From the NCBI GenBank assembly GCA_016234655.1, contig JACRAU010000019.1, positions 45,928-109,927 of the forward strand: 64,000 nt of DNA. The letters run 5' to 3'. A program made the position numbers and the translations under genes. Source of the stretch: Betaproteobacteria bacterium. Its GTDB lineage: Bacteria > Pseudomonadota > Gammaproteobacteria > Burkholderiales > Thiobacillaceae. This document shows positions 1-64,000 of the stretch, one piece after another. Positions within the stretch are counted from its first letter, which is position 1, and every line of letters begins with the position of its first letter. The notes below the pieces were generated by a model that saw only the letters and a program-made list of their open reading frames with translations, did no database searches and was not told the origin of the DNA.

Positions 1-1
1 G

Positions 2-376
2 GAAGAGCCGGTGCGCCGTTATGTCGACGAGTGCCTGAAGGGATCGGCCGGCCCGCGCGGCAAGGACTTCAACATGCGCTGGGTGGCGAGCATGGTGGCC
101 GAGGTGCACCGCATCCTCACCCGCGGCGGCGTGTTCATGTACCCGATGGACGAGAAGCTGCGCGAGAAGGGCGGCAAGCTGCGCCTGATGTACGAAGCCA
201 ACCCCATGAGCTTCATCGTCGAGCAGGCCGGCGGCGCCGCCACCACCGGCCGCGAGCGCATCATGGAGCTGCAACCTAAGGGCATCCACCAGCGCGTGCC
301 CGTGGTGCTCGGCTCCAAGAACGAAGTGGACGTGATCACCCGTTACCACGCCAGCCCGGAAGCCGCCGCCGCTTAA
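2..376 (+). CDS. fbp: Fructose-1,6-bisphosphatase class 1, C-terminal part (5' end outside window)
   Basis: Frame is open to the window edge ([11 protein letters not shown]...). [30 protein letters not shown] and [20 protein letters not shown] are typical class 1 FBPase C-terminal motifs. Confidence 0.95.
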
Positions 377-462
377 GGTAGTCGCGCCCCCTCCCCCGGT
401 CATGCATCCTAAAGGGCATAAAGGGGAGGCTGGGAGGGGGAGTCTTGTTTCTTCCTCAGGTT

Positions 463-504
463 AACAAAACGGCCCCCTGGCAACAGGCGGGCCGTTTTGT
501 TTTG
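463..504 (+). terminator. Rho-independent terminator downstream of fbp
   Basis: Perfect 13-bp inverted repeat AACAAAACGGCCC / GGGCCGTTTTGTT followed by TTTT. Confidence 0.85.
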
Positions 505-521
505 GTCGGGCGCTGGACAAC

Positions 522-540
522 TATACGCCTCGGGCGTATA
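522..540. promoter_or_regulatory. Palindromic operator candidate for the toxin-antitoxin operon
   Basis: TATACGCC-TCG-GGCGTATA, perfect 8-bp arms, 9 nt upstream of the toxin GTG start. Confidence 0.65.
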
Positions 541-548
541 AACGAAAC

Positions 549-860
549 GTGCACACCGTCGTCGAAACCCTGTTGTTCCAGCGGCAATGGCCCCTCTACT
601 GGACGGAAGAGGAACGCGGCGCCTTCGCCGCCTATATCGCACAGCGCCCCAAGGCCGGAGATGTCGTGCCCGACTCCGGCGGTATCCGCAAGGTGCGCTG
701 GGGCAGAGCGGGTTCGGGCAAATCGGGCGGCGTGCGGGTGATCTATTTCGTTCGCAACGCCGAAGGCGAGGTGGTCTTGCTCACGCTCTATGCGAAATCG
801 AAAACCGACAACCTCACAGGCCCTAAGTTGAAGGAGATACGCCGTGCCCTCGAAGAGTAA
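549..860 (+). CDS. Type II toxin, RelE/HigB-like family
   Basis: 103 aa. GGIRKVRWGRAGSGKSGGVRVIYFV...VVLLTLYAKSKTDNL is characteristic of RelE/HigB-like toxins. Overlaps the downstream Xre gene. Confidence 0.88.
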   Translation: MHTVVETLLFQRQWPLYWTEEERGAFAAYIAQRPKAGDVVPDSGGIRKVRWGRAGSGKSGGVRVIYFVRNAEGEVVLLTLYAKSKTDNLTGPKLKEIRRALEE

Positions 861-1155
861 GAAACTCAGCCCGGCTGAACTGGCCGCCTACGAAGCCAAG
901 CGCGACCTCGGCGCCGAGCTGTTGCAGTCGGTGCGCGAAATGAAGGCGGGCAAGGTCGCCGTCGTCACCTCGCCGGTGATCGAGGCGCGCCGGAAGACCG
1001 GCCTGTCCCAGTCGCAATTCGCCGCGCTGATTGGCGTCTCCGTCCGCACCCTGCAAAACTGGGAGCAGGGCCGTAAACAGCCGAGCGGCGCGGCGAAGAC
1101 CCTGATCAAGGTGGCCGAACGGCATCCCGAAGTGCTGCAAGAGCTGGCAGCCTGA
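844..1155 (+). CDS. Xre/HTH antitoxin (HigA/NadS-like)
   Basis: HTH_3 signature ARRKTGLSQSQFAALIGVSVRTLQNWEQGRKQPSGAA. Overlaps the toxin gene. Confidence 0.9.
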   Translation: MPSKSKKLSPAELAAYEAKRDLGAELLQSVREMKAGKVAVVTSPVIEARRKTGLSQSQFAALIGVSVRTLQNWEQGRKQPSGAAKTLIKVAERHPEVLQELAA

Positions 1156-1242
1156 TGCAAGCGTTAGCTCGAAGGCGGTTTCGCGCAGCAAGCCGCCGGA
1201 GAACTGATGATCGCATTCGGCGCAATGCTTCGCGATTGCGCC

Positions 1243-2085
1243 CTACAGCAAACGCCCGCCGCTGACTCGCGGCTGCCCTGCCAAGTCCTGTTCCAGAAAC
1301 ACCTCGGCATAGCCCGCCGTCTTCAGTAGTCCCTGCACTGTCTCACCCTGGTCGTAACCGTGCTCGAACAGCAGCCAGCCGCCGGGGGCGAGATGGCATT
1401 TCGCCTGGGCAACGATGAGCCGGATGGCATCGAGCCCATCCGGGCCGGAGGCCAGGGCGTTTTGCGGTTCGAAGCGCAGGTCGCCCTGCGTGAGATGCGC
1501 GTCGGCCGCGGGGATGTAGGGCGGGTTGCTGACGATCATGTCGAACTGCCGGTCGTCGAGCGCGGCGAACAGGTTGCTCGCTATGAACGCCACTTCGGCA
1601 TCCAAGGCGGCGGCGTTGGCGCGGGCGATGTCGAGCGCCGGGGCGCTCAAATCTACAGCGGTGACGGCGAGGTCGGGCCGCTCCAGTTTCAAGGTAATGG
1701 CGATGCAGCCGCTGCCGGTGCCGATGTCGAGCACGCGGGCGTTTTGCGGGGCGCGCTTGAGCGCGGCCTCGACCAGGTGTTCGGTCTCGGGGCGGGGGAT
1801 CAAGACGCCGGGGCCGACTTTGAACTCGCGGCCGTAGAACTCGCGCTGGCCGACGATGTAGGCCACCGGTTCGCCCTGGCGGCGGCGCTCGATCAGGGCC
1901 TGCAGCGTTGCCAGCCGTTCCGGCGAGAGCTCGTCGCGGTCGTGCGCGATGAGCCAGGCGCGGTTTACGCCGAAACCGTGACCGGCGAGGGCGGCGGTCT
2001 CGATGCGTGCCTCGTGGCGGTCAAGGCCGAGCTGGCTTGCCAGTTCGAGGGCGGCGGAGTCCAGTGTTTGGCGCAGGCTTGGCAT
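1243..2085 (-). CDS. prmC: Peptide chain release factor N(5)-glutamine methyltransferase
   Basis: GREF.V...VLIPRPETE, VLDIGTGSGCIAITL, NPPYIP motifs. Confidence 0.95.
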   Translation of the reverse strand: MPSLRQTLDSAALELASQLGLDRHEARIETAALAGHGFGVNRAWLIAHDRDELSPERLATLQALIERRRQGEPVAYIVGQREFYGREFKVGPGVLIPRPETEHLVEAALKRAPQNARVLDIGTGSGCIAITLKLERPDLAVTAVDLSAPALDIARANAAALDAEVAFIASNLFAALDDRQFDMIVSNPPYIPAADAHLTQGDLRFEPQNALASGPDGLDAIRLIVAQAKCHLAPGGWLLFEHGYDQGETVQGLLKTAGYAEVFLEQDLAGQPRVSGGRLL

Positions 2086-2121
2086 GCTGAAATGGAGGTG
2101 TGGGTAGGCGCATTATCGGCC

Positions 2122-2149
2122 AAATAAAAAGGCCGCCGAAAGGCGGCCT
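2122..2149 (-). terminator. Rho-independent terminator for the minus-strand gene at 2172-2630
   Basis: AGGCCGCC-GAAA-GGCGGCCT hairpin followed on the minus strand by a T-rich tract. Confidence 0.75.
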
Positions 2150-2171
2150 CGAAATGGGCTATTGGGTTTGG

Positions 2172-2630
2172 TCACCACAGGGGGATGCTGCCAATGAGTT
2201 CCACAATGTCGGCGTTCAACGATTGGGATGCAGTGATGTTGCAGTTGTTTAATGTGATCTTGACGTTGGTGGCGGTGCGGGTGGCGATGTCCCAAGTCCC
2301 GGAAAGGCTGCGCGAGCATTGAAGGTTGCCGGTGGTGCCGCCAGACAGGGTGATCGATGTGGTGTCCTGCAGGTTGGCGTTGTAGGAATTGCCGCCGACG
2401 TTCAGGAACTGGCCGGAAGCCGTGATCGTGCCGTTCATTGTGGTGGAGTCGCCAGTGTCGGGCCGGCAATTGTTCAGGGTCATCGTCCAGGTGATGGCCC
2501 CCGTGGTGGCGTCCCAGTCGCCGTTCAGGGTGCGGCTGCCGCCGCCCTCGCAGGGATAGGGGATGCTGAAGGTGCTGGCTTGGGCGGCGGTGGCAAACAG
2601 AGCCGCCAAGACAAATATGAACCGCTTCAT
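2172..2630 (-). CDS. Small secreted hypothetical protein (signal peptide, Thr/Asn/Gly-rich)
   Basis: MKRFIFVLAALFATAAQAS signal peptide; about 152 aa. The longer ORF call (to 3251) overlaps the neighbouring gene. Confidence 0.65.
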   Translation of the reverse strand: MKRFIFVLAALFATAAQASTFSIPYPCEGGGSRTLNGDWDATTGAITWTMTLNNCRPDTGDSTTMNGTITASGQFLNVGGNSYNANLQDTTSITLSGGTTGNLQCSRSLSGTWDIATRTATNVKITLNNCNITASQSLNADIVELIGSIPLW

Positions 2631-2716
2631 GTCGAGTCTCCTGAGTATCGGTTGTTGCGGCCTGCCCATGAAGGGCAAGCAGATTAGCACCCAGGCCAAG
2701 CCAGGCGCGTCTATTT

Positions 2717-3130
2717 TCAGGGCTTGGGCTTGTAGCCGCAGGCCAGCTTGAAGGCGGCGGCCTCCAGGCCTTTTTCCGGCACGGCCTGTTGCAGCGGCTT
2801 GCCGTCCAGGGTCATCGAGTTCTGGGTGTGCACGACCTCGTCGCCGTTTTTCAGGACATAGCTGTTCAGCACCATCTGCTTGTCCTTGCACTGGAAGAAA
2901 TAGAGCTGCTCGCTGCGGTCGTAGACCTTTTCCATGAACGGCATGCGGGTCGGTTTGTCGAACAGGATTTGGATGTAGGCGGTGACCGCGTTGCCGCGCC
3001 GCTCGAAGCGATCCTTGTCGAGCGAGACCTTGCCGGCCGATTCGACCTGCGTCGTGCCGACCCATTGTTCCCCGAAGGCGGATACGGTATACATCAGGGC
3101 CGCGACCCCTACCCAACGCAATGCTTTCAT
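2717..3130 (-). CDS. Secreted hypothetical protein, surface-adhesin E-like
   Basis: Signal peptide, then EQWVGTTQVESAGKVSLDKDRFERRGNAVTAYIQI...; pattern typical of short surface-adhesin-E-like proteins. Confidence 0.55.
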   Translation of the reverse strand: MKALRWVGVAALMYTVSAFGEQWVGTTQVESAGKVSLDKDRFERRGNAVTAYIQILFDKPTRMPFMEKVYDRSEQLYFFQCKDKQMVLNSYVLKNGDEVVHTQNSMTLDGKPLQQAVPEKGLEAAAFKLACGYKPKP

Positions 3131-3147
3131 TGAATTTTCCTCTGGCT

Positions 3148-4674
3148 ATGTATCGGAAGAACCGATTTATCGGCGCGGCCATTTTAGCCGCATTTGCCGC
3201 CTTGTTGGCCGCCGGCCCGGCCGGGGCGGCCGATGCCGTGCCGGATAGCATCGTCGTCCGCTATCAGGACATCGTGCTGCCGGGCGACCACGGTCGGATT
3301 ATCAATCTGCTGTCGGCCGACACGGCGGTGGTGGCGGTCGATATGGCCGGGGCGGCAAGCCCCGCCGAGCGGCAGGCCCGCTTGCGGCAACGCTTGGAAC
3401 AGATTCGCGGCGATGCGCGCGTGCGCCATGCCGAGCCGAACCACGGCGGCCGGTTCGAGGGCCTGCTGGCGGCGACGCCGAACGACCCGGAATACGCCCA
3501 GCAATGGTGGCTACCGGCGCTGGGCGACCGCTCGATGTGGGCGGTGGGCACCGGCGAGGGCGTGACCGTGGCGGTGATCGACAGCGGCGTGGACTTGAGC
3601 CACCCGGACCTGGCGGCCAACCTGCTCGCCGGCTACGACTGGGGCGACCAGGACGGCAACCCGCAAGATGCGCTGGGCCACGGCACGCGGGTGGCCGGCA
3701 TTATCGCGGCGGCGCAGAACAACGGCGTTGGGGTGTCGGGCCTGGCGCCGAAGGCGAAGATACTGCCGGTGAAGGTGAGCCCCGGCAGCCAAGGCAGTTT
3801 TTCGTCGGACGTGCTGGCCCAGGCGATCCGCTACGCGGTCGACATGGGCGCGCAGATCGTCAACCTGAGCCTCACCGTCGACCAATCGACCCAGATCGTC
3901 GGCGAGGCGGTGCAGTACGCCTTGGATCGCGGCGTGGCCGTGGTGGCGGCGGCCGGCAACACCGGCGGCGCGGTGGCCTTCCCGGCCAGCATGGCGGGCG
4001 TGATCGGCGTCGCCGCGACGGACGAGACCGGCAAGCTGGCCTCGTATTCCTGTTTCGGCCCGGAGGTCACCGTGGCCGCGCCGGGCTCGTCGGTCACCAC
4101 CACCCTGCTCGGCGGGACTTATGGCTACGGCGCGCCAGGCACCTCGTTCTCCGCCCCCATCGTCAGCGCCGCGCTGGCCGACCTGCGCTCGCTCAATCCG
4201 GCCTTGCCGGTGAGCGGCTATGCCGGCTACCTGAAGGCCAATACCACGGCCATCGCCGGCGGCAGTTATAGCTTCGGCCTGTTGCAGGCGGGGCAAATGG
4301 GGCTGGCGATGATTCCGGCGCTGACGCCGGACAAGACCCTGTACGGCCAGGCCGATGCGGTCTCGCTCGATTACCGCCTGCCGCCGACCGGCGGCGCGGT
4401 GGACATTTATGTCGCGGTGATCACCCCGGTCGGCGAATTCGTGCTGCGGCCGGACGGCCAATGGAGCCTGGTCGGCAGCTATGTGCCGGTGGCCGTCTCT
4501 TATAGCGGCGCGGCGGCGCTGACCGGACGGCTGTTCGGCGCGGGCGGCGCCTTTCCGGCCATCGCCATGGCCGGCCTGCCGGCCGGCAGCTACACCTGGC
4601 GCGTCGCGCTGATCGACCGGGCCAGCGGCCGCCTGATCGGCGCGGTGAATACCGCCGACATGGCCGTGCAGTAG
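3148..4674 (+). CDS. Subtilisin-like (S8) serine protease, secreted
   Basis: Catalytic triad motifs VIDSGVDLSHPDL, GHGTRVAGI, GTSFSAP; signal peptide. Start may be 3121 or 3148. Confidence 0.93.
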   Translation: MYRKNRFIGAAILAAFAALLAAGPAGAADAVPDSIVVRYQDIVLPGDHGRIINLLSADTAVVAVDMAGAASPAERQARLRQRLEQIRGDARVRHAEPNHGGRFEGLLAATPNDPEYAQQWWLPALGDRSMWAVGTGEGVTVAVIDSGVDLSHPDLAANLLAGYDWGDQDGNPQDALGHGTRVAGIIAAAQNNGVGVSGLAPKAKILPVKVSPGSQGSFSSDVLAQAIRYAVDMGAQIVNLSLTVDQSTQIVGEAVQYALDRGVAVVAAAGNTGGAVAFPASMAGVIGVAATDETGKLASYSCFGPEVTVAAPGSSVTTTLLGGTYGYGAPGTSFSAPIVSAALADLRSLNPALPVSGYAGYLKANTTAIAGGSYSFGLLQAGQMGLAMIPALTPDKTLYGQADAVSLDYRLPPTGGAVDIYVAVITPVGEFVLRPDGQWSLVGSYVPVAVSYSGAAALTGRLFGAGGAFPAIAMAGLPAGSYTWRVALIDRASGRLIGAVNTADMAVQ

Positions 4675-4790
4675 GAGGGCCCTCCTGGGCCCGAACGACG
4701 GCGTGGCGATTGGGTAGGTGGGTTGTTCGCGGCCGGGATACCCAAAGGGCATAAAGGCCGCTCCCACAAGGACGCCGCTCCCACACACAA
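4672..4790. repeat. REP-like palindromic repeat cluster with loop-borne CCCAAAGGGCATAAA motif
   Basis: gtaggagggccctcctgggcccgaac and ttcgcggccggga...ggccgctcccac; matches other copies in the window. Confidence 0.85.
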
Positions 4791-4844
4791 GGCCGGCGCT
4801 GCGGATTCTGCGATAATCGGCCTTTCCCCGCGACCCTCCGTGCC

Positions 4845-5663
4845 ATGCATTCGAGCAAAACCGTTCCCGCCGATATCTTCCTCAGCCTGACCCGCCATGC
4901 CGGCCTGGCCCGGCAGATGGTCAAGCGCGAGGTGCTCGGCCGCTATCGCGGCTCCTTCCTCGGCCTGCTCTGGTCCTTCGTCAACCCGGTGCTGATGCTG
5001 GCGGTCTATACCTTCGTCTTCGGCATCGTGTTCCAGGCGCGCTGGGGCCAGGGCAGCGGCGACCGCCTGGAATTCGCATTGGTGCTGTTCGCCGGCCTGA
5101 TCGTGTTCAACCTGTTTTCCGAATGCCTCACCCGCGCGCCGGGCCTGGTGCTGGGCAACGTCAATTACGTGAAGAAGGTGATCTTTCCATTGGAGATACT
5201 GCCCTGGGTGTCGCTCGGTTCGGCCTTGTTCCATGCTGCCGTCAGCCTGGGCGTGCTGCTTTTGTTTCTGTTGTTCGCCGGGCATGGCATTGCGTGGACG
5301 GCTTTGTTGTTGCCGATCGTGCTGGCGCCGTTCGTGCTGCTGATCCAGGGCCTGTCTTGGCTGCTGGCCTCGATCGGCGTGTTCGTGCGCGACATCGGCC
5401 AGGTGGTGGGCATGGCGATGACCGTGCTGTTGTTCATGAGCCCGATCTTCTACCCGGCCGATGCCTTGCCCGAGGCGGTGCGCGGCTGGCTGTTCCTCAA
5501 TCCGCTTACCTTCATCATCGAGCAGAGCCGCGACGTGCTGATCTGGGGCAAGCTGCCCGATTGGCAGGGCCTGTCCGTTTACGCCTTGTTGGCCTTGGCC
5601 GTGGCTTGGGCCGGCCTGTTCTGGTTCCAGAAGACGCGCAAGGGATTCGCCGATGTCCTCTGA
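4845..5663 (+). CDS. wzm: ABC-2 type polysaccharide export permease (Wzm-like)
   Basis: REVLGRYRGSFLGLLWSFVNPVLMLAVYTFVF; MSPIFYPADALPE..R.W.FLNPLTFIIEQ.R; next to an ATPase. Confidence 0.93.
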   Translation: MHSSKTVPADIFLSLTRHAGLARQMVKREVLGRYRGSFLGLLWSFVNPVLMLAVYTFVFGIVFQARWGQGSGDRLEFALVLFAGLIVFNLFSECLTRAPGLVLGNVNYVKKVIFPLEILPWVSLGSALFHAAVSLGVLLLFLLFAGHGIAWTALLLPIVLAPFVLLIQGLSWLLASIGVFVRDIGQVVGMAMTVLLFMSPIFYPADALPEAVRGWLFLNPLTFIIEQSRDVLIWGKLPDWQGLSVYALLALAVAWAGLFWFQKTRKGFADVL

Positions 5664-6870
5664 GCCGATCATCGCGGCCCGCAATCTGGGCAAGTGCTAT
5701 CAGTTGTACAGCAAGCCGCAGGATCGGCTGAAGCAGTTCCTCGCCCGTGGCCGGCGCCAGTATTTCCGCGAATTCTGGGCGTTGCGCGACGTGAGCTTCG
5801 ACATCCGGCCGGGCGAGGTGGTCGGCATTGTCGGCCGCAACGGTGCCGGCAAATCGACCCTGTTGCAACTGGTCTGCGGCACGCTGACGCCGAGCGTCGG
5901 CGAGATCGCGGTCAAGGGCCGCATCGCCGCCTTGCTGGAGCTGGGCGCCGGCTTCAACCCCGAGTTCACCGGGCGCGAGAACGTGTTCATGAGCGCGGCG
6001 GTGATGGGTATACCTGAGCATGAGATTGCGGCGCGCTACGAAGAGATCGTCGACTTCTCCGGCATCCGCGACTTCATCGACCAGCCGGTCAAGACCTATT
6101 CCAGCGGCATGTACGTGCGCCTGGCCTTCGCGGTGGCGACCAGCGTCGACCCGGACATCCTGGTCATCGACGAGGCGCTGTCGGTCGGCGACGGCGAGTT
6201 CGCCCGGCGCTCGTTCGACCGGATCATGGCCTTGAAGGAGGCGGGCAAGACCATCCTGTTCTGCTCGCACACGATGTATCAGATCGAGGCCTTGTGCGAT
6301 CGGGTGCTCTGGCTCGCGCACGGCCATGTGGAGATGGACGGCGAGCCGGCCAAGGCGGTCGCCGCCTACGGTGCAGCGTTGATCGCGGCGGCGGCCGGCG
6401 AGCCGGCGGCGGCACGGCCGGTCCCGACCGGCACGGCCAGGATCGTCCAGACCGGCGCCAGCGTCGATGGCGTCGCGGGGCGCAAGCTGGTCGCGCGCAG
6501 CGGCGCCTCGACCCTGCAAGTGCGGGTGCGCTTCGAGTCGGACCCGGCCAAGCCGGCGCCGACCGTGGCGGTGTGCATCACCGGCGCCGACCGGCGGATC
6601 ATCGCCAGCGCCGGCAGCCATAACGATGGCGTCGCCATTCGGCGCGAGGCCGACGGCGGCGGCGAGACAAGCGTCGTGTTCGAGCGCTTGGCCTTGCTCA
6701 AGGGCGGCTATGCGGTGGACATCTATCTGTTGTGCGAACGCGGCATCCACGTGTTCGAGTATGTGATGGCGGCGGTCGAGCTGGAGGTGACGCAGGCGGG
6801 TCTGGAGCAGGGCATCGTCAGCCTGCCGCACCGATGGGAACAGGAGTCGCATGCCGTATCGGCCGAATAA
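5653..6870 (+). CDS. wzt: ABC transporter ATP-binding protein with C-terminal carbohydrate-binding domain (Wzt-like)
   Basis: Walker A GRNGAGKST, signature YSSGMYVRLAF, Walker B ILVIDEAL; C-terminal beta-rich extension. Confidence 0.93.
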   Translation: MSSEPIIAARNLGKCYQLYSKPQDRLKQFLARGRRQYFREFWALRDVSFDIRPGEVVGIVGRNGAGKSTLLQLVCGTLTPSVGEIAVKGRIAALLELGAGFNPEFTGRENVFMSAAVMGIPEHEIAARYEEIVDFSGIRDFIDQPVKTYSSGMYVRLAFAVATSVDPDILVIDEALSVGDGEFARRSFDRIMALKEAGKTILFCSHTMYQIEALCDRVLWLAHGHVEMDGEPAKAVAAYGAALIAAAAGEPAAARPVPTGTARIVQTGASVDGVAGRKLVARSGASTLQVRVRFESDPAKPAPTVAVCITGADRRIIASAGSHNDGVAIRREADGGGETSVVFERLALLKGGYAVDIYLLCERGIHVFEYVMAAVELEVTQAGLEQGIVSLPHRWEQESHAVSAE

Positions 6871-9541
6871 CTTCCTGGGCCGCGTCTATCCGACCGCCGA
6901 CCTGGCGGCGTTGGGGCATGCGCTAGGCATCCAGCCGGGCGAGCGGGTGTTGGATGCGGGCGGCGGCGGGGCGCCCTTGCCCGAGGCGACGGTGGTCGTC
7001 GAATACGACTTGGCGTCGGGCCACGACCGCGACGGCGCCGGTGCGCCGCTGGATGCGCGCTGGGTCGCGGGCGACGTGCAGGCGCTGCCGTTCGCCGACG
7101 GCGCCTTCGATTTCGCCTATTGCAGCCATGTGCTGGAGCACGTCGCGGACCCGGCCCAGGCCTGCGAGGAGCTGATGCGCGTCGCGCGCCGCGGCTATAT
7201 CGAAACGCCGCGCAAGCTGAGCGAGCTGACCGCCGGCCACCCGACCCACCGTTGGCTGGTCGAGGTGGTCGACGGCGTGCTGACCTTCGAGCGCCGCTGG
7301 TTCGTCGAGCACCCGCTGCAAAACCTGGCCTTGGCCCATATCCTGAATCATCCGGACGCGATGGATCGCGCCTTGGTCGAATACCGCAACCTGACCTGCG
7401 TGCAGTTGGCCTGGACGGGACGCTTCGAATACCGCGTGGTCGAGACGCCGAACTGGCGCAATTTGTTCGATTACGACAACCCGGTGCATGCGGCCTGGTC
7501 GCATTATTTCTATGCCTTGAACCTGTTGGGCAACGGCGCGCCGGCCGACTACGTCGCCGGCCACCCGGTGCGCGCGGCCGACCTGCTGCCGGGCGAGCCG
7601 CGCTTCCACCTACTCGACGGCGCGGTCAAGCTGCTGCAAGGACGGACGGCCGAGGCCGGCCGTGCCTTGGCGCGCGCCGCCGAATTGGGCTCGGACGACG
7701 AGGCGCTCGCGCGCAATCTGGAATTGCTGCACGCGGCCACCGGGCCGGCCAAGGGGTGTTTCTTGCCCGACGGCCGGGGCTGGATCGAGCGCCGGCACGA
7801 TACCGGGCCGGCCATGCCTGCGCGCGGTACGGCCTTGCCGCACCGGCGCCTGGCCTATCCCTTGAACGTCTATGCGCACCTGCTCTACCTCAAGGAGGGC
7901 GAGGCCGATGATCCGCACTACGGTCTGTTCGCGCCGACGCAGCAGCGCTCGTCGCAATTGCTGCTGTCGCGTCTGCCCGCCGTGCCTTGCCGCCTGCTGG
8001 CGGTCGGCGTCGGCCTGGGGGTCACGCTTGCGCAACTGGCCGAGCGCGGCCACGCCATGACCGGTATCAGCGCCGATCCGGAGCAGATTGCCTTGGCCCG
8101 GATGCGGCTCGGCGCGCGCGCCGACCTGCTCTGCGTGCGGCTGGAAGATATGCCGGCCGAACTGGGGCCGTTCGATCGGGTGCTGTTCCAGGAGTCGGCG
8201 CAATACATCGACCTGCTGGCGCTGTTCGAGCAGACGGCGCGCTTGCTGCGGGACGACGGCGAGCTGCTGATCCTGGACGAGATCGCTTGGCGCCGGGTGG
8301 CGCCCGGTGCCGAGGGCCTGCACCTGGCCCAGGACCTGCTCGCCATGGCCAAGCGTTTCGGCTTCGAGCTGGTCGAGCAGGAGGACTTGTCGCAACAGGC
8401 CGCGCCGACCGTGGATTACCGGATCGCAGGCTTGGCCGCCGAGCGCGCGCGCCTGGTCGCCGACCTCGGCGTCAGCCCGGCCCAGATCGACGAGCTGATC
8501 GCGGCCAACCGGCGCCACCGGGAGCGATACGCCGACGGCCGCTTCGGCTATTGCCTGCTGCGTTTTCGCAAGGCGCGCCAGCCGCGCTGGCGTCTGGCGG
8601 CCAGGGCCGAAGCCGATACGCCGGCGCTGCTGGCCCTGTTCCAGCGCGCCTTCGGCCACGCGATGGCGCCCGAGCAATGGGCCTGGAAATACGGCGACGG
8701 GCATGGCCACGGCACGGTGGTCTGGCAAGACGGCCAGCCGGTCGCGCACTACGGCGGCATGGGCCGCCGCATCCTGTATCGCGGCCGGCCCGAGTGGGCG
8801 GTGCAGATCGGCGATGTCATGGTCGAGCCGGCCGAGCGCGGGGTGCTGACCAAGGGCGGGCCGTTCTTTCTGGCCGCCGCCGCCTTCCTCGAACGCCATA
8901 TCGGTTTCGGCCGGCGCTACCTGCTCGGCTTCGGTTTTCCCAATGCGCGGGCGATGCGGGTCGCCGAGCGGCTCGGCCTCTATGCCGAGGTCGGCAGCCT
9001 GGTGGAACTGGCCTGGCCGGCCCTGGCGCGCGGCGATATGTGGCATCGGCGCACGCGGCCGCTCGACCCGAATGCGCCGCGCGACCGGCATGCGGTGGAC
9101 CGGCTTTGGCACCAGATGGCGGCCGGTCTGGGCGACGCGATCGTCGGCGTGCGCGATTGGCAGTGGATCGAGCGCCGCTATTTGACGCAGCCGCAGGGCG
9201 CCTATCGTCTGTTCTTGCATACCGATTGGCCGAGCGGCAAACCGCGCGGCCTGCTGGTGCTGCGCCGGCACGACGACAGGGTGGAGTTGCTCGATGTCGT
9301 CGCACCGTTGGCCGAACTGCCCGATCTGGTGCAGGCGGCCCGGCGCATCGCCGGGCGTTGGGGCTTGCCGAGGCTGGAGTGCTGGATCACGCGGGAACAT
9401 GCCGACAGTCTTGGCACTGCCGAGCGGACGCTGCGCGATCTCGACATCCGGGTGCCGGCCAATGCCTGGACCGCCGCGCCGCCGATGGCCGAGGTCGCCG
9501 GCCGTTGGTGGTTGATGTCGGGCGATACCGATTTCCGCTAG
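6851..9541 (+). CDS. Three-domain fusion: SAM methyltransferase + second SAM methyltransferase + GNAT-like acetyltransferase
   Basis: 896 aa. VLDAGGGGAPLP...FDFAYCSHVLEHV (MTase 1); LLAVGVGLGVTLAQLAERGHAMTGISADPEQIALAR (MTase 2); C-terminal ADTPALLALFQRAFGH...QIGDVMVEPAERG (GNAT-like). Confidence 0.8.
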   Translation: MPYRPNNFLGRVYPTADLAALGHALGIQPGERVLDAGGGGAPLPEATVVVEYDLASGHDRDGAGAPLDARWVAGDVQALPFADGAFDFAYCSHVLEHVADPAQACEELMRVARRGYIETPRKLSELTAGHPTHRWLVEVVDGVLTFERRWFVEHPLQNLALAHILNHPDAMDRALVEYRNLTCVQLAWTGRFEYRVVETPNWRNLFDYDNPVHAAWSHYFYALNLLGNGAPADYVAGHPVRAADLLPGEPRFHLLDGAVKLLQGRTAEAGRALARAAELGSDDEALARNLELLHAATGPAKGCFLPDGRGWIERRHDTGPAMPARGTALPHRRLAYPLNVYAHLLYLKEGEADDPHYGLFAPTQQRSSQLLLSRLPAVPCRLLAVGVGLGVTLAQLAERGHAMTGISADPEQIALARMRLGARADLLCVRLEDMPAELGPFDRVLFQESAQYIDLLALFEQTARLLRDDGELLILDEIAWRRVAPGAEGLHLAQDLLAMAKRFGFELVEQEDLSQQAAPTVDYRIAGLAAERARLVADLGVSPAQIDELIAANRRHRERYADGRFGYCLLRFRKARQPRWRLAARAEADTPALLALFQRAFGHAMAPEQWAWKYGDGHGHGTVVWQDGQPVAHYGGMGRRILYRGRPEWAVQIGDVMVEPAERGVLTKGGPFFLAAAAFLERHIGFGRRYLLGFGFPNARAMRVAERLGLYAEVGSLVELAWPALARGDMWHRRTRPLDPNAPRDRHAVDRLWHQMAAGLGDAIVGVRDWQWIERRYLTQPQGAYRLFLHTDWPSGKPRGLLVLRRHDDRVELLDVVAPLAELPDLVQAARRIAGRWGLPRLECWITREHADSLGTAERTLRDLDIRVPANAWTAAPPMAEVAGRWWLMSGDTDFR

Positions 9542-10698
9542 CCCGCCTGGGCGTGGTGCCGGTGCCGCGCCTGGGGATCGGCCCAGGCCAGCAACGCCCG
9601 GCGGGCGGGCGTCTCGATATAGCGGTGCAGCAGCCAGGCCGCGCCGATCAGCGCGGCGAACAGCACGAGGGCATGCGGCCAGACGGCTGCCGCCGGTCTC
9701 AAGCCGGCGGCATGGGCCAGTTCCATCGCCGGCCAGTGCAGGCAGTACAGGGCGTAGCTGAGGCCGCCGGCCCGGATCGCCAGCGCGCGCAGGCGGCCGC
9801 GCGGTTGCCAGTCGGCCAGCGCGGTCGCATAGATCAGCGCGCACAGGATCGGCGTGTTGACCAGGAACAGCGCGTATTCGTAGGGCACACCGGGGTTCAG
9901 GTAGACCATCAGGCCGTAGCCGGCCAGGCTGGCGGCGAGCAGGCCATAGCGCCAGCCGGCCGGGCCGTGGCCGAACCGGCCTCGGCGCCATTCGTAGAGC
10001 TGGAAGACCAGCATGCCGAGCACGAATTCGAGGATGCGCACGGCCGGGTTAGTATAGATCGTGGCGCTGAGCGTGTACCAGTTCGCGGCCTGGCCGGCCG
10101 GGGTGAGGCCGACGACCAGCGCGGCCTGCAAGCCGGCGGCCAGGGCAAAGCCGGCGGCCAGCCGCAGCGGGCTATGGCACAGGCGTGCGAGCGGCAGCAG
10201 CAGCGGAAAGCAGGCATAGAAGATCATCTCGTTCGAGATCGACCACAGCGGCGGGTTGAACAGGAACTTGTCGGCCTCGTGGCCGGCCACGCTTTGCAAG
10301 AAGGCGAAGTGCGATGCCGCCGCCCGCAAGAAAAATTCAAGGTCGGGGGCCGACGGCAGGGCATAGGTCGCGAGATACGGCCGGCCCAAGTGGGCAAAGG
10401 CGGTGTCGTGCCACTGCCGGAAGTCCCAGACGGTGACCGCCGCGCCGAGCGCGAGGGCGATCAAATAGCCGGGGTAGATGCGGATCAGCCGGTGCAGGAA
10501 GAAGGTCTTCAGCTCGCCGGCATCGAGCTTCAGGTCGTGATAGCGCCAGCTCAGGATGAAACCGCTGGCGATGAAGAACCAGGACAGGGCCGAGGTCGCG
10601 AAGGCGTCGGAGATCAGCGTGACCTTGAAGATCAGGGCATAGTGGACCAGCGCCACCAGCAAGGCCGAGGCGAACCGGAACAGGTCGAGCAGCGGCAT
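9538..10698 (-). CDS. Acyltransferase 3 family (OafA/ExoZ-like O-acyltransferase)
   Basis: N-terminal LLDLFRFASALLVALVHYALIF, SWFFIASGFILSWRY, multi-TM, NPPLWSISNE. Confidence 0.88.
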   Translation of the reverse strand: MPLLDLFRFASALLVALVHYALIFKVTLISDAFATSALSWFFIASGFILSWRYHDLKLDAGELKTFFLHRLIRIYPGYLIALALGAAVTVWDFRQWHDTAFAHLGRPYLATYALPSAPDLEFFLRAAASHFAFLQSVAGHEADKFLFNPPLWSISNEMIFYACFPLLLPLARLCHSPLRLAAGFALAAGLQAALVVGLTPAGQAANWYTLSATIYTNPAVRILEFVLGMLVFQLYEWRRGRFGHGPAGWRYGLLAASLAGYGLMVYLNPGVPYEYALFLVNTPILCALIYATALADWQPRGRLRALAIRAGGLSYALYCLHWPAMELAHAAGLRPAAAVWPHALVLFAALIGAAWLLHRYIETPARRALLAWADPQARHRHHAQAG

Positions 10699-10705
10699 GC
10701 GCGGC

Positions 10706-11527
10706 TTATTGCGGCTGCTCGCTGGCGGCCGGCGCGCCTTGCGGGTTCTTGCGGATCAGGCGGTACAGGTGGACGAAGGGCAGCCATTGCTGCACGAAGA
10801 AGTTGTTGCTGTAGCTTGGCTCGCCGAAGTCCGACGGCACCTGGCCCTTCGGGTAGTAGACGGTGCCGAACAGGTAGTCCATGAACACGAAATCGCGGGA
10901 GAAGTTCTTGTTCCGCGCCTCGGGCGCGTTGGCATGGTGCCAGCGGTGGAAATGCGGCGTGGTGATCAGCCGACCGGTGAACCAGGGGCCGTTGATGTTG
11001 CTGTGGCCGTAGCGGCTCATGAAGCCCTGGAACACGGAATACACGAAGACGCCTTCCGGCGTGGCGCCGAAGTAGGCGATGCAGGCCAGATAGGGCGCGG
11101 CGAAGAAAGCCTTGTCGATCAGGTGGAAGCGCGAGGTCGAGAACGAATCCAGCATGGCCGAGCTATGGTGCACCCGGTGGAATTCCCACAGGTATTTGTT
11201 GGTATGGGTCAGCCGGTGGACGAAATAGAAGGTGATCTCGGAGAACAGCGCCAGCGCGATGAACTGCGCCCACATGGGCTGGCCGGCCAGGCCGTTCTGC
11301 CAGGGACCGTCGCCGGAGACCGGCACGAGCAGATAGACCAGGCCGGATAGCAGGAAGGGGTGCAAGGCGAGCGGTTGATAGGTATGGACGATGTCGCTGA
11401 TCAGGCCGGGCCGGAACAGCGGCTGTTTACGGGCCGGGCGCAGTTGCTCGAGCAGGGGGATCAGCAGGAACCAGCCATAGTCGTTGAACATGGCGATCCA
11501 GAACTGGATGAGCGGGTCGGTATGCAC
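10706..11527 (-). CDS. Sterol desaturase / fatty acid hydroxylase family membrane protein
   Basis: His-box pattern HRLTHTNKYLWEFHRVHHSS and HFHRWHHA; hydrophobic. Start uncertain (GTG 11527 or ATG 11491). Confidence 0.85.
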   Translation of the reverse strand: MHTDPLIQFWIAMFNDYGWFLLIPLLEQLRPARKQPLFRPGLISDIVHTYQPLALHPFLLSGLVYLLVPVSGDGPWQNGLAGQPMWAQFIALALFSEITFYFVHRLTHTNKYLWEFHRVHHSSAMLDSFSTSRFHLIDKAFFAAPYLACIAYFGATPEGVFVYSVFQGFMSRYGHSNINGPWFTGRLITTPHFHRWHHANAPEARNKNFSRDFVFMDYLFGTVYYPKGQVPSDFGEPSYSNNFFVQQWLPFVHLYRLIRKNPQGAPAASEQPQ

Positions 11528-11712
11528 TTTGTGGTACCCTCTGCGTGGATTTTCGCGGCGCTCCGCCGCCTGGGCGACGTGGCGGTAGCGTCTTCCGCCC
11601 GGCGGCGAGGATGCCGAATGATAACCCAAACGGCGAAGCCGGGCCGTGGCCCGATTTTCCGGCGACAACCCCGAGACGTTTTCCTGTAGACGCTATTGAA
11701 CCGACTAGGGCC

Positions 11713-14700
11713 ATGACGACCGAAGCCTCATTGATGCCCGTGGCCAAGGGTGCCCTGCCCGATGCCAAGCGCGTGCTGGTGCTGGCCCCGCATGCCGACG
11801 ACGAAGTGTTCGGTTGCGGCGGCGCGCTGGCGCTGCACGTGGCGGCCGGTGCCGAGATCAAGGCGATCGTGCTCAGCGATGGCGCCTTCGGTGCCGCCGA
11901 GGCGGACTTGCAGGCCGCCGTGCGCGAGGCGGAAAGCCGGGCCGCCGCCGCCGTGCTCGGCTATCCGCCGCCCGAGTTCTGGCGCCTGCCGGATCGCGGC
12001 ATCGAATACGGCGAGGTGCTGGTCGGCCGCCTGCTCGAGGCCGCCCGCGCGCACGCCGCCGACCTGGTTTACGCCCCGTCGCTGTATGAGGTGCACCCCG
12101 ACCACCGGGTGCTGGCCATGGCCGCCGTCGAGGCGGTGCGGCGGCTCGGCCAGGGCGTGCGCCTGGCCATGTACGAGGTCGGCGCGCCGCTACGGCCCAA
12201 CCTGCTGCTCGACATCTCGCCGGTATTCGAGCGCAAGCGCGATGCCATGCGCTGCTTCGTGTCGCAGCTCGCGCGCCAGCGCTACGACGAACACATCGCC
12301 GCGTTGAACCGCTATCGCACCTACACCTTGCCGAAGGAGGCGATAGCGGCCGAGGCCTTTGAGTTGCGCACGGCCGATGACATCGAACACAACCTGCTCT
12401 CGGTGTTTGCCAGCGAAGGTGAGCGCCAGCGCCAATGTGGCGTTGTTGTTAATGGTAGGCACGATGTCCCGCTGGTCAGCGTGATCATTCGCAGTATGGA
12501 TAGGCCGACGTTGCGCGAGGCGCTCGATTCGGTCGCCTTGCAAACTTATCCGAATATCGAAGTGGTGTTGGTCAATGCCAAGGGACCGGGGCATACCGAT
12601 GTTGGCGAGGTATGCGGCCGCTTTCCCTTGCGCATGGTCGGCAAGGCCGAGCCCTTGCGGCGCAGCCGGGCAGCCAATATGGGCTTGGAAAATGCGCATG
12701 GTGAGTATTTGGGTTTTTTGGATGACGACGATTGGTTCGCGCCCGAGCATATCGCCAGCTTGGTTGCTGCTTTGATACGGAATCCGGACAAGAAAGTGGC
12801 TTACGATTGCGTGGCCTGTGCCGACGAAACAAAACGGCTTACCGAGAAGCGATATTGCCAACCATTCGACCGCATCCGCCTGCTTGCAGGGAATTTCATT
12901 CCTATCCATGCCCTGTTGTTTTCCCGGTCCATCGTGGATGCGGGCTGTCGGTTCGATGAGGCATTCGATTTGTATGAGGACTGGGATTTCTGGCTGCGGG
13001 CGGCGGAATTTGGCGATTTTGTCTTTGTCGACCGGGTTGGTGCGTATTACCGCTTAGGTGCCCAGTCCGGACAGGGCGTTAGGCCCGACATGGCCCATGC
13101 GCTGGAGGTTACCGCCAGCTTACTTGAAAAATGGCGGCCGCGATGGCGGCGCGATGACCTGCAACAGGTCATGGCGGCGATACGGGAGTCTGAAGCCAAG
13201 CTGCAGGCGGTGACGTCCGAGCGAGACGCAGTGGCAACGCATCGGGACGCGTTGGCCGCCGATGGGCAGGTGATCGCCGCCCAGCGCGATGCCTTGGCCG
13301 CGAGCAGGGAGGAGTTACTGGCGTCGACCAGTTGGCGAATCACTCGGCCTGTGCGTTTTGTCGGGCATCAAAGCAAGCGTGTACGCCATCTGGTGCAGAC
13401 TGTGCGGCGTGCGATAGCCGCGAATGGGGGGCTGCTGGGCACATTCGGCAAACTCTATCGGGTATTTCGGAAGGAAGGTTGGCCAGGTTTGAAGTGGCGC
13501 TTGCGGGTCCGGGCCGGCGGCACCGTCGCAGATCGACTGTCGGGTACCGATTATCAGGACTGGGTGGCGCGTTACGACAGTATCACCGATGTAGATAGGG
13601 TACGCATTCGATCGGCCATCGGGCGCATGAAGCTGAAGCCCTGCATCTCGGTTCTGTTGCCCACCTACAATCCCAAGCCAGAATGGCTGGAAGAGGCCAT
13701 CCAGTCGGTGCGCCAACAGTTGTATCCGAATTGGGAGCTGTGCATTGCCGACGATGCCTCGACAGAACCTCATATTCGGTCAATCTTGCAGCGCCACGCC
13801 GAGGAAGATTCCAGAATCAAGCTGGTGTTCAGGGAGCGCAATGGCCATATCTCCGCGGCTACCAATAGCGCCCTGGCACTGGCAACTGGCGACTATGTGG
13901 CATTGCTCGATCATGACGATGCCTTGGCTGAACATGCGCTGTTCTGTGTGGTTGAGGCCATCAATCGCAACCCCGAGGCTGGCCTGATCTACTCGGACGA
14001 GGACAAGCTGAATGAGCAGGGCCGGCGTTTTGCGCCCTATTTCAAATGCGACTGGAACTATGATCTCTTCCTGTCCCATAACCTAGTCACACATTTGGCT
14101 GTTTATCGAACTGCCCTTGTACGAGAGCTCGGCGGCTGCCGAGAAGGCTATGAGGGGGCGCAGGACTATGATCTGGCGCTGAGGGTTGTCGAAAGGTTGC
14201 GGTGGCCGCAGATCGTGCATATACCACGCGTGCTTTACCATTGGCGGGTACATGAGGCGAGCACCTCCGTAAGCTACCGAGCCAAGCCTTATGCCGTGCT
14301 GGCGGGTAAGAAAGCGATCAACGATCATTTGGTGCGGGTAGGCTCCAACGCAAGGGTGGAGTCGCTGCCAGATGGTCAATATCGTGTCCGCTATGCCCTG
14401 CCGGAACCTGCTCCGCGCGTCAGCCTGATCATCCCGACCCGGAATAGCTTGGCGCTGATCCGTCAGTGCGTCAGCAGCATCCTCGAGAAGACGGATTATC
14501 CCAACTACGACATTCTGATTGTCGATAATGGCTCCGCCGATCCAGCGGTCTTGGCCTATTTTGAAACGCTGAAGGGTGATGGCCGTATCCGCGTTTTGCG
14601 CGATGATCGGCCGTTCAATTTTTCCGCACTTAACAATCTGGCCGTCTCCCAAGCAGAAGGGAAATTGGTTGGCCTGATCAACAACGATATCGAGGTGATC

Positions 14701-15258
14701 ACGCCGGATTGGCTGACGGAAATGGTGAGCATCGCACTGCAGCCGGGCGTGGGTGCAGTGGGGGCGCGGCTATGGTATCCGAATGACACCTTGCAACATG
14801 GGGGCGTGGTTCTGGTAGGCGGAGTGGCGGGCCATAGCCACAAGGGCCTGCCCAAGGGCTCGCCGGGCTATGCCAGACGTGCAGAGTTGCTTCAGTCCTT
14901 TTCTGCGGTCACGGCGGCCTGCCTGGTAATCCGCAAGACGATCTATCAAGAAGTGGGGGGGCTGGATGAAGGCAACCTCAAAGTGGCCTTCAACGATGTC
15001 GATTTCTGCCTCAAGGTGAGGGAGTTGGGCTATCGCAATGTCTGGTCGCCCTATGCTGAACTCTATCATCATGAATCGGCTACCCGTGGCTATGAAGACA
15101 CGCCGGATAAACAGCAGCGTTTTGCGCAGGAAACAGGGTACATGCGAGCGCGGTGGGGCGATTTGCTGCTCAACGACCCGGCGTACAGCCCAAATCTGAC
15201 CTTAGATCGGGAAGATTTTTCCTATGCGTGGCCGCCCAGGGTGGAGCCGATCAATTGA
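11713..15258 (+). CDS. Four-domain fusion: PIG-L (LmbE-like) deacetylase + three GT2 domains with a coiled-coil linker
   Basis: RVLVLAPHADDEVFGCGG (PIG-L). GT2 starts at PLVSVIIRSMDRPTLREAL...FLDDDDW, CISVLLPTYNPKPEWLEEAI...LLDHDD and RVSLIIPTRNSLALIRQCV...INNDIE. Confidence 0.85.
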   Translation: MTTEASLMPVAKGALPDAKRVLVLAPHADDEVFGCGGALALHVAAGAEIKAIVLSDGAFGAAEADLQAAVREAESRAAAAVLGYPPPEFWRLPDRGIEYGEVLVGRLLEAARAHAADLVYAPSLYEVHPDHRVLAMAAVEAVRRLGQGVRLAMYEVGAPLRPNLLLDISPVFERKRDAMRCFVSQLARQRYDEHIAALNRYRTYTLPKEAIAAEAFELRTADDIEHNLLSVFASEGERQRQCGVVVNGRHDVPLVSVIIRSMDRPTLREALDSVALQTYPNIEVVLVNAKGPGHTDVGEVCGRFPLRMVGKAEPLRRSRAANMGLENAHGEYLGFLDDDDWFAPEHIASLVAALIRNPDKKVAYDCVACADETKRLTEKRYCQPFDRIRLLAGNFIPIHALLFSRSIVDAGCRFDEAFDLYEDWDFWLRAAEFGDFVFVDRVGAYYRLGAQSGQGVRPDMAHALEVTASLLEKWRPRWRRDDLQQVMAAIRESEAKLQAVTSERDAVATHRDALAADGQVIAAQRDALAASREELLASTSWRITRPVRFVGHQSKRVRHLVQTVRRAIAANGGLLGTFGKLYRVFRKEGWPGLKWRLRVRAGGTVADRLSGTDYQDWVARYDSITDVDRVRIRSAIGRMKLKPCISVLLPTYNPKPEWLEEAIQSVRQQLYPNWELCIADDASTEPHIRSILQRHAEEDSRIKLVFRERNGHISAATNSALALATGDYVALLDHDDALAEHALFCVVEAINRNPEAGLIYSDEDKLNEQGRRFAPYFKCDWNYDLFLSHNLVTHLAVYRTALVRELGGCREGYEGAQDYDLALRVVERLRWPQIVHIPRVLYHWRVHEASTSVSYRAKPYAVLAGKKAINDHLVRVGSNARVESLPDGQYRVRYALPEPAPRVSLIIPTRNSLALIRQCVSSILEKTDYPNYDILIVDNGSADPAVLAYFETLKGDGRIRVLRDDRPFNFSALNNLAVSQAEGKLVGLINNDIEVITPDWLTEMVSIALQPGVGAVGARLWYPNDTLQHGGVVLVGGVAGHSHKGLPKGSPGYARRAELLQSFSAVTAACLVIRKTIYQEVGGLDEGNLKVAFNDVDFCLKVRELGYRNVWSPYAELYHHESATRGYEDTPDKQQRFAQETGYMRARWGDLLLNDPAYSPNLTLDREDFSYAWPPRVEPIN

Positions 15259-16262
15259 CCCTGAAACTTTGGCAGGCAAAAGGGCGGTCTGTGCTGCGGG
15301 TGCTGCGGGATGAAGGTGTGTCTGGCCTTGCCCGCAGGCTGCGTCGTCGCTTGGCTGTGGTGTCTTGCCAAGGCGGCTCCGCATACCATGGCCAGCAGGC
15401 AAGCGGCTTGGCAGTTGCTTGCGGTATGAGCAAGATCGAGAAGGCGCTTCATCGGGTGGATACGAAGGGGCGCGGGCTGGAGATCGGGCCGAGCCATAAC
15501 CCGATAGCCCCTAAGGCAAAGGGTTTTAACATCGACATTCTCGATCACGCCAGCCAAGACGCGTTGCGGCAGAAATATCGCGATCATGGCGTCAATATTG
15601 ACGCTATCGAAGAGGTGGATTTCATCTGGCGCGGCGAACCGCTCGATGAATTGGTGGGCACGCCAGAAGCCTATGATTACATTATCGCCTCCCACGTCAT
15701 CGAACACACGCCAGACCTGGTTTCTTTCCTGCAACAATGCTCAAGGCTGCTAAAACCATCGGGTGTCTTGTCTCTGGTGATTCCAGACAAGCGCTATTGC
15801 TTCGATTATTTCCGCTGGCCGAGCAGCACCGGCGATGTGCTGCAGGCGCATTTTGAGCGCCGTAAATGGCATCCACCCGGGACCGTGTTCGATCATGTGT
15901 CGCTGGCGGCCAAGCTGGATGGGAATATTGCCTGGTCGCCGGGAATGAAGGGGGAGCTGGCCTTTGTACACAGTCTGCCCGCTGCCGCGGCGGCGTGGCA
16001 AGAGGCGATAGATAGCGACGATTTTATTGACGTTCATCAGTGGCGATTTACGCCATCGAGCTTCAGGCTGCTGCTCATGGACTTGGTCAGCCTGGAATTG
16101 GTCGACTTGACCGAGGTCTGCGGTTTCGAGACGTCTGGCTGCGAATTCCATATCACTCTGGAGCGTGGCGCGGGTGTGCCAAACTACGACCGATTGCAAC
16201 TGGCACAGGCGATTCTAAGAGAGTTGGCCGATGGGATATTGGCGAATGGTCGTGCTGGCTAG
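15255..16262 (+). CDS. Class I SAM-dependent methyltransferase
   Basis: GLEIGPSHNPIAPK...YDYIIASHVIEHTPDLVSFLQQCSRLLKPSGVLSLVIPDKRYCFDYFR. Start uncertain (TTG 15255 suggested). Confidence 0.8.
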   Translation: MTLKLWQAKGRSVLRVLRDEGVSGLARRLRRRLAVVSCQGGSAYHGQQASGLAVACGMSKIEKALHRVDTKGRGLEIGPSHNPIAPKAKGFNIDILDHASQDALRQKYRDHGVNIDAIEEVDFIWRGEPLDELVGTPEAYDYIIASHVIEHTPDLVSFLQQCSRLLKPSGVLSLVIPDKRYCFDYFRWPSSTGDVLQAHFERRKWHPPGTVFDHVSLAAKLDGNIAWSPGMKGELAFVHSLPAAAAAWQEAIDSDDFIDVHQWRFTPSSFRLLLMDLVSLELVDLTEVCGFETSGCEFHITLERGAGVPNYDRLQLAQAILRELADGILANGRAG

Positions 16263-16271
16263 TCGTCATGT

Positions 16272-17285
16272 TTGGGCAGGATGCTCGGCAGGGTCATGAA
16301 CTTCGCTCACCCGAAGGCGGCAGTCGCTGTCATCGTCGTCAACTACAATAGCGGCGAGTTGCTGCGGCGCTGCCTGGCTGCGCTAACCCGGCAGACCTAC
16401 CCATCGTTTCGCGTGATCGTGGTCGACAATGCCAGCAGCGATGATTCGCTGAAGGGGGTTGGCGAGTCATTCCCCGACACCCAAATCCTCCGGCAGTCGG
16501 CAAATCTTGGCTTTGCAGCCGGCAACAATGCAGGTATCGCGGCGGTGGGCGACTGCAAGTGGATTGCCTGCCTCAACCCCGATGCCTTCCCTGAGCCCGA
16601 TTGGCTGGCCAGCCTGATGGCGGCGGCAGCGCGCTACCCGGATTGCGCCTCATTCGGCAGCCGGTTGATCATGGCCGAGGACCCCGCGCGGTTGGATGGT
16701 ACCGGCGATGTCTATCACGTCAGCGGCTTGGCTTGGCGGCGGGGTCATGGCAGGTCGGTCGAACGTGGCATAGGCGAGGGCGACGAAATCTTCGCCCCTT
16801 GCGCCGCCGCCGCCTTGTACCGGCGTGATGCGCTGGCCGATGTCGGCGGCTTCGATGCGAGCTACTTCTGTTATTTCGAGGATGTCGACCTTGGCTTCCG
16901 GCTGCGCTTGCGGGGTTATCGCAGCCGCTATGTGCCCGAGTCGCGCGCGTTGCATGTGGGCTCGGCGATCACCGGCTTCCGCAGTGATTTCAGTATCTAC
17001 CACGGCCACCGGAATATGGTGTGGGCCTATTTCAAGAACATGCCAACGCCTTTGCTTTGGCTTTATTTGCCGCAGCATCTCTTGGCGAATGTGCTGACCA
17101 TCCTGCTCTATGCCGGCAGGGGGCGGGGCGGGGCGATCCTCAAGGCCAAATGGCATGCACTGAAGGCCATGCCCGAGATATGGCGCGCGCGACGGGAAGT
17201 ACAATCGAGACGCAAGGTAGGGGCGCGTGAAATTCGGCGGCAACTGTGCCGCAAACCGTTGGCGCCCTATTGGAAAAGGGTTTAG
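16272..17285 (+). CDS. GT2 glycosyltransferase (WbbL/rhamnosyltransferase-like)
   Basis: VAVIVVNYNSGELLRRCL.AL.RQTYPSFRVIVVDNASSDDS...NLGFAAGNN...CLNPDAFPEPDWL. Confidence 0.9.
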   Translation: MGRMLGRVMNFAHPKAAVAVIVVNYNSGELLRRCLAALTRQTYPSFRVIVVDNASSDDSLKGVGESFPDTQILRQSANLGFAAGNNAGIAAVGDCKWIACLNPDAFPEPDWLASLMAAAARYPDCASFGSRLIMAEDPARLDGTGDVYHVSGLAWRRGHGRSVERGIGEGDEIFAPCAAAALYRRDALADVGGFDASYFCYFEDVDLGFRLRLRGYRSRYVPESRALHVGSAITGFRSDFSIYHGHRNMVWAYFKNMPTPLLWLYLPQHLLANVLTILLYAGRGRGGAILKAKWHALKAMPEIWRARREVQSRRKVGAREIRRQLCRKPLAPYWKRV

Positions 17286-17299
17286 GGAGGCGCTGTAAA

Positions 17300-17560
17300 G
17301 GTGGTTTGTTCGCGGCCGGGAGGCCGCTCCCACAGAGTGTGTTGTAGGAGGCCCCTCCTGGGGCCGAACGACAGCGTGGCGATTGGGCAGGTGGTTTGTT
17401 CGCGGCCGGGAGGCCGCTCCCACAGGGTGTGTTGTAGGAGGGCCGTCCTCGGCCCGAACAACGGCGCGGCAATAGGGCAGGTGGTTTATTCGCGGCCGGG
17501 AGGCCGCTCCCACAGGGTGTGTTGTAGGAGGCCCCTCCTGGGGCCGAACAGCGGCGCGAG
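17300..17560. repeat. Tandem REP-like array, three units with exact 90-bp period
   Basis: gtggttt(g/a)ttcgcggccgggaggccgctcccacag...ttgtaggaggcccctcctggggccgaac starting at 17301, 17391 and 17481. Confidence 0.9.
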
Positions 17561-17704
17561 GAACTTGTGGCGGCTAAAAATGTTCAAACCCCGTCGCTTC
17601 GATTAAGATGGCGAGCGTTTTTGCGCGGAATGGCGGCCTTTTGCATGCTTTTGGCTGTCGGCGCGGCTTCTGAAAATAGGAATCCGTCTGTGAGATTGCA
17701 TTTA

Positions 17705-19843
17705 ATGAAAATGCTGCGTTCGTTGTTGCAGGCGTCTTGCCTCGGTGTGTGCATGGTTGCGGCTGCCGGCTGGGCCGATGGCATGGAGCCGGTGCCAGGC
17801 TCCGCCGAGAACCCTTTCTTCAAGGCCGAAGAAGGCGCAGGCCCGGCGCCCGCCGCCGCCCCGACCAAACCCGCCGAGCCCGTTGCGCCCGTTGCGCCCG
17901 CCGCTTCCACGCTCGACCTGAAGATCGACACCGGTTCGATCCAGGTGCATCAACCCAAGGTCTCGACCGTGCCGCAGCCCGGCGTCGCCTTGCGCTTCGA
18001 CAATGCCGACATCTACGAGGTGGTGCAGACCATCCTGGGCGACATCCTCAAGCTCAACTTCATCATGGACCCGGGCGCCACCGGCAAGGTCACCATCAAC
18101 ACCTCCGGCACGGTCAGCCAGGCCGATATCTACAGCATCCTCGAGCGCATCTTGCAGATGAACGGCCTGTCCCTCGTGCGCGAGGGCGGGCTGTACAAGA
18201 TCATCCGCGACGCCAATGCGCCGCGCGATGCGCTCGGTTTCGAGGCGGCCGGCAACGGCTCGCCGGTCATCCAGATCATCCCGCTCAAGTTCGTCCAGGC
18301 CTCGGGCCTGATCAACGTGCTGCGCAACTTCGTCGGCCCGCAGGCCGCGATCTTCAACGACCCGACCAATCGCTACGTTATCGTCGCCGATCGTGTGGCC
18401 AACATACAGAAACTGGTCGAGATCGTGAAGACCTTGGACGTGGACTACCTGCGCGAGGTCAAGATCGACTTCATGCGCCTGGAGCGCAGCGATGCCGTCG
18501 AGCTGGCGCGCGAGATGGAGACCCTGTTCAAGCAGTCCGGCATGTTCAACTGGCCCGGCACCGAGGGCAACAAGGTCTTCTTCATGCCGATCACGCGCAT
18601 GAACGGCGTGCTGGTGGCCGCCGCCAACGAGGACATCCTGGCCGCCGCCCGCAAATGGCTGAAATTGTTGGACGGCGAGCAGCAGGACGTGGCCTCGCGC
18701 GTGCGCATCCATCACGTGCAAAACACCCAGGCGACGCATCTGGCCGACATCCTGCGCCAATTGTTCGGCGGTGCGCCGGCGGCGCCCAGGGCCGACAAGG
18801 TGGTCATCGGCGGGGCGGTGCCGGCCGCCGGCGGCGCCGGCCTGTCCGGTGCGGTGCAGATCATCCCGGACGAGGCGACCAACACCCTGGTCATCAAGGC
18901 CAACCCGCAGGACTACCTGCTGATCAAGCAAGTCATCGACAACATCGACAAGGTGCCGCGCCAGGTGCTGATCCAGGTCATGGTGGCGGAGGTGACGCTG
19001 AACGACGAAACCAAGTTCGGCGTCGAATGGTGGCTGAAGAACGCCAAGACCAAGATCGGCGGCGACCTGTACCCCGCCCAGCTCAAGCTCGACAGCGGCC
19101 TGGTCGCGCCGACCGCCAGCACCATCACCGGCGACCTGGCCAAGGGCGTGAGTTCCGGCCTTAACTATATGCTGCTCGACGGCGCCGGCGACGTGATCGG
19201 CCTGGTCAATGCCCTGTCGACCACCACCGACATCAACCTGCTGTCCGCGCCGCACGTACTGGCCAGCGACGGCAAGGAGGCCAAGATCGAGGTCGGCAGC
19301 GACGAGCCGGTGGTGACCCAGACCGTCTCCACCCCGACTGCGGCGACTAGTGCCACGGGCACGACGACCAGCCTGTCCACCTCGAACAGCGTGCAATACC
19401 GGCCGACCGGCATCCTGTTGTCGGTCAAGCCCAATGTGAACGAATCCGGCCTGGTCACCCTGGTGCTGTCGCAAGAAGTCAGCAACCGCGGCAACAGCGT
19501 GCTGGTCGGCGGCCAGGAATATCCCTCCTTCAGCAAACGCAAGGTCAATACCGAGGTCACCCTGCAAGAAGGCCGCAGCCTGCTGGTCGCCGGCCTGATC
19601 CAGGACAAGGCCAATAACAGCGATACCGGCATCCCCCTGCTCAAGGACATCCCGGGGCTGGGCTACCTATTCGGCGCCACCGGCAAATCCCGGCAAAAGA
19701 CCGAGCTCATCATCACCCTGACCCCCTATGTGGTGCGTACCCGCGAGGAGGGTGAGCGGGTCACCGAGTCCTTCAAGCGCAGCCTGCAAGAGCTGAAGGG
19801 CGTGATGAAAAAGGCCGACGAGACCTTGGCCAAGGGCAAATGA
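17705..19843 (+). CDS. gspD: Type II secretion-type secretin (GspD family)
   Basis: N0/N1-like VALRFDNADIYEVVQTILGDILKLNFIMDPGATGKVT; secretin core VPRQVLIQVMVAEVTL, LLSAPHVLASDGKEAKIEVG, GIPLLKDIPGLGYLFG, ELIITLTPYVV. Confidence 0.93.
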   Translation: MKMLRSLLQASCLGVCMVAAAGWADGMEPVPGSAENPFFKAEEGAGPAPAAAPTKPAEPVAPVAPAASTLDLKIDTGSIQVHQPKVSTVPQPGVALRFDNADIYEVVQTILGDILKLNFIMDPGATGKVTINTSGTVSQADIYSILERILQMNGLSLVREGGLYKIIRDANAPRDALGFEAAGNGSPVIQIIPLKFVQASGLINVLRNFVGPQAAIFNDPTNRYVIVADRVANIQKLVEIVKTLDVDYLREVKIDFMRLERSDAVELAREMETLFKQSGMFNWPGTEGNKVFFMPITRMNGVLVAAANEDILAAARKWLKLLDGEQQDVASRVRIHHVQNTQATHLADILRQLFGGAPAAPRADKVVIGGAVPAAGGAGLSGAVQIIPDEATNTLVIKANPQDYLLIKQVIDNIDKVPRQVLIQVMVAEVTLNDETKFGVEWWLKNAKTKIGGDLYPAQLKLDSGLVAPTASTITGDLAKGVSSGLNYMLLDGAGDVIGLVNALSTTTDINLLSAPHVLASDGKEAKIEVGSDEPVVTQTVSTPTAATSATGTTTSLSTSNSVQYRPTGILLSVKPNVNESGLVTLVLSQEVSNRGNSVLVGGQEYPSFSKRKVNTEVTLQEGRSLLVAGLIQDKANNSDTGIPLLKDIPGLGYLFGATGKSRQKTELIITLTPYVVRTREEGERVTESFKRSLQELKGVMKKADETLAKGK

Positions 19844-19865
19844 GTTCGCGGCGCCCCCTCACGGG

Positions 19866-20050
19866 GGTGTTGTAGGAGGCCCCTCCCGGGGCCGAACAAC
19901 GGCGTGACGATTGGGTAGGCTGGTTGTTCGCGGCCAGGAGGCCGCTCCCACAGGGGGCGTGGTTTATCGCGGCGAGGATTTATGCCCTTCGGGTGCGCCG
20001 CTCCCACAGAGGGTGTTGTAGGAGGCCCCTCCCGGGGCCGAACAACCGCA
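19866..20050. repeat. REP-like cluster upstream of RAYT, with inverted loop motif
   Basis: Two gtaggaggcccctcccggggccgaac units and two cgcggc...gccgctcccac units. The second has tttatgcccttcggg in its loop. Confidence 0.9.
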
Positions 20051-20072
20051 ACAAAAAACCAAGGAGGCCGCC

Positions 20073-20513
20073 ATGCGTTACCACAGCCAAGACCTGCGCC
20101 GCGGCCGCCATTCCGAACCGGACCGCATCTACCACGTCACCACGGTCACGCACGAGCGAAATCCTGCTTTTCTTCCCCTTGCGGCTGCCCGCGCAGTCAT
20201 TCGGGTGTTGGCCGACTTGCACGCTCGCGGCCGGGCCGAAACCTTGGCCTATGTCCTCATGCCCGATCACCTGCATTGGCTGATGCAATTGGGCGATGGG
20301 GCCGACCTATCCAAGACCGTTGCTGCAATGAAATCCCTCGGCGCGCGTCGGCTCGGCCGGGGCCGACTATGGCAGCCGGGCTTTCACGACCACGCCATTC
20401 GGCGGGACGAAGACATCCAGGCCGTGGCGCGCTACATCGTGGCCAACCCCTTGCGTGCCGGCCTGGTGGAAGACATCGGGCAATACCCCCATTGGGATGC
20501 CAAATGGCTGTAG
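20073..20513 (+). mobile_element. REP-associated tyrosine transposase (RAYT, Y1_Tnp/HUH type)
   Basis: RIYHVTTVTHERNPAFL, HUH motif LMPDHLHWLMQL, catalytic Tyr region ARYIVANPLRAGLV; flanked on both sides by REP-like palindromes. Confidence 0.92.
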
Positions 20514-20706
20514 GAGGCCCCTCCTGGGGCCGAACGACGGCGCGGCAATAGGGTAGGTGGTTTGTTCGCGGCCGGGAGGCCGCTCCCACAGAGGGAGTTG
20601 TAGGAGGGCCGTCCCCGGCCCGAACACCAGCTAAAGGGCATAAATCCCCGGCCCGAACACCGGCTCCCACGGGGCATAGGGAGGCCCCAGCCGGGGCCGA
20701 GCAAGG
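20509..20706. repeat. REP-like cluster downstream of RAYT
   Basis: tgtaggaggcccctcctggggccgaac; cgcggccgggaggccgctcccac; gtaggagggccgtccccggcccgaacaccagctaaagggcataaatccccggcccgaacaccgg. Confidence 0.9.
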
Positions 20707-20783
20707 TTATGATTCCATTAGTGGCCGAATCCAAAGGATGCAAGGCCGCCCCGCTTCATTGTTTATGATTGACTGGAAAAGCC

Positions 20784-21011
20784 ATGCGCACCGTTGGCCA
20801 CCGCAAAGAACGACCGATTGCCTTCTCGGCTTCGGCGGCGTTGTTGGTCGAAGGCGCTCGATTCAACGATGAAATCCATCGTTTGCCCACCGGCCGCACA
20901 AGCCTGGTCCGAAAGGGCTTGTTCCGCTTCAAGACGCATGAAGACGCCAATCGTCACGAACTCGAATGCCTAGCCGAGGGCATCGCCAAAATCGCGCTGG
21001 GGCGCGCCTAA
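20784..21011 (+). CDS. Small hypothetical protein, 1-nt overlap with a nucleotidyltransferase
   Basis: MRTVGHRKERPIAFSASAALLVEGARFNDEI...; stop overlaps the ATG of the next gene (TAATG). Confidence 0.6.
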   Translation: MRTVGHRKERPIAFSASAALLVEGARFNDEIHRLPTGRTSLVRKGLFRFKTHEDANRHELECLAEGIAKIALGRA

Positions 21012-21502
21012 TGGAAGAATACAGCCGCCCGGCCACGCTGGAAGACCTGAAGGCCTTGATCGGCGCGTTAAACCGCCAGGGCGTCGAATACCTCTTGATC
21101 GACGGCTATGCCCTGTTTGCCCACGGTTATCACCGAGCGACCACGGATATCGACCTACTGGTACCCGCCACCCAAGAGACCGGACAGAAGATCAAGGCGG
21201 CCTTGATGGTGTTGCCCGACCAGGCAGCAAAAGACATTGACCCGGCTTGGTTTGAAGAGGGCGAGAACATCCGCGTGGCGGACGCCTTCGTGGTGGATGT
21301 GATGCTCAATGCCTGCGGCGAGACCTATGACACCTTGAAACGGTATGTCGAAACCATAGACCTGGAGGGGTTGCCGGTTCATACGGTCAACCTGGAAGGT
21401 CTATTGCGCACCAAGCAAACGATGCGGGACAAGGACATAGCCGATCGCCGCATCCTGGAGCAGGCCTTGAAGGCGCTTAGAGAGCAGGGCAAGGGCACGT
21501 GA
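21011..21502 (+). CDS. Nucleotidyltransferase-fold protein (AbiEii/MNT-like)
   Basis: GVEYLLIDGYALFAHGYHRATTDIDLLV matches the NTase GG/GS...DxD pattern; ...LLRTKQTMRDKDIADRRILEQAL. Confidence 0.75.
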   Translation: MEEYSRPATLEDLKALIGALNRQGVEYLLIDGYALFAHGYHRATTDIDLLVPATQETGQKIKAALMVLPDQAAKDIDPAWFEEGENIRVADAFVVDVMLNACGETYDTLKRYVETIDLEGLPVHTVNLEGLLRTKQTMRDKDIADRRILEQALKALREQGKGT

Positions 21503-21519
21503 CCTGTTTGCGGTTTATT

Positions 21520-21680
21520 CGCGGCGAGGAGGCCGCTCCCACAGGAGGTGTTGTAGGAGGGCCGTCCTCGGCCCGAACAACGGCACGGCAATAGGGCAGG
21601 TGGTTTGTTCGCGCTCCCACAGGGGTATTGTAGGAGGGCCGCACCCTAAAGGGCATAAATCCCCGGCCCGAACCTCGGTT
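21520..21680. repeat. REP-like cluster, includes a loop-expanded copy
   Basis: ggagggccgtcctcggcccgaac followed by ggagggccgcaccctaaagggcataaatccccggcccgaac. Confidence 0.88.
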
Positions 21681-22170
21681 AAGGCAACAAACCCGGCCAC
21701 GCCTCTTTGGAAAGCCGTGCGTGTGCGAAACGGTTGAGCGCATTGTAGGTTCCGATCAACACCCCAACCAATTCGTGCGCCCGGTTCATGGCCTGTGCGA
21801 ATTCCTCTGCCTGGGCCATGTATTCATGGATCAGCCGGTTGCGCAGGTTACGCGCATCCAGCCAACTCTCCACGCTGGGGAGCAAGCCGAGTTTTTCCAT
21901 CCTATTGAGGTTATCGAGGTTGCTGCCGGGGGTTTCGGCCGGGGCCCCGCCCCGTTTGTTCGCGGCCAGGAGGCCGCTCCCACAGGGGTGTTGTAGGAGG
22001 CCCCTCCCGGGGCCGAACTAAGCCTCGTCCTGCTCCAAGCTGGCTACCGTGTCTGCGGTGAGAGATGTCGCAAATAGGCGGGAATCCGAGTTCAAAAGCC
22101 ACCGCCCCTCACGCCGCACGATATCCAATAGCGCAAGGAAGCGCTCGGTCTCGATTTCGCGCGCTGTCAT
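21679..22170 (-). pseudogene. HepT-like HEPN ribonuclease gene interrupted by a REP element
   Basis: Minus strand: MTAREIETERFLALLDIVRREGRWLLNSDSRLFATSLTADTVASLEQDEA* then REP, then in-frame GSNLDNLNRMEKLGLLPSVESWLDARNLRNRLIHEYM... with HEPN motif RNRLIHEY. Confidence 0.75.
21957..22019. repeat. REP-like element inside the hepT-like gene
   Basis: ttcgcggccaggaggccgctcccacaggggtgttgtaggaggcccctcccggggccgaac. Confidence 0.9.
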
Positions 22171-22469
22171 CACAGCGCCACTCCCATATCCCGCGCGACC
22201 TCGTGAATCGGGCTTTCGGCCGTGTCCGGGTCGACCACGAGCACGTCGAAGCGCTGCTCGCCCAAGCGCATTTGCAACAAGCTGGCCATGCGGCAGGCGC
22301 TGGCCGCCCGATTGGCCAGCTTGGTTGGAGACTCGATCAGCAGGTCGATGTCGCCGCCATGGGCGCCATCGTCAACGCGCGAGCCAAATAGGCGCACCTG
22401 GGCGTCCGGCCCAAACAATTCGTGGGCGGTCGAGACGATAACAGCACGTGCTTTCGGGCTGATGCGCAT
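22170..22469 (-). CDS. MNT-domain nucleotidyltransferase (MntA-like)
   Basis: VRLFGSRVDDGAHGGDIDLLIES (GSxxDDxAxxGDIDLL); stop overlaps the hepT-like start (TGATG). Confidence 0.82.
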   Translation of the reverse strand: MRISPKARAVIVSTAHELFGPDAQVRLFGSRVDDGAHGGDIDLLIESPTKLANRAASACRMASLLQMRLGEQRFDVLVVDPDTAESPIHEVARDMGVAL

Positions 22470-22555
22470 GCGAGGCTCACGGAAACGAATGGCATGATAA
22501 TACGACACAAGGCATGAAGGAGGGTCGAGCAGCGGTGCAATGGGTATGCAGGACG

Positions 22556-22706
22556 CCGCTCCCACAAGAGATGTTGTAGAAGGGCCGCACTAAAGGGCAT
22601 AAATCCTCGGCCCGAACACCAGCGCGGCAATAGGGCAGGTGGTTTATTCGCGGCCAGGAGGCCGCTCCCACAGGGGATGTTGTAGGAGGCCCCTCCCGGG
22701 GCCGAA
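22556..22706. repeat. REP-like cluster upstream of the S-layer-like gene
   Basis: gaagggccgcactaaagggcataaatcctcggcccgaac; cgcggccaggaggccgctcccac; gtaggaggcccctcccggggccgaac. Confidence 0.88.
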
Positions 22707-22868
22707 CGGCCAGGGCGCCATTCCCATAGCGGTGTTGCCACAACGCCACATAAACCGTTCCATTGGTGTTGTAATCGATACTTGGTTTTTAATTTGGCTT
22801 GCCAAGTGATAAAGTGCCACGTGCCGAAGGAGGCGGATTCAAAGCAAGCCGGAACGACCAGAAAGAGC

Positions 22869-23028
22869 GTTGCAACTATGCAACAGGCTGCATTCTGTAC
22901 AAGGCGTGCCGCCGTTGCTCTTGCGGGTGTGTAAGTCGGGTGCTAGCATCCGTTCAAGTCCATCGCTGGCTTTGCGGGTGGTGGTAAGGAAAAACTTTAA
23001 GAATCTCCCGCTGGGAGTTGTACAACTC
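22869..23028 (+). promoter_or_regulatory. Structured 5' leader of the S-layer-like gene
   Basis: Perfect hairpins GTTGCA-ACTA-TGCAAC (22869-22884) and CTCCC-GCT-GGGAG (23005-23017), plus the overlapping 14-bp palindrome GAGTTGTACAACTC (23015-23028), upstream of the RBS and ATG 23053. Confidence 0.55.
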
Positions 23029-23052
23029 GAGTAAACCTAAGGAGTCATACGT

Positions 23053-25377
23053 ATGAACCAAGTCTTCACCAAAAAGAAGCTTGCTGCTGCTCTGACGTTG
23101 GCATTCGCCACGGGGGGTGCTGCTGTGCTGACCGTTGCGCCGGTCCCCGGTCTGGTTGCCGCTGCACAAGCTAACCAATTCGCCGATACCACTCTGGCGG
23201 TGGGTACCACCGCCGGCGTGAGCGTGCCCAAGGGCGCGTCGGTTGCCCTGACCGGCCAGACGATCGCCATTACCGAGAACGTTACTGGCGCGTTGAGCAC
23301 GGGCCAGATCGTTTTGACCCCTTCTGCGGGTAAATTCGTCTCCGCCAGCGGCGCTTCCACCAACAGCCTTGTACTGCAGGGCATTACGGTTGATAGCAGC
23401 GGCAACCTGATTGTGCCGATCTCCACGATTAGCTCTGGCGGCGCTTCGACCATCTCCCTCTCCAGCATCGTGATGGACACCTCTTCTTTGAGCGTGGGTA
23501 CTGCCATCACCGTGACGGTGTCGACCTCCTCGACCGTGACCGGTTTGACCAAGGGCGTGTCCGCCACTATCGCCAACGTGACCGCAGTCGGCGCCACGGT
23601 GAAGGCCACCGCGACCACCACCCCGACCTACGGCAAGCTGGGCGCGACCACCATCGTCAACACCATCGAAGTGGCGGAGACGATCCTGGGCTCCATCAAG
23701 GACTCCAGCAGCGCGACCGACGAGATCACCGTCACCCTGCCGAGCGGTTTCAACTTCGTGTCCGGCGGCGCGACCGGCGGTACGGATACCATTGGTACCG
23801 GTGGTGGTGCAGGTACCAACGACGGTGCGATCACTAACAACGTCATCAAGTACGATGTGACCGGTACCGGTACCACGGCCAGCGCTGGTAAGGTGGTTCT
23901 GGCCAATACCAACTGGGTCGTCTACATTCCCTCCAGCGCGGCTGACGGCAACGTCGACGCCACCGTGGCGGTCAAGTTGTCCGACGGCACCGTCCACACC
24001 AGCACCGTGACCCTGTTCAAGGTAGCCTCTGCCGGCACCACCAACTCGGCCTACACCACTGCCACGACCACTGCTCCGACCACCTTCCCGACCTTCTACG
24101 CCGGTCGTGCGACTCAGAACTCCGGTCTGGATGTTGCCGTGCGCGAGAACGTCGGCTCGACCCTGCTGCCGGGCGGTACCGTGTCGTTGACCTTCCCGAC
24201 CGGCGTGACCGCTGGTAAGGACTACACGGCTACCGAAGTGACGGTTGATGCGACGGGTATTCCCAACGCCGTGGCTTCCGTGACCGACAGCGCCGGTACC
24301 GCTAGCGAAGATGGCAAGGGCAGCATCATGGCCACCCTGAACGCCACTGACGCCAACACCACGGCTGGTAAGGTGACCTTCAAGCTGGATGACATCGACC
24401 TGGCCGACACCGCCGCCACTGGCGACCTGAATGTCACCGTCGGCGGCAGCGCCGGCGCGACCGCGGGCACCGTCAAGATCGGTAGCGTGATTGCCGCCAC
24501 GACGACCACGCCTGGCGCGGGTTCGACCGTCACTGCCGGTTCCACCCTGACCTTGCCTGAAATCGTCATGGTCGAAAACAAGGCGGGTGCCTTGGTTGGT
24601 GGCGCTGCCTTGGTGGGTCTGTATATCGCCAACGCCAATGGCGCTGCGATCACGACCACCGGTGCCACCGTGAAGGCCTACAAGGCCGATGGTACTGACA
24701 TCTCCAGCACCATCTTCGGTAGCGCCAACGGCGCCACGCTGACCGCCAGCGTGATGAACGGCTTGGTTACCTTCCCGGTGACGACCGCTTCCAGCACCTC
24801 TACCGGTGCGGTCACCATCAAGATCAACGGCCTGAAGGCCACCCTGCTGAGCACCGCCACAGCGGGTGACGTGACGGCCGTGATCGGTGGTGCCAGTGCT
24901 ACCAACGACACCACCCCGACCTCGGATGAGGGTGCCAAGGCGTTCAAGCAGACCATCACCATCGGCAAGATCGTGGCTGCTGCTGTGCCGTCGATCCCTG
25001 CCGCGACCGTGACCGGCGCCGTGACCTCGCAGACCATCACTGGCTCTGCCGTGGCCGCCGGTAACGACCAGGGCAAGCTGGGCACGCTGTATATCGCGGC
25101 GGTCCTGCCGGCCTCGCAGGGTAGTGGCGTGTTCCTGAAGAACAGCTCGGGTAATTGGGTTGCCTACAACCCGGCCAGCCCGGCCTACTATGCCTCTCCG
25201 GTCACCCTGGGCACCCATGCTCTGAGTGTCGTGAGCGCCCTGGACCTGTCGGGTATTGTCGGCACCAAGATCTACGGCGGCTACGGTGTTGGTGTGACCG
25301 ACTTCGGTGTCACCGGCCCGTGGAACGCGATGATCAGCAACGGTACCTACAACCTGATCCATACCGTCGCGCAGTAA
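23053..25377 (+). CDS. S-layer-like secreted protein (Thr/Ala/Gly/Val-rich, repetitive beta-sandwich-like)
   Basis: Signal peptide MNQVFTKKKLAAALTLAFATGGAAVL...; 774 aa of low complexity, no Cys seen; degenerate ITENVTGALSTGQIVLTPSAGKFV-type repeats; own leader and terminator. Confidence 0.75.
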   Translation: MNQVFTKKKLAAALTLAFATGGAAVLTVAPVPGLVAAAQANQFADTTLAVGTTAGVSVPKGASVALTGQTIAITENVTGALSTGQIVLTPSAGKFVSASGASTNSLVLQGITVDSSGNLIVPISTISSGGASTISLSSIVMDTSSLSVGTAITVTVSTSSTVTGLTKGVSATIANVTAVGATVKATATTTPTYGKLGATTIVNTIEVAETILGSIKDSSSATDEITVTLPSGFNFVSGGATGGTDTIGTGGGAGTNDGAITNNVIKYDVTGTGTTASAGKVVLANTNWVVYIPSSAADGNVDATVAVKLSDGTVHTSTVTLFKVASAGTTNSAYTTATTTAPTTFPTFYAGRATQNSGLDVAVRENVGSTLLPGGTVSLTFPTGVTAGKDYTATEVTVDATGIPNAVASVTDSAGTASEDGKGSIMATLNATDANTTAGKVTFKLDDIDLADTAATGDLNVTVGGSAGATAGTVKIGSVIAATTTTPGAGSTVTAGSTLTLPEIVMVENKAGALVGGAALVGLYIANANGAAITTTGATVKAYKADGTDISSTIFGSANGATLTASVMNGLVTFPVTTASSTSTGAVTIKINGLKATLLSTATAGDVTAVIGGASATNDTTPTSDEGAKAFKQTITIGKIVAAAVPSIPAATVTGAVTSQTITGSAVAAGNDQGKLGTLYIAAVLPASQGSGVFLKNSSGNWVAYNPASPAYYASPVTLGTHALSVVSALDLSGIVGTKIYGGYGVGVTDFGVTGPWNAMISNGTYNLIHTVAQ

Positions 25378-25414
25378 TAGCCAAAGCGTCCGGCGGAAGC
25401 CGGACCAGTGGCAT

Positions 25415-25448
25415 AAAACCCCTCCAGGAATGGAGGGGTTTTTTTTTG
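25415..25448 (+). terminator. Strong Rho-independent terminator after the S-layer-like gene
   Basis: AAAACCCCTCC-AGGAAT-GGAGGGGTTTTTTTTTT. Preceded by a second hairpin GTCCGGC-GGAA-GCCGGAC (25388-25405). Confidence 0.9.
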
Positions 25449-25512
25449 AGGTGGGCAGGTAGGAAGAAACGATACAATCCCATCGGTTGAAAAACGGCCA
25501 GCTAAATAAGGG

Positions 25513-27666
25513 GTGACTATGGGGAATAGGAAGGCATTCTGGCTGATGGCGCTGCTATGCGCCTTGGCGGCAATCACACTGCATTCGATGACCTGGCAGA
25601 GCCCGCCGCTGTTCGACGATAAGCTGCAACTCACCAAGACCTATATTTTCACGGAATACCTGGTTCCATTTAGCCAGGCCACGCTCTGGCAGCGTTGGTT
25701 GTCATACGGCAGCTTTGCCTGGTCGCATGCGTTATTCGGCGCGAATTGGCCGCTTCTCAGGCTGGAAAACGTCATGCTGCACGCGCTGGTGACGGTGTCG
25801 CTGCTGGCATTCTTCCGTAGGCTGCTTGAAAGGCAGGGCCAGAGCGCTCGACCGGCCTTGCTGTTGGCCGGGGGCGGCGCACTGATGTTCGCTTTGAGCC
25901 CGGGGACGGTGTACGCCGTAAGTTATCTGATACAGCGCAGCATTGTGATGGCGGCGCTGTTCTCGATTCTGGCACTGATGTCCGTACTGACCGCAGTGGA
26001 GACCGGAAGACGTCGTTGGTGGCTCGTGGCCGCGATCCTGTATGTGCTCGCGGTGTCATCGAAAGAGCATGCTGTAATGTTGCCTTTGGTGGCGGCCGCG
26101 TTGGCGTACATGACGACTCGGAGCCAAGCGGGGTCAAGCGGGCAGAAATATCATTGGTATATCGCCATCCCGTTTCTGCTGGTCGCGTCGGTAATTGCGG
26201 CTAAATATCATGCCTGGATCGCGACCCCATTCGATGAGACATCGCAAACGTTGATCAAGGAACTGGCGCAGAACCATCCCGCCGTGGCCGAGCATGCCTA
26301 TCTGCTCAGCGTGATGAACGAGACCACCCTGTTCTTCAAGTATCTGCTGATATGGCTATTGCCGATTCCAGGCTGGTTGTCGATTGACATGAGGCAGCCA
26401 TTCCCGCTCGAGCTGACGGCCTGGCCGCAGGCGATAGGCCCGGTGCTCTACCTGCTGTACGGTGTGGGCGCGCTCTATCTGCTGAGAAAGCGGCAGGAAA
26501 CCGCTCTGCTGGGCTTCGGTCTGCTAGTGCCTTGGCTGTTGTTCCCGACCGAACTGGCGACGGTCTGGATTCAAGACCCATTCGTGGTCTATCGCAGCTA
26601 TCTATGGATGATCGGGCTGCCGGCGATATTGCCGTGGCTATATAGACGTCTGGGCACCGCGCCGACGGCGGCCCTATTGGCCGCGATGCTGCTGGGTTCG
26701 GCTTGGGCCAGCATGGAAAAGCTATCGACCTTCAAGAGCGAATTTACCTTGTGGGACGATGCGGTTCGTTACAACGAAACGGCCGCCGACCCGCGCGCCC
26801 TGGGCCGGGAGCGCGCCTATAACGAGCGTGCGGGCCAGTATGCCCAGATGGACAAGGCGGCGGAGGCCCTGGCCGATTATGGCAAGGCGCTGGCGATCAA
26901 CCCGAAGGACCCGTCGCTGTACGCTAACCGAGCGGCATTGCAGATATTGCTGAACAACTACGGCGCGGCGGAAGCGGATTTGGCGAAGGCGCTGCAGCTC
27001 GACCCCCTGCATCCGCACGCCAGGTACAACCGGGCGGCCATGTATGCGCGCCAGGGCCAGGAGGAGCAGGCCTTGAGGGAACTGGATGCCATCCTGTCCG
27101 AACCGCGCATGGTCACGGCGGATGCCTACAACACCCGGGCCACCCTGTTGCTCAAGCGCCAACGATTCGACCAGGCGGCGCAGGATTTGACCGAGGCGAT
27201 ACGGCTGCAACCTGACAACGCGCCGCTCTATACCGCGCGGGGCGGCGCCAGGCTGGCGACGGGTGACGCGCAGGGGGCGCTGGCGGACTACGGCCAGGCT
27301 CTGGCCCTCAACCCATCGTTGATCGTGACGCGGACCAATCGGGCCCTGCTGCAGTTGCAGATGGGCAAGCACCAGGCGGCCCTGGCGGATGCGGATGCGG
27401 CCGTGGCGCTGGATGCGCTACAAGCGCGGCCGCATCTGGTCCGGGCTCAGATATATGTCACCATGGGCCGTATCGACGACGCGCTGGCCGAATACGACCG
27501 GATGCTGGAAAGGAACCCGAACGAAGCCGTAGCGCGCTTGAATCGCGGCGAGGTCGCAATGGCCGTGGGCAGGCTGCAGGCGGCACGGAGCGATTTGGAA
27601 GCGGCCTGCAAGCTGGGGCTGGCGCAGGGCTGCGCCAAGCTTGCCTCGCTGCCGAAGAAGCCTTGA
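25513..27666 (+). CDS. Multi-TM protein with C-terminal TPRs (TMTC-like / GT-C-like putative protein O-glycosyltransferase)
   Basis: N-terminal TM region with PPLFDDKLQL, NVMLHALVTVSLLAFFRRL, SPGTVYAVSYLIQRSIVMAALFSILALM, SSKEHAVMLPLV; C-terminal TPR repeats (ALADYGKALAINPKDPSLYANRA...). Confidence 0.75.
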   Translation: MTMGNRKAFWLMALLCALAAITLHSMTWQSPPLFDDKLQLTKTYIFTEYLVPFSQATLWQRWLSYGSFAWSHALFGANWPLLRLENVMLHALVTVSLLAFFRRLLERQGQSARPALLLAGGGALMFALSPGTVYAVSYLIQRSIVMAALFSILALMSVLTAVETGRRRWWLVAAILYVLAVSSKEHAVMLPLVAAALAYMTTRSQAGSSGQKYHWYIAIPFLLVASVIAAKYHAWIATPFDETSQTLIKELAQNHPAVAEHAYLLSVMNETTLFFKYLLIWLLPIPGWLSIDMRQPFPLELTAWPQAIGPVLYLLYGVGALYLLRKRQETALLGFGLLVPWLLFPTELATVWIQDPFVVYRSYLWMIGLPAILPWLYRRLGTAPTAALLAAMLLGSAWASMEKLSTFKSEFTLWDDAVRYNETAADPRALGRERAYNERAGQYAQMDKAAEALADYGKALAINPKDPSLYANRAALQILLNNYGAAEADLAKALQLDPLHPHARYNRAAMYARQGQEEQALRELDAILSEPRMVTADAYNTRATLLLKRQRFDQAAQDLTEAIRLQPDNAPLYTARGGARLATGDAQGALADYGQALALNPSLIVTRTNRALLQLQMGKHQAALADADAAVALDALQARPHLVRAQIYVTMGRIDDALAEYDRMLERNPNEAVARLNRGEVAMAVGRLQAARSDLEAACKLGLAQGCAKLASLPKKP

Positions 27667-28817
27667 AGGTACTGCATCTAGGCAAGTACTACCCGCCCTA
27701 TCGGGGCGGCATGGAAAGCTTTCTGGCCGACTTGATGGCCGGCCTGGAGGGCCAGGGTATCGCCAATGCCGCCCTGGTGCATGGCGACGGGCAGCAGGCC
27801 GGCGGGCAATGGGAAGGCGCAGGGCCGAAGATACTGCGAGCGCCTAGCCATGGCCGCTTGCTCTATGCGCCACTAAGCCCGCGCTTTCCAGGCTATCTGG
27901 ATCGGGCCATACGCGAGTTCGCGCCCGATATTCTGCATATCCACATGCCGAATCCGTCGGCATTTTGGGCGCTCGGCAGCCGTGTTGCACGGCGCCTGCC
28001 CTGGGTGGTGCACTGGCACGCCGACGTGCTGACGCCAGAGAGCTCGATGCCGATAAGGCTGGCCTACCGTCCTTACAGCGTGTTCGAGTCGGCCATGCTG
28101 CGCCGGGCGGCCGCCGTGATCGCCAGTTCACCGGATTATCTAAACGCCTCGGCGCCGCTGGCGCCGTACCTAGATAAGTGCGTAGTCATCCCATTGGGGT
28201 TGGCGGATAGCCGCTTGCCGCAGCCAAGGCCGGAACAGGCGGCGGGTGCGGCGGCGCACTGGCCGGCAGGCTGTACGCTTAAAATCTTGATGATCGGGCG
28301 TTTCACCTATTACAAGGGCCACCGTGTCTTGATCGACGCACTGAGCCGGGTGCCCGCTGCCGCCGCCGTGCTGGTAGGAGGCGGTGAAACGGAAGCAGAT
28401 GTCGCGGCCCAGGCCAGCCGGCTGGGCCTGGCGGACAGGGTGCTATTTGCCGGCAATGTCGCCGAGGCGGAATTGGCCGGGGTGCTGGCTGCCGCCGACG
28501 TGCTTTGCCTGCCGGCCATCGACCGGGCCGAGGCCTTCGGCGTGGTCTTGCTCGAGGCCATGCGCTTTGAAAAGCCCTTGATTGCCAGTAACATACGCGG
28601 CTCCGGTGTGCCATGGGTGCTTGACCAGTGCGATTGCGGCTTGGCCGTGCAGTCGGGCGATGCCGAAGGCTTGGCGGCGGCCATCCGCTGGATGGCCGAC
28701 CACCCCGAACAACGCATGGAAATGGGCCGCTGCGGAACCGCAGCCTACCGAAAAATCTTCAAGATCGAGGCCGTGGCGGACAAGGTGGCCGCGCTATATC
28801 GCCGGGTGCTGGCCTAA
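27663..28817 (+). CDS. GT4 glycosyltransferase
   Basis: VLHLGKYYPPYRGGMESFLADL; LKILMIGRFTYYKGHRVLIDAL; EAFGVVLLEAMRFEKPLIASNI. Confidence 0.93.
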   Translation: MKVLHLGKYYPPYRGGMESFLADLMAGLEGQGIANAALVHGDGQQAGGQWEGAGPKILRAPSHGRLLYAPLSPRFPGYLDRAIREFAPDILHIHMPNPSAFWALGSRVARRLPWVVHWHADVLTPESSMPIRLAYRPYSVFESAMLRRAAAVIASSPDYLNASAPLAPYLDKCVVIPLGLADSRLPQPRPEQAAGAAAHWPAGCTLKILMIGRFTYYKGHRVLIDALSRVPAAAAVLVGGGETEADVAAQASRLGLADRVLFAGNVAEAELAGVLAAADVLCLPAIDRAEAFGVVLLEAMRFEKPLIASNIRGSGVPWVLDQCDCGLAVQSGDAEGLAAAIRWMADHPEQRMEMGRCGTAAYRKIFKIEAVADKVAALYRRVLA

Positions 28818-28856
28818 AGGAATGCAACTGCCGCGCGCGGCGAACCGTCGACCCAT

Positions 28857-29546
28857 ATGCAAGATACGCTGATAGTCATTCCCGCAAAAAACGAGGCCGC
28901 GACCATATCCGGGGTGATCGCCGAGGTGCGCGCTGCGACATCGTTGCCCCTGTTGCTGGTTGACGATGGCAGCGCCGACGACACCGCGAAGATCGCCCGC
29001 GCTGCCGGTGCCATCGTGCTGACGCCACCCTTGCACCTCGGTGCCTGGGGCGCGATCCAGACCGGTCTGCGCTACGCGCTAGAGCGCGACTACCGGCGCG
29101 TCGTCACACTGGATGCGGACGGCCAGCACGAGGCGAGATGGATCCCCGATTTGCTGGCGGTATTGGATGGCGATGCGGCCGATCTGGCCATAGGCGCCTT
29201 CCCCGAGCGGGGCAGTGCGGCGCGCCAGGTGGCATGGGCGCTGTTCAGGCGGATCACCGGGCTGGGTTTCGAGGACCTGACCTCGGGCTTTCGCGCCTAC
29301 AACGCCAAGGCGATAGCGCTATTGGCCGGCGAAGAGGCCACCTTGCTCGATTATCAGGACGTCGGTGTGCTGCTACTGGCGCGCAGCGCGAAATTGCGAA
29401 TTGTCGAAGTGCCGGTCAAGATGCGTCTGCGCACGACTGGGCCATCGCGGATTTTTTCTTCATGGTGGGTGGTGACCAAATACATGCTGGAGACGGTTTT
29501 GCTCTGCTTTGCCCACTGGAATAGAACAGGCCGCCAACGCACATGA
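28857..29546 (+). CDS. GT2, polyprenyl-phosphate-hexose (DPM synthase-like) synthase
   Basis: TLIVIPAKNEAATISGVI...LLLVDDGSADDTAKIARAAGAIV...GAWGAIQTGLRYAL...VVTLDADGQHE; followed by a DUF2304-like gene. Confidence 0.88.
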   Translation: MQDTLIVIPAKNEAATISGVIAEVRAATSLPLLLVDDGSADDTAKIARAAGAIVLTPPLHLGAWGAIQTGLRYALERDYRRVVTLDADGQHEARWIPDLLAVLDGDAADLAIGAFPERGSAARQVAWALFRRITGLGFEDLTSGFRAYNAKAIALLAGEEATLLDYQDVGVLLLARSAKLRIVEVPVKMRLRTTGPSRIFSSWWVVTKYMLETVLLCFAHWNRTGRQRT

Positions 29547-29908
29547 TCCCAGGAACCCCGAACACGGTCGCGCTGGGGATAGGCGCGGCGCTTGGATTGA
29601 CCCTCGCGGTCGCCATCCTCGTATTGATCCGGCGCGATCATCTGTACATCCGCCAGGCGCTGTGGTGGGTCGCGGTCGCCGCAGTGGCGCTGGCGGTGGG
29701 TGTCTTCCCGGCGGGGATGGATTACGTCGGCCGCGCGCTCGGCATCCTTTATCCGCCAATGTTGGCGGCGGTGATCGCAATCGTCGCCATGCTCATCAAA
29801 ATCCTACTGCAGGATGTCGCCATCACCCGCCAGGAACGGCAGATTCGGCGGCTTGCCCAGGAATTGGCCATGCGCGCGGAGTCGCCTTCATCGAAGGATA
29901 TCTCGTGA
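29543..29908 (+). CDS. DUF2304-like small membrane protein
   Basis: VLIRRDHLYIRQALWWVAVAAVALAVGVFPAGMDYVGRALGILYPPMLAAVIAI; coupled to the GT2 gene. Confidence 0.75.
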   Translation: MIPGTPNTVALGIGAALGLTLAVAILVLIRRDHLYIRQALWWVAVAAVALAVGVFPAGMDYVGRALGILYPPMLAAVIAIVAMLIKILLQDVAITRQERQIRRLAQELAMRAESPSSKDIS

Positions 29909-29939
29909 AAAACCGGCCTGCGTTTGTAGCCGTTGTTCA

Positions 29940-30012
29940 GCCGTTGTTCGGCCCCAGGAGGGGCCTCCTACAGAACCCCTGTGGGAGCGGCCTCCTGGCC
30001 GCGAACAGCCCA
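29940..30012. repeat. REP-like element in inverted orientation
   Basis: gttgttcggccccaggaggggcctcctacagaacccctgtgggagcggcctcctggccgcgaac, reverse complement of the other copies. Confidence 0.88.
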
Positions 30013-30050
30013 CGGACCGTCGATGGGTTGAGCCTATTTCTGTCGCATTT

Positions 30051-31499
30051 ATGAGCATACTGATTCCCGTCATCCTCTCCGGCGGCGCCGGTACCCGGCT
30101 CTGGCCGCTGTCGCGTGAGTTGCACCCCAAGCCCTTCATGCGCCTGGCCGACGGCGAGTCGCTCTTGGTCAAGACCTTTCTGCGCGCGGCCGAACTGCCC
30201 GGCGTGACCGAGGTCATGACCGTGACCAATCGCGAGCACTATTTCCACACCCGCGACGAATACCAGCCGGCGCTCGACACCCGGCCCGGTCTCGGTACGA
30301 GCTTTCTGCTTGAGCCGCTCGGCCGCAACACCGCGCCGGCCGTGGCCATGGCCGCCCTGGCGCTATGCGAACGACACGGGGCAGACGCCGTCATGTTGGT
30401 GTTGGCGGCAGACCATCTGATCGGCAGCCAACCCGGCTTCGCGGCGGCGGTCGCCAGCGCGAGCGCGCAAGCGCGGGCCGGCAAGCTGGCCACCTTCGGC
30501 ATCTTGCCGACGGCGCCGGAGACGGGGTTTGGCTATATCGAGATCGATCAAGGCCGCCCCTTGGGCGATGCGGCCTTTATGGCCAAGCGCTTCGTCGAGA
30601 AACCCGATGCCGCGACGGCCGAGCGCTATGTGACCAGCGGCCAGTACTACTGGAATTCCGGCATGTTCTGCTTCCGCGCCGACGCCATCCTGGCGGCGCT
30701 GGCCGAGCATGCGTCCGAGCTGTTGCACCAGGCCGAGGCCTGCTGGGCGGCCAGCCGGGTGGTTCCGCCACGCGACGGCATTGCAGTCGAGATCGATAGC
30801 GCTGCCTTCGGCGCGCTGCCGAATATTTCCATCGACTATGCCGTGATGGAAAAGGCCAACAACGTCGCGGTCGTGCCGGCCGATTTCGGTTGGAGCGACA
30901 TCGGTTCGTGGAATGCGATCAGCGACTTGGTCGAGGCCGATGCCGAGGGCAACCGCGTGGTCGGCGAGGCGATCCTGGTCGACGCCCGCAACACCTTTGT
31001 CCAGTCGGAGAACCGGCTGGTCGCGGCGGTGGGGGTGCACGACCTGCTCATCGTCGATACGCCGGATGCCGTGCTGGTGGCCGACCGCGCCCGTGCCCAA
31101 GACGTGCGCCACATCGTCAGCCACTTGAAGGCGAACGGCGACGAGCGCCATCGGTTGCACCGCACCGTGCATCGGCCCTGGGGCACCTACACCGTGTTGG
31201 AAGAAGGCCCCCGGTTCAAGATCAAGCGCATCGTGGTCAAGCCGGGCGCCGCGTTGTCTTTGCAGATGCACCATCATCGCAGCGAACACTGGGTGGTGGT
31301 CAGCGGCACGGCCAAGGTCACCAACGGCGAGGCGACCCTGTTGGTCGCCACCGACCAATCTACCTATATCCCGGCCGGGCACAGGCACCGGCTGGAGAAC
31401 CCCGGCGTGGTCGACCTGGTCATGATTGAGGTTCAGAGCGGCGACTATCTGGGCGAGGACGACATCGTCCGCCTGGAAGACACCTATGGCCGTGCTTAG
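30051..31499 (+). CDS. manC: Mannose-1-phosphate guanylyltransferase / mannose-6-phosphate isomerase
   Basis: IPVILSGGAGTRLWPLSRELHPKPF; FVEKPDAATAERYV; cupin PMI domain RPWGTYTVLEEGPRFKIKRIVVKPGAALSLQMHHHRSEHWVVVSGTA. Confidence 0.95.
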   Translation: MSILIPVILSGGAGTRLWPLSRELHPKPFMRLADGESLLVKTFLRAAELPGVTEVMTVTNREHYFHTRDEYQPALDTRPGLGTSFLLEPLGRNTAPAVAMAALALCERHGADAVMLVLAADHLIGSQPGFAAAVASASAQARAGKLATFGILPTAPETGFGYIEIDQGRPLGDAAFMAKRFVEKPDAATAERYVTSGQYYWNSGMFCFRADAILAALAEHASELLHQAEACWAASRVVPPRDGIAVEIDSAAFGALPNISIDYAVMEKANNVAVVPADFGWSDIGSWNAISDLVEADAEGNRVVGEAILVDARNTFVQSENRLVAAVGVHDLLIVDTPDAVLVADRARAQDVRHIVSHLKANGDERHRLHRTVHRPWGTYTVLEEGPRFKIKRIVVKPGAALSLQMHHHRSEHWVVVSGTAKVTNGEATLLVATDQSTYIPAGHRHRLENPGVVDLVMIEVQSGDYLGEDDIVRLEDTYGRA

Positions 31500-31502
31500 T
31501 TC

Positions 31503-32438
31503 GTGATGCAAGCCTTGATCGCTTTTTTAAGAAGCTGTTTTAAAAAACCGGCGCTTTTTTGTAGGAGCGGCCTCCTGGCCGCGATGCAGGCTTTTTCGCG
31601 GCCAGGAGGCCGCTCCTACAAGGCGCTTCCAGGTTTGGCGGGTTTTTTAAAATGGCCGGCCTCGGCATGGCGTTCACGCGAACTGCTGTGGGAACTGATC
31701 CGGCAGGACATCGCCGGGCGCTACCGCGGCAGCTGGTTGGGTCTGCTCTGGGCCTTGCTGCTGCCGTTGCTCATGCTGGGCATGTATGTCTTGGTCTTCG
31801 GCTATTTCCTGCGGGTGCGTTGGGCGGACATCGCCTCTGAGGGCGGGGTCGCCCTGGCACTCTATGCGGGCATCCTGCTGTTCAATTTCCTGTCGGATGT
31901 CCTCACTCGCGCACCCAATCTCATCATCGGCAACCCGAGCTTCGTCAAGAAAGTGGTGTTCCCACTGGATTTGTTGCCCGTGGTGACGTTAAGCGCCGCC
32001 GGTTTTCATCTGTTGGCTGGGCTCGCGATCTGGCTGGGGTTTCTCCTGGTCGTGCAAGGGCTGCCGGCATTGACCCTGTTCTGGCTGCCGGCGATTGTGC
32101 TGGTCATGGTGCCGGCCCTGCTCGGCTTGGCCTGGACGGTCGCGGCGACGACGGTGTTCCTGCGCGACATCGGCCAAATCGTGCCGCTGGCCGCCCAGGG
32201 CCTGCTGTTCCTGTCGCCGGTGTTCTACCCGCTGTCGCTGGTGCCGGAGAGCTGGCGCGGCCTCATGTATCTCAACCCGCTGACCTATCCGATCGAGGCG
32301 GCTCGGCAGGTCATGCTGCTAGGCCGAATGCCGGACCTGGCCGGGCTGGGCCTCTACTTCTGCGCCAGCCTGCTCGGCGCCTTGCTCGGCTATACCTTGT
32401 TCCGCCGGCTGCGGCACGCCTTCGCGGATTGTCTTTGA
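31503..32438 (+). CDS. wzm: ABC-2 type polysaccharide export permease (second Wzm); N-terminus includes REP-derived sequence, start uncertain
   Basis: ELIRQDIAGRYRGSWLGLLWALLLPLLMLGMYVLVFGYFLRVRW; LNPLTYPIEAARQVMLLG. Confidence 0.88.
   Translation: MMQALIAFLRSCFKKPALFCRSGLLAAMQAFSRPGGRSYKALPGLAGFLKWPASAWRSRELLWELIRQDIAGRYRGSWLGLLWALLLPLLMLGMYVLVFGYFLRVRWADIASEGGVALALYAGILLFNFLSDVLTRAPNLIIGNPSFVKKVVFPLDLLPVVTLSAAGFHLLAGLAIWLGFLLVVQGLPALTLFWLPAIVLVMVPALLGLAWTVAATTVFLRDIGQIVPLAAQGLLFLSPVFYPLSLVPESWRGLMYLNPLTYPIEAARQVMLLGRMPDLAGLGLYFCASLLGALLGYTLFRRLRHAFADCL
31538..31652. repeat. Composite inverted repeat (REP pair head-to-head with AT-rich outer arms)
   Basis: 26-bp perfect arms TTGTAGGAGCGGCCTCCTGGCCGCGA / TCGCGGCCAGGAGGCCGCTCCTACAA (31559-31584 / 31596-31621); outer arms TTTTAAAAAACC / GGTTTTTTAAAA (31538-31549 / 31641-31652). 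Confidence 0.92.
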
Positions 32439-32440
32439 CC

Positions 32441-33196
32441 ATGGATACCCAGGTTGCGGCCAAAGTCACCGTCGTCGTGCCCTCGTTCAACCAGGGCGAG
32501 TTTCTCGGTCAGGCGCTGGCCTCCATCTTCGAGCAGGACGTGCCGGTCGAGGTGATGGTGCTCGACGGCGGCTCGACCGACTGCTCGGTCGAGGTGATCG
32601 AGGCCTGGGCGCCGAAGCTGGCATGGTGGTGCAGCGGCCCCGACGCCGGGCAGTCCTGGGCGGTGAACGAGGGTATGCGCCGTGGCAGCGCGCCCTATGT
32701 CTGTTGGCTCAACGCCGACGATTTCTTCTATCCCGGCGCGCTGAAGGCCATGCTCGCCGCGCTCGAAGCGAAGCCCGCCGCGCCGGCCGCCTACGGCCGG
32801 GCCTGGACGGTAAACGAGGCGGGCAAGAAGCTGTTGCCCTATCCCACCATGGCCTTTTCGCCGTGGTGGTTGGCGCAGTATTGCTTCATCGCGCAGCCGG
32901 CCACGCTGGTGCGGCGCAGCGCCTGGCAGGCGGCCGGCGGCGTCGACGAAGACCTGCACATGGCCATGGACTACGATCTGTGGTGGCGGCTCTACGCCCA
33001 GGGCGGCGAGTTCGCCTATGTCCGCCGCTTCGCCGCCGCCACCCGCATGCACCGCAACACCAAGACCGCGACGCGGCGCGAGGACCACTATCGCGAGGCG
33101 ATGACCGTGCTGCAGCGGCAGCTCGGCTATGTCCCGCTCAAATGGCGCTTGGCCTGGCCCCTGATGGTCGGGGTTCGCAGCCGGCTCCGGTTTTGA
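32441..33196 (+). CDS. GT2 glycosyltransferase
   Basis: VTVVVPSFNQGEFLGQALASIFEQDVPVEVMVLDGGSTDCSVEVIE...CWLNADDFFYPGAL. Confidence 0.9.
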   Translation: MDTQVAAKVTVVVPSFNQGEFLGQALASIFEQDVPVEVMVLDGGSTDCSVEVIEAWAPKLAWWCSGPDAGQSWAVNEGMRRGSAPYVCWLNADDFFYPGALKAMLAALEAKPAAPAAYGRAWTVNEAGKKLLPYPTMAFSPWWLAQYCFIAQPATLVRRSAWQAAGGVDEDLHMAMDYDLWWRLYAQGGEFAYVRRFAAATRMHRNTKTATRREDHYREAMTVLQRQLGYVPLKWRLAWPLMVGVRSRLRF

Positions 33197-33221
33197 CCGC
33201 GAAACTGGGTAAGATTGCGCC

Positions 33222-34574
33222 ATGCAGAGCGAGAGCCACTCCAGCAAGGCCGGTCCGGTGGACTGGGTGATCCGGGCGCAAGGCCTGGGCAAGGCCTATC
33301 CGATCTACGAGACGCCGTTCGAGCGCCTGGCCCATGCCTTGTTTCCTCGGCGTGCGATGCCGGCCAAGGCCTTTTGGGCGCTACGCGGCATTGATCTGCA
33401 GATAGCCAAGGGCGAATCGGTCGGCATCATCGGCCGCAACGGCTCGGGCAAATCTACCCTGTTGCAATTGATCACCGGGACCCTGAACCCGGCCGAGGGC
33501 CAGGTCGAAGTGCAGGGCAAGGTCGGCGCGCTGCTGGAACTGGGCGCGGGTTTCGACCCGGCCCTGACCGGACGGCAGAACGTCTATCTCAACGGCCTGC
33601 TCTCCGGCCATGCGCGCGAGGCCATTACGGCAAGGCTGGCGGACATCGAGACCTTCGCCGAGTTGGGCGAGTTCTTCGACCAGCCGATCAAGGAATATTC
33701 CAGCGGCATGGTCGTGCGCTTGGCCTTTGCCATCCAGACCGCCTTCGTGCCCGAGGTGCTGATCGTCGACGAGGCCTTGAGCGTGGGCGACTTTTTCTTC
33801 CAGCAGAAATGCCTGCGGCGGATCCGCGAGCTGAAAGCGCAGGGCACGGCCCTGTTGTTTGTTTCCCATGACATGGGGGTGGTCCGGGATTTATGTGACA
33901 CGGCAGTCTATTTGAGAAACGGCCAGATGGTATATCAAGGGCCTAGCCATATGGCGATACACAATTATTTTCTTGAGGGGGCCGAACAAGGCCAAAGCGC
34001 GCCCTCTAAGCCCATTTTGGACGAAGCCAGGCAAAGCTTGGAGCTTGTAGAAGAATTCAATCGATCTGCGTGCTGGGTAAACAACCACGAAGTTCTCAGC
34101 GGTCAAAAGGCGAAATTGATCGCGGTGGCGCTGTTGGATCAGCAAGGTCTATCTACCATGCGGGCTGAAATGGGATCGGACATTGTTCTTCGAGTTTTAT
34201 ACCAGAGCTATACGGAAGAGCCCGTGCACGCAACCCTCATGTTGAAAAATCGCCAGGGTCAGATGGTGAGCAGTATCGGGACTTACGCTCTGGGTACAAA
34301 GCCATTGCCTCTCAAGAAGGATGATTATGCGATTCTTGAGTTGCGGCTGAGCTGCATGCTCGAAGCTGGGCAATATACTTTCTCCATAAGCTTAGGCCTG
34401 CCGTTGGCGGCACCCAATCGAGGCGAAAGTCTTGATGAAAGTCCTTGGCTGGGACCGCTTCAGATCGAGTGGGATTATGAGAATAACAAAGCCCCGTTTC
34501 TAGGTATGTTTGGCCTTCCATGCTCGGCCCAGTTTGTTTCCGGCAATGCGCATGCTCGGGATATTGGCACGTAA
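33222..34574 (+). CDS. wzt: ABC transporter ATP-binding protein with C-terminal glycan-binding domain (second Wzt)
   Basis: GRNGSGKSTLLQLI, YSSGMVVRLAFAIQ, VLIVDEALSVGD; C-terminal beta-rich domain. Confidence 0.93.
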   Translation: MQSESHSSKAGPVDWVIRAQGLGKAYPIYETPFERLAHALFPRRAMPAKAFWALRGIDLQIAKGESVGIIGRNGSGKSTLLQLITGTLNPAEGQVEVQGKVGALLELGAGFDPALTGRQNVYLNGLLSGHAREAITARLADIETFAELGEFFDQPIKEYSSGMVVRLAFAIQTAFVPEVLIVDEALSVGDFFFQQKCLRRIRELKAQGTALLFVSHDMGVVRDLCDTAVYLRNGQMVYQGPSHMAIHNYFLEGAEQGQSAPSKPILDEARQSLELVEEFNRSACWVNNHEVLSGQKAKLIAVALLDQQGLSTMRAEMGSDIVLRVLYQSYTEEPVHATLMLKNRQGQMVSSIGTYALGTKPLPLKKDDYAILELRLSCMLEAGQYTFSISLGLPLAAPNRGESLDESPWLGPLQIEWDYENNKAPFLGMFGLPCSAQFVSGNAHARDIGT

Positions 34575-34612
34575 TTTATGCGCGCCCTGTTTTGGTAAGT
34601 TAAAGGCAAGCA

Positions 34613-36373
34613 ATGAATATTCTAGGCGTTTCCTTTGATTATCATGAAGCCGCTGCCGCCCTTGTTCAGGATGGCAAGGTGGTCGCCGCCGCGCTTGAGG
34701 AGCGGTTTACGCGAAAAAAGAACGACCCAAGTCTCCCGGAAAATGCCATTCAATTTTGTTGCGAGTTCGCCGGGTTGGATTTTAGCAACCTGGATTATGT
34801 GGTTTTTTATGAGAACACGCAGCTTAGGTTCGACCGGATTCTGCGAGCGTCGTTTTTCGATGCTCATAATCGAGAAAATTATTTCTGGCCAGCAATGGAT
34901 AGCTGGCTGTCTCGAAGGAAATTCTTTCCGGAGCAACGTTTAGCCGAATTTCTGAGAATAGCTGCGAACAAGATTAAATCGATAAAACATCATCAAGCCC
35001 ATGCGGCTTCAGCCTATTTTTGCTCGCCATTCGAGCAAGCGACAGTGCTCACCATTGATGGCGTTGGCGAATATGAAACCGCGACGATCAGCAAGGCGGT
35101 AGGGGAGGAAATAGAATGCCTACGCAGCAATCGCCTGCCCCACTCGCTGGGCTTATTTTACAGCGCGGTGACTGCTTTCCTGGGGTTCAAGGTCAATGAG
35201 GACGAATATAAAGTCATGGGTATGGCTGGGTATGGCGAGCCGGCCTATTACCAAGCATTCCGTGACATGTTCGACCTTCGCCAGGATGGCACCTTTGCCA
35301 TAGACCAGCAGTATTTTGATTTTATTCATCCGGTAAACATACCTTACACCACGGCCCTGGTAGATCTTCTCGGCGCCCCGCGCGAGCCAGAATCGCCTTT
35401 TCTGCTGGGGGCCACGGCCAACGGAAGTGATGATGCAACTGTTAGGAAGAGCAAGCACTACGCCGATATTGCCGCAAGTGCGCAGGCTGTCACCGAAGAA
35501 GTGATCCTGCACATGGTTAGCAGTGCCATCGGTCAGACCGGTATTCGGGATGTCTGCCTGGCGGGTGGAGTGGCGCTCAATTCGCTTGCCAATGGCAAGA
35601 TTAGAAAAGCGACTGGTGGGCGTCTATATGTGCAGCCAGCCGCCGGCGATGCCGGCGGTGCATTGGGCGCCGCACTTTATTGGAACGCTTGCGTGCTTGG
35701 CGAGACAGGCCGCAAACCGATGGAAAGCGCCTATCTTGGCAAGAGCTATCAAAATGTCGACATTGAGGCGGCCCTGCGCGAATCCTTTACGACTAAGTAC
35801 GAATTGGTGCTAGACGAAGATGAGCTATGTAGTCGCGTGGCTATGTTGTTGAAAAAAGGGGCGGTCATCGGCTGGTTGCATGGCCGTGCAGAATTCGGGC
35901 CACGCGCGCTAGGCGCGAGAAGTATATTGGCGAACCCACTCATTGCTGACATGCAGGCTGTCGTTAATAAGAGCATTAAGTTCCGTGAGGCATTCCGCCC
36001 CTTTGCGCCCGCCGTGCCTGAGGAAGACGGTGCGCAGATATTTGAGCTTGCGGAAATCGCTTCGAAAATGGACCCGGAATATTTTATGCTGTCCATATGC
36101 AAGGTGCGCGAGGAGTTCCGTGCCCAGCTGCCTTCAATAACCCATGTTGACGGGACCGCGCGGGTCCAGCTAGTCAGCCCGCAAACCAACCCCCGTTTCT
36201 ATAAACTGCTTAAAGCATTCGGCACTCTTGCCGGTCAGCCTGTCTTGCTGAATACCAGTTTTAATCTGCGTGGCGAGCCCATCGTTGAAACTCCATTGGA
36301 CGCTATCAGGACATTTGAATGGAGTGGCATGGATTATCTAGTGTTGGAAAATTACCTCATAGCTAAAGAGTAG
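34613..36373 (+). CDS. Carbamoyltransferase (NodU/CmcH family)
   Basis: MNILGVSFDYHEAAAALVQDGKVVAAALEERFTRKKND; HHQAHAASAYF; GRAEFGPRALGARSILANP; LNTSFNLRGEPIVETP. Confidence 0.93.
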   Translation: MNILGVSFDYHEAAAALVQDGKVVAAALEERFTRKKNDPSLPENAIQFCCEFAGLDFSNLDYVVFYENTQLRFDRILRASFFDAHNRENYFWPAMDSWLSRRKFFPEQRLAEFLRIAANKIKSIKHHQAHAASAYFCSPFEQATVLTIDGVGEYETATISKAVGEEIECLRSNRLPHSLGLFYSAVTAFLGFKVNEDEYKVMGMAGYGEPAYYQAFRDMFDLRQDGTFAIDQQYFDFIHPVNIPYTTALVDLLGAPREPESPFLLGATANGSDDATVRKSKHYADIAASAQAVTEEVILHMVSSAIGQTGIRDVCLAGGVALNSLANGKIRKATGGRLYVQPAAGDAGGALGAALYWNACVLGETGRKPMESAYLGKSYQNVDIEAALRESFTTKYELVLDEDELCSRVAMLLKKGAVIGWLHGRAEFGPRALGARSILANPLIADMQAVVNKSIKFREAFRPFAPAVPEEDGAQIFELAEIASKMDPEYFMLSICKVREEFRAQLPSITHVDGTARVQLVSPQTNPRFYKLLKAFGTLAGQPVLLNTSFNLRGEPIVETPLDAIRTFEWSGMDYLVLENYLIAKE

Positions 36374-36382
36374 CCGTTTCAA

Positions 36383-37711
36383 ATGAAAGCCACAGATTAC
36401 AAGCTGGCCCTGTTGGTGCTCTCCGGGGGGGGCGTCGATTTTGCTCACCTAGAGAGAGTCCGGCATGCCCTCTACTACCGCTACCCGAACCTCGATCTGG
36501 TAGACGTGTGTGTACCCGATGCGCATTTGGCATTGGCAAGGCAAGCGCTCACGGCATTCTCGATCCGAGGATTCGACGAAACCAAATTCTGGGAGTATCC
36601 GGTTGCTGTGATCGTGTTGGACAAGGACGGGCAAGGGGTCGGCTATGACAAAATCGATTTCAACCTCTGCCGTGTCTACGAGGCAGACCGCTGGGGCATG
36701 CTCCGATACTGTCGCCAGGGCCTGGACGAAATCGAGTACCCCCATGTCGATGCGCATGTCTTCAATCGATTGGCGGCCGGGCTGGGGAATGAGCGCATGA
36801 CCTATTTCCCTTATGGCTATACTAGCCAATATGTTGGCCTGGGTCCGATTGACGCATTTGGCCACCGGATTGCTGGGAATCTCTCGGACTATGCTGGGCG
36901 CGATCCAAGCCATGTCCTGATTGCCATATTCGGTGGTTCTGCGGCATGGAGTACGCATACGCTTCATGATGAAATGTTCTCCACGCAGTTGGAGCGAAGG
37001 CTGAACGAGTATTGCGAGCGCGAAAATTCACCGCTGCGCATTTCGGTGGTCAATCTGGCGCAGCCGTCTGGGGTCACCCTCAACGATATCATCAGTTACA
37101 TGCTGTTTTGTTTCGAAGCAAAACCGGACATAGTGATTGCGCACTGCGGCGCCAACGACCTTGCCTTTGGCCAAACATCAGACCGCTACCTAGTCGCGGA
37201 ACACAAAATTGTCTACCAGTTCCAGTTCGAGCGCTGGGCGGAAATTTTGGAGTGTGGGACGGATGAAAAAGTTACGGACCTGCAATGGGACAATATTCCA
37301 ATATTGACCTATCCCAGACAGATACTGGAGGCCTTCACTTCACGAATCAAACAATTCGAGCAATTAGTCGCCCAATCCGGCAAACATTTCATTGCGGGGC
37401 TGCAGCCCATGATTTTCAGCAAGTCACAGTACTCCGACATGGAGGCGGAATGGATGGCTCAAAATGAGAAAATATTTTGGGGGCCGGTGCTGAAGAACAT
37501 GGATTACCTTTACGCTGAATTGCTGGGCAAATACCCGACATTGGGCTGCGAACATTTCGTCAATCTTCATCAGGCTTATGGCAAATATTCCGCCACGGAG
37601 TCGCTCTTTTGTGACGCTGTTCACACCACCCCGCAGGGTGACCAAGTAATTGCCGAAATCTACTCCGAATACATCATAGCCAATATGTTGGGCCATTTCT
37701 TGCAATCATGA
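36383..37711 (+). CDS. SGNH/GDSL hydrolase-like protein
   Basis: SGNH blocks IFGGSAAWS, AHCGANDLAFG, FCDAVHTTPQGDQVIAE. Confidence 0.72.
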   Translation: MKATDYKLALLVLSGGGVDFAHLERVRHALYYRYPNLDLVDVCVPDAHLALARQALTAFSIRGFDETKFWEYPVAVIVLDKDGQGVGYDKIDFNLCRVYEADRWGMLRYCRQGLDEIEYPHVDAHVFNRLAAGLGNERMTYFPYGYTSQYVGLGPIDAFGHRIAGNLSDYAGRDPSHVLIAIFGGSAAWSTHTLHDEMFSTQLERRLNEYCERENSPLRISVVNLAQPSGVTLNDIISYMLFCFEAKPDIVIAHCGANDLAFGQTSDRYLVAEHKIVYQFQFERWAEILECGTDEKVTDLQWDNIPILTYPRQILEAFTSRIKQFEQLVAQSGKHFIAGLQPMIFSKSQYSDMEAEWMAQNEKIFWGPVLKNMDYLYAELLGKYPTLGCEHFVNLHQAYGKYSATESLFCDAVHTTPQGDQVIAEIYSEYIIANMLGHFLQS

Positions 37712-37920
37712 ATAGTCACTTTCACCTTGCGGCTCTCGCGTTTCGCCTTTGGCTGAAGCTCATCAGGTATGCTGTGGTCAAATGCTTGGCCCAGGGTTTG
37801 TATCTGTCGGCGTTGGTATTGCTGCTGTATTCCGTGCGGCTGAGCTGGCGCGGGGCACAGCTTGCCGCCAAGTCGGCCAAGCAGGAGAAAACGTCCCCAT
37901 TCATTTACACAATGCAGTGA
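37708..37920 (+). CDS. Small hypothetical membrane-type protein
   Basis: 70-aa ORF; ATG overlaps the upstream stop (ATGA); hydrophobic stretch ALAFRLWLKLIRYAVVKCLAQGLYLSALVLLLYSV. Confidence 0.35.
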   Translation: MNSHFHLAALAFRLWLKLIRYAVVKCLAQGLYLSALVLLLYSVRLSWRGAQLAAKSAKQEKTSPFIYTMQ

Positions 37921-38013
37921 GGGGCACGGGGAAGCTGTACTCGCGAATGACGGTATTCGTCTGCATTGTTGAAGTGCTGTTATGTAGAAGCGTGATGTTT
38001 TGAGGGGGTTGTT

Positions 38014-39786
38014 TTGGGAGCAGTAAATTTCTCCATTGATTTGGGACTGGTTGAAGCGCTCAAGAAGGCATTGCCACTCAACGTCTTTGTTGAAACCGGC
38101 ACCTTTCGTGGCGATACAGTTGAGCTGGTCAAGAATCTGTTTGGTGAGGTCCATACCGTCGAACTCTCGACTGAATATTATGAGGCCGCTAGGGCACGGT
38201 TCGCCGGCCTGGGCCATATCGATCTTGTTCATGGCGATTCGGCGGCGGTGCTGACTGACTGGGCACCACGATTGCGTGAGCGCTCTGTTTTGTACTTTCT
38301 TGACGCCCACTGGTGCGTGGCCGATGCTACAGTTGGCGAGTCATCGCAATGTCCGCTGCTTTCGGAGATCGAGGCTATCAGGCGACTTAACGCCGACAGT
38401 CTGGTTATTATCGACGATGCGCGTCTGTTCCTAGCGCCGCCGCCGGCGCCGCATGAAATTTCGCAGTGGCCCAGCTTGAACGAAGTGATAGGGGCATTGC
38501 AGAAGCTAAGTGATGACCATCTGGTCATGGTGTTGAATGACAACATTCTGTTCTACCCACACGCAGCGAAGGAGGCGGTTCTATATTACGGTCATGCCCA
38601 TGGTGTGGATTGGCTCAGCATCCTGCATAAAACCCGGGACTACGATAATTTGCGGCGTCAATTTGAAGGCCTGCAGGAACAGTTCGATGGCTTGCAACGG
38701 CAATTGGAGGGCAAAGACACTGAGATCGACGCATTGAAGGTGGCGGGCGACGAGAAGGATATTGAAATTGGAAATTTATTGGATGTATGTCGTGAACGCG
38801 AGGATTTGATTAATTACCAGGCGCGGGCACTTAGAACGCATTATCCCTGGCGGGCATGGAACATCATTCGGCGTTTATTGAGGCATTTGTGGCAGACGGT
38901 GAAGCAGCCGGTGACCGAGGCCTTGGCGCCGCGCATCGGCGTGCTCAAGCAGTACCACCCGCAGCCTATGGTTGTACCCGGCAAGTATCGGGTGTTGCCC
39001 AAACTGGCCAATCCGCCGCGCATCTCCATCGTGACCCCGTCCTACAATCAGGCGGCATTCCTGGAACAAACCATCAAGAGCGTGCTCGACCAGGGCTATC
39101 CCAACCTGGAATACGTCGTCCAGGATGGTGGCTCGAAAGATGGTAGTCGGGAGGTGTTAGAAAGATATTCGGCCGAATTCAGTCATTGGGAGTCGGCGCC
39201 GGATGGTGGCCAGACCAATGCCATCAATCTAGGCTTTCGTCATACGACAGGCGAGATCATGGCCTACCTCAATTCCGACGACCTGTTGCTAACAGGTACA
39301 CTGCATTATGTCGCTGATTACTTTGCAAAACACCCCGATGTCGATGTTATTTATGGCCACCGCATCAACATCGATGAGGTGGGTTTGGAGGTCGGGCGCT
39401 GGGTGATGCCGCCGCACGATGGCGCAGTGCTGTCCTGGGCTGATTTTATTCCGCAGGAGACGCTATTCTGGCGTCGGCGCATCTGGGACAGGATAGGCGG
39501 CTCTCTGGATGAAAGCTTCCATTTCGCGATGGATTGGGATCTATTGCTCAGATTCCGCGATGCCGGCGCCAAATTCGTCCGATTGCCGCGCTTTTTGGCG
39601 GCTTTCCGCGTCCATCCGCAACAGAAGACCATGGCCGAGATCGGCGATGTTGGCTTCAAGGAAATGGCGCGATTGCGTGAGCGCTGTCATGGCCGACAGG
39701 TATCGCCCGCAGAGATCAAGCTTGGCGTGGCATCCTATTTGATGCGGCATGTCGTTTGGGATAAAATCCAGCGTCTTTTTCCTTAA
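38014..39786 (+). CDS. Fusion: class I methyltransferase-like domain + coiled coil + GT2
   Basis: NVFVETGTFRGDTVELVKNLFGEVHTVELS...YFLDAHW; heptads FEGLQEQFDGLQRQLEGKDTEIDAL; RISIVTPSYNQAAFLEQTIKSVLDQGYPNLEYVVQDGGSKDGS. Confidence 0.85.
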   Translation: MGAVNFSIDLGLVEALKKALPLNVFVETGTFRGDTVELVKNLFGEVHTVELSTEYYEAARARFAGLGHIDLVHGDSAAVLTDWAPRLRERSVLYFLDAHWCVADATVGESSQCPLLSEIEAIRRLNADSLVIIDDARLFLAPPPAPHEISQWPSLNEVIGALQKLSDDHLVMVLNDNILFYPHAAKEAVLYYGHAHGVDWLSILHKTRDYDNLRRQFEGLQEQFDGLQRQLEGKDTEIDALKVAGDEKDIEIGNLLDVCREREDLINYQARALRTHYPWRAWNIIRRLLRHLWQTVKQPVTEALAPRIGVLKQYHPQPMVVPGKYRVLPKLANPPRISIVTPSYNQAAFLEQTIKSVLDQGYPNLEYVVQDGGSKDGSREVLERYSAEFSHWESAPDGGQTNAINLGFRHTTGEIMAYLNSDDLLLTGTLHYVADYFAKHPDVDVIYGHRINIDEVGLEVGRWVMPPHDGAVLSWADFIPQETLFWRRRIWDRIGGSLDESFHFAMDWDLLLRFRDAGAKFVRLPRFLAAFRVHPQQKTMAEIGDVGFKEMARLRERCHGRQVSPAEIKLGVASYLMRHVVWDKIQRLFP

Positions 39787-39801
39787 TAAACAAGCCTTTT
39801 T

Positions 39802-41136
39802 GTGGCCGGCTTGCTTTGGCTGAGTAACAGAAAATTGTCTTCCCTGATCGAGAAGTTGAATGACAAGTCCGCCGTGATCGGCATCATTGGCCTTGGTTAT
39901 GTCGGCCTGCCTTTGATGCTGCGTTATGTCGAGGTGGGCTACCGGGTCATCGGTTTCGATATCGATGCTGAAAAGGTCGAACGTTTGACGGCCGGCGAAA
40001 GCTATATCAAGCATATCTCGGCCGAGGCGATTTCGGCGGCGGTGGCGGCCGGCTTTGTGGCGACGACTGATTTCTCCCGGGCCAAAGAGGCGGACGCCTT
40101 GATCATCTGCGTGCCGACACCGTTGAATCAATATCGTGAGCCGGACCTGAGTTTTGTGCTGAATACGACCGAGGCGCTCGTGCCGTATATGCGGGCGGGC
40201 CAGGTGGTGTCTTTGGAAAGCACGACATATCCGGGTACGACCGACGAGGAATTGAAGCCGCGGATCGAATCGAGCGGCTTGAAGGTCGGCCAGGACATCT
40301 TCCTGGTGTTCTCGCCCGAGCGCGAGGATCCGGGCAATCCCGATTTCACCACGCGCACCATTCCCAAGGTTTGCGGCGGCGTGACGGCGGCCTGTCAGCA
40401 GGCTGGCTTGGCCTTGTACGGCCAGGTCATCGACCGTGTGGTGCCGCTCAGCTCCACGCGGGCGGCCGAGATGACCAAGCTGCTGGAGAACATCCATCGG
40501 GCGGTGAACATCGGCTTGGTGAATGAGATGAAGATCGTCGCCGATCGCATGGGTATCGATATTCATGAGGTGATCCGGGCCGCGGCTACCAAGCCGTTTG
40601 GCTTCGTGCCTTATTACCCGGGACCGGGTCTGGGCGGTCACTGCATTCCGATCGACCCTTTCTATTTGACCTGGAAGGCGCGGGAATACGGCTTGCACAC
40701 CCGCTTCATCGAATTGGCCGGCGAGATCAACAGCGGCATGCCGGAATGGGTGGTCGGCAAGGTGGCGGATGCCCTGAATGATCGCTGCAAGTCGATCAAG
40801 GGCAGCCGCATACTCGTTTTGGGTATTGCCTACAAGAAGAATGTCGACGACATGCGCGAGTCGCCATCGGTTGAGCTGATGGAGCTGCTCGAAGCCAAGG
40901 GCGCGAAGATTGCCTATTCCGATCCCTACGTGCCGAAATTCCCCAAGATGCGGGAACACCATTTCGATTTGGATAGCACGCCATTGACGGCCGAAAGCCT
41001 CGCGGGCTACGACTGCGTTGTGCTGGCGACCAATCATGACAACTTCGATTACAGCCTGATCCTGAAGCATGCGCAACTGATCGTCGATACGCGCGGTGTG
41101 TATCTGGAGCCGCACGCCAACGTGGTCAAGGCCTGA
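39802..41136 (+). CDS. wbpA: UDP-N-acetyl-D-glucosamine 6-dehydrogenase (WbpA-like)
   Basis: [70 protein letters not shown]. Confidence 0.9.
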
Positions 41137-41145
41137 GGCAAGCCG

Positions 41146-42207
41146 ATGTTCGTGACCAAACCCATCATTGCCGACCGCAAGATTCGGTTCGCCATCGTCG
41201 GCTGCGGCCGCATTGCCAAGAATCATATCGAGGCGCTGAAGAAGCATGAGGATCGGGCGGAAGTGGTCGGGGTTTGTGACATCGACCCGGCAGCCTTGGC
41301 CAGCGCGATGCAAAAAACAGGCGTGCCCGGCTATGTCGATCTGCGTTCGATGCTGGCCGGCTGCGATGCGGATGTGGTGGTCATCGCCACGCCCAGCGGT
41401 ATTCATGCGAGCCAGGCGATTGAGATCGCCGAGGCGGGGCGGCACGTGATGACCGAGAAGCCGATGGCCACGCGTTGGGCCGACGGCAAACGTATGGTGC
41501 AGGCCTGCGATCGGGCCGGCGTGCATCTTTTCGTGGTCAAGCAGAACCGGCGCAACGCCACCCTGCAGATGGTCAAGCGCGCCATGGAAAAGGGCCGCTT
41601 TGGCCGAATCTACATGGTCAACATCAATGTATTCTGGACGCGGCCGCAGGAGTATTACGACAGCGCCAGGTGGCGTGGCACCTGGGAGTTCGACGGCGGC
41701 GCCTTCATGAACCAGGCCAGTCACTACGTCGATCTGCTCGATTGGCTGATCGGTCCGGTGGAGAGCGTGCAGGCCTATACCGCGACCCTGGCACGTAATA
41801 TCGAGGTCGAGGACACCGGCGTGATCAGCATCAAATGGCGCTCCGGAGCCTTGGGCTCGATGAACGTAACTATGCTGACCTACCCGAAAAACCTGGAAGG
41901 ATCGATCACTATCATCGGCGACAAGGGCACCGTACGGGTCGGCGGCGTGGCGGTCAACGAGATTCAGCACTGGGAATTCGCAGACGGCGATCCCGACGAT
42001 GAACAGGTGCGCCAAGCGAGCTACGAGACGACCTCGGTCTACGGTTTCGGTCACCCGCTTTATTACGATAACGTCATTCGCGTGTTGCGCGGAGAATCGC
42101 AGCCGGAGACCGATGGCCGCGAGGGGCTGCGTTCGCTCGAATTATTGATCGCGGCTTATCTCTCCGCGCGCGATGGCCGTCGCATATCGCTGCCGCTCGA
42201 TTATTGA
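41146..42207 (+). CDS. wbpB: Gfo/Idh/MocA oxidoreductase (WbpB/WlbA-like)
   Basis: IRFAIVGCGRIAKNHIEALKKH; VMTEKPMATRWADGKRMV; GGAFMNQASHYVDLLDWLIGPVESV. Position between wbpA- and wbpD-like genes. Confidence 0.88.
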   Translation: MFVTKPIIADRKIRFAIVGCGRIAKNHIEALKKHEDRAEVVGVCDIDPAALASAMQKTGVPGYVDLRSMLAGCDADVVVIATPSGIHASQAIEIAEAGRHVMTEKPMATRWADGKRMVQACDRAGVHLFVVKQNRRNATLQMVKRAMEKGRFGRIYMVNINVFWTRPQEYYDSARWRGTWEFDGGAFMNQASHYVDLLDWLIGPVESVQAYTATLARNIEVEDTGVISIKWRSGALGSMNVTMLTYPKNLEGSITIIGDKGTVRVGGVAVNEIQHWEFADGDPDDEQVRQASYETTSVYGFGHPLYYDNVIRVLRGESQPETDGREGLRSLELLIAAYLSARDGRRISLPLDY

Positions 42208-42216
42208 GGATGAGTC

Positions 42217-42783
42217 GTGACCGGCGCGATCCATGAAACCGCGATCATCGACGATGGCGCGCAGATCGGCGAAGGCACGCGCATCTGGCATTGGACCCAT
42301 GTCTGCGCCGGCGCGCGTATCGGCCGCGATTGTTCCCTGGGGCAGAACGTCTTTGTCGGCAATCGGGTGACGCTGGGAGACAACGTCAAGGTTCAGAACA
42401 ACGTCTCGATCTACGACGACGTCGTCCTGGAAGATGACGTATTCTGCGGCCCGAGCATGGTTTTCACCAATGTCGTCAACCCGCGCAGCCATGTGCCCCG
42501 CAAAAACGAGTACCTGCCGACCGTGGTGCGGCGCGGCGCGACCATCGGCGCCAATGCCACCATCGTATGCGGCCGCGAGATCGGCGAATATGCCTTTATC
42601 GCCGCCGGCGCTGTGGTGACGCGCGACGTGCCGCCCTACGCCTTGGTCATGGGCAACCCGGCCCAGCGCAGGGGCTGGATGTGCCGGTGCGGCGTACGCT
42701 TGGCCGATGCGACGGGCGAGCAGGCCTGTCAGGCCTGTGGCGCGCGCTATCTCGTCGGCGATGACGTTTGCCGGCCGGTATGA
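42217..42783 (+). CDS. wbpD: Left-handed beta-helix N-acetyltransferase (WbpD/WlbB-like)
   Basis: Hexapeptide repeats [76 protein letters not shown]. Confidence 0.92.
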
Positions 42784-42802
42784 GCACTTACCGCCTACAC
42801 CT

Positions 42803-43945
42803 ATGACCGCCAAGACGATGGAATTTATCGACCTCAAATCGCAATATGCCGCACTCAAGACGGATATCGATGCCAGGATGCATGCCGTGCTCGATCATGG
42901 CCAATACATCATGGGGCCGGAGGTGGCAGAGCTGGAAGAGAAGCTGGCTGCCTTCGTCGGCGCGAAGCATTGCATCTCCGCCTCCAGCGGAACGGATACG
43001 CTAATTCTGGCCCTGATGGCACTTGGTGTTCAGGCTGGTGACGAGGTGATCACCACGCCGTTCTCCTTCATCGCGACGGCGGAGGTCATCGCGTTGCTCG
43101 GGGCAAAACCTGTCTTTGTCGACATCGAGCCGCATACCTACAACATCGATCCGATCAAGATCGGGACTGCGATCACGCCGCGCACCAAGGCGATCATGCC
43201 GGTATCGCTCTATGGCCAATGCGCCGATTTCGATGCGATCAACGCGATTGCGGCCAAGCACGGCCTGCCGGTCATCGAAGACGGCGCACAGAGCTTCGGT
43301 GCCACGTACAAGGGGCACCGCTCCTGCGGCTTGTCCACCATAGGCTCTACCAGCTTCTTCCCGAGCAAGCCACTAGGTTGTTACGGTGACGGCGGTGCGC
43401 TGTTCACCAGCGACGATGCGCTCGCCAAGGCCATGCGCGAGATCAGGGTGCACGGTCAGGATCGCCGCTACCATCACCCGCGCATCGGCTTAAACGCAAG
43501 GATGGATACGCTGCAGGCGGCTGTGCTGCTGGCCAAGCTACCAGCCTTTCCGGCCGAGGTCGAGGCGCGGTCGCGTATCGGCGCCCGCTATTCCGAGTTG
43601 CTGCAAGGCGCCGTGATGACGCCGAGTGTCGAGGCCCACAGCACCAGCGTCTATGCGCAATACACGGTCGAGGTGGACAATCGTGGCGCGGTGCAAGCGC
43701 ACCTGAAGCAGCATGGAATACCGACGGCCATCCATTACCCCATGCCGCTGCATATGCAACCCGCGTTCGCCTATCTGGGTCGGGGCGAGGGGAGCTATCC
43801 CGTGGCGGAGCAGGCGGCAAGGCGGGTGATGAGTTTGCCGATGCACCCCTATCTGGAAGACCAGGACGTACTCGCAATTACCGAAGCCGTGAAGGCGGCA
43901 TTGACCGGTAGCGCGAACGACCGAACCAAGGGCCAATCATGCTGA
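42803..43945 (+). CDS. wbpE: DegT/DnrJ/EryC1 aminotransferase (WbpE/WlbC-like)
   Basis: ISASSGTDTLILALMALGVQAGDEVITTPFSFIATAEVI; VIEDGAQSFGATYKG; SFFPSKPLGCYGDGGALFT. Confidence 0.92.
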   Translation: MTAKTMEFIDLKSQYAALKTDIDARMHAVLDHGQYIMGPEVAELEEKLAAFVGAKHCISASSGTDTLILALMALGVQAGDEVITTPFSFIATAEVIALLGAKPVFVDIEPHTYNIDPIKIGTAITPRTKAIMPVSLYGQCADFDAINAIAAKHGLPVIEDGAQSFGATYKGHRSCGLSTIGSTSFFPSKPLGCYGDGGALFTSDDALAKAMREIRVHGQDRRYHHPRIGLNARMDTLQAAVLLAKLPAFPAEVEARSRIGARYSELLQGAVMTPSVEAHSTSVYAQYTVEVDNRGAVQAHLKQHGIPTAIHYPMPLHMQPAFAYLGRGEGSYPVAEQAARRVMSLPMHPYLEDQDVLAITEAVKAALTGSANDRTKGQSC

Positions 43946-45033
43946 AGAACAAAACCATTGCCGTCGTGATTCCATGTTACAACGAGGAAACGCAAATTCG
44001 GCGCGTGATTGAGACCATGCCGGCTTTCGTGGATTTGATCGTCGCGGTCAACGACAAATCGAGCGATCGCACCCCGGGTGTCCTGGCCGAGCTGCAACAA
44101 GAGGCCGCGACCGCAAATACGGCGGTGGATATTCGGCCGAACGGGCCTGAACTCAGCGACAACCCCTACGATAGGGCGGAAAACGTGCTGATGGAGATGC
44201 GCTGTGCCGAGGAGAAGGAGTACACACCATCCCATATCGTCGAGTGGCCGGGCTCCAGGCTGGTGGTGATCGACCACCTCGCCAACGGCGGCGTGGGGGC
44301 GGCGATTGCATCAGGCTACAAATATGCGAGGGACTGCGCGATCGACTGCACCGCGGTGATGGCGGGAGACGGGCAGATGGATCCTGCCGAGTTGGAATCG
44401 ATTTGTCTGCCGGTGGTCGACGGCCGGGCCGATTATTCCAAGGGCAACCGCTTGAAGCACCGTAGCGCGAAGCACGTGATTCCAAGGGTGCGTTTCTACG
44501 GCAACTCGATTTTGTCCATCTTGACCAAGCTGGCGTCGGGCTATTGGCGGGTGTCGGATACGCAGACCGGCTATACCGCGATCTCGCTGGAGGCTCTGGA
44601 GAACATTGACCTGCACAAGATTTACAAAAGCTACGGTATGCCCAATGACCTGCTGGTGAAGCTGAATATCGCCTCGTTCGCGGTGACCGAGGTGCCGATC
44701 AAACCGGTCTATCAGGTGGGCGAGCAGTCAAAGATGAAGATTTGGAAGGTGGTCGCGACGGTGTCGGTGCTACTGCTGAAACTATTCTTCGAGCGGCTGT
44801 TCAAGAAATATCTGATCCGTGATTTTCATCCCGTGTTCCTCCTTTATTGCAGTGGCATGCTGGGGCTGCTGGCCGAGCTGTTTATTGCCTATAAATGGCT
44901 GGCGCAGTATCTGGTCGGCAACATCATGTACGGCTGGCTGGTCATCCTGGTGACGGTCGGCGTGGCCTCCCTCCAGGCCCTGATCTTCGCTATGTGGTTC
45001 GACATGCAGGACAACGAGCGTCTGTATGTCTAA
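43939..45033 (+). CDS. GT2 glycosyltransferase with C-terminal TM helices
   Basis: IAVVIPCYNEETQIRRVIETMP..VDLIVAVNDKSSD; GYKYARDCAIDCTAVMAGDGQMDP; two C-terminal hydrophobic segments. Confidence 0.88.
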   Translation: MLKNKTIAVVIPCYNEETQIRRVIETMPAFVDLIVAVNDKSSDRTPGVLAELQQEAATANTAVDIRPNGPELSDNPYDRAENVLMEMRCAEEKEYTPSHIVEWPGSRLVVIDHLANGGVGAAIASGYKYARDCAIDCTAVMAGDGQMDPAELESICLPVVDGRADYSKGNRLKHRSAKHVIPRVRFYGNSILSILTKLASGYWRVSDTQTGYTAISLEALENIDLHKIYKSYGMPNDLLVKLNIASFAVTEVPIKPVYQVGEQSKMKIWKVVATVSVLLLKLFFERLFKKYLIRDFHPVFLLYCSGMLGLLAELFIAYKWLAQYLVGNIMYGWLVILVTVGVASLQALIFAMWFDMQDNERLYV

Positions 45034-45931
45034 CAAGGTCATCGTCAGCGTCGATGTCGAGGATTGGTACCACGGCCCGACCGTCATCTCGCCGCGCGAC
45101 GAACAAACAACCATAGGGCATTTTCTGTCGACGCGGCAGGGCATTGAGCGCGCGGCTAAATATGTGGACATCTGCTTGGAGATGTTGGCCGCGCATGACA
45201 TGAAGGCCACCTTTTTTTGGGTGGCGGAATATGCCAAGCGCCACGAACACCTCCTGCGACGGGTCGCCGAACAGGGCCATGAAATTGGCTGCCATGGTCT
45301 GGCGCACTATTCCAAGCTCGACTGCGCGACAAAGGCCCCGGTCTTCGGGGTGGGCGAATTCGCGGCGCGGACGGAGATGGCCAAACACATGTTGGAAGAC
45401 ATGACCGGCACCGAAGTGATTGGTTATCGTGCCCCGAATGCCTACTTCTCGGGCAAGATGTTTGATGCGCTGGAGGAGTTGGGTTTCCGTTATGACTCGT
45501 CAGTTTCAGTGAATTCGATCTACAACAAGACGGACTCTGCACTCAAGGGCGTGGGTACCGCTCCCTATTATCCCGCTCGGGGCGAGTTGAAGCCGGGCGA
45601 CGCAAAACGCCGGATGCTGGAGTTTCCGTGGCCCTATTTTGATGTCGGAGTGGCCAAACTACCGAGTGCGGGCGGCCCATTTCTTCGCACCTTCGGTTCG
45701 GCGTTGACGATTGCCGGTCTGCACCAATCACTGCGGCGCGGTCATGCGGTGTTTTATTTCCACCCCATCGATATCTGCAAGGAGGATATCCCTCTACCCT
45801 TTAGTCCGAGCCGGCCGATGATGTGGCTTTTCAAGGGTGACATGGTGCGGCGCCGGATTGAAAGGGTGCTGTCCGAGTTCCGTGGTGTATCGGCCAACTT
45901 CAGGGAAGTCGTCGATGCGGATCCTGCTTAA
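45026..45931 (+). CDS. Polysaccharide deacetylase (NodB domain)
   Basis: VIVSVDVEDWYHG; KATFFWVAEYAKRHEHLLRRVAEQGHEIGCHGLAHY; GYRAPNAYFSGKMFDALEELGFRYDSSV. Confidence 0.9.
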   Translation: MSNKVIVSVDVEDWYHGPTVISPRDEQTTIGHFLSTRQGIERAAKYVDICLEMLAAHDMKATFFWVAEYAKRHEHLLRRVAEQGHEIGCHGLAHYSKLDCATKAPVFGVGEFAARTEMAKHMLEDMTGTEVIGYRAPNAYFSGKMFDALEELGFRYDSSVSVNSIYNKTDSALKGVGTAPYYPARGELKPGDAKRRMLEFPWPYFDVGVAKLPSAGGPFLRTFGSALTIAGLHQSLRRGHAVFYFHPIDICKEDIPLPFSPSRPMMWLFKGDMVRRRIERVLSEFRGVSANFREVVDADPA

Positions 45932-46874
45932 CGATGAAATCGATCCGTGCGCATGGAACGGCCTTGCTGGTGACAAGGTGTTTCATCGCTATGAGTGGCG
46001 CGAGGTTATCGAGGCGAGCTATGGTCTAAGGCCAACGTTTCTGATGGCGGAGGACGGTGGCGAATATGCGCTTTATCCGAGCTTTCAGGTGGGCAAACGC
46101 TGTATCTCCGTGCCCTATACCTATATTGCGGGGCCAATCGCGAATAGCGAACGTATGCAGCATGCTTTGTTGGAGCGGATACGGCAGATGGGCTTGGCCC
46201 CGAGCTATAAACGGCTTGTGCCGGCAAGAGGCGATGGCCAAGTCACTGCCATCGTCCATATCGATGACCTCGTCGGTTATCGGGCGGCGCTTTCGCAGAA
46301 CATGCGCAACCAACTTAAAAAGGCCGATCGGCAGGGCTTTGTCTTGCAGCGAGAGCGGACTGCCGACTCCTTCTATCCCGTGTATTGCCGGAAGATGCAT
46401 CGGCACGGCACGCCGCCGCATAAGAAGGCGTTCTTCGGGCGGATATTGCAGCAGTTTCCTCAGGCTGAAATCTACACGGCCTACTACGAGGGCAATGTCG
46501 CGGCCTCGATGCTCACGATACGGGGTGAGGATGCCTTGGGGCAAAGGCAGCGTGCTCTATTCGTTATGTGGGCCGCCTCGGATGAGCAATGGGATGCGGC
46601 CTACGCCAACTATTTCCTGTATTGGTCGGTAATAAAACTGGCGGTGGCCGAGGGTATCGTCGAGATCGATCTAGGTACGACGCTGCATGGCTCCAGCCAA
46701 TATGCCTTCAAGAGTAAGTGGCGGCCGACGATTTATTCGGTGGCGCAAAGTGGCGTGAAGGCTGCCTCATACAAGGAAAGTGGCTTGTTGCGCATAATCA
46801 GCCAGGCATGGCGCCACCTGCCGTTGAGCGTGGCGACGGGCATAGGCCCGTATTTGCGTAAGTACCTGACATAG
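45915..46874 (+). CDS. FemAB/GNAT-like acyltransferase
   Basis: VFHRYEWREVIEASYGLRPTFLMAEDGG...YALYPSF; MRNQLKKADRQGFVLQRE; YYEGNVAASMLTI; ASDEQWDAAYANYFLYWSVIKLAVAEGIVEIDLG. Confidence 0.78.
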   Translation: MRILLNDEIDPCAWNGLAGDKVFHRYEWREVIEASYGLRPTFLMAEDGGEYALYPSFQVGKRCISVPYTYIAGPIANSERMQHALLERIRQMGLAPSYKRLVPARGDGQVTAIVHIDDLVGYRAALSQNMRNQLKKADRQGFVLQRERTADSFYPVYCRKMHRHGTPPHKKAFFGRILQQFPQAEIYTAYYEGNVAASMLTIRGEDALGQRQRALFVMWAASDEQWDAAYANYFLYWSVIKLAVAEGIVEIDLGTTLHGSSQYAFKSKWRPTIYSVAQSGVKAASYKESGLLRIISQAWRHLPLSVATGIGPYLRKYLT

Positions 46875-46913
46875 GGCGCGGCTATGGCCGCCCCGATTTG
46901 AAAGAGCTGATAT

Positions 46914-48836
46914 ATGTGCGGTATCGCTGGGATGCTCGACGACTCTCTTGCTTCCGAAGCAAGACAAGCTGCCCTACGTGGAATGATTGCTGCCATACGG
47001 CATCGCGGGCCGGACGATATGTCGACATGGCTCGACCCGAACGGCCGCTGCGGGTTGGCGCATGCACGTCTGAGCATCATTGATCTGGAGGGCGGCGGCC
47101 AGCCAATCGAAAACGAGGATGGCAGCATCGTCGTTGTTTTTAATGGCGAGATATACAACTACCGCGAGCTGAAGAAAGAACTCGTCGGCAAGGGGCATGT
47201 GTTCAAGACCCAGGCCGATACCGAGGTTCTGGTGCACTTGTTCGAAGAAGATGGAGTCGCAATGGCACGCCGCCTGCGTGGCATGTTCGCGATTGCGCTA
47301 TGGGATCGCCGTCATCGGCGCCTGCATCTCTTCCGCGATCATATCGGCAAAAAGCCTTTGCACTATTTTCGACAGGGCGGACAGCTCTATTTCGCGTCGG
47401 AATACAAGGCATTCCTCGGCTTGCAGAATTTCACGCCGGCGTTGGACTACGAGTCGCTGCATTATTTGCTGAATTTGCGCTGGCTACCCAAGGGCCGGAC
47501 ATTGATGCGTGATGTGGAGCAGGTGCTGCCGGGTGAGGTGGTCACGGTCGACGGCGAGCATGTACACAAGGAACGCTATTGGTTGCCCACGGTGGCGCCG
47601 TATCGCAGCCTGCGCGAGGAGGAGCACGAAGAAAATATTCTTCATTTGCTGCGCCAGTCGGTGGGTAGGCGCCTGGTGTCGGACGTGCCGGTCGGCATAT
47701 TCCTGTCCGGCGGTCTGGACTCGTCCGCCATACTCGCCATGATGGCGGAGCAGATGCATGTGCCGGTGCGCTCGTTCAGCCTGGGTTTTGGCAACGAAAA
47801 TGATGAGACACAGGAGGCGGCAGAAACAGCCGCCTATTACGGCGCACAGCATACCAATTACATGGTGGATGAGAACCCGTTGCGCCATTTCGAGCAGACC
47901 ATCTGGCATTCCGAGCTGCCGAAGGTCAACGCGGTCCAGGTCTACCTACTTGCCGAGCAGGCCCGGAAAGAAGTAAAGGTTGTCATGAGTGGCCTGGGCG
48001 GCGACGAACTGTTCGGCGGCTATGACAATTACCTATTCATCAAATATGGCGGGTTATTCGCTGATATTCCATTCCCTTCACTCGGCGATAAATTACGTAG
48101 CCTGTCTTTCAGGTTAATGGGCGGTGGAGAGAATCCGGCGCGGGATCAGTTGCGTCGTGGCATTGAAATGGGCTTCTCGCTCGGCCGTCGAGATCGCTTC
48201 TATAGCATCCTGCGTAATGCGTGGGATGTCGATGATGGGATGTATGGTCAGATATATCATCGCGATATCGTGCAGTCACAGAAAGAATATTCGACTGCGA
48301 GCCTGTTTACCTCATGCCTTGGTGATCGAGGTCGCGATTTTCTGTCGGAGGCCATGGTATGCGAGCTAAGAGAAAAGCTCGTGGGCGACCAAATCCTGGT
48401 TGAGGACAGAAACATGATGGCGCATGGACTGGAGGGTCGGGCGCCATTTCTAGATGTCGATCTGATCGAGTATGCCGCCGGCATTCCGCCTAATATGAAG
48501 ATCGATTTGCTGCGCGGCAGGAAGTACATCCTGAAGAAGGCGCTAAAACGGGTGCTACCTGAGTTCGTCTTCGAGCGACCGAAAAAAGGTTTTGCATTCG
48601 ACCCGGTCAAGCAGTTCACCCGTGACCTAAAGCCGTTGGTGGAAGAGGTGTTGTCGCCAAGCAAGGTAGCGGAAATGGGCTTGTTTAATTACGCCTACAT
48701 CAGGCGATTACTCGACCATCCGCCGTCCAATAATCTGCATTGGCATTATTGGTTGCTGTGGACGATGGTAGGCGTGGCATATTGGGACGAACTGTTCGTG
48801 CGGCAATCCAGGAAGGTGGGGGTGGATAACGTATGA
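46914..48836 (+). CDS. asnB: Asparagine synthase (glutamine-hydrolysing) family amidotransferase
   Basis: MCGIAGMLDD N-terminal Ntn; AIRHRGPDDMSTW; VPVGIFLSGGLDSSAILAMM; MSGLGGDELFGGYDNY. Confidence 0.93.
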   Translation: MCGIAGMLDDSLASEARQAALRGMIAAIRHRGPDDMSTWLDPNGRCGLAHARLSIIDLEGGGQPIENEDGSIVVVFNGEIYNYRELKKELVGKGHVFKTQADTEVLVHLFEEDGVAMARRLRGMFAIALWDRRHRRLHLFRDHIGKKPLHYFRQGGQLYFASEYKAFLGLQNFTPALDYESLHYLLNLRWLPKGRTLMRDVEQVLPGEVVTVDGEHVHKERYWLPTVAPYRSLREEEHEENILHLLRQSVGRRLVSDVPVGIFLSGGLDSSAILAMMAEQMHVPVRSFSLGFGNENDETQEAAETAAYYGAQHTNYMVDENPLRHFEQTIWHSELPKVNAVQVYLLAEQARKEVKVVMSGLGGDELFGGYDNYLFIKYGGLFADIPFPSLGDKLRSLSFRLMGGGENPARDQLRRGIEMGFSLGRRDRFYSILRNAWDVDDGMYGQIYHRDIVQSQKEYSTASLFTSCLGDRGRDFLSEAMVCELREKLVGDQILVEDRNMMAHGLEGRAPFLDVDLIEYAAGIPPNMKIDLLRGRKYILKKALKRVLPEFVFERPKKGFAFDPVKQFTRDLKPLVEEVLSPSKVAEMGLFNYAYIRRLLDHPPSNNLHWHYWLLWTMVGVAYWDELFVRQSRKVGVDNV

Positions 48837-49993
48837 AGAAAAATCTTGCACTGCTGCTGGTCGCCTTGCTTGTGGCTATAGGTTTGAGCGAGTTGGTGGC
48901 CAGGGTGTGGTTCAGCCGTGGCGGAAATGAACATGCGGTCATGTCGGTTACCGACAAACGGACCGAGCCCTATGAGACGCCCGGTGAATTCAGTGGCACA
49001 TACGATCGATTTGCCATGATGACATACAGTCCATACCTATCTTATACGCCTGTGCCCAACTGGCACGGCAATGGATATGCTACCAACGCGCAGGGTCTTC
49101 GTGACGAGCGCGACTTGGCTCAGATACATAAAGGACTGGTTATCGTGACTGGAGGGTCGACTGCGTGGGGGGCAGGCGTATCTCAAAAACAGCTATATAG
49201 CCGAGTTGCAGAGGACATGCTCAATAAGGAATATAAGCACGATCTGGCCATAGTATCGGCAGGTGTGGGCGCATATTCGAGCGCTCAGGAGCTGTCGTTG
49301 GTGCTGAACAGGATTGTTAAATTTCGGCCAAAACTGGTCATCATGCTGAGCGGCTGGAACGATACGCTGCAAGGCTACTTGGGTTACTCACAGGATGACG
49401 GCAACGACTATTTGAATTTCAAGGAAGTGATTCGCAGGGGCTCGGCGGACAATTGCGATCCTGTGAAATCGCATGTTTGTATTGCCGAACCAGCGCCGGC
49501 ACCTTCGTGTGAAGGCGCCGACGCGCTTGGCGTCCTAGCGGCGTCTGTGTGCCAGGTGGCGGAAAGGGCGCGCATTCAATTGCGTATGCGCCGGCCGGAG
49601 GAGGTCGTGGATGATTTTGTACGCAATGTGCAGGTCATAGCCGATTTGGGCAGGCGCGAGGGCTTCGACGTCATGGTTGCGCTGCAGCCTACCTTGTATG
49701 ACACAAAGAAGCCACTAACCGTATTCGAGCATCGGCTGAGGGAGGGCTATGAAAAGACCTATATGGAATTCCCGCAATACAACGCAAGGATTTACGCAAT
49801 CTATCGGCGGATGTTACCAGTTGAGGCGGCGCGTGCCGATTTTAAATTCGTGGATATGGATGAATCGATAAACCGCGAGAAGCTGACGGTCTTTTCCGAT
49901 CATGTTCACTTTGGCGACAGGGGTAACCGGCTGATGGGGCAATACCTCGCCATGCAGATTGCGCAGTGGTCAAGCGCCAAGTCGGCCAAGTGA
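48833..49993 (+). CDS. SGNH/GDSL hydrolase with N-terminal membrane anchor
   Basis: N-terminal TM; VIVTGGSTAWGAGVS, MLSGWNDTLQGY, VFSDHVHFGDRGNRLMGQYL. Confidence 0.72.
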   Translation: MKKNLALLLVALLVAIGLSELVARVWFSRGGNEHAVMSVTDKRTEPYETPGEFSGTYDRFAMMTYSPYLSYTPVPNWHGNGYATNAQGLRDERDLAQIHKGLVIVTGGSTAWGAGVSQKQLYSRVAEDMLNKEYKHDLAIVSAGVGAYSSAQELSLVLNRIVKFRPKLVIMLSGWNDTLQGYLGYSQDDGNDYLNFKEVIRRGSADNCDPVKSHVCIAEPAPAPSCEGADALGVLAASVCQVAERARIQLRMRRPEEVVDDFVRNVQVIADLGRREGFDVMVALQPTLYDTKKPLTVFEHRLREGYEKTYMEFPQYNARIYAIYRRMLPVEAARADFKFVDMDESINREKLTVFSDHVHFGDRGNRLMGQYLAMQIAQWSSAKSAK

Positions 49994-50063
49994 CGATGGG
50001 CAAGGCTGGCAGCGAACTCGTGAGAGTGTTTATGAATAACTCGCCGTGTGGTAGGGCGACATT

Positions 50064-51323
50064 TTGGCGCAGGGATGTATGCCTTACGATAGACAGCTTG
50101 TTTCAGCGGTAATCGAGAGGGTCATCGCGCAAGTCGAGCGGTCCGCCTATCGCTCGCACGATCCCTATGATTTGCTCGGTAGCGGCCCCATTGTTTGGCT
50201 GCGCGCCAGAAAGAGCAGGGCGCTGAACGCCATTACGACCAAGGAGCCAAGCCGGAAGGAAAAGCTGATCCGGGCCGTCGTGGCACCGATCTATCAAAGT
50301 ACCTACACTTGGCTCGCCTATCGTAAATTATTCGGCATCCGGCCCGTGCAACACCCTAAAACCATGGGCTTGATGATGCAGGGCTATTTGGCGCTATACC
50401 GGGCGGGTGGCGATACGGGCCTATTGGACAAGGCGAAGCAATGCGCGTCATGGCTCAGGGAGCATAGCGACCAATTGGGGTTTGGCCATTACTGCTGGGG
50501 TTTGCCTTGGGTATGGCCGAGTGAGGAGCAGATTCCCAGGTTTGGGCCGCAATCGACCATCTCGGCCGTGAATGGCTTGGCTTTCATGGAATTGTTCGAT
50601 GCCACGTCCGAGCGGCAGTATCTCGATGTGGCGCGCAGCGTTTGCGATTTCTACCTGAACCATTTGCATATCGACCGCGTGGCCGACGATAAATGGGCTT
50701 TCTCCTACACGCCTTATGACAAGACGCACATCATCAATGTCAATTTCCATTGCGCCGCGTTGCTGGCCAGGGTGTGGGAGCAGACCCGCGAACAGCAATA
50801 TCTCGATACCCTGCTCAAGGTATGTAATTTTTCCATAGCCGAGCAGCGGCCTGACGGGGCTTGGCATTATTCCTCCGCCCTGGATGGCTTTGTCAATGCC
50901 GTGGACAATACGCATACCGGCGATAATCTGGAATACCTCACTATTATTCGGCGTGCCTTGGCTCAGGACTTTCCGTATGAATCGGCATACCGTAAAGGGA
51001 TCGATTATTACCTCGACCACTTTATGACAGCCGATGGCGCACCACGCTACACTGATACTGAAATCTATCCGATCGAGAGCCATCCAGCCTGCCAAATGCT
51101 CATCACGCTATCGGTACTTGCCCAAGTCGATGCGCGCGCCTTACCCATGGCGCGCAAGCTATCGGATTGGGTGGTTGAGAACATGATGAACAAGAAGCGG
51201 GACAAGATGTATTACCGCATCTATGAGGGCGGTCGGGTGGACCGGAACCATTCGATTTCATGGGGCGACGCTTGGCTGGTGAAGGCTTTGGGCTTGTTGT
51301 TGGAAGCAGAGGCTAGGGTTTAG
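50064..51323 (+). CDS. Putative (alpha/alpha)6-barrel polysaccharide-associated protein
   Basis: GLMMQGYLALYRAGGDTGLLDKAKQCASWL, VNFHCAALLARVWEQTREQQYLDTLLKVCNFSIAEQRPDGAWHYS; helical-hairpin toroid-like pattern. Confidence 0.6.
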   Translation: MAQGCMPYDRQLVSAVIERVIAQVERSAYRSHDPYDLLGSGPIVWLRARKSRALNAITTKEPSRKEKLIRAVVAPIYQSTYTWLAYRKLFGIRPVQHPKTMGLMMQGYLALYRAGGDTGLLDKAKQCASWLREHSDQLGFGHYCWGLPWVWPSEEQIPRFGPQSTISAVNGLAFMELFDATSERQYLDVARSVCDFYLNHLHIDRVADDKWAFSYTPYDKTHIINVNFHCAALLARVWEQTREQQYLDTLLKVCNFSIAEQRPDGAWHYSSALDGFVNAVDNTHTGDNLEYLTIIRRALAQDFPYESAYRKGIDYYLDHFMTADGAPRYTDTEIYPIESHPACQMLITLSVLAQVDARALPMARKLSDWVVENMMNKKRDKMYYRIYEGGRVDRNHSISWGDAWLVKALGLLLEAEARV

Positions 51324-51395
51324 TGTTAGGCAATGACATTCGAGGCGGTCGAGTTTTAAGTGTGTTGATTGATTGGGTTGCTAGCTGAGGGATAC

Positions 51396-52421
51396 ATGAA
51401 GGACGGTTTTGAGAAGAGGCTGTGTTGTTCGGTTTGCGGTGGCCCGGTTGAACTGCAAATGGAAACCGCTGTGCGCGAAGGTGATAGGGTCAAGGAGGGC
51501 TCCATCGCCTGTCGCGATCATGGCGAAGTATTTCAAATTGTCGAGACTGTCGTAGTTGAACGGTTTGGCCTCAACCAGGCGAAGCAGGATGTACAGGATT
51601 TCTGGAGTCATCACCCATGCATGGGTGAATGGGACGACGAACGAAAACAGATGGAAGAGGTGCGCGAATATCGCTACCGGACGCATCCTTGGTTGCCTAG
51701 AGAGGTCTCTGAGTTCGAGCGGCACGGTAACGATGTCGTGCTGGAGATTGGCTGCTCCCAAGGCATCGATATGACCGAGTTCGTGCGTTCTGGCGTCAAG
51801 GAGTACATCGGCCTTGACCTGACCCTGAAGGGCCTGCTGCTTGCTAAGCGCAGGCTGGAATATTATGGGCTGTACGATCGCAATGTGAATCTTCTATGCG
51901 CCGATGCCGAAGGCATGCCACTGGCCGGCGAGCAGATCGATTACGTCTATTCATACGGCGTGATACACCACTCCGAGAACACGCAGCGGATCATCGATCA
52001 GATACATCGTGTGCTTGGGCGCGGCGGCACGTTTATGGTGATGTACTACTACAAATATTCACTGACTACCTTTGTCGAAGGTACGGCAAAATTCATCAAC
52101 AAGACGCTCATCTTCCTCGCACGGGATAAGGATGTGTTCTGGAAAATATGTAAATGGCTGCCGTATCGTCCGGAGATCGGCCATTACCGCAAGTTTCTCG
52201 ATACGGGCTATTCCGCCATTCTCCACGCGCCATTCGCTCATATGTATGGCAAGCGTGAAAGCCGGAAAATGTTTTCCAGATTTTCGATTCGCCAAATGCG
52301 GGTTTACCAGCTGTCGCCTGTTGTTCGCCCCCTTATTCGGAAATTGTTCGGTGAGCGTGCGGTTGAAGCGCTGGCGAGGTGGATCGGCTGGGATCTCGTG
52401 ATCAAAGGTAACAAGGTGTGA
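51396..52421 (+). CDS. Class I SAM-dependent methyltransferase with N-terminal Cys-pair region
   Basis: CCSVCGGPVEL; VVLEIGCSQGIDMTEFVRSGVKEYIGLDLT; DYVYSYGVIHHSENTQRIIDQIHRVLGRGGTFMVMYYYKYS. Confidence 0.87.
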   Translation: MKDGFEKRLCCSVCGGPVELQMETAVREGDRVKEGSIACRDHGEVFQIVETVVVERFGLNQAKQDVQDFWSHHPCMGEWDDERKQMEEVREYRYRTHPWLPREVSEFERHGNDVVLEIGCSQGIDMTEFVRSGVKEYIGLDLTLKGLLLAKRRLEYYGLYDRNVNLLCADAEGMPLAGEQIDYVYSYGVIHHSENTQRIIDQIHRVLGRGGTFMVMYYYKYSLTTFVEGTAKFINKTLIFLARDKDVFWKICKWLPYRPEIGHYRKFLDTGYSAILHAPFAHMYGKRESRKMFSRFSIRQMRVYQLSPVVRPLIRKLFGERAVEALARWIGWDLVIKGNKV

Positions 52422-52444
52422 TGCGGCAAGATTGGCCATATTGA

Positions 52445-53644
52445 ATGCAAACAGATTTTGACAATATCCTGATCGTCAGCCCTGGCTATCCAAGGTGGAA
52501 GGGGGATTACACCCATCCAATGGTTTACAACGTTGCGCGCTTACTGCGCGCGGCGGGCCATAAGATAAAAGTGGTCACCATCCACTACCCTGGTATTCCC
52601 GATGTGGAAGAGATGGACGAAGCTACGGTAGTGCGCGCGCGCTATGCCCCGGAAAAATACGAAGTTATGGGGAGCGAGGGCGGCCTTATCGATGATATCC
52701 GGGGTAGTCTGCTCTGCAAGTTCTTGCTGCTGCCTATGCTCGCTGCTTTAGCTTGGCATACCTTCAGGCATGCCAAAAACGCCAACCTGATATTGGTTCA
52801 GTGGATTCCGACGGCGGTGGTTGCACTGCCGGCAAAGTTTTTGCTGCGACGGCCCTTGATTTTGCATTCCAGGACCTATCCTGACACTACGTTTTGGCGC
52901 AGGGTTTATCGCTTTCTTTTGCCATTCGCCGACGGGGTGATCTACAACAGCCACGATAATCGTCGGTTGACCGATAGCATCTATCCACACCGCTATGCGA
53001 CGGTGATTGGTTCAGGCATCAATCTCCAGCAGTTTGGCCGCCCTTCGGGGTGGGTGCGTTCCTCCACCGATACTTGGAAGTTGATTACAGTCGCCAGGTT
53101 GGTCGAGTTTAAAGGCTTGGAATACGCAATCCGTGCGGTCAAGCTATTGAAAGATCGTGGCCGAAACGTGCATCTGGAAATCGTGGGCGAAGGGCCGCTC
53201 CGGGAGGATTTGGAAAGGCTGATCGACGAGCTGGATCTCGCTGGTGAAGTCGCCCTGGGCGGGGCATTGGCGCATGGCGCCATACCGGCGAGATTATGGG
53301 ACAACGACCTTTTCCTGATCTCCTCGATTGTGGATAGTAAGGGGCGTACCGAGGGCTTTGGTGCGGTGATCCTAGAGGCCATGGCGGCAGGACTGCCTGT
53401 GGTGGCCTCCGCTGTCGGCGGTATTACCGATATCGTGGATGGCGAAAATGGGGTATTGGTCCCCGAGAAAAACCCCACGGCCATCGCCGATGCCATTGAG
53501 ACAGTGCTATCCGATGCAGGCGTGGCTCAGAGTTATGCCCAGCGTGGCCAAAGTTTCGTGCAGGCCACATATTCCGATGAAGCGCTCGCCGGCAAATATC
53601 GTGATTTTATGCGCGTGCTTGCCCATCATGAACAGGTGCCATGA
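52445..53644 (+). CDS. GT4 glycosyltransferase
   Basis: ILIVSPGYPRWKGDYTHPMVYNVARLLRAAGH; KLITVARLVEFKGLEYAIRAVKLL; EGFGAVILEAMAAGLPVVASAVGGITDIV. Confidence 0.94.
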   Translation: MQTDFDNILIVSPGYPRWKGDYTHPMVYNVARLLRAAGHKIKVVTIHYPGIPDVEEMDEATVVRARYAPEKYEVMGSEGGLIDDIRGSLLCKFLLLPMLAALAWHTFRHAKNANLILVQWIPTAVVALPAKFLLRRPLILHSRTYPDTTFWRRVYRFLLPFADGVIYNSHDNRRLTDSIYPHRYATVIGSGINLQQFGRPSGWVRSSTDTWKLITVARLVEFKGLEYAIRAVKLLKDRGRNVHLEIVGEGPLREDLERLIDELDLAGEVALGGALAHGAIPARLWDNDLFLISSIVDSKGRTEGFGAVILEAMAAGLPVVASAVGGITDIVDGENGVLVPEKNPTAIADAIETVLSDAGVAQSYAQRGQSFVQATYSDEALAGKYRDFMRVLAHHEQVP

Positions 53645-54543
53645 GTATTGGGAAGTCGCTTCTTCTGCTTGTTAAGGTCGGTCTGCTCGCGGGGCTGATT
53701 TTGCTGGCGCTAGCCACGCAAGATGTCAAGCAAATATGGGAGCTTGTAAGCGAGGTCGATCTCCGGTATCTGCCCATATTCATCCTGCTGAACCTTGGGA
53801 CAGTGGCGCTTGCCAGTAGCAACCTCTATATATTGCTGCGCCCCCTTGGCCAAAAGCTGCCTTGGAAGCGGCTTTTTTATTTTGATTTGCTCTCGTTGGC
53901 CGGTTCTTATTACACTCCCGGCGGAGTTGGCGGTGTGGCGACGGTCATGTACCTGATCAGTCGGGAAGGGGCAGGGCTAAAGGATGCGGCTGTTGCGGTG
54001 TTCATGGACAAAGGCATCACTCTGGTCATCGCGCTGTTATCGCTGTGCACGTATTTCGTGTTTTTTGCACACACACGGGCGGACATTGAGTGGCAGCTGA
54101 TCGGTGTCATCGCAATATTCCTGGCCGGGTTTTCCCTCGCAGTATTTATGTCCGGCTGGCTGAGGGAACGGTTATTAAAAATTATCGATAGAATGCGTTG
54201 TTACTCAGGCCATGCTCCCGTTCTGGGCATGAATCTGGCCGTTACCCTAGGAATTTTTGGTCTTTCTGCGCTGCAGTACCTGGTGGCATTTCAAGCGCTG
54301 GGCTTGCGGGTCGAGGAGCCCTTGTTGATCTTTATTTCTTACGGGGTTTTGATAATCATCAATTACTTGCCGATCGCATTTGGCGGAATTGGCCTAGGTG
54401 AGGTGTCGGCGTTGTTTTTGTGGAGTGAGATGGGTCTCACGTCGGAGCAGATATTGGCCGCATTGCTGATTGTCAGGTTATTTACCTTGCTGGCGACAAT
54501 ATTGCTGGTAGGCGGGGCATTGCTTGCAAGACTGCGGCATTAA
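53641..54543 (+). CDS. Lysylphosphatidylglycerol synthase TM region family (AglD/YbhN-like flippase)
   Basis: Multi-TM; SLAGSYYTPGGVGGVATVMYLISREG; INYLPIAFGGIGLGEVSALFLW. Confidence 0.85.
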   Translation: MSIGKSLLLLVKVGLLAGLILLALATQDVKQIWELVSEVDLRYLPIFILLNLGTVALASSNLYILLRPLGQKLPWKRLFYFDLLSLAGSYYTPGGVGGVATVMYLISREGAGLKDAAVAVFMDKGITLVIALLSLCTYFVFFAHTRADIEWQLIGVIAIFLAGFSLAVFMSGWLRERLLKIIDRMRCYSGHAPVLGMNLAVTLGIFGLSALQYLVAFQALGLRVEEPLLIFISYGVLIIINYLPIAFGGIGLGEVSALFLWSEMGLTSEQILAALLIVRLFTLLATILLVGGALLARLRH

Positions 54544-54703
54544 TGGGGTTTTATTGCGTCCCAGTCTTGGGTGAGAGTGGTTTATGATTGCCCCCCAAGA
54601 GTGACTTGACGCCGAGTAAATATGCGGCGACGCGGGGTCACAATGGAAGCCTTAGAAGCAGCTCGTCGAGCGGCCGGGGTGTTAGTTGGTGAGGTAATGA
54701 ACA

Positions 54704-56269
54704 GTGAGCCAGGTCATACAGGTACTAGATGCCCAGTTGAAGCCGATAGTGGTTGGGAAAAGAAATACAGCGTATCCAGCCGCCAAGCACTATTCGAAAA
54801 AGATTCTGCTGGTTTGGCCGGGAAAGTTTGGGGCATTCGACCCGGATTTTCCAAATTCTTGCTTCTATCTTGCAAAGGCATTGATGGACGACGGTTGGGA
54901 ACCGAGCATCCTCGACATGCAAATCGAAGATTACAAAAAAATAGACTATTCGCAATATCTTTTTGTCGGCATATCTTCAATGTCCGGCCCTCAACTGGGC
55001 CATGCGCGAACTATATCGAGTTGGATAAGGGAAGTCGCGCCGGGTTGCCCCATCGTATATGGCGGCGATCATGTCAATACGGAGGATGAGAGTACCGTCA
55101 GATCGAAGTTCGCCGACTATGCGATTCGAGGCGAAGGCGAGATAGCTATCGTGCAGTTAGCCAACTCCTTATATGAGTGGGATGACATCGGCATAGTGAA
55201 TGGCTTGACCGCTGTCGAAAACGGTAACTTAATTCGAAACGAAAAAGGCGACTTTGTCGATTTTGGCAAGGTGAATCACCTGCCGTATTATCTGGTAGAC
55301 ATAAAAAAATACCCCGGTATAACGGACAAATTTCCATATTTATCGAGTAAAGGCTGTCCCTTCACTTGCGCTTTTTGCACATGGAAGGGCAACCGGAAGA
55401 TGCGAATCAAATCGCCCGAAGTGGTGATTGAGGAGATCGAGCACATCGTAAAGAACTACGGCCCGAAGACCATCACCTTCATCGATGGCCTATTTTATGT
55501 TCAAGTAAAAAGGGTCAAGGAGATCGCCCGGCTGGCCGTGGAAAGAAAGCTGGATGTGTCGTTTTATTCGATGTGCAGAGTGGATTTGTTCGAGAAGGTC
55601 GATGATGAAATGCTGCGGCTTCTTAAGGCGGCGCATTTCGATGAGATCGCCTTCGGCGGTGAGAGCGGATCCGATTTGCAACTGAAGCTAATGTCCAAAA
55701 ACACCACGGCCAAGCAATTGCTGAAAAGCGCCGAGCGTACCCGTGACTTCGGCATCATGCCGACCTATTCTTTCTTGCTTGGCCTTCCGGGGGAACTGGA
55801 TGAACATGTGCCCTTGAGCTTGAAAATAATAGATGAGCTGAAGAAACTCAATCCCGTGGCGCGTTGCAATATCATGGCGATATTCGATCCCTATCCAGGC
55901 GCCGATTATACGGACCAGTTGATTGCCGAGAAGCAATATGAGCAGCCAACAACCTTCGAGGAATGGTGCGATTCTAAATGGCTGGAATTGGGTGCCAAGA
56001 GGTGGATACCCAAAGCCAAAGGCAAGGATTATTTAACCCTACAGGCTCTGGTCAGATATTTTTACGTCTGGGATACGCTGAATCTCTGGCCGTGGGAAAT
56101 CAAGGTTGCGAGACATAATGGTTCAAGGTTGTTCGCTATCGTTTCGTACGTTGCACATGGGCTGCTGTGGCCTATCGCAAAAATGCGCTGGAAGTTTGGT
56201 TTCTTCAAGTTCGGTTTTGAGATAAATGGTTGGCGTAAGCTGACTGTCATGATGCGTGGCCATGATTAA
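54704..56269 (+). CDS. B12-binding-domain radical SAM protein
   Basis: KKILLVWPGKFGAFDPDFPNSCFYLAKAL...VGISSMSGPQLGHARTIS...CPIVYGGDHVNTE; CPFTCAFCTWKG (CxxxCxxC). Confidence 0.9.
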   Translation: MSQVIQVLDAQLKPIVVGKRNTAYPAAKHYSKKILLVWPGKFGAFDPDFPNSCFYLAKALMDDGWEPSILDMQIEDYKKIDYSQYLFVGISSMSGPQLGHARTISSWIREVAPGCPIVYGGDHVNTEDESTVRSKFADYAIRGEGEIAIVQLANSLYEWDDIGIVNGLTAVENGNLIRNEKGDFVDFGKVNHLPYYLVDIKKYPGITDKFPYLSSKGCPFTCAFCTWKGNRKMRIKSPEVVIEEIEHIVKNYGPKTITFIDGLFYVQVKRVKEIARLAVERKLDVSFYSMCRVDLFEKVDDEMLRLLKAAHFDEIAFGGESGSDLQLKLMSKNTTAKQLLKSAERTRDFGIMPTYSFLLGLPGELDEHVPLSLKIIDELKKLNPVARCNIMAIFDPYPGADYTDQLIAEKQYEQPTTFEEWCDSKWLELGAKRWIPKAKGKDYLTLQALVRYFYVWDTLNLWPWEIKVARHNGSRLFAIVSYVAHGLLWPIAKMRWKFGFFKFGFEINGWRKLTVMMRGHD

Positions 56270-56389
56270 CGGGATATATAGAACGTACCTAGATCCGCAT
56301 GGTATGAGGGCTTACTCGTGACCAGCTTGTGCGTCATTCGAGGCGCATTGTTTGCATTCTGATTGTTTCGTCTGACGGCGTGACGCTTT

Positions 56390-57784
56390 ATGCGCAAGTG
56401 TATTGAACTGCCATTGTTGGGTAAGGTGCTGCTCGCGAGTATGAAGCATTTGAAAATGCTGTTCCTTCTTCTGGCCGCATTCGTGGTCATTTTCACCGGT
56501 CTGAACGGCTGGAAAGACGGGCAAGGGCCAGGCGATGATCCGGCCTATGTCCAGAGCGCATACGACTATTGGCACAAGGGGGCCCATCCGGGGGCCATCA
56601 CTTGGAGCCCAGGCTATGTGGCCTTGATGAGCCCTGTTGTAGGGATATTGGGCAAGGAAACAGGCTATAAGGTATGGCGCTTTGCCGTGTTGTTTGGCGT
56701 CAGTATGCTGATCTATGTTGCGTTCCAGCGCATGTTTGGCAGCGCCTGGGTCGGGTTCGTCATGGCGCTCTATTCACAAATGCTGATGCAGCCGTATGCC
56801 TCTCCATCGCTGCAGGCATTGCTTGGCCTTTTGTATTTGGCCTGTCTTGTCTTGCTGGTTGGCAAGGAACGCTATCTGGGCTTTGTCTTTGCCATCCTCT
56901 TGAATAGCGTTTTTGTATCGGGGGCGGCAGCGACGGTACTGTTCGCCTTCGGTGTGTTCTGCCTGATCTTTTATCCGAGGTGGCTCTTTTCGCTGCGCTT
57001 CTTTGCCCAATTCGCCGTTGGTGTGGCGCTGTTTACTGTTGTGCTGCAGCATTTCGAATACGATATCAGTAAATATCCCACCGCTACAGCCCAGCGTGGC
57101 CGCGCTGGGCTTTATCATCAATTGTCACTGTATATCCTCGCGAGTGGCAGGTCGACGCCTTATCTCCTCCCGGGGGAGGATGATCCTAAGCTGCATCCGG
57201 TTGATGAATATCATCGGCACCTGAATGCAATCGAGCGCTACTACTTGGATAAATTCGGTCAAACTGAGGGCGAGTTACGTGACAAGAGCCAGGATGCACG
57301 CTGGCCAGCCGTTCTGCTTGATTGGCCTTGGCTGATCGAAAAGGATCCGGAGCTGATGCGAGGGTATGCCCGTGAGGTGGTGCGGACGCTTGTTGAGGAC
57401 AGTGCGTTGACGGCATTTGAGGCAGTTAGACCCTACGACAGGGGGCCCAGTTGGAAGCGTCTGTTGAGGAACCTGGTGGTCATGGCTACTGTTGTGGCAA
57501 TCACCCTGTTGCCCTTGCTTAGGCTACGTGACGGAAAGCCGAAGCTGCTTGAGCGTGTCTCGTTGCCATCTAGGTTGCAAGCCCTGTTTGCCTTGTCTTG
57601 TTTTTCGACATTGATCCCGCTTATCCTGGTCAAGCCGCTGCCGATATATTTCCCGCCTCTGATCCCGGTGTATTTGCTTATCCTAGCGGTAGTAAGCGTA
57701 GTGATCGCGAAGGCCTTGGGGCGATTACCAAAGCGTCCCATGCAGCTACGCAGGAAAGTCATTGGTGATGAGGTGGATGTATGA
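56390..57784 (+). CDS. Polytopic membrane protein, GT-C-like (paralogue 1)
   Basis: GPGDDPAYVQSAYDYWHKGAHPGAITWSPGYVALMSPVVGILGKETGYKVWRF; multi-TM; paralogous to the next gene. Confidence 0.75.
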   Translation: MRKCIELPLLGKVLLASMKHLKMLFLLLAAFVVIFTGLNGWKDGQGPGDDPAYVQSAYDYWHKGAHPGAITWSPGYVALMSPVVGILGKETGYKVWRFAVLFGVSMLIYVAFQRMFGSAWVGFVMALYSQMLMQPYASPSLQALLGLLYLACLVLLVGKERYLGFVFAILLNSVFVSGAAATVLFAFGVFCLIFYPRWLFSLRFFAQFAVGVALFTVVLQHFEYDISKYPTATAQRGRAGLYHQLSLYILASGRSTPYLLPGEDDPKLHPVDEYHRHLNAIERYYLDKFGQTEGELRDKSQDARWPAVLLDWPWLIEKDPELMRGYAREVVRTLVEDSALTAFEAVRPYDRGPSWKRLLRNLVVMATVVAITLLPLLRLRDGKPKLLERVSLPSRLQALFALSCFSTLIPLILVKPLPIYFPPLIPVYLLILAVVSVVIAKALGRLPKRPMQLRRKVIGDEVDV

Positions 57785-57864
57785 ACAAAGTATGGGTTCT
57801 TTCGCGCCCGGCACGCGGGGGCTCCGCCGGCAAACCACCGCGGCTCTTATAAAGATAGGGCCCT

Positions 57865-59238
57865 ATGCCAAGCTTCACTAATTCAGCTGGCGGCGTGCTT
57901 GCGACGGACGGCATGAAGCACATCTATATCGTATTTTTGCTGCTGGCGGCACTTGCCATAAACTATACCCACCGTGGTGGCTGGGAAGATGTGCGGCCGC
58001 CAGGTGACGACCCGACCTACGTCGAGAGTGCTTATGACTATTGGCACAAGGGGGCCCATCCGGGGGCCATCACTTGGAGCCCGGTCTATGTCCAGATGAT
58101 GAGTCCATTCGTCGGAATGCTAGGCAAAAAAACCGGCTATCAAGTGTGGCGCTTCGCCATCTTCGCCGGCGTTACTTTGATGGCCTACGCAGCGCTCACG
58201 CAGATGTTTGGCACTGTATGGTTTGGTGCCGCCCTGGCGCTGTTCTCGCAGTTATTCTTGCTGCCTTATCTCGCACCATTTCTGCAAACTGTGATTTGCC
58301 TGCTGTATTTGCTGTGCCTTTATTTGCTGGCCTATCAGACAAGATTTATCGGGTTGGTTTTCGGCCTGTTGTTGAACGGCATCTTCATCTCGGGCGCGTT
58401 GGGCTTCGTGCTGCTTTCCTTTGCTACCTTGTGCTTGATCTTTATCCCCAGGATGGTTATGGATAGGCGGTTTTGGTTCCAGGTAATGGCGGGGCTGATA
58501 TGTTTTGTTGCGGTCCTGCATAATTTCTCCTACGACATCAGCCGATACTCTGAAGAAGCCGCACAGCGCGGGCGCGCTGGGCTATATCACCAGCTCTCGT
58601 TATACATCGTCAGTAGCGGTAGATCTGAGCCTTATCTCGCACCGGATGAAGCCGACCCCCGGCAATATTACTCGACCGAGTATGAGCGTCATTTGAAGGC
58701 TATCGATAGGTACTACTTGGCGAAATTCGGAGAAACCGAGAATGAGTTGAGGGCAACCAGGCATGATGCCCGCTGGCCGCTTTTTCTGCTTGATTGGCCA
58801 TGGATGATGGAAAGGGATCCGGAATTGATGCGAGGGTATATCGTAGACGACCTCAGAGCCCTAAGGGACAGCCTGCTAGGGTCGTTTCAGACGATCAACC
58901 CATTTAGCGCATATCGACTCGACGACTACAAGGTCACGGACCGGGCATCTTTTGTGAGTCGGGCTGTTTTCAATATTGGCTCTGTGGCATTGCTACTGTT
59001 TATCCTAATCCTGCCATATCTCGCCGGGCACCTCCGAACTAAGCTAGTTCAGCTACCAGGGCAGCCGTCCCGCATACAGGCCTTGTTTCTGCTATCCACC
59101 TTGGCCGCGCTCGTGCCGCTCATGCTGGTCAAGCCACTGCCAATCTATTTTCCGCCGTTTACTCCGGCCTATCTCGTAGGCTTGGGGGTGTTGGGACGCT
59201 TAGTGCTCTTGAGCTTGCCGAGGGTGCGGCCGGCTTGA
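57865..59238 (+). CDS. Polytopic membrane protein, GT-C-like (paralogue 2)
   Basis: RPPGDDPTYVESAYDYWHKGAHPGAITWSPVYVQMMSPFVGMLGKKTGYQVWRF; LVKPLPIYFPPFTPAYLV, also near-identical in paralogue 1. Confidence 0.78.
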   Translation: MPSFTNSAGGVLATDGMKHIYIVFLLLAALAINYTHRGGWEDVRPPGDDPTYVESAYDYWHKGAHPGAITWSPVYVQMMSPFVGMLGKKTGYQVWRFAIFAGVTLMAYAALTQMFGTVWFGAALALFSQLFLLPYLAPFLQTVICLLYLLCLYLLAYQTRFIGLVFGLLLNGIFISGALGFVLLSFATLCLIFIPRMVMDRRFWFQVMAGLICFVAVLHNFSYDISRYSEEAAQRGRAGLYHQLSLYIVSSGRSEPYLAPDEADPRQYYSTEYERHLKAIDRYYLAKFGETENELRATRHDARWPLFLLDWPWMMERDPELMRGYIVDDLRALRDSLLGSFQTINPFSAYRLDDYKVTDRASFVSRAVFNIGSVALLLFILILPYLAGHLRTKLVQLPGQPSRIQALFLLSTLAALVPLMLVKPLPIYFPPFTPAYLVGLGVLGRLVLLSLPRVRPA

Positions 59239-60027
59239 CGCGGCGGTTTTGGCTTGGGCGGTGCGCACCGCTTTGAGCCATCTGTCCTTGCAGGACCAGA
59301 GAGCAAAATATCCAAGTATCGTACGCAAGATTTTCATCTTGCTTTTCCCCTTACGCAATGACGAGTCGAGCTGCATGGCTACCTCGGAAATGGTGAGGTT
59401 GAGCATGGTCATCTTCATGGTCATTTCGACCATGCTCTCGAAGCCGCGGCGCTCGACAATGCCCGGACCAAAGATAGCTTGTAGACGGCGTAAAGGGGAT
59501 GCCCGATACAGCCGGAAGAATGAGCTGACGGTAAGGATACCTTGGACGTTAAGCATGTCCTTTACTACCAGATTGGCGGCGCTGCTGAGGAAACGCCTAA
59601 GCAATGTGGTTTGCGTCAAGCCGCCACCGTACATGTAGGGGCTGGCGAATATCGCATCGAAGCCTTCTTCGGCGCGCCGCAGCATTTGGCGGATAAGGCC
59701 ATGGCGCGAGGTGTTGTCACCCTCCATCGTGATGACCCAGTCATCGGCGTCCATCACTTTCGAGAGATGGTTGAACGCGGTGGCAAAGGCGGTACCCGGC
59801 CCTAGGTTGCTGCCATGCGAGAGAACCTCTAGCGTCAGTCCGCTTGCTAGTTGGCGGGCGATTTCAGGCGTGCCGTCGTTACTGCCATCATCGACGATGA
59901 TGAACCCCAAGTTGAATTTATCCTTGAGCTGCAGCTCGATTTCCCTAAAACCCGAGAACAATTGGGGCAGATTCGGCGCCTCGTTGAAGGCCGGGACGAC
60001 GATGAACAGCCGAGGGGCCGCTGGCAT
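59200..60027 (-). CDS. GT2 glycosyltransferase (polyprenyl-phosphate sugar synthase-like)
   Basis: LFIVVPAFNEAPNLPQLFSGF...FIIVDDGSNDGTPEIARQLA; WVITMEGDNTSRHGLI; start overlaps the epimerase stop (TGATG). Confidence 0.9.
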   Translation of the reverse strand: MPAAPRLFIVVPAFNEAPNLPQLFSGFREIELQLKDKFNLGFIIVDDGSNDGTPEIARQLASGLTLEVLSHGSNLGPGTAFATAFNHLSKVMDADDWVITMEGDNTSRHGLIRQMLRRAEEGFDAIFASPYMYGGGLTQTTLLRRFLSSAANLVVKDMLNVQGILTVSSFFRLYRASPLRRLQAIFGPGIVERRGFESMVEMTMKMTMLNLTISEVAMQLDSSLRKGKSKMKILRTILGYFALWSCKDRWLKAVRTAQAKTAASSRPHPRQAQEH

Positions 60028-61034
60028 CAGCGCAGCCATTGCGGCACGAATGGGGTCGGCACGCCAAGATCGTGGCGGCGTTGAACTTGCCATGCGATGG
60101 TCTGCCGCAAGCCATCCTCGAGATCGACGCTCGGCTCGAAGCCCAGAATCGACCGAGCGCGAGAGATGTCCGGTATTCGTCGCATGACGTCCTCGTACTT
60201 GCCGAAGGTCTCATACGGGATAAGCTTGATCTTGGCCGGCTCGTCGCCACGGACGAGTTGCCAGATAAGCAGGGCCAGGTCGCGGATATTGATTTCGTAG
60301 GTATTGCCAATGTTGAAAACGAGATTGTTCGCCTCTTGCCGCTCGATGATCCTGACGATGCCATCCACATGATCGCTCACGTAGGTGAACGACCTGGTTT
60401 GCAAGCCATCGCCATGCACCTCGATTTCCTCATTGTCGAGGGCCTTGTTGATGAAGACCGATTGCGGGCCGCCCCACCAGGTGAGGTTCTGGTTCGGGCC
60501 ATAGCCGCCAAAAAAGCGCATGGCGGTGACCGGAATGCCATAGCGCTGGTGATAGGCGAACAGCAGTTGCTCCTCGAACATCTTGGAGATGGCATAGGCC
60601 CAGCGGCGCACGTCCGGGTTGCCGATGACGAGATTGGAGTTCTCGTGGAAGGGAACTTCCGGGTTCTTGCCGTAGACGTCGGAGGTCGAGGCGGCGATCA
60701 CCCGCGCATTCTGGTCGATGGCGGCCTTGAGTACGTTCTCAGAGCCAAGCGAATTGATCAGCAGGGTATCCAGTGCATCGGAATAACGCGGGATCTTGTA
60801 CGCGGCCAAGTGGACCATGTTCTTACAGCCCTCGGCGCACTTTCGGAGCTTTTCCTCGTCGCGGATATCGATGTAATGAATTTCGAAATTCGGGTTGTCG
60901 ACGAGAGGGGCGAGGTTCAGCTTGTCGCCTTGGGACATGTTGTCGACGCCGGCAACTTTGTAACCACGGTTCAAAAGTTCTTGGGCGAGATTGGAGCCGA
61001 TAAATCCGGCAACGCCGGTAATGAGGATTTTCAT
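60027..61034 (-). CDS. NAD-dependent epimerase/dehydratase (extended SDR)
   Basis: MKILITGVAGFIGSNLAQELLNRGYKVAGVDN; AASTSDVYG; YAISKMFEEQLLFAY (YxxxK); RFFGGYGPNQNLTWWGG. Confidence 0.93.
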   Translation of the reverse strand: MKILITGVAGFIGSNLAQELLNRGYKVAGVDNMSQGDKLNLAPLVDNPNFEIHYIDIRDEEKLRKCAEGCKNMVHLAAYKIPRYSDALDTLLINSLGSENVLKAAIDQNARVIAASTSDVYGKNPEVPFHENSNLVIGNPDVRRWAYAISKMFEEQLLFAYHQRYGIPVTAMRFFGGYGPNQNLTWWGGPQSVFINKALDNEEIEVHGDGLQTRSFTYVSDHVDGIVRIIERQEANNLVFNIGNTYEINIRDLALLIWQLVRGDEPAKIKLIPYETFGKYEDVMRRIPDISRARSILGFEPSVDLEDGLRQTIAWQVQRRHDLGVPTPFVPQWLR

Positions 61035-61096
61035 GGTTTATATGGACAGGCCGTAAGAATCAATGCGTCCGCATATTATATCCGCTGCCGTGCCAC

Positions 61097-62122
61097 TTAC
61101 TGCGGTGGATTAGGCATTTCGGAGTTTGCTGTGACATCGGCTTCATCGAAGCGTATTACGCGGTGTGCCTTGATGAATGAATGTATGAGCACAATCAAAC
61201 CGAGCAGGGCAGGTGCACTGAAAAATATCCGTGCGAGCAGAAAAGTATTGCCGCCTTGCGTGCCGCCTACCAGGGCGAAGAGTGACTGGAAGCCCTGCTC
61301 GCCGATGCCTAGGCCACCAGGCGAGAGGGGAATCATGTTCACGAGTAGTCCAAATGGAGCCAAGCCTGTTACCTGCCAGAAACTGGTGCCTGATTTAAGC
61401 AGGTCGGCGAAGAGAAAGATCAATACGATGGCACTGAGGTGGATGCCAATGCTAAGGGTTATCGTTGATAACAGCATCGGCCGCGGGAGCGAGCGTATGT
61501 CCATGTTGGCTAGTAGCGAGGCTAGGCGGGAAAGCCAGGGCGCCGAATAGCCCATAATGGTCACCGGCCTGTGCTTAGACTCGGCTTGGCACAGGCGCAT
61601 ATATATCAGGCCACCAGTGACAAAGCCCAGCCAGCCGGCCACGAGGAACAGTTTCCCAAGGCCCAAGGTGTTTGCAATGAGCGTGCTTGCGATGAGGCCG
61701 ATTAGTATCATCACGATGCTGCCAATGACGCGGTCCGTGAGCAATGCACCCAGCAAGGCGGATTTAGAGGCGCCGCGTGCGGTATCGCAGTGCCAGAAAT
61801 AATAAGCGCGGGCGACGTCGCCGGAGATGCCGCCTGGGAGGAAAATCGAGAAAAATATTCCGACGGCGTTGTAGGCGATGCAGCGCCAGAGGCTGACATG
61901 GATGCCGGCGGTTCTCAGCAATATGCGAACACGCCAGCCGGCAAGAATGAACTGCAGCGCTGCGAGGATCAGCGCCGTGGCCGCAACGCGTAAATTGATG
62001 GCTTTAACCACTGTGAGATCGATGTTGTCGGTGCGGATCAGCCAAAAAACGATTATGCAGCCGAGGAAGTAGCGGGCCAGCAAGGATGGCCAGCGAGCCG
62101 ATTTTGTATTTGAGGTTGCCAA
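61097..62122 (-). CDS. Lysylphosphatidylglycerol synthase TM region family (AglD/YbhN-like flippase)
   Basis: Multi-TM; FFSIFLPGGISGDVARAYYFW; GLLVNMIPLSPGGLGIGEQGFQSLFALVGG. Start uncertain. Confidence 0.86.
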   Translation of the reverse strand: MATSNTKSARWPSLLARYFLGCIIVFWLIRTDNIDLTVVKAINLRVAATALILAALQFILAGWRVRILLRTAGIHVSLWRCIAYNAVGIFFSIFLPGGISGDVARAYYFWHCDTARGASKSALLGALLTDRVIGSIVMILIGLIASTLIANTLGLGKLFLVAGWLGFVTGGLIYMRLCQAESKHRPVTIMGYSAPWLSRLASLLANMDIRSLPRPMLLSTITLSIGIHLSAIVLIFLFADLLKSGTSFWQVTGLAPFGLLVNMIPLSPGGLGIGEQGFQSLFALVGGTQGGNTFLLARIFFSAPALLGLIVLIHSFIKAHRVIRFDEADVTANSEMPNPPQ

Positions 62123-62126
62123 CAGC

Positions 62127-63227
62127 TCAGCCTTCCTTCGCCAAATGGGCAAGAATTGCATCTGCGGCCATGCCGTTGCCATATGGTTGCCCCGAAAAAT
62201 CGGGCAGCCAGGTGCCAGCGTCTAATTCCGCTAGCGCCTGGCTGGCCAGGGGGTGTGATGAGCCGACCAGGCGGTTTGCCTGACAGGCGATAGTTTCAGT
62301 CCACTCTGTTTCGTCTCGCAGTGTGAGGCAGGGTGCCTTGAGAAAATAAGCCTCTTTCTGCAGGCCGCCGCTATCGGTAATCACTGCAGCGGTATTAGCA
62401 AGCAGTTCGATCATGGCAAAGTAAGATACAGGCGGGACGATGCGCACCGATCCCGCGAGTTCCAAATGATGATCAGCAATCGCTTGTTTTGTTCTAGGGT
62501 GCAGTGCCAGGACAACTGGTCGATCGGGGCTCGACAGCTCGTTCAACAGGCCAATGATTTGTCTGAGTTGTTCTACGCTGTCGGTATTCTCGGCGCGATG
62601 GACCGTCGCCAGTAGATACCGCTTGGGTTGCAGCCCGAGTCGATTGAGTGTCGCCTTCGGCAGCCGGTCGCGATAATGCAGGATGCCATCGTACATAACG
62701 TCGCCAACCGTATACACGCCATCGGTGATGCCCTCTCTTGCCAGATTCCCCGTGGCGGTGGTGGTGGGGCAGAATAGCCAGTCGGAAATGTGGTCGGTCA
62801 GTACCCGATTGATCTCCTCGGGCATCCTACGGTTGAAACTGCGTAGCCCGGCCTCGACGTGGGCGACGGGAATATGGAGCTTGGCGGCAGCGAGCGCTCC
62901 TGCAAGCGTGGAATTGGTGTCGCCATAAACGAGTACGCAGTCGGGGTGTCTATCGAGAAGTATCTGCTCGATCCCGGCCAGCATGCGACCGGTTTGCTCG
63001 CCATGGGAGCTGGAGCCTATGCCCAGGTTGTATTCGGGAGAGGGGATATCGAGGTCGCGAAAAAACACATCACTCATGTTCTCGTCATAGTGCTGCCCGG
63101 TATGGACGATGATCTCTTCGACGGACCCCTTATCTGGTCGGGTCGAATTCCACCGGCCAATCGCACGCGAAACCGTAGCGGCCTTGATGAACTGTGGACG
63201 GGCGCCAACGATGGTCAGAATTATCAT
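62127..63227 (-). CDS. wbpI: UDP-N-acetylglucosamine 2-epimerase family (WecB/WbpI-like)
   Basis: IILTIVGARPQFIKAATVSRAI; IIVHTGQHYDENMSDVFF; VLVYGDTNSTLAGALAAAKLHIPVAHVEAGLRSFNRRMPEEINRVLTDH; ITDSGGLQKEAYFLKAPCLTLRDETEW. Confidence 0.93.
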   Translation of the reverse strand: MIILTIVGARPQFIKAATVSRAIGRWNSTRPDKGSVEEIIVHTGQHYDENMSDVFFRDLDIPSPEYNLGIGSSSHGEQTGRMLAGIEQILLDRHPDCVLVYGDTNSTLAGALAAAKLHIPVAHVEAGLRSFNRRMPEEINRVLTDHISDWLFCPTTTATGNLAREGITDGVYTVGDVMYDGILHYRDRLPKATLNRLGLQPKRYLLATVHRAENTDSVEQLRQIIGLLNELSSPDRPVVLALHPRTKQAIADHHLELAGSVRIVPPVSYFAMIELLANTAAVITDSGGLQKEAYFLKAPCLTLRDETEWTETIACQANRLVGSSHPLASQALAELDAGTWLPDFSGQPYGNGMAADAILAHLAKEG

Positions 63228-63300
63228 AATTCGAAGCCTTCTTCACACCCTGCATAACAGGGCTGAATGCGGGGGATGTATGGCAAGCGGTGTGGTCGGC

Positions 63301-64000
63301 TCAAGAGCCAAAGCGGACTCCAGAAACGGTCACCGCGACCCCCTGTGGGAGGTTGAGCTTGATGCGGTTGATCCGCGCGTCACAGATATCCGGGCATGTG
63401 GCGCGCACAGTGTGAGTGCCGATGGCCTGCATGGGGCGGTAATTGAGGGCGAATAGGCTCTTGGGCATTGGGTTCGCATCCAGAATCACGCCATCTTTCT
63501 CTAGCTGGAAGTCGATTTCCAGCCAGTGGTGCGTACCGCCATTCACAAAAACAATTTCAGCACCTTGCTCGCGTGTTCGTCGAAAATGTGTGGACTCGCT
63601 CGAATGGCCGGCAACGATATCCCAACTTAAGTCGAAATCGACCAGGCTGGCTCCGTTGGAGTATATGTTGTGTCCGGGCAGCCCGGCAATCTGCCAAGGC
63701 TGATTGGCACTGTAGTCCACAGGGTCAAGGATGGGTTTCTCAATGCCGGCTTTCAGGGCGTCCTGGTATGTGTCATGGGCGCTGCTGTCGTTATTGCCTA
63801 TGGCCTTGATGATGCCATTCGCCACACCCCCGCTAACTGCGGCGGACAGATGAACGGGCTTACCGATCAGCAACAGATCGAAGCCGTAATCCTTGAATTG
63901 CGGTGGCGGGTTTTTGGGATTGATGCCGAATTCTGCCCAGACGTGGGCTGCGGTGTTTTGTTGCCAATCGACATCGTGAAAGAGGATCCTGGTCAGGTGA
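63301..64000 (-). CDS. Hypothetical protein, C-terminal part (continues past window end)
   Basis: Frame open to the window end: LTRILFHDVDWQQNTAAHVWAEFGINPKNPPPQFKDYGFDLLLIGKPVHLSAAVSGG... Confidence 0.6.
   Translation of the reverse strand, partial: HLTRILFHDVDWQQNTAAHVWAEFGINPKNPPPQFKDYGFDLLLIGKPVHLSAAVSGGVANGIIKAIGNNDSSAHDTYQDALKAGIEKPILDPVDYSANQPWQIAGLPGHNIYSNGASLVDFDLSWDIVAGHSSESTHFRRTREQGAEIVFVNGGTHHWLEIDFQLEKDGVILDANPMPKSLFALNYRPMQAIGTHTVRATCPDICDARINRIKLNLPQGVAVTVSGVRFGS

What the first reader, a model, noticed from the sequence alone, without database searches (positions are those of the whole stretch)
408..22603. A short motif, (C)CTAAAGGGCATAAA, recurs in the loops of, or next to, REP-like hairpins in both orientations
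Six copies seen by eye: 408-422, 4741-4755, 19979-19993 (inverted), 20631-20644, 21644-21659 and 22590-22603. Ordinary REP copies have short loops (GGGCCG-TCCT-CGGCCC; GGCC-GGGA-GGCC). In most motif copies the loop is expanded by this sequence while the GC-rich arms are kept, e.g. GGGCCG-CACCCTAAAGGGCATAAATCCC-CGGCCC and GGCC-GGGATACCCAAAGGGCATAAA-GGCC. At fbp the motif lies between CCCCCTCCCCC and GGGAGGGGG arms. The motif itself contains the mini-palindrome CCCTAAAGGG. It looks like a nested micro-element, or a recombination/repair scar, that favours hairpin loops.
Basis: seen in the sequence. Interest (0 to 1): 0.8.

Follow-up and report, generated by a model that had tools for sequence, protein, structure and literature searches.

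The report
A 17-letter DNA insert inside repeats
Bacterial genomes from at least two major groups carry dozens of copies of the same 16-18-letter DNA snippet, inserted exactly between two letters inside otherwise unrelated repeats, which looks like an extremely small mobile DNA element whose moving machinery is still unknown.

Summary
All six window copies exist (0.23 expected), and the own genome has 24 exact 12-mers against 0 for the reversed control.

The ends are conserved and the middle varies by lineage. It is a precise insertion. Exact empty twins of the same repeat exist in the same genome for at least three repeat families in this genome, four in Methylobacter marinus and one each in two others. 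There is no target-site duplication, and tandem arrays repeat with exactly the same unit. Insertion points prefer WG^NGS.

The element is patchy: 15 of 369 sampled genomes of the class hold 3-53 copies, and the rest sit near background. It also occurs in Desulfobulbales, Endozoicomonas and Neisseria dentiae.

Hairpin loops are enriched but not exclusive hosts: 12 of 99 flank classes against 2 by permutation.

Best reading: a non-autonomous, REP-like micro-hairpin, inserted (as single-stranded DNA by an HUH-type enzyme, inferred) and then amplified passively by its host repeats. No partner gene was found. IS110 and reverse transcriptase are absent from this genome; Y1 transposases do not track copy number. 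I found no published description.

The parts
405..422 (+). Micro-insert CATCC-TAAA-GGGCATAAA (one change from the consensus) between CCCCCTCCCCC and GGGGAGG..GGGAGGGGG arms downstream of fbp
   Evidence: the orthologous site in G004 has a short loop without the insert
4739..4755 (+). Micro-insert TACCC-AAA-GGGCATAAA (17 nt) between GCGGCCGGGA and GGCCGCTCCCAC
   Evidence: exact empty twin
19979..19995 (-). Micro-insert CACCC-GAA-GGGCATAAA (17 nt) between GTGGGAGCGGCG and TCCTCGCCGCG
   Evidence: exact empty twin
20631..20644 (+). Left-truncated copy CTAAAGGGCATAAA followed by a half REP (TCCCCGGCCCGAACACC)
   Evidence: the same compound at G000:C18:90863
21642..21659 (+). Micro-insert CACCC-TAAA-GGGCATAAA (18 nt) between GTAGGAGGGCCG and TCCCCGGCCCGAAC
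   Evidence: exact empty twin
22588..22603 (+). Shortened copy CAC-TAAA-GGGCATAAA (16 nt) in a REP of the same family
17434..17459 (+). Empty twin REP GTAGGAGGGCCGTCCTCGGCCCGAAC
21553..21578 (+). Empty twin REP GTAGGAGGGCCGTCCTCGGCCCGAAC, about 60 bases from a filled one
17311..17333 (+). Empty twin REP CGCGGCCGGGAGGCCGCTCCCAC of the 4739 copy
20073..20513 (+). REP-associated Y1 (HUH) transposase gene, RAYT/TnpA-REP type, lying between two copies of the insert; candidate mover of the host REPs, not shown to move the insert
   Evidence: Pfam PF01797, E 5.4e-9

Best explanation
A non-autonomous mobile micro-element of 16-18 nt. This is the layout of a REP in miniature. I infer that it moves as a folded single strand, cut and rejoined by an HUH-type (TnpA-REP/IS200-like) enzyme acting in trans at C[T/A] sites, often in sequences that are themselves single-stranded or folded, such as REP loops. 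Once inside a REP or MITE it is multiplied passively by that host repeat's own transposition. Shown: exact insertion, unit boundaries, target preference, patchy distribution, lineage-specific loops, and spread with host repeats. Inferred: the single-stranded intermediate and the type of enzyme.
For: Exact empty twins with 22 of 22 flanking bases for three repeat families in this genome, four in M. marinus and one each in G302 and G335. Tandem arrays (x2 and x4 in G325; x5 in HTCC5015) have a period equal to the single insert. Conserved ends with a strict 2-5 nt gap: 13, 94, 163 and 5 cases at gaps 2, 3, 4 and 5. The loop differs between lineages and is largely uniform within one: AGA in G187, mostly CTA in G170 and G287, CACT/CATT in G450. 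Target preference W G ^ N G S in 47 non-GTAG flank classes: -2 A/T 42/47, -1 G 32/47, +2 G 28/47, +3 G/C 37/47, neighbouring positions near background. On the other strand this is an insert followed by CT or CA. TnpA-REP enzymes cut at CT, and one cuts at CT or CA; E. coli REPs need a conserved stem mismatch (PMC8266576). Bimodal copy number across 369 genomes. At two sites relatives lack the whole REP, so filled REPs travel as units.
Against: No Y1 transposase was detected in G005, G293, G356, G271 or G295, which hold copies, and its presence does not track copy number. The stem is only 3-5 bp and weak as DNA (-1.3 kcal/mol). Other stems with the same layout are not found, so pairing itself is not shown to be selected. 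The cut position of TnpA-REP relative to CT was not checked against the junction. No insertion was observed between strains.
Confidence: 0.45

Rival explanations
1. The insert is copied between repeats by replication template switching or gene conversion at short shared flanks; no dedicated enzyme recognises it.
For: Flanks often share WG and NGS, which could act as microhomology. Host repeats are stalling-prone palindromes. One nested copy sits in another copy at AAAG|GGC (L046).
Against: Copies also sit in repeats without shared flanks, such as GGTACGCAC|TGCGTACC and GTAGGTCGGGTT|AGCG. The boundaries are always the same 16-18 nt, and random switching would carry variable lengths.
Confidence: 0.2
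2. It is a functional site (protein-binding or RNA hairpin) kept by selection, which spreads because repeats that hold it are useful to the host.
For: The ends stay constant across phyla while the loop drifts.
Against: Patchy presence inside families and even one genus (G271 18 copies, G147 none). A 2-5 nt spacer is hard for a double-strand site. It lies in unrelated repeats in both orientations. It does not explain exact empty twins.
Confidence: 0.12
3. It is the scar left by excision of a larger transposon that used palindromes as targets.
For: Several insertion sequences insert into REPs (PMC1525189). The ends look like imperfect inverted repeats YACCC/GGGCA.
Against: No longer version was seen: the gap between the two ends is 2-5 nt only. 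IS110-type transposases are absent from G000, HTCC5015, G271, G293, G295, G187, G184, G302 and G356. Tandem arrays need a further process.
Confidence: 0.08
4. Telomerase-like addition: a reverse transcriptase with an RNA template writes one or more 17-18 nt units at breaks in palindromes.
For: Head-to-tail units of constant length and precise insertion without target duplication.
Against: No RVT_1 match in G000, HTCC5015, G302 or G206. No template locus with more than one unit was found apart from the arrays themselves.
Confidence: 0.05
5. Chance, sequencing or assembly artefact.
For: Some hits outside Proteobacteria and Desulfobacterota are coding coincidences, e.g. YPKGHK codons in a LicD-like gene (L353) and in Vibrio.
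Against: The reversed control is 0 against 24 in this genome. It is present in a Sanger-era genome (HTCC5015, DS990605), a single-scaffold isolate genome (M. marinus) and many projects, with lineage-specific variants.
Confidence: 0.02

Closest known systems
REP elements and REPINs with their RAYT/TnpA-REP transposase (REPtrons)
   Same: Short extragenic hairpins in tens of copies, with a short conserved motif on one side (TTTA here) and a stem mismatch. Its flank on the same strand is CT or CA, the dinucleotides at which TnpA-REP cuts (PMC8266576). It shares space with REPs.
   Different: 16-18 nt instead of 20-50; no GTAG or CGTC. The stem sequence is fixed and the loop free, the reverse of REPs. 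It is nested inside REPs and other repeats, nearly the same sequence occurs across phyla, and there is no linked transposase in several genomes.
Insertion sequences that target REPs (IS1397, ISPpu9, ISPpu10, ISRm22)
   Same: Insertion inside REP palindromes at fixed positions (PMC1525189).
   Different: Those are whole gene-carrying elements, several with direct repeats. The insert here has no gene and no target duplication, and it uses many unrelated repeats.
MITEs and palindrome-associated transposable elements (from own knowledge)
   Same: Non-autonomous and small, moved in trans.
   Different: No terminal inverted repeats of transposase length, no target duplication, and far smaller than known MITEs.
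Interstitial telomeric repeats at repaired breaks in eukaryotes (analogy from own knowledge)
   Same: Exact insertion of one or a few short units without target duplication.
   Different: No reverse transcriptase found here, and the host sites are repeats, not unique sites.

Membership tests
REP element (GTAG/CGTC superfamilies) | GTAG or CGTC tetranucleotide at one end | tested here: not met
   The unit is YACCC-N-GGGCATAAA in all genomes; the matching position holds TTTA.
REP element (GTAG/CGTC superfamilies) | Palindrome of 20-50 nt with a stem of about 6-9 bp | tested here: not met
   16-18 nt, 3-5 bp stem, folding energy -1.3 (DNA) and -4.8 (RNA) kcal/mol.
REP element (GTAG/CGTC superfamilies) | Many dispersed, mostly extragenic copies | tested here: met
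   28 copies here and up to 53 in HTCC5015; 170 of 249 distinct sites lie outside long open frames.
REP element (GTAG/CGTC superfamilies) | Cognate TnpA-REP in the genome | tested here: inconclusive
   Present in G000 and HTCC5015, not detected in G005, G293, G356, G271 and G295, and no association with copy number.
IS110/IS1111 product | DEDD IS110 transposase in host genomes | tested here: not met
   Absent from 9 of 12 high-copy genomes tested, including G000.
MITE (DDE type) | Target-site duplication | tested here: not met
   Filled minus unit equals empty exactly, without a repeated flank.
Reverse-transcribed (telomerase-like or retron-type) product | Reverse transcriptase in host genomes | tested here: not met
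   No RVT_1 in G000, HTCC5015, G302 or G206; classes poorly covered by RVT_1 remain possible.

The most novel reading that the evidence does not exclude
The smallest known mobile DNA element: a 16-18 nt single-hairpin transposon with its own dedicated, horizontally spread enzyme, which inserts at WG^NGS in at least Gammaproteobacteria and Desulfobacterota and uses other repeats as landing sites and amplifiers.
Probability: 0.3. Interest if true: 0.9.

Novelty: new variant of a known kind. Interest (0 to 1): 0.75.

Why it matters
If true it lowers the size at which DNA can behave as a mobile element to about one and a half helical turns. It also gives a natural label for cutting and joining events in REP and MITE loops, whose mechanism is open (TnpA-REP mobility has not been seen in vivo). 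The sequence is nearly constant across phyla, the target preference is explicit, and the hosts include cultivated methanotrophs, so the mover can be hunted by co-occurrence and by simple cleavage assays. It also explains loop-length polymorphism of REPs that otherwise would be discarded as degenerate copies.

Tried and rejected
Literature search for the 12-mer and for six 13-17-mers on both strands: nothing relevant. Papers on GTAG/CGTC repeats, stem-loop families, REP-targeting IS and RepRanger do not describe it in the passages searched. Phages and plasmids: only coding or chance matches. Reverse transcriptase partner: absent from key genomes. RAYT/Y1: no association. IS110: absent. Linked gene within 3 kb by all-against-all comparison: none except the RAYT of this window and of HTCC5015, which is expected because RAYTs are flanked by REPs. 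IS200 next to a copy in M. marinus: the other IS200 copies lack the motif. Compensatory stems: none. Rfam: nothing at the motif. The Lachnospiraceae array (L106, L354) was first taken as a spectacular tandem case, then recognised as codons of a LicD-like gene. A search of E. coli genomes with synthetic REP-plus-insert probes was left out (see referred steps).
Full report
1. The observation. The whole genome (G000, 2.67 Mb, 34 contigs) has 24 exact AAAGGGCATAAA and none of the reversed control. Contexts show most of them in loops of GTAG-type REPs: GCGGCC[A/G]GGA^insert^GGCCGC, GGGCCG^insert^TCCTCGGCCC and GCGGCG^insert^TCCTCGCCGC. A few lie in C-rich palindromes (CCCCTCCC..GGGAGGGG), and two form a compound with a half REP (window 20631 and C18:90863).

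2. The true unit. Aligning filled and empty repeats moves the left border outward. The inserted unit is Y-ACCC-N(2-5)-GGGCATAAA. With the motif left out of the query, all nine loops of the GCGGCCRGGA/GGCCGC REP in G000 that carry an insert hold this unit or a mutated form. The tenth hit of that pattern is an empty REP next to a further GGCCGCTCC. The four hits for a REP family of Methylobacter marinus are all filled too. The middle is variable (TAAA, AAA, GAA, AGA, CTA, TTC, TCGC, CACT and others) and strictly 2-5 nt long: 13, 94, 163 and 5 cases at gaps 2 to 5, none at 0-1 or 6-10. Other three-base stems with the same layout are not enriched, so CCC and GGG are conserved as sequence. Some variants end in CACAAG, CATAAG or CATGAA.

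3. Precise insertion. Removing the unit and joining 11 bases on each side gives a sequence that exists elsewhere in the same genome with 0 mismatches for three repeat families of G000, four of M. marinus (e.g. GTCGCGATGTG|GGCATCGC, TAGGTCGGGTT|AGCGCAGCGTA, AAGGTACGCAC|TGCGTACC), one of G302 and one of G335. There is no target duplication. Tandem arrays repeat with the same unit: x1, x2 and x4 of TACCCAAAGGGCATAAA in the TCATTGCGA repeat of G325, and x5 of CACCCTAAAGGGCATAAA in HTCC5015. One copy is nested inside another (L046). A between-species comparison shows the fbp site empty in G004, with a different short loop. At two other sites relatives lack the whole REP, so filled REPs also spread as units.

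4. Where it occurs. Counts in whole genomes are: M. marinus 22, Desulfobulbaceae MAG 26, Endozoicomonas ascidiicola 21, a Desulfobacterales MAG 19, a Desulfobulbales MAG 15, Hydrogenovibrio 12, Neisseria dentiae 10 (all ten within one longer repeat that looks like a MITE); the reversed control is 0 throughout. With the broad pattern, 15 of 369 genomes of the class hold 3-53 copies (273 in all), while the other genomes hold 0-2, near the level of the reversed control (28 in all) (sums made by hand from the table). Within a family or genus the contrast can be complete (G271 18, G147 0; HTCC5015 53, G146 0). HTCC5015 (DS990605) is a Sanger-era genome (from own knowledge) and M. marinus is a single-scaffold isolate, so an artefact of one sequencing method is excluded. 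Hits in Lachnospiraceae and Vibrio are codons of genes and are coincidences.

5. Hairpins and targets. Over 99 flank classes outside long open frames, 12 have a perfect stem of at least 6 bp near the insert against 2.1 (maximum 7) in 500 permutations, and 19 against 7.2 for at least 5 bp. Loops are favoured, but many hosts are off-centre palindromes or other repeats (CACAGAG repeats, TCATTGCGAG repeats, CCCTCTCCC repeats). In 47 flank classes that are not GTAG REPs the insertion point shows W at -2 (42/47), G at -1 (32/47), G at +2 (28/47) and G/C at +3 (37/47), while neighbouring positions are near background. On the opposite strand the unit reads TTTA-TGCCC-N-GGGTR and is followed by CT or CA. 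The Y of the unit is R on that strand and can pair or wobble with T; the A.C mismatch is a G.T wobble there and is hardly ever repaired in the data.

6. Mechanism. Shown: a constant unit, exact insertion, a target preference, lineage-specific loops, and amplification with host repeats. Inferred: movement as a folded single strand by an HUH-type enzyme. The layout (tetranucleotide, hairpin with an essential-looking mismatch, CT/CA at the 3' side) matches what TnpA-REP enzymes recognise and cut (PMC8266576: cleavage at CT, in Marinomonas CT or CA; E. coli REPs need conserved stem mismatches). Against it, no Y1 transposase is detected in five genomes with copies, and there is no association in sister pairs. 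A reverse transcriptase and IS110 are absent from this genome and other hosts. No protein family recurs beside the copies. The mover is therefore unidentified.

7. Standing. I found no description of this element; the library holds only open papers, so an earlier description elsewhere is possible. It fails the defining tests of REPs (no GTAG/CGTC, too short), of DDE MITEs (no target duplication) and of IS110 or RT products, but it works like a miniature REP nested in other repeats.

Noticed in passing
window 19979-20644: A RAYT-type Y1 transposase gene (20073-20513) sits between two copies of the insert; a RAYT of HTCC5015 (L250) also lies close to copies.
   Followed up: partly
window 20814-22500: A cluster of small genes between the REPs looks by eye like a nucleotidyltransferase (MNT-like) protein and toxin-antitoxin-like partners; no Pfam match for the two frames tested (20966-21502, 20814-21011).
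   Followed up: partly
L338-L352 (Desulfobulbales/Desulfobacterales): A longer dispersed repeat carries two different units in a row, TACCC-(ACA/GCA)-GGGCATAAG-TTTCGTTTG and CACCC-TAAA-GGGCATAAA-AGCAGACGAGCTGCTCAACTCAGC.
   Followed up: partly
L334 and L335 (Desulfobulbaceae G360): A repeat ending in CAGGCTGTTGAAAAA holds two inserts in inverted orientation; other copies hold only one.
   Followed up: no
L316-L325 (Neisseria dentiae): Ten copies lie inside a repeat ending in TTTTGCAAAGGTCTC, which looks like an IS5-type MITE; a single insertion seems to have been amplified.
   Followed up: no
L353-L355, L106 (Lachnospiraceae UBA3273): The same 18 bases occur as codons YPKGHK/HPKGHK, sometimes in tandem, at the start of LicD-like genes; judged a coincidence of the large search space.
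   Followed up: partly
L388 and L408 (G004): G004 holds both an empty CCTCCCCCATTTATGGGGGAGG palindrome and one filled with TACCCTAAAGGGCATAAG at another place.
   Followed up: partly
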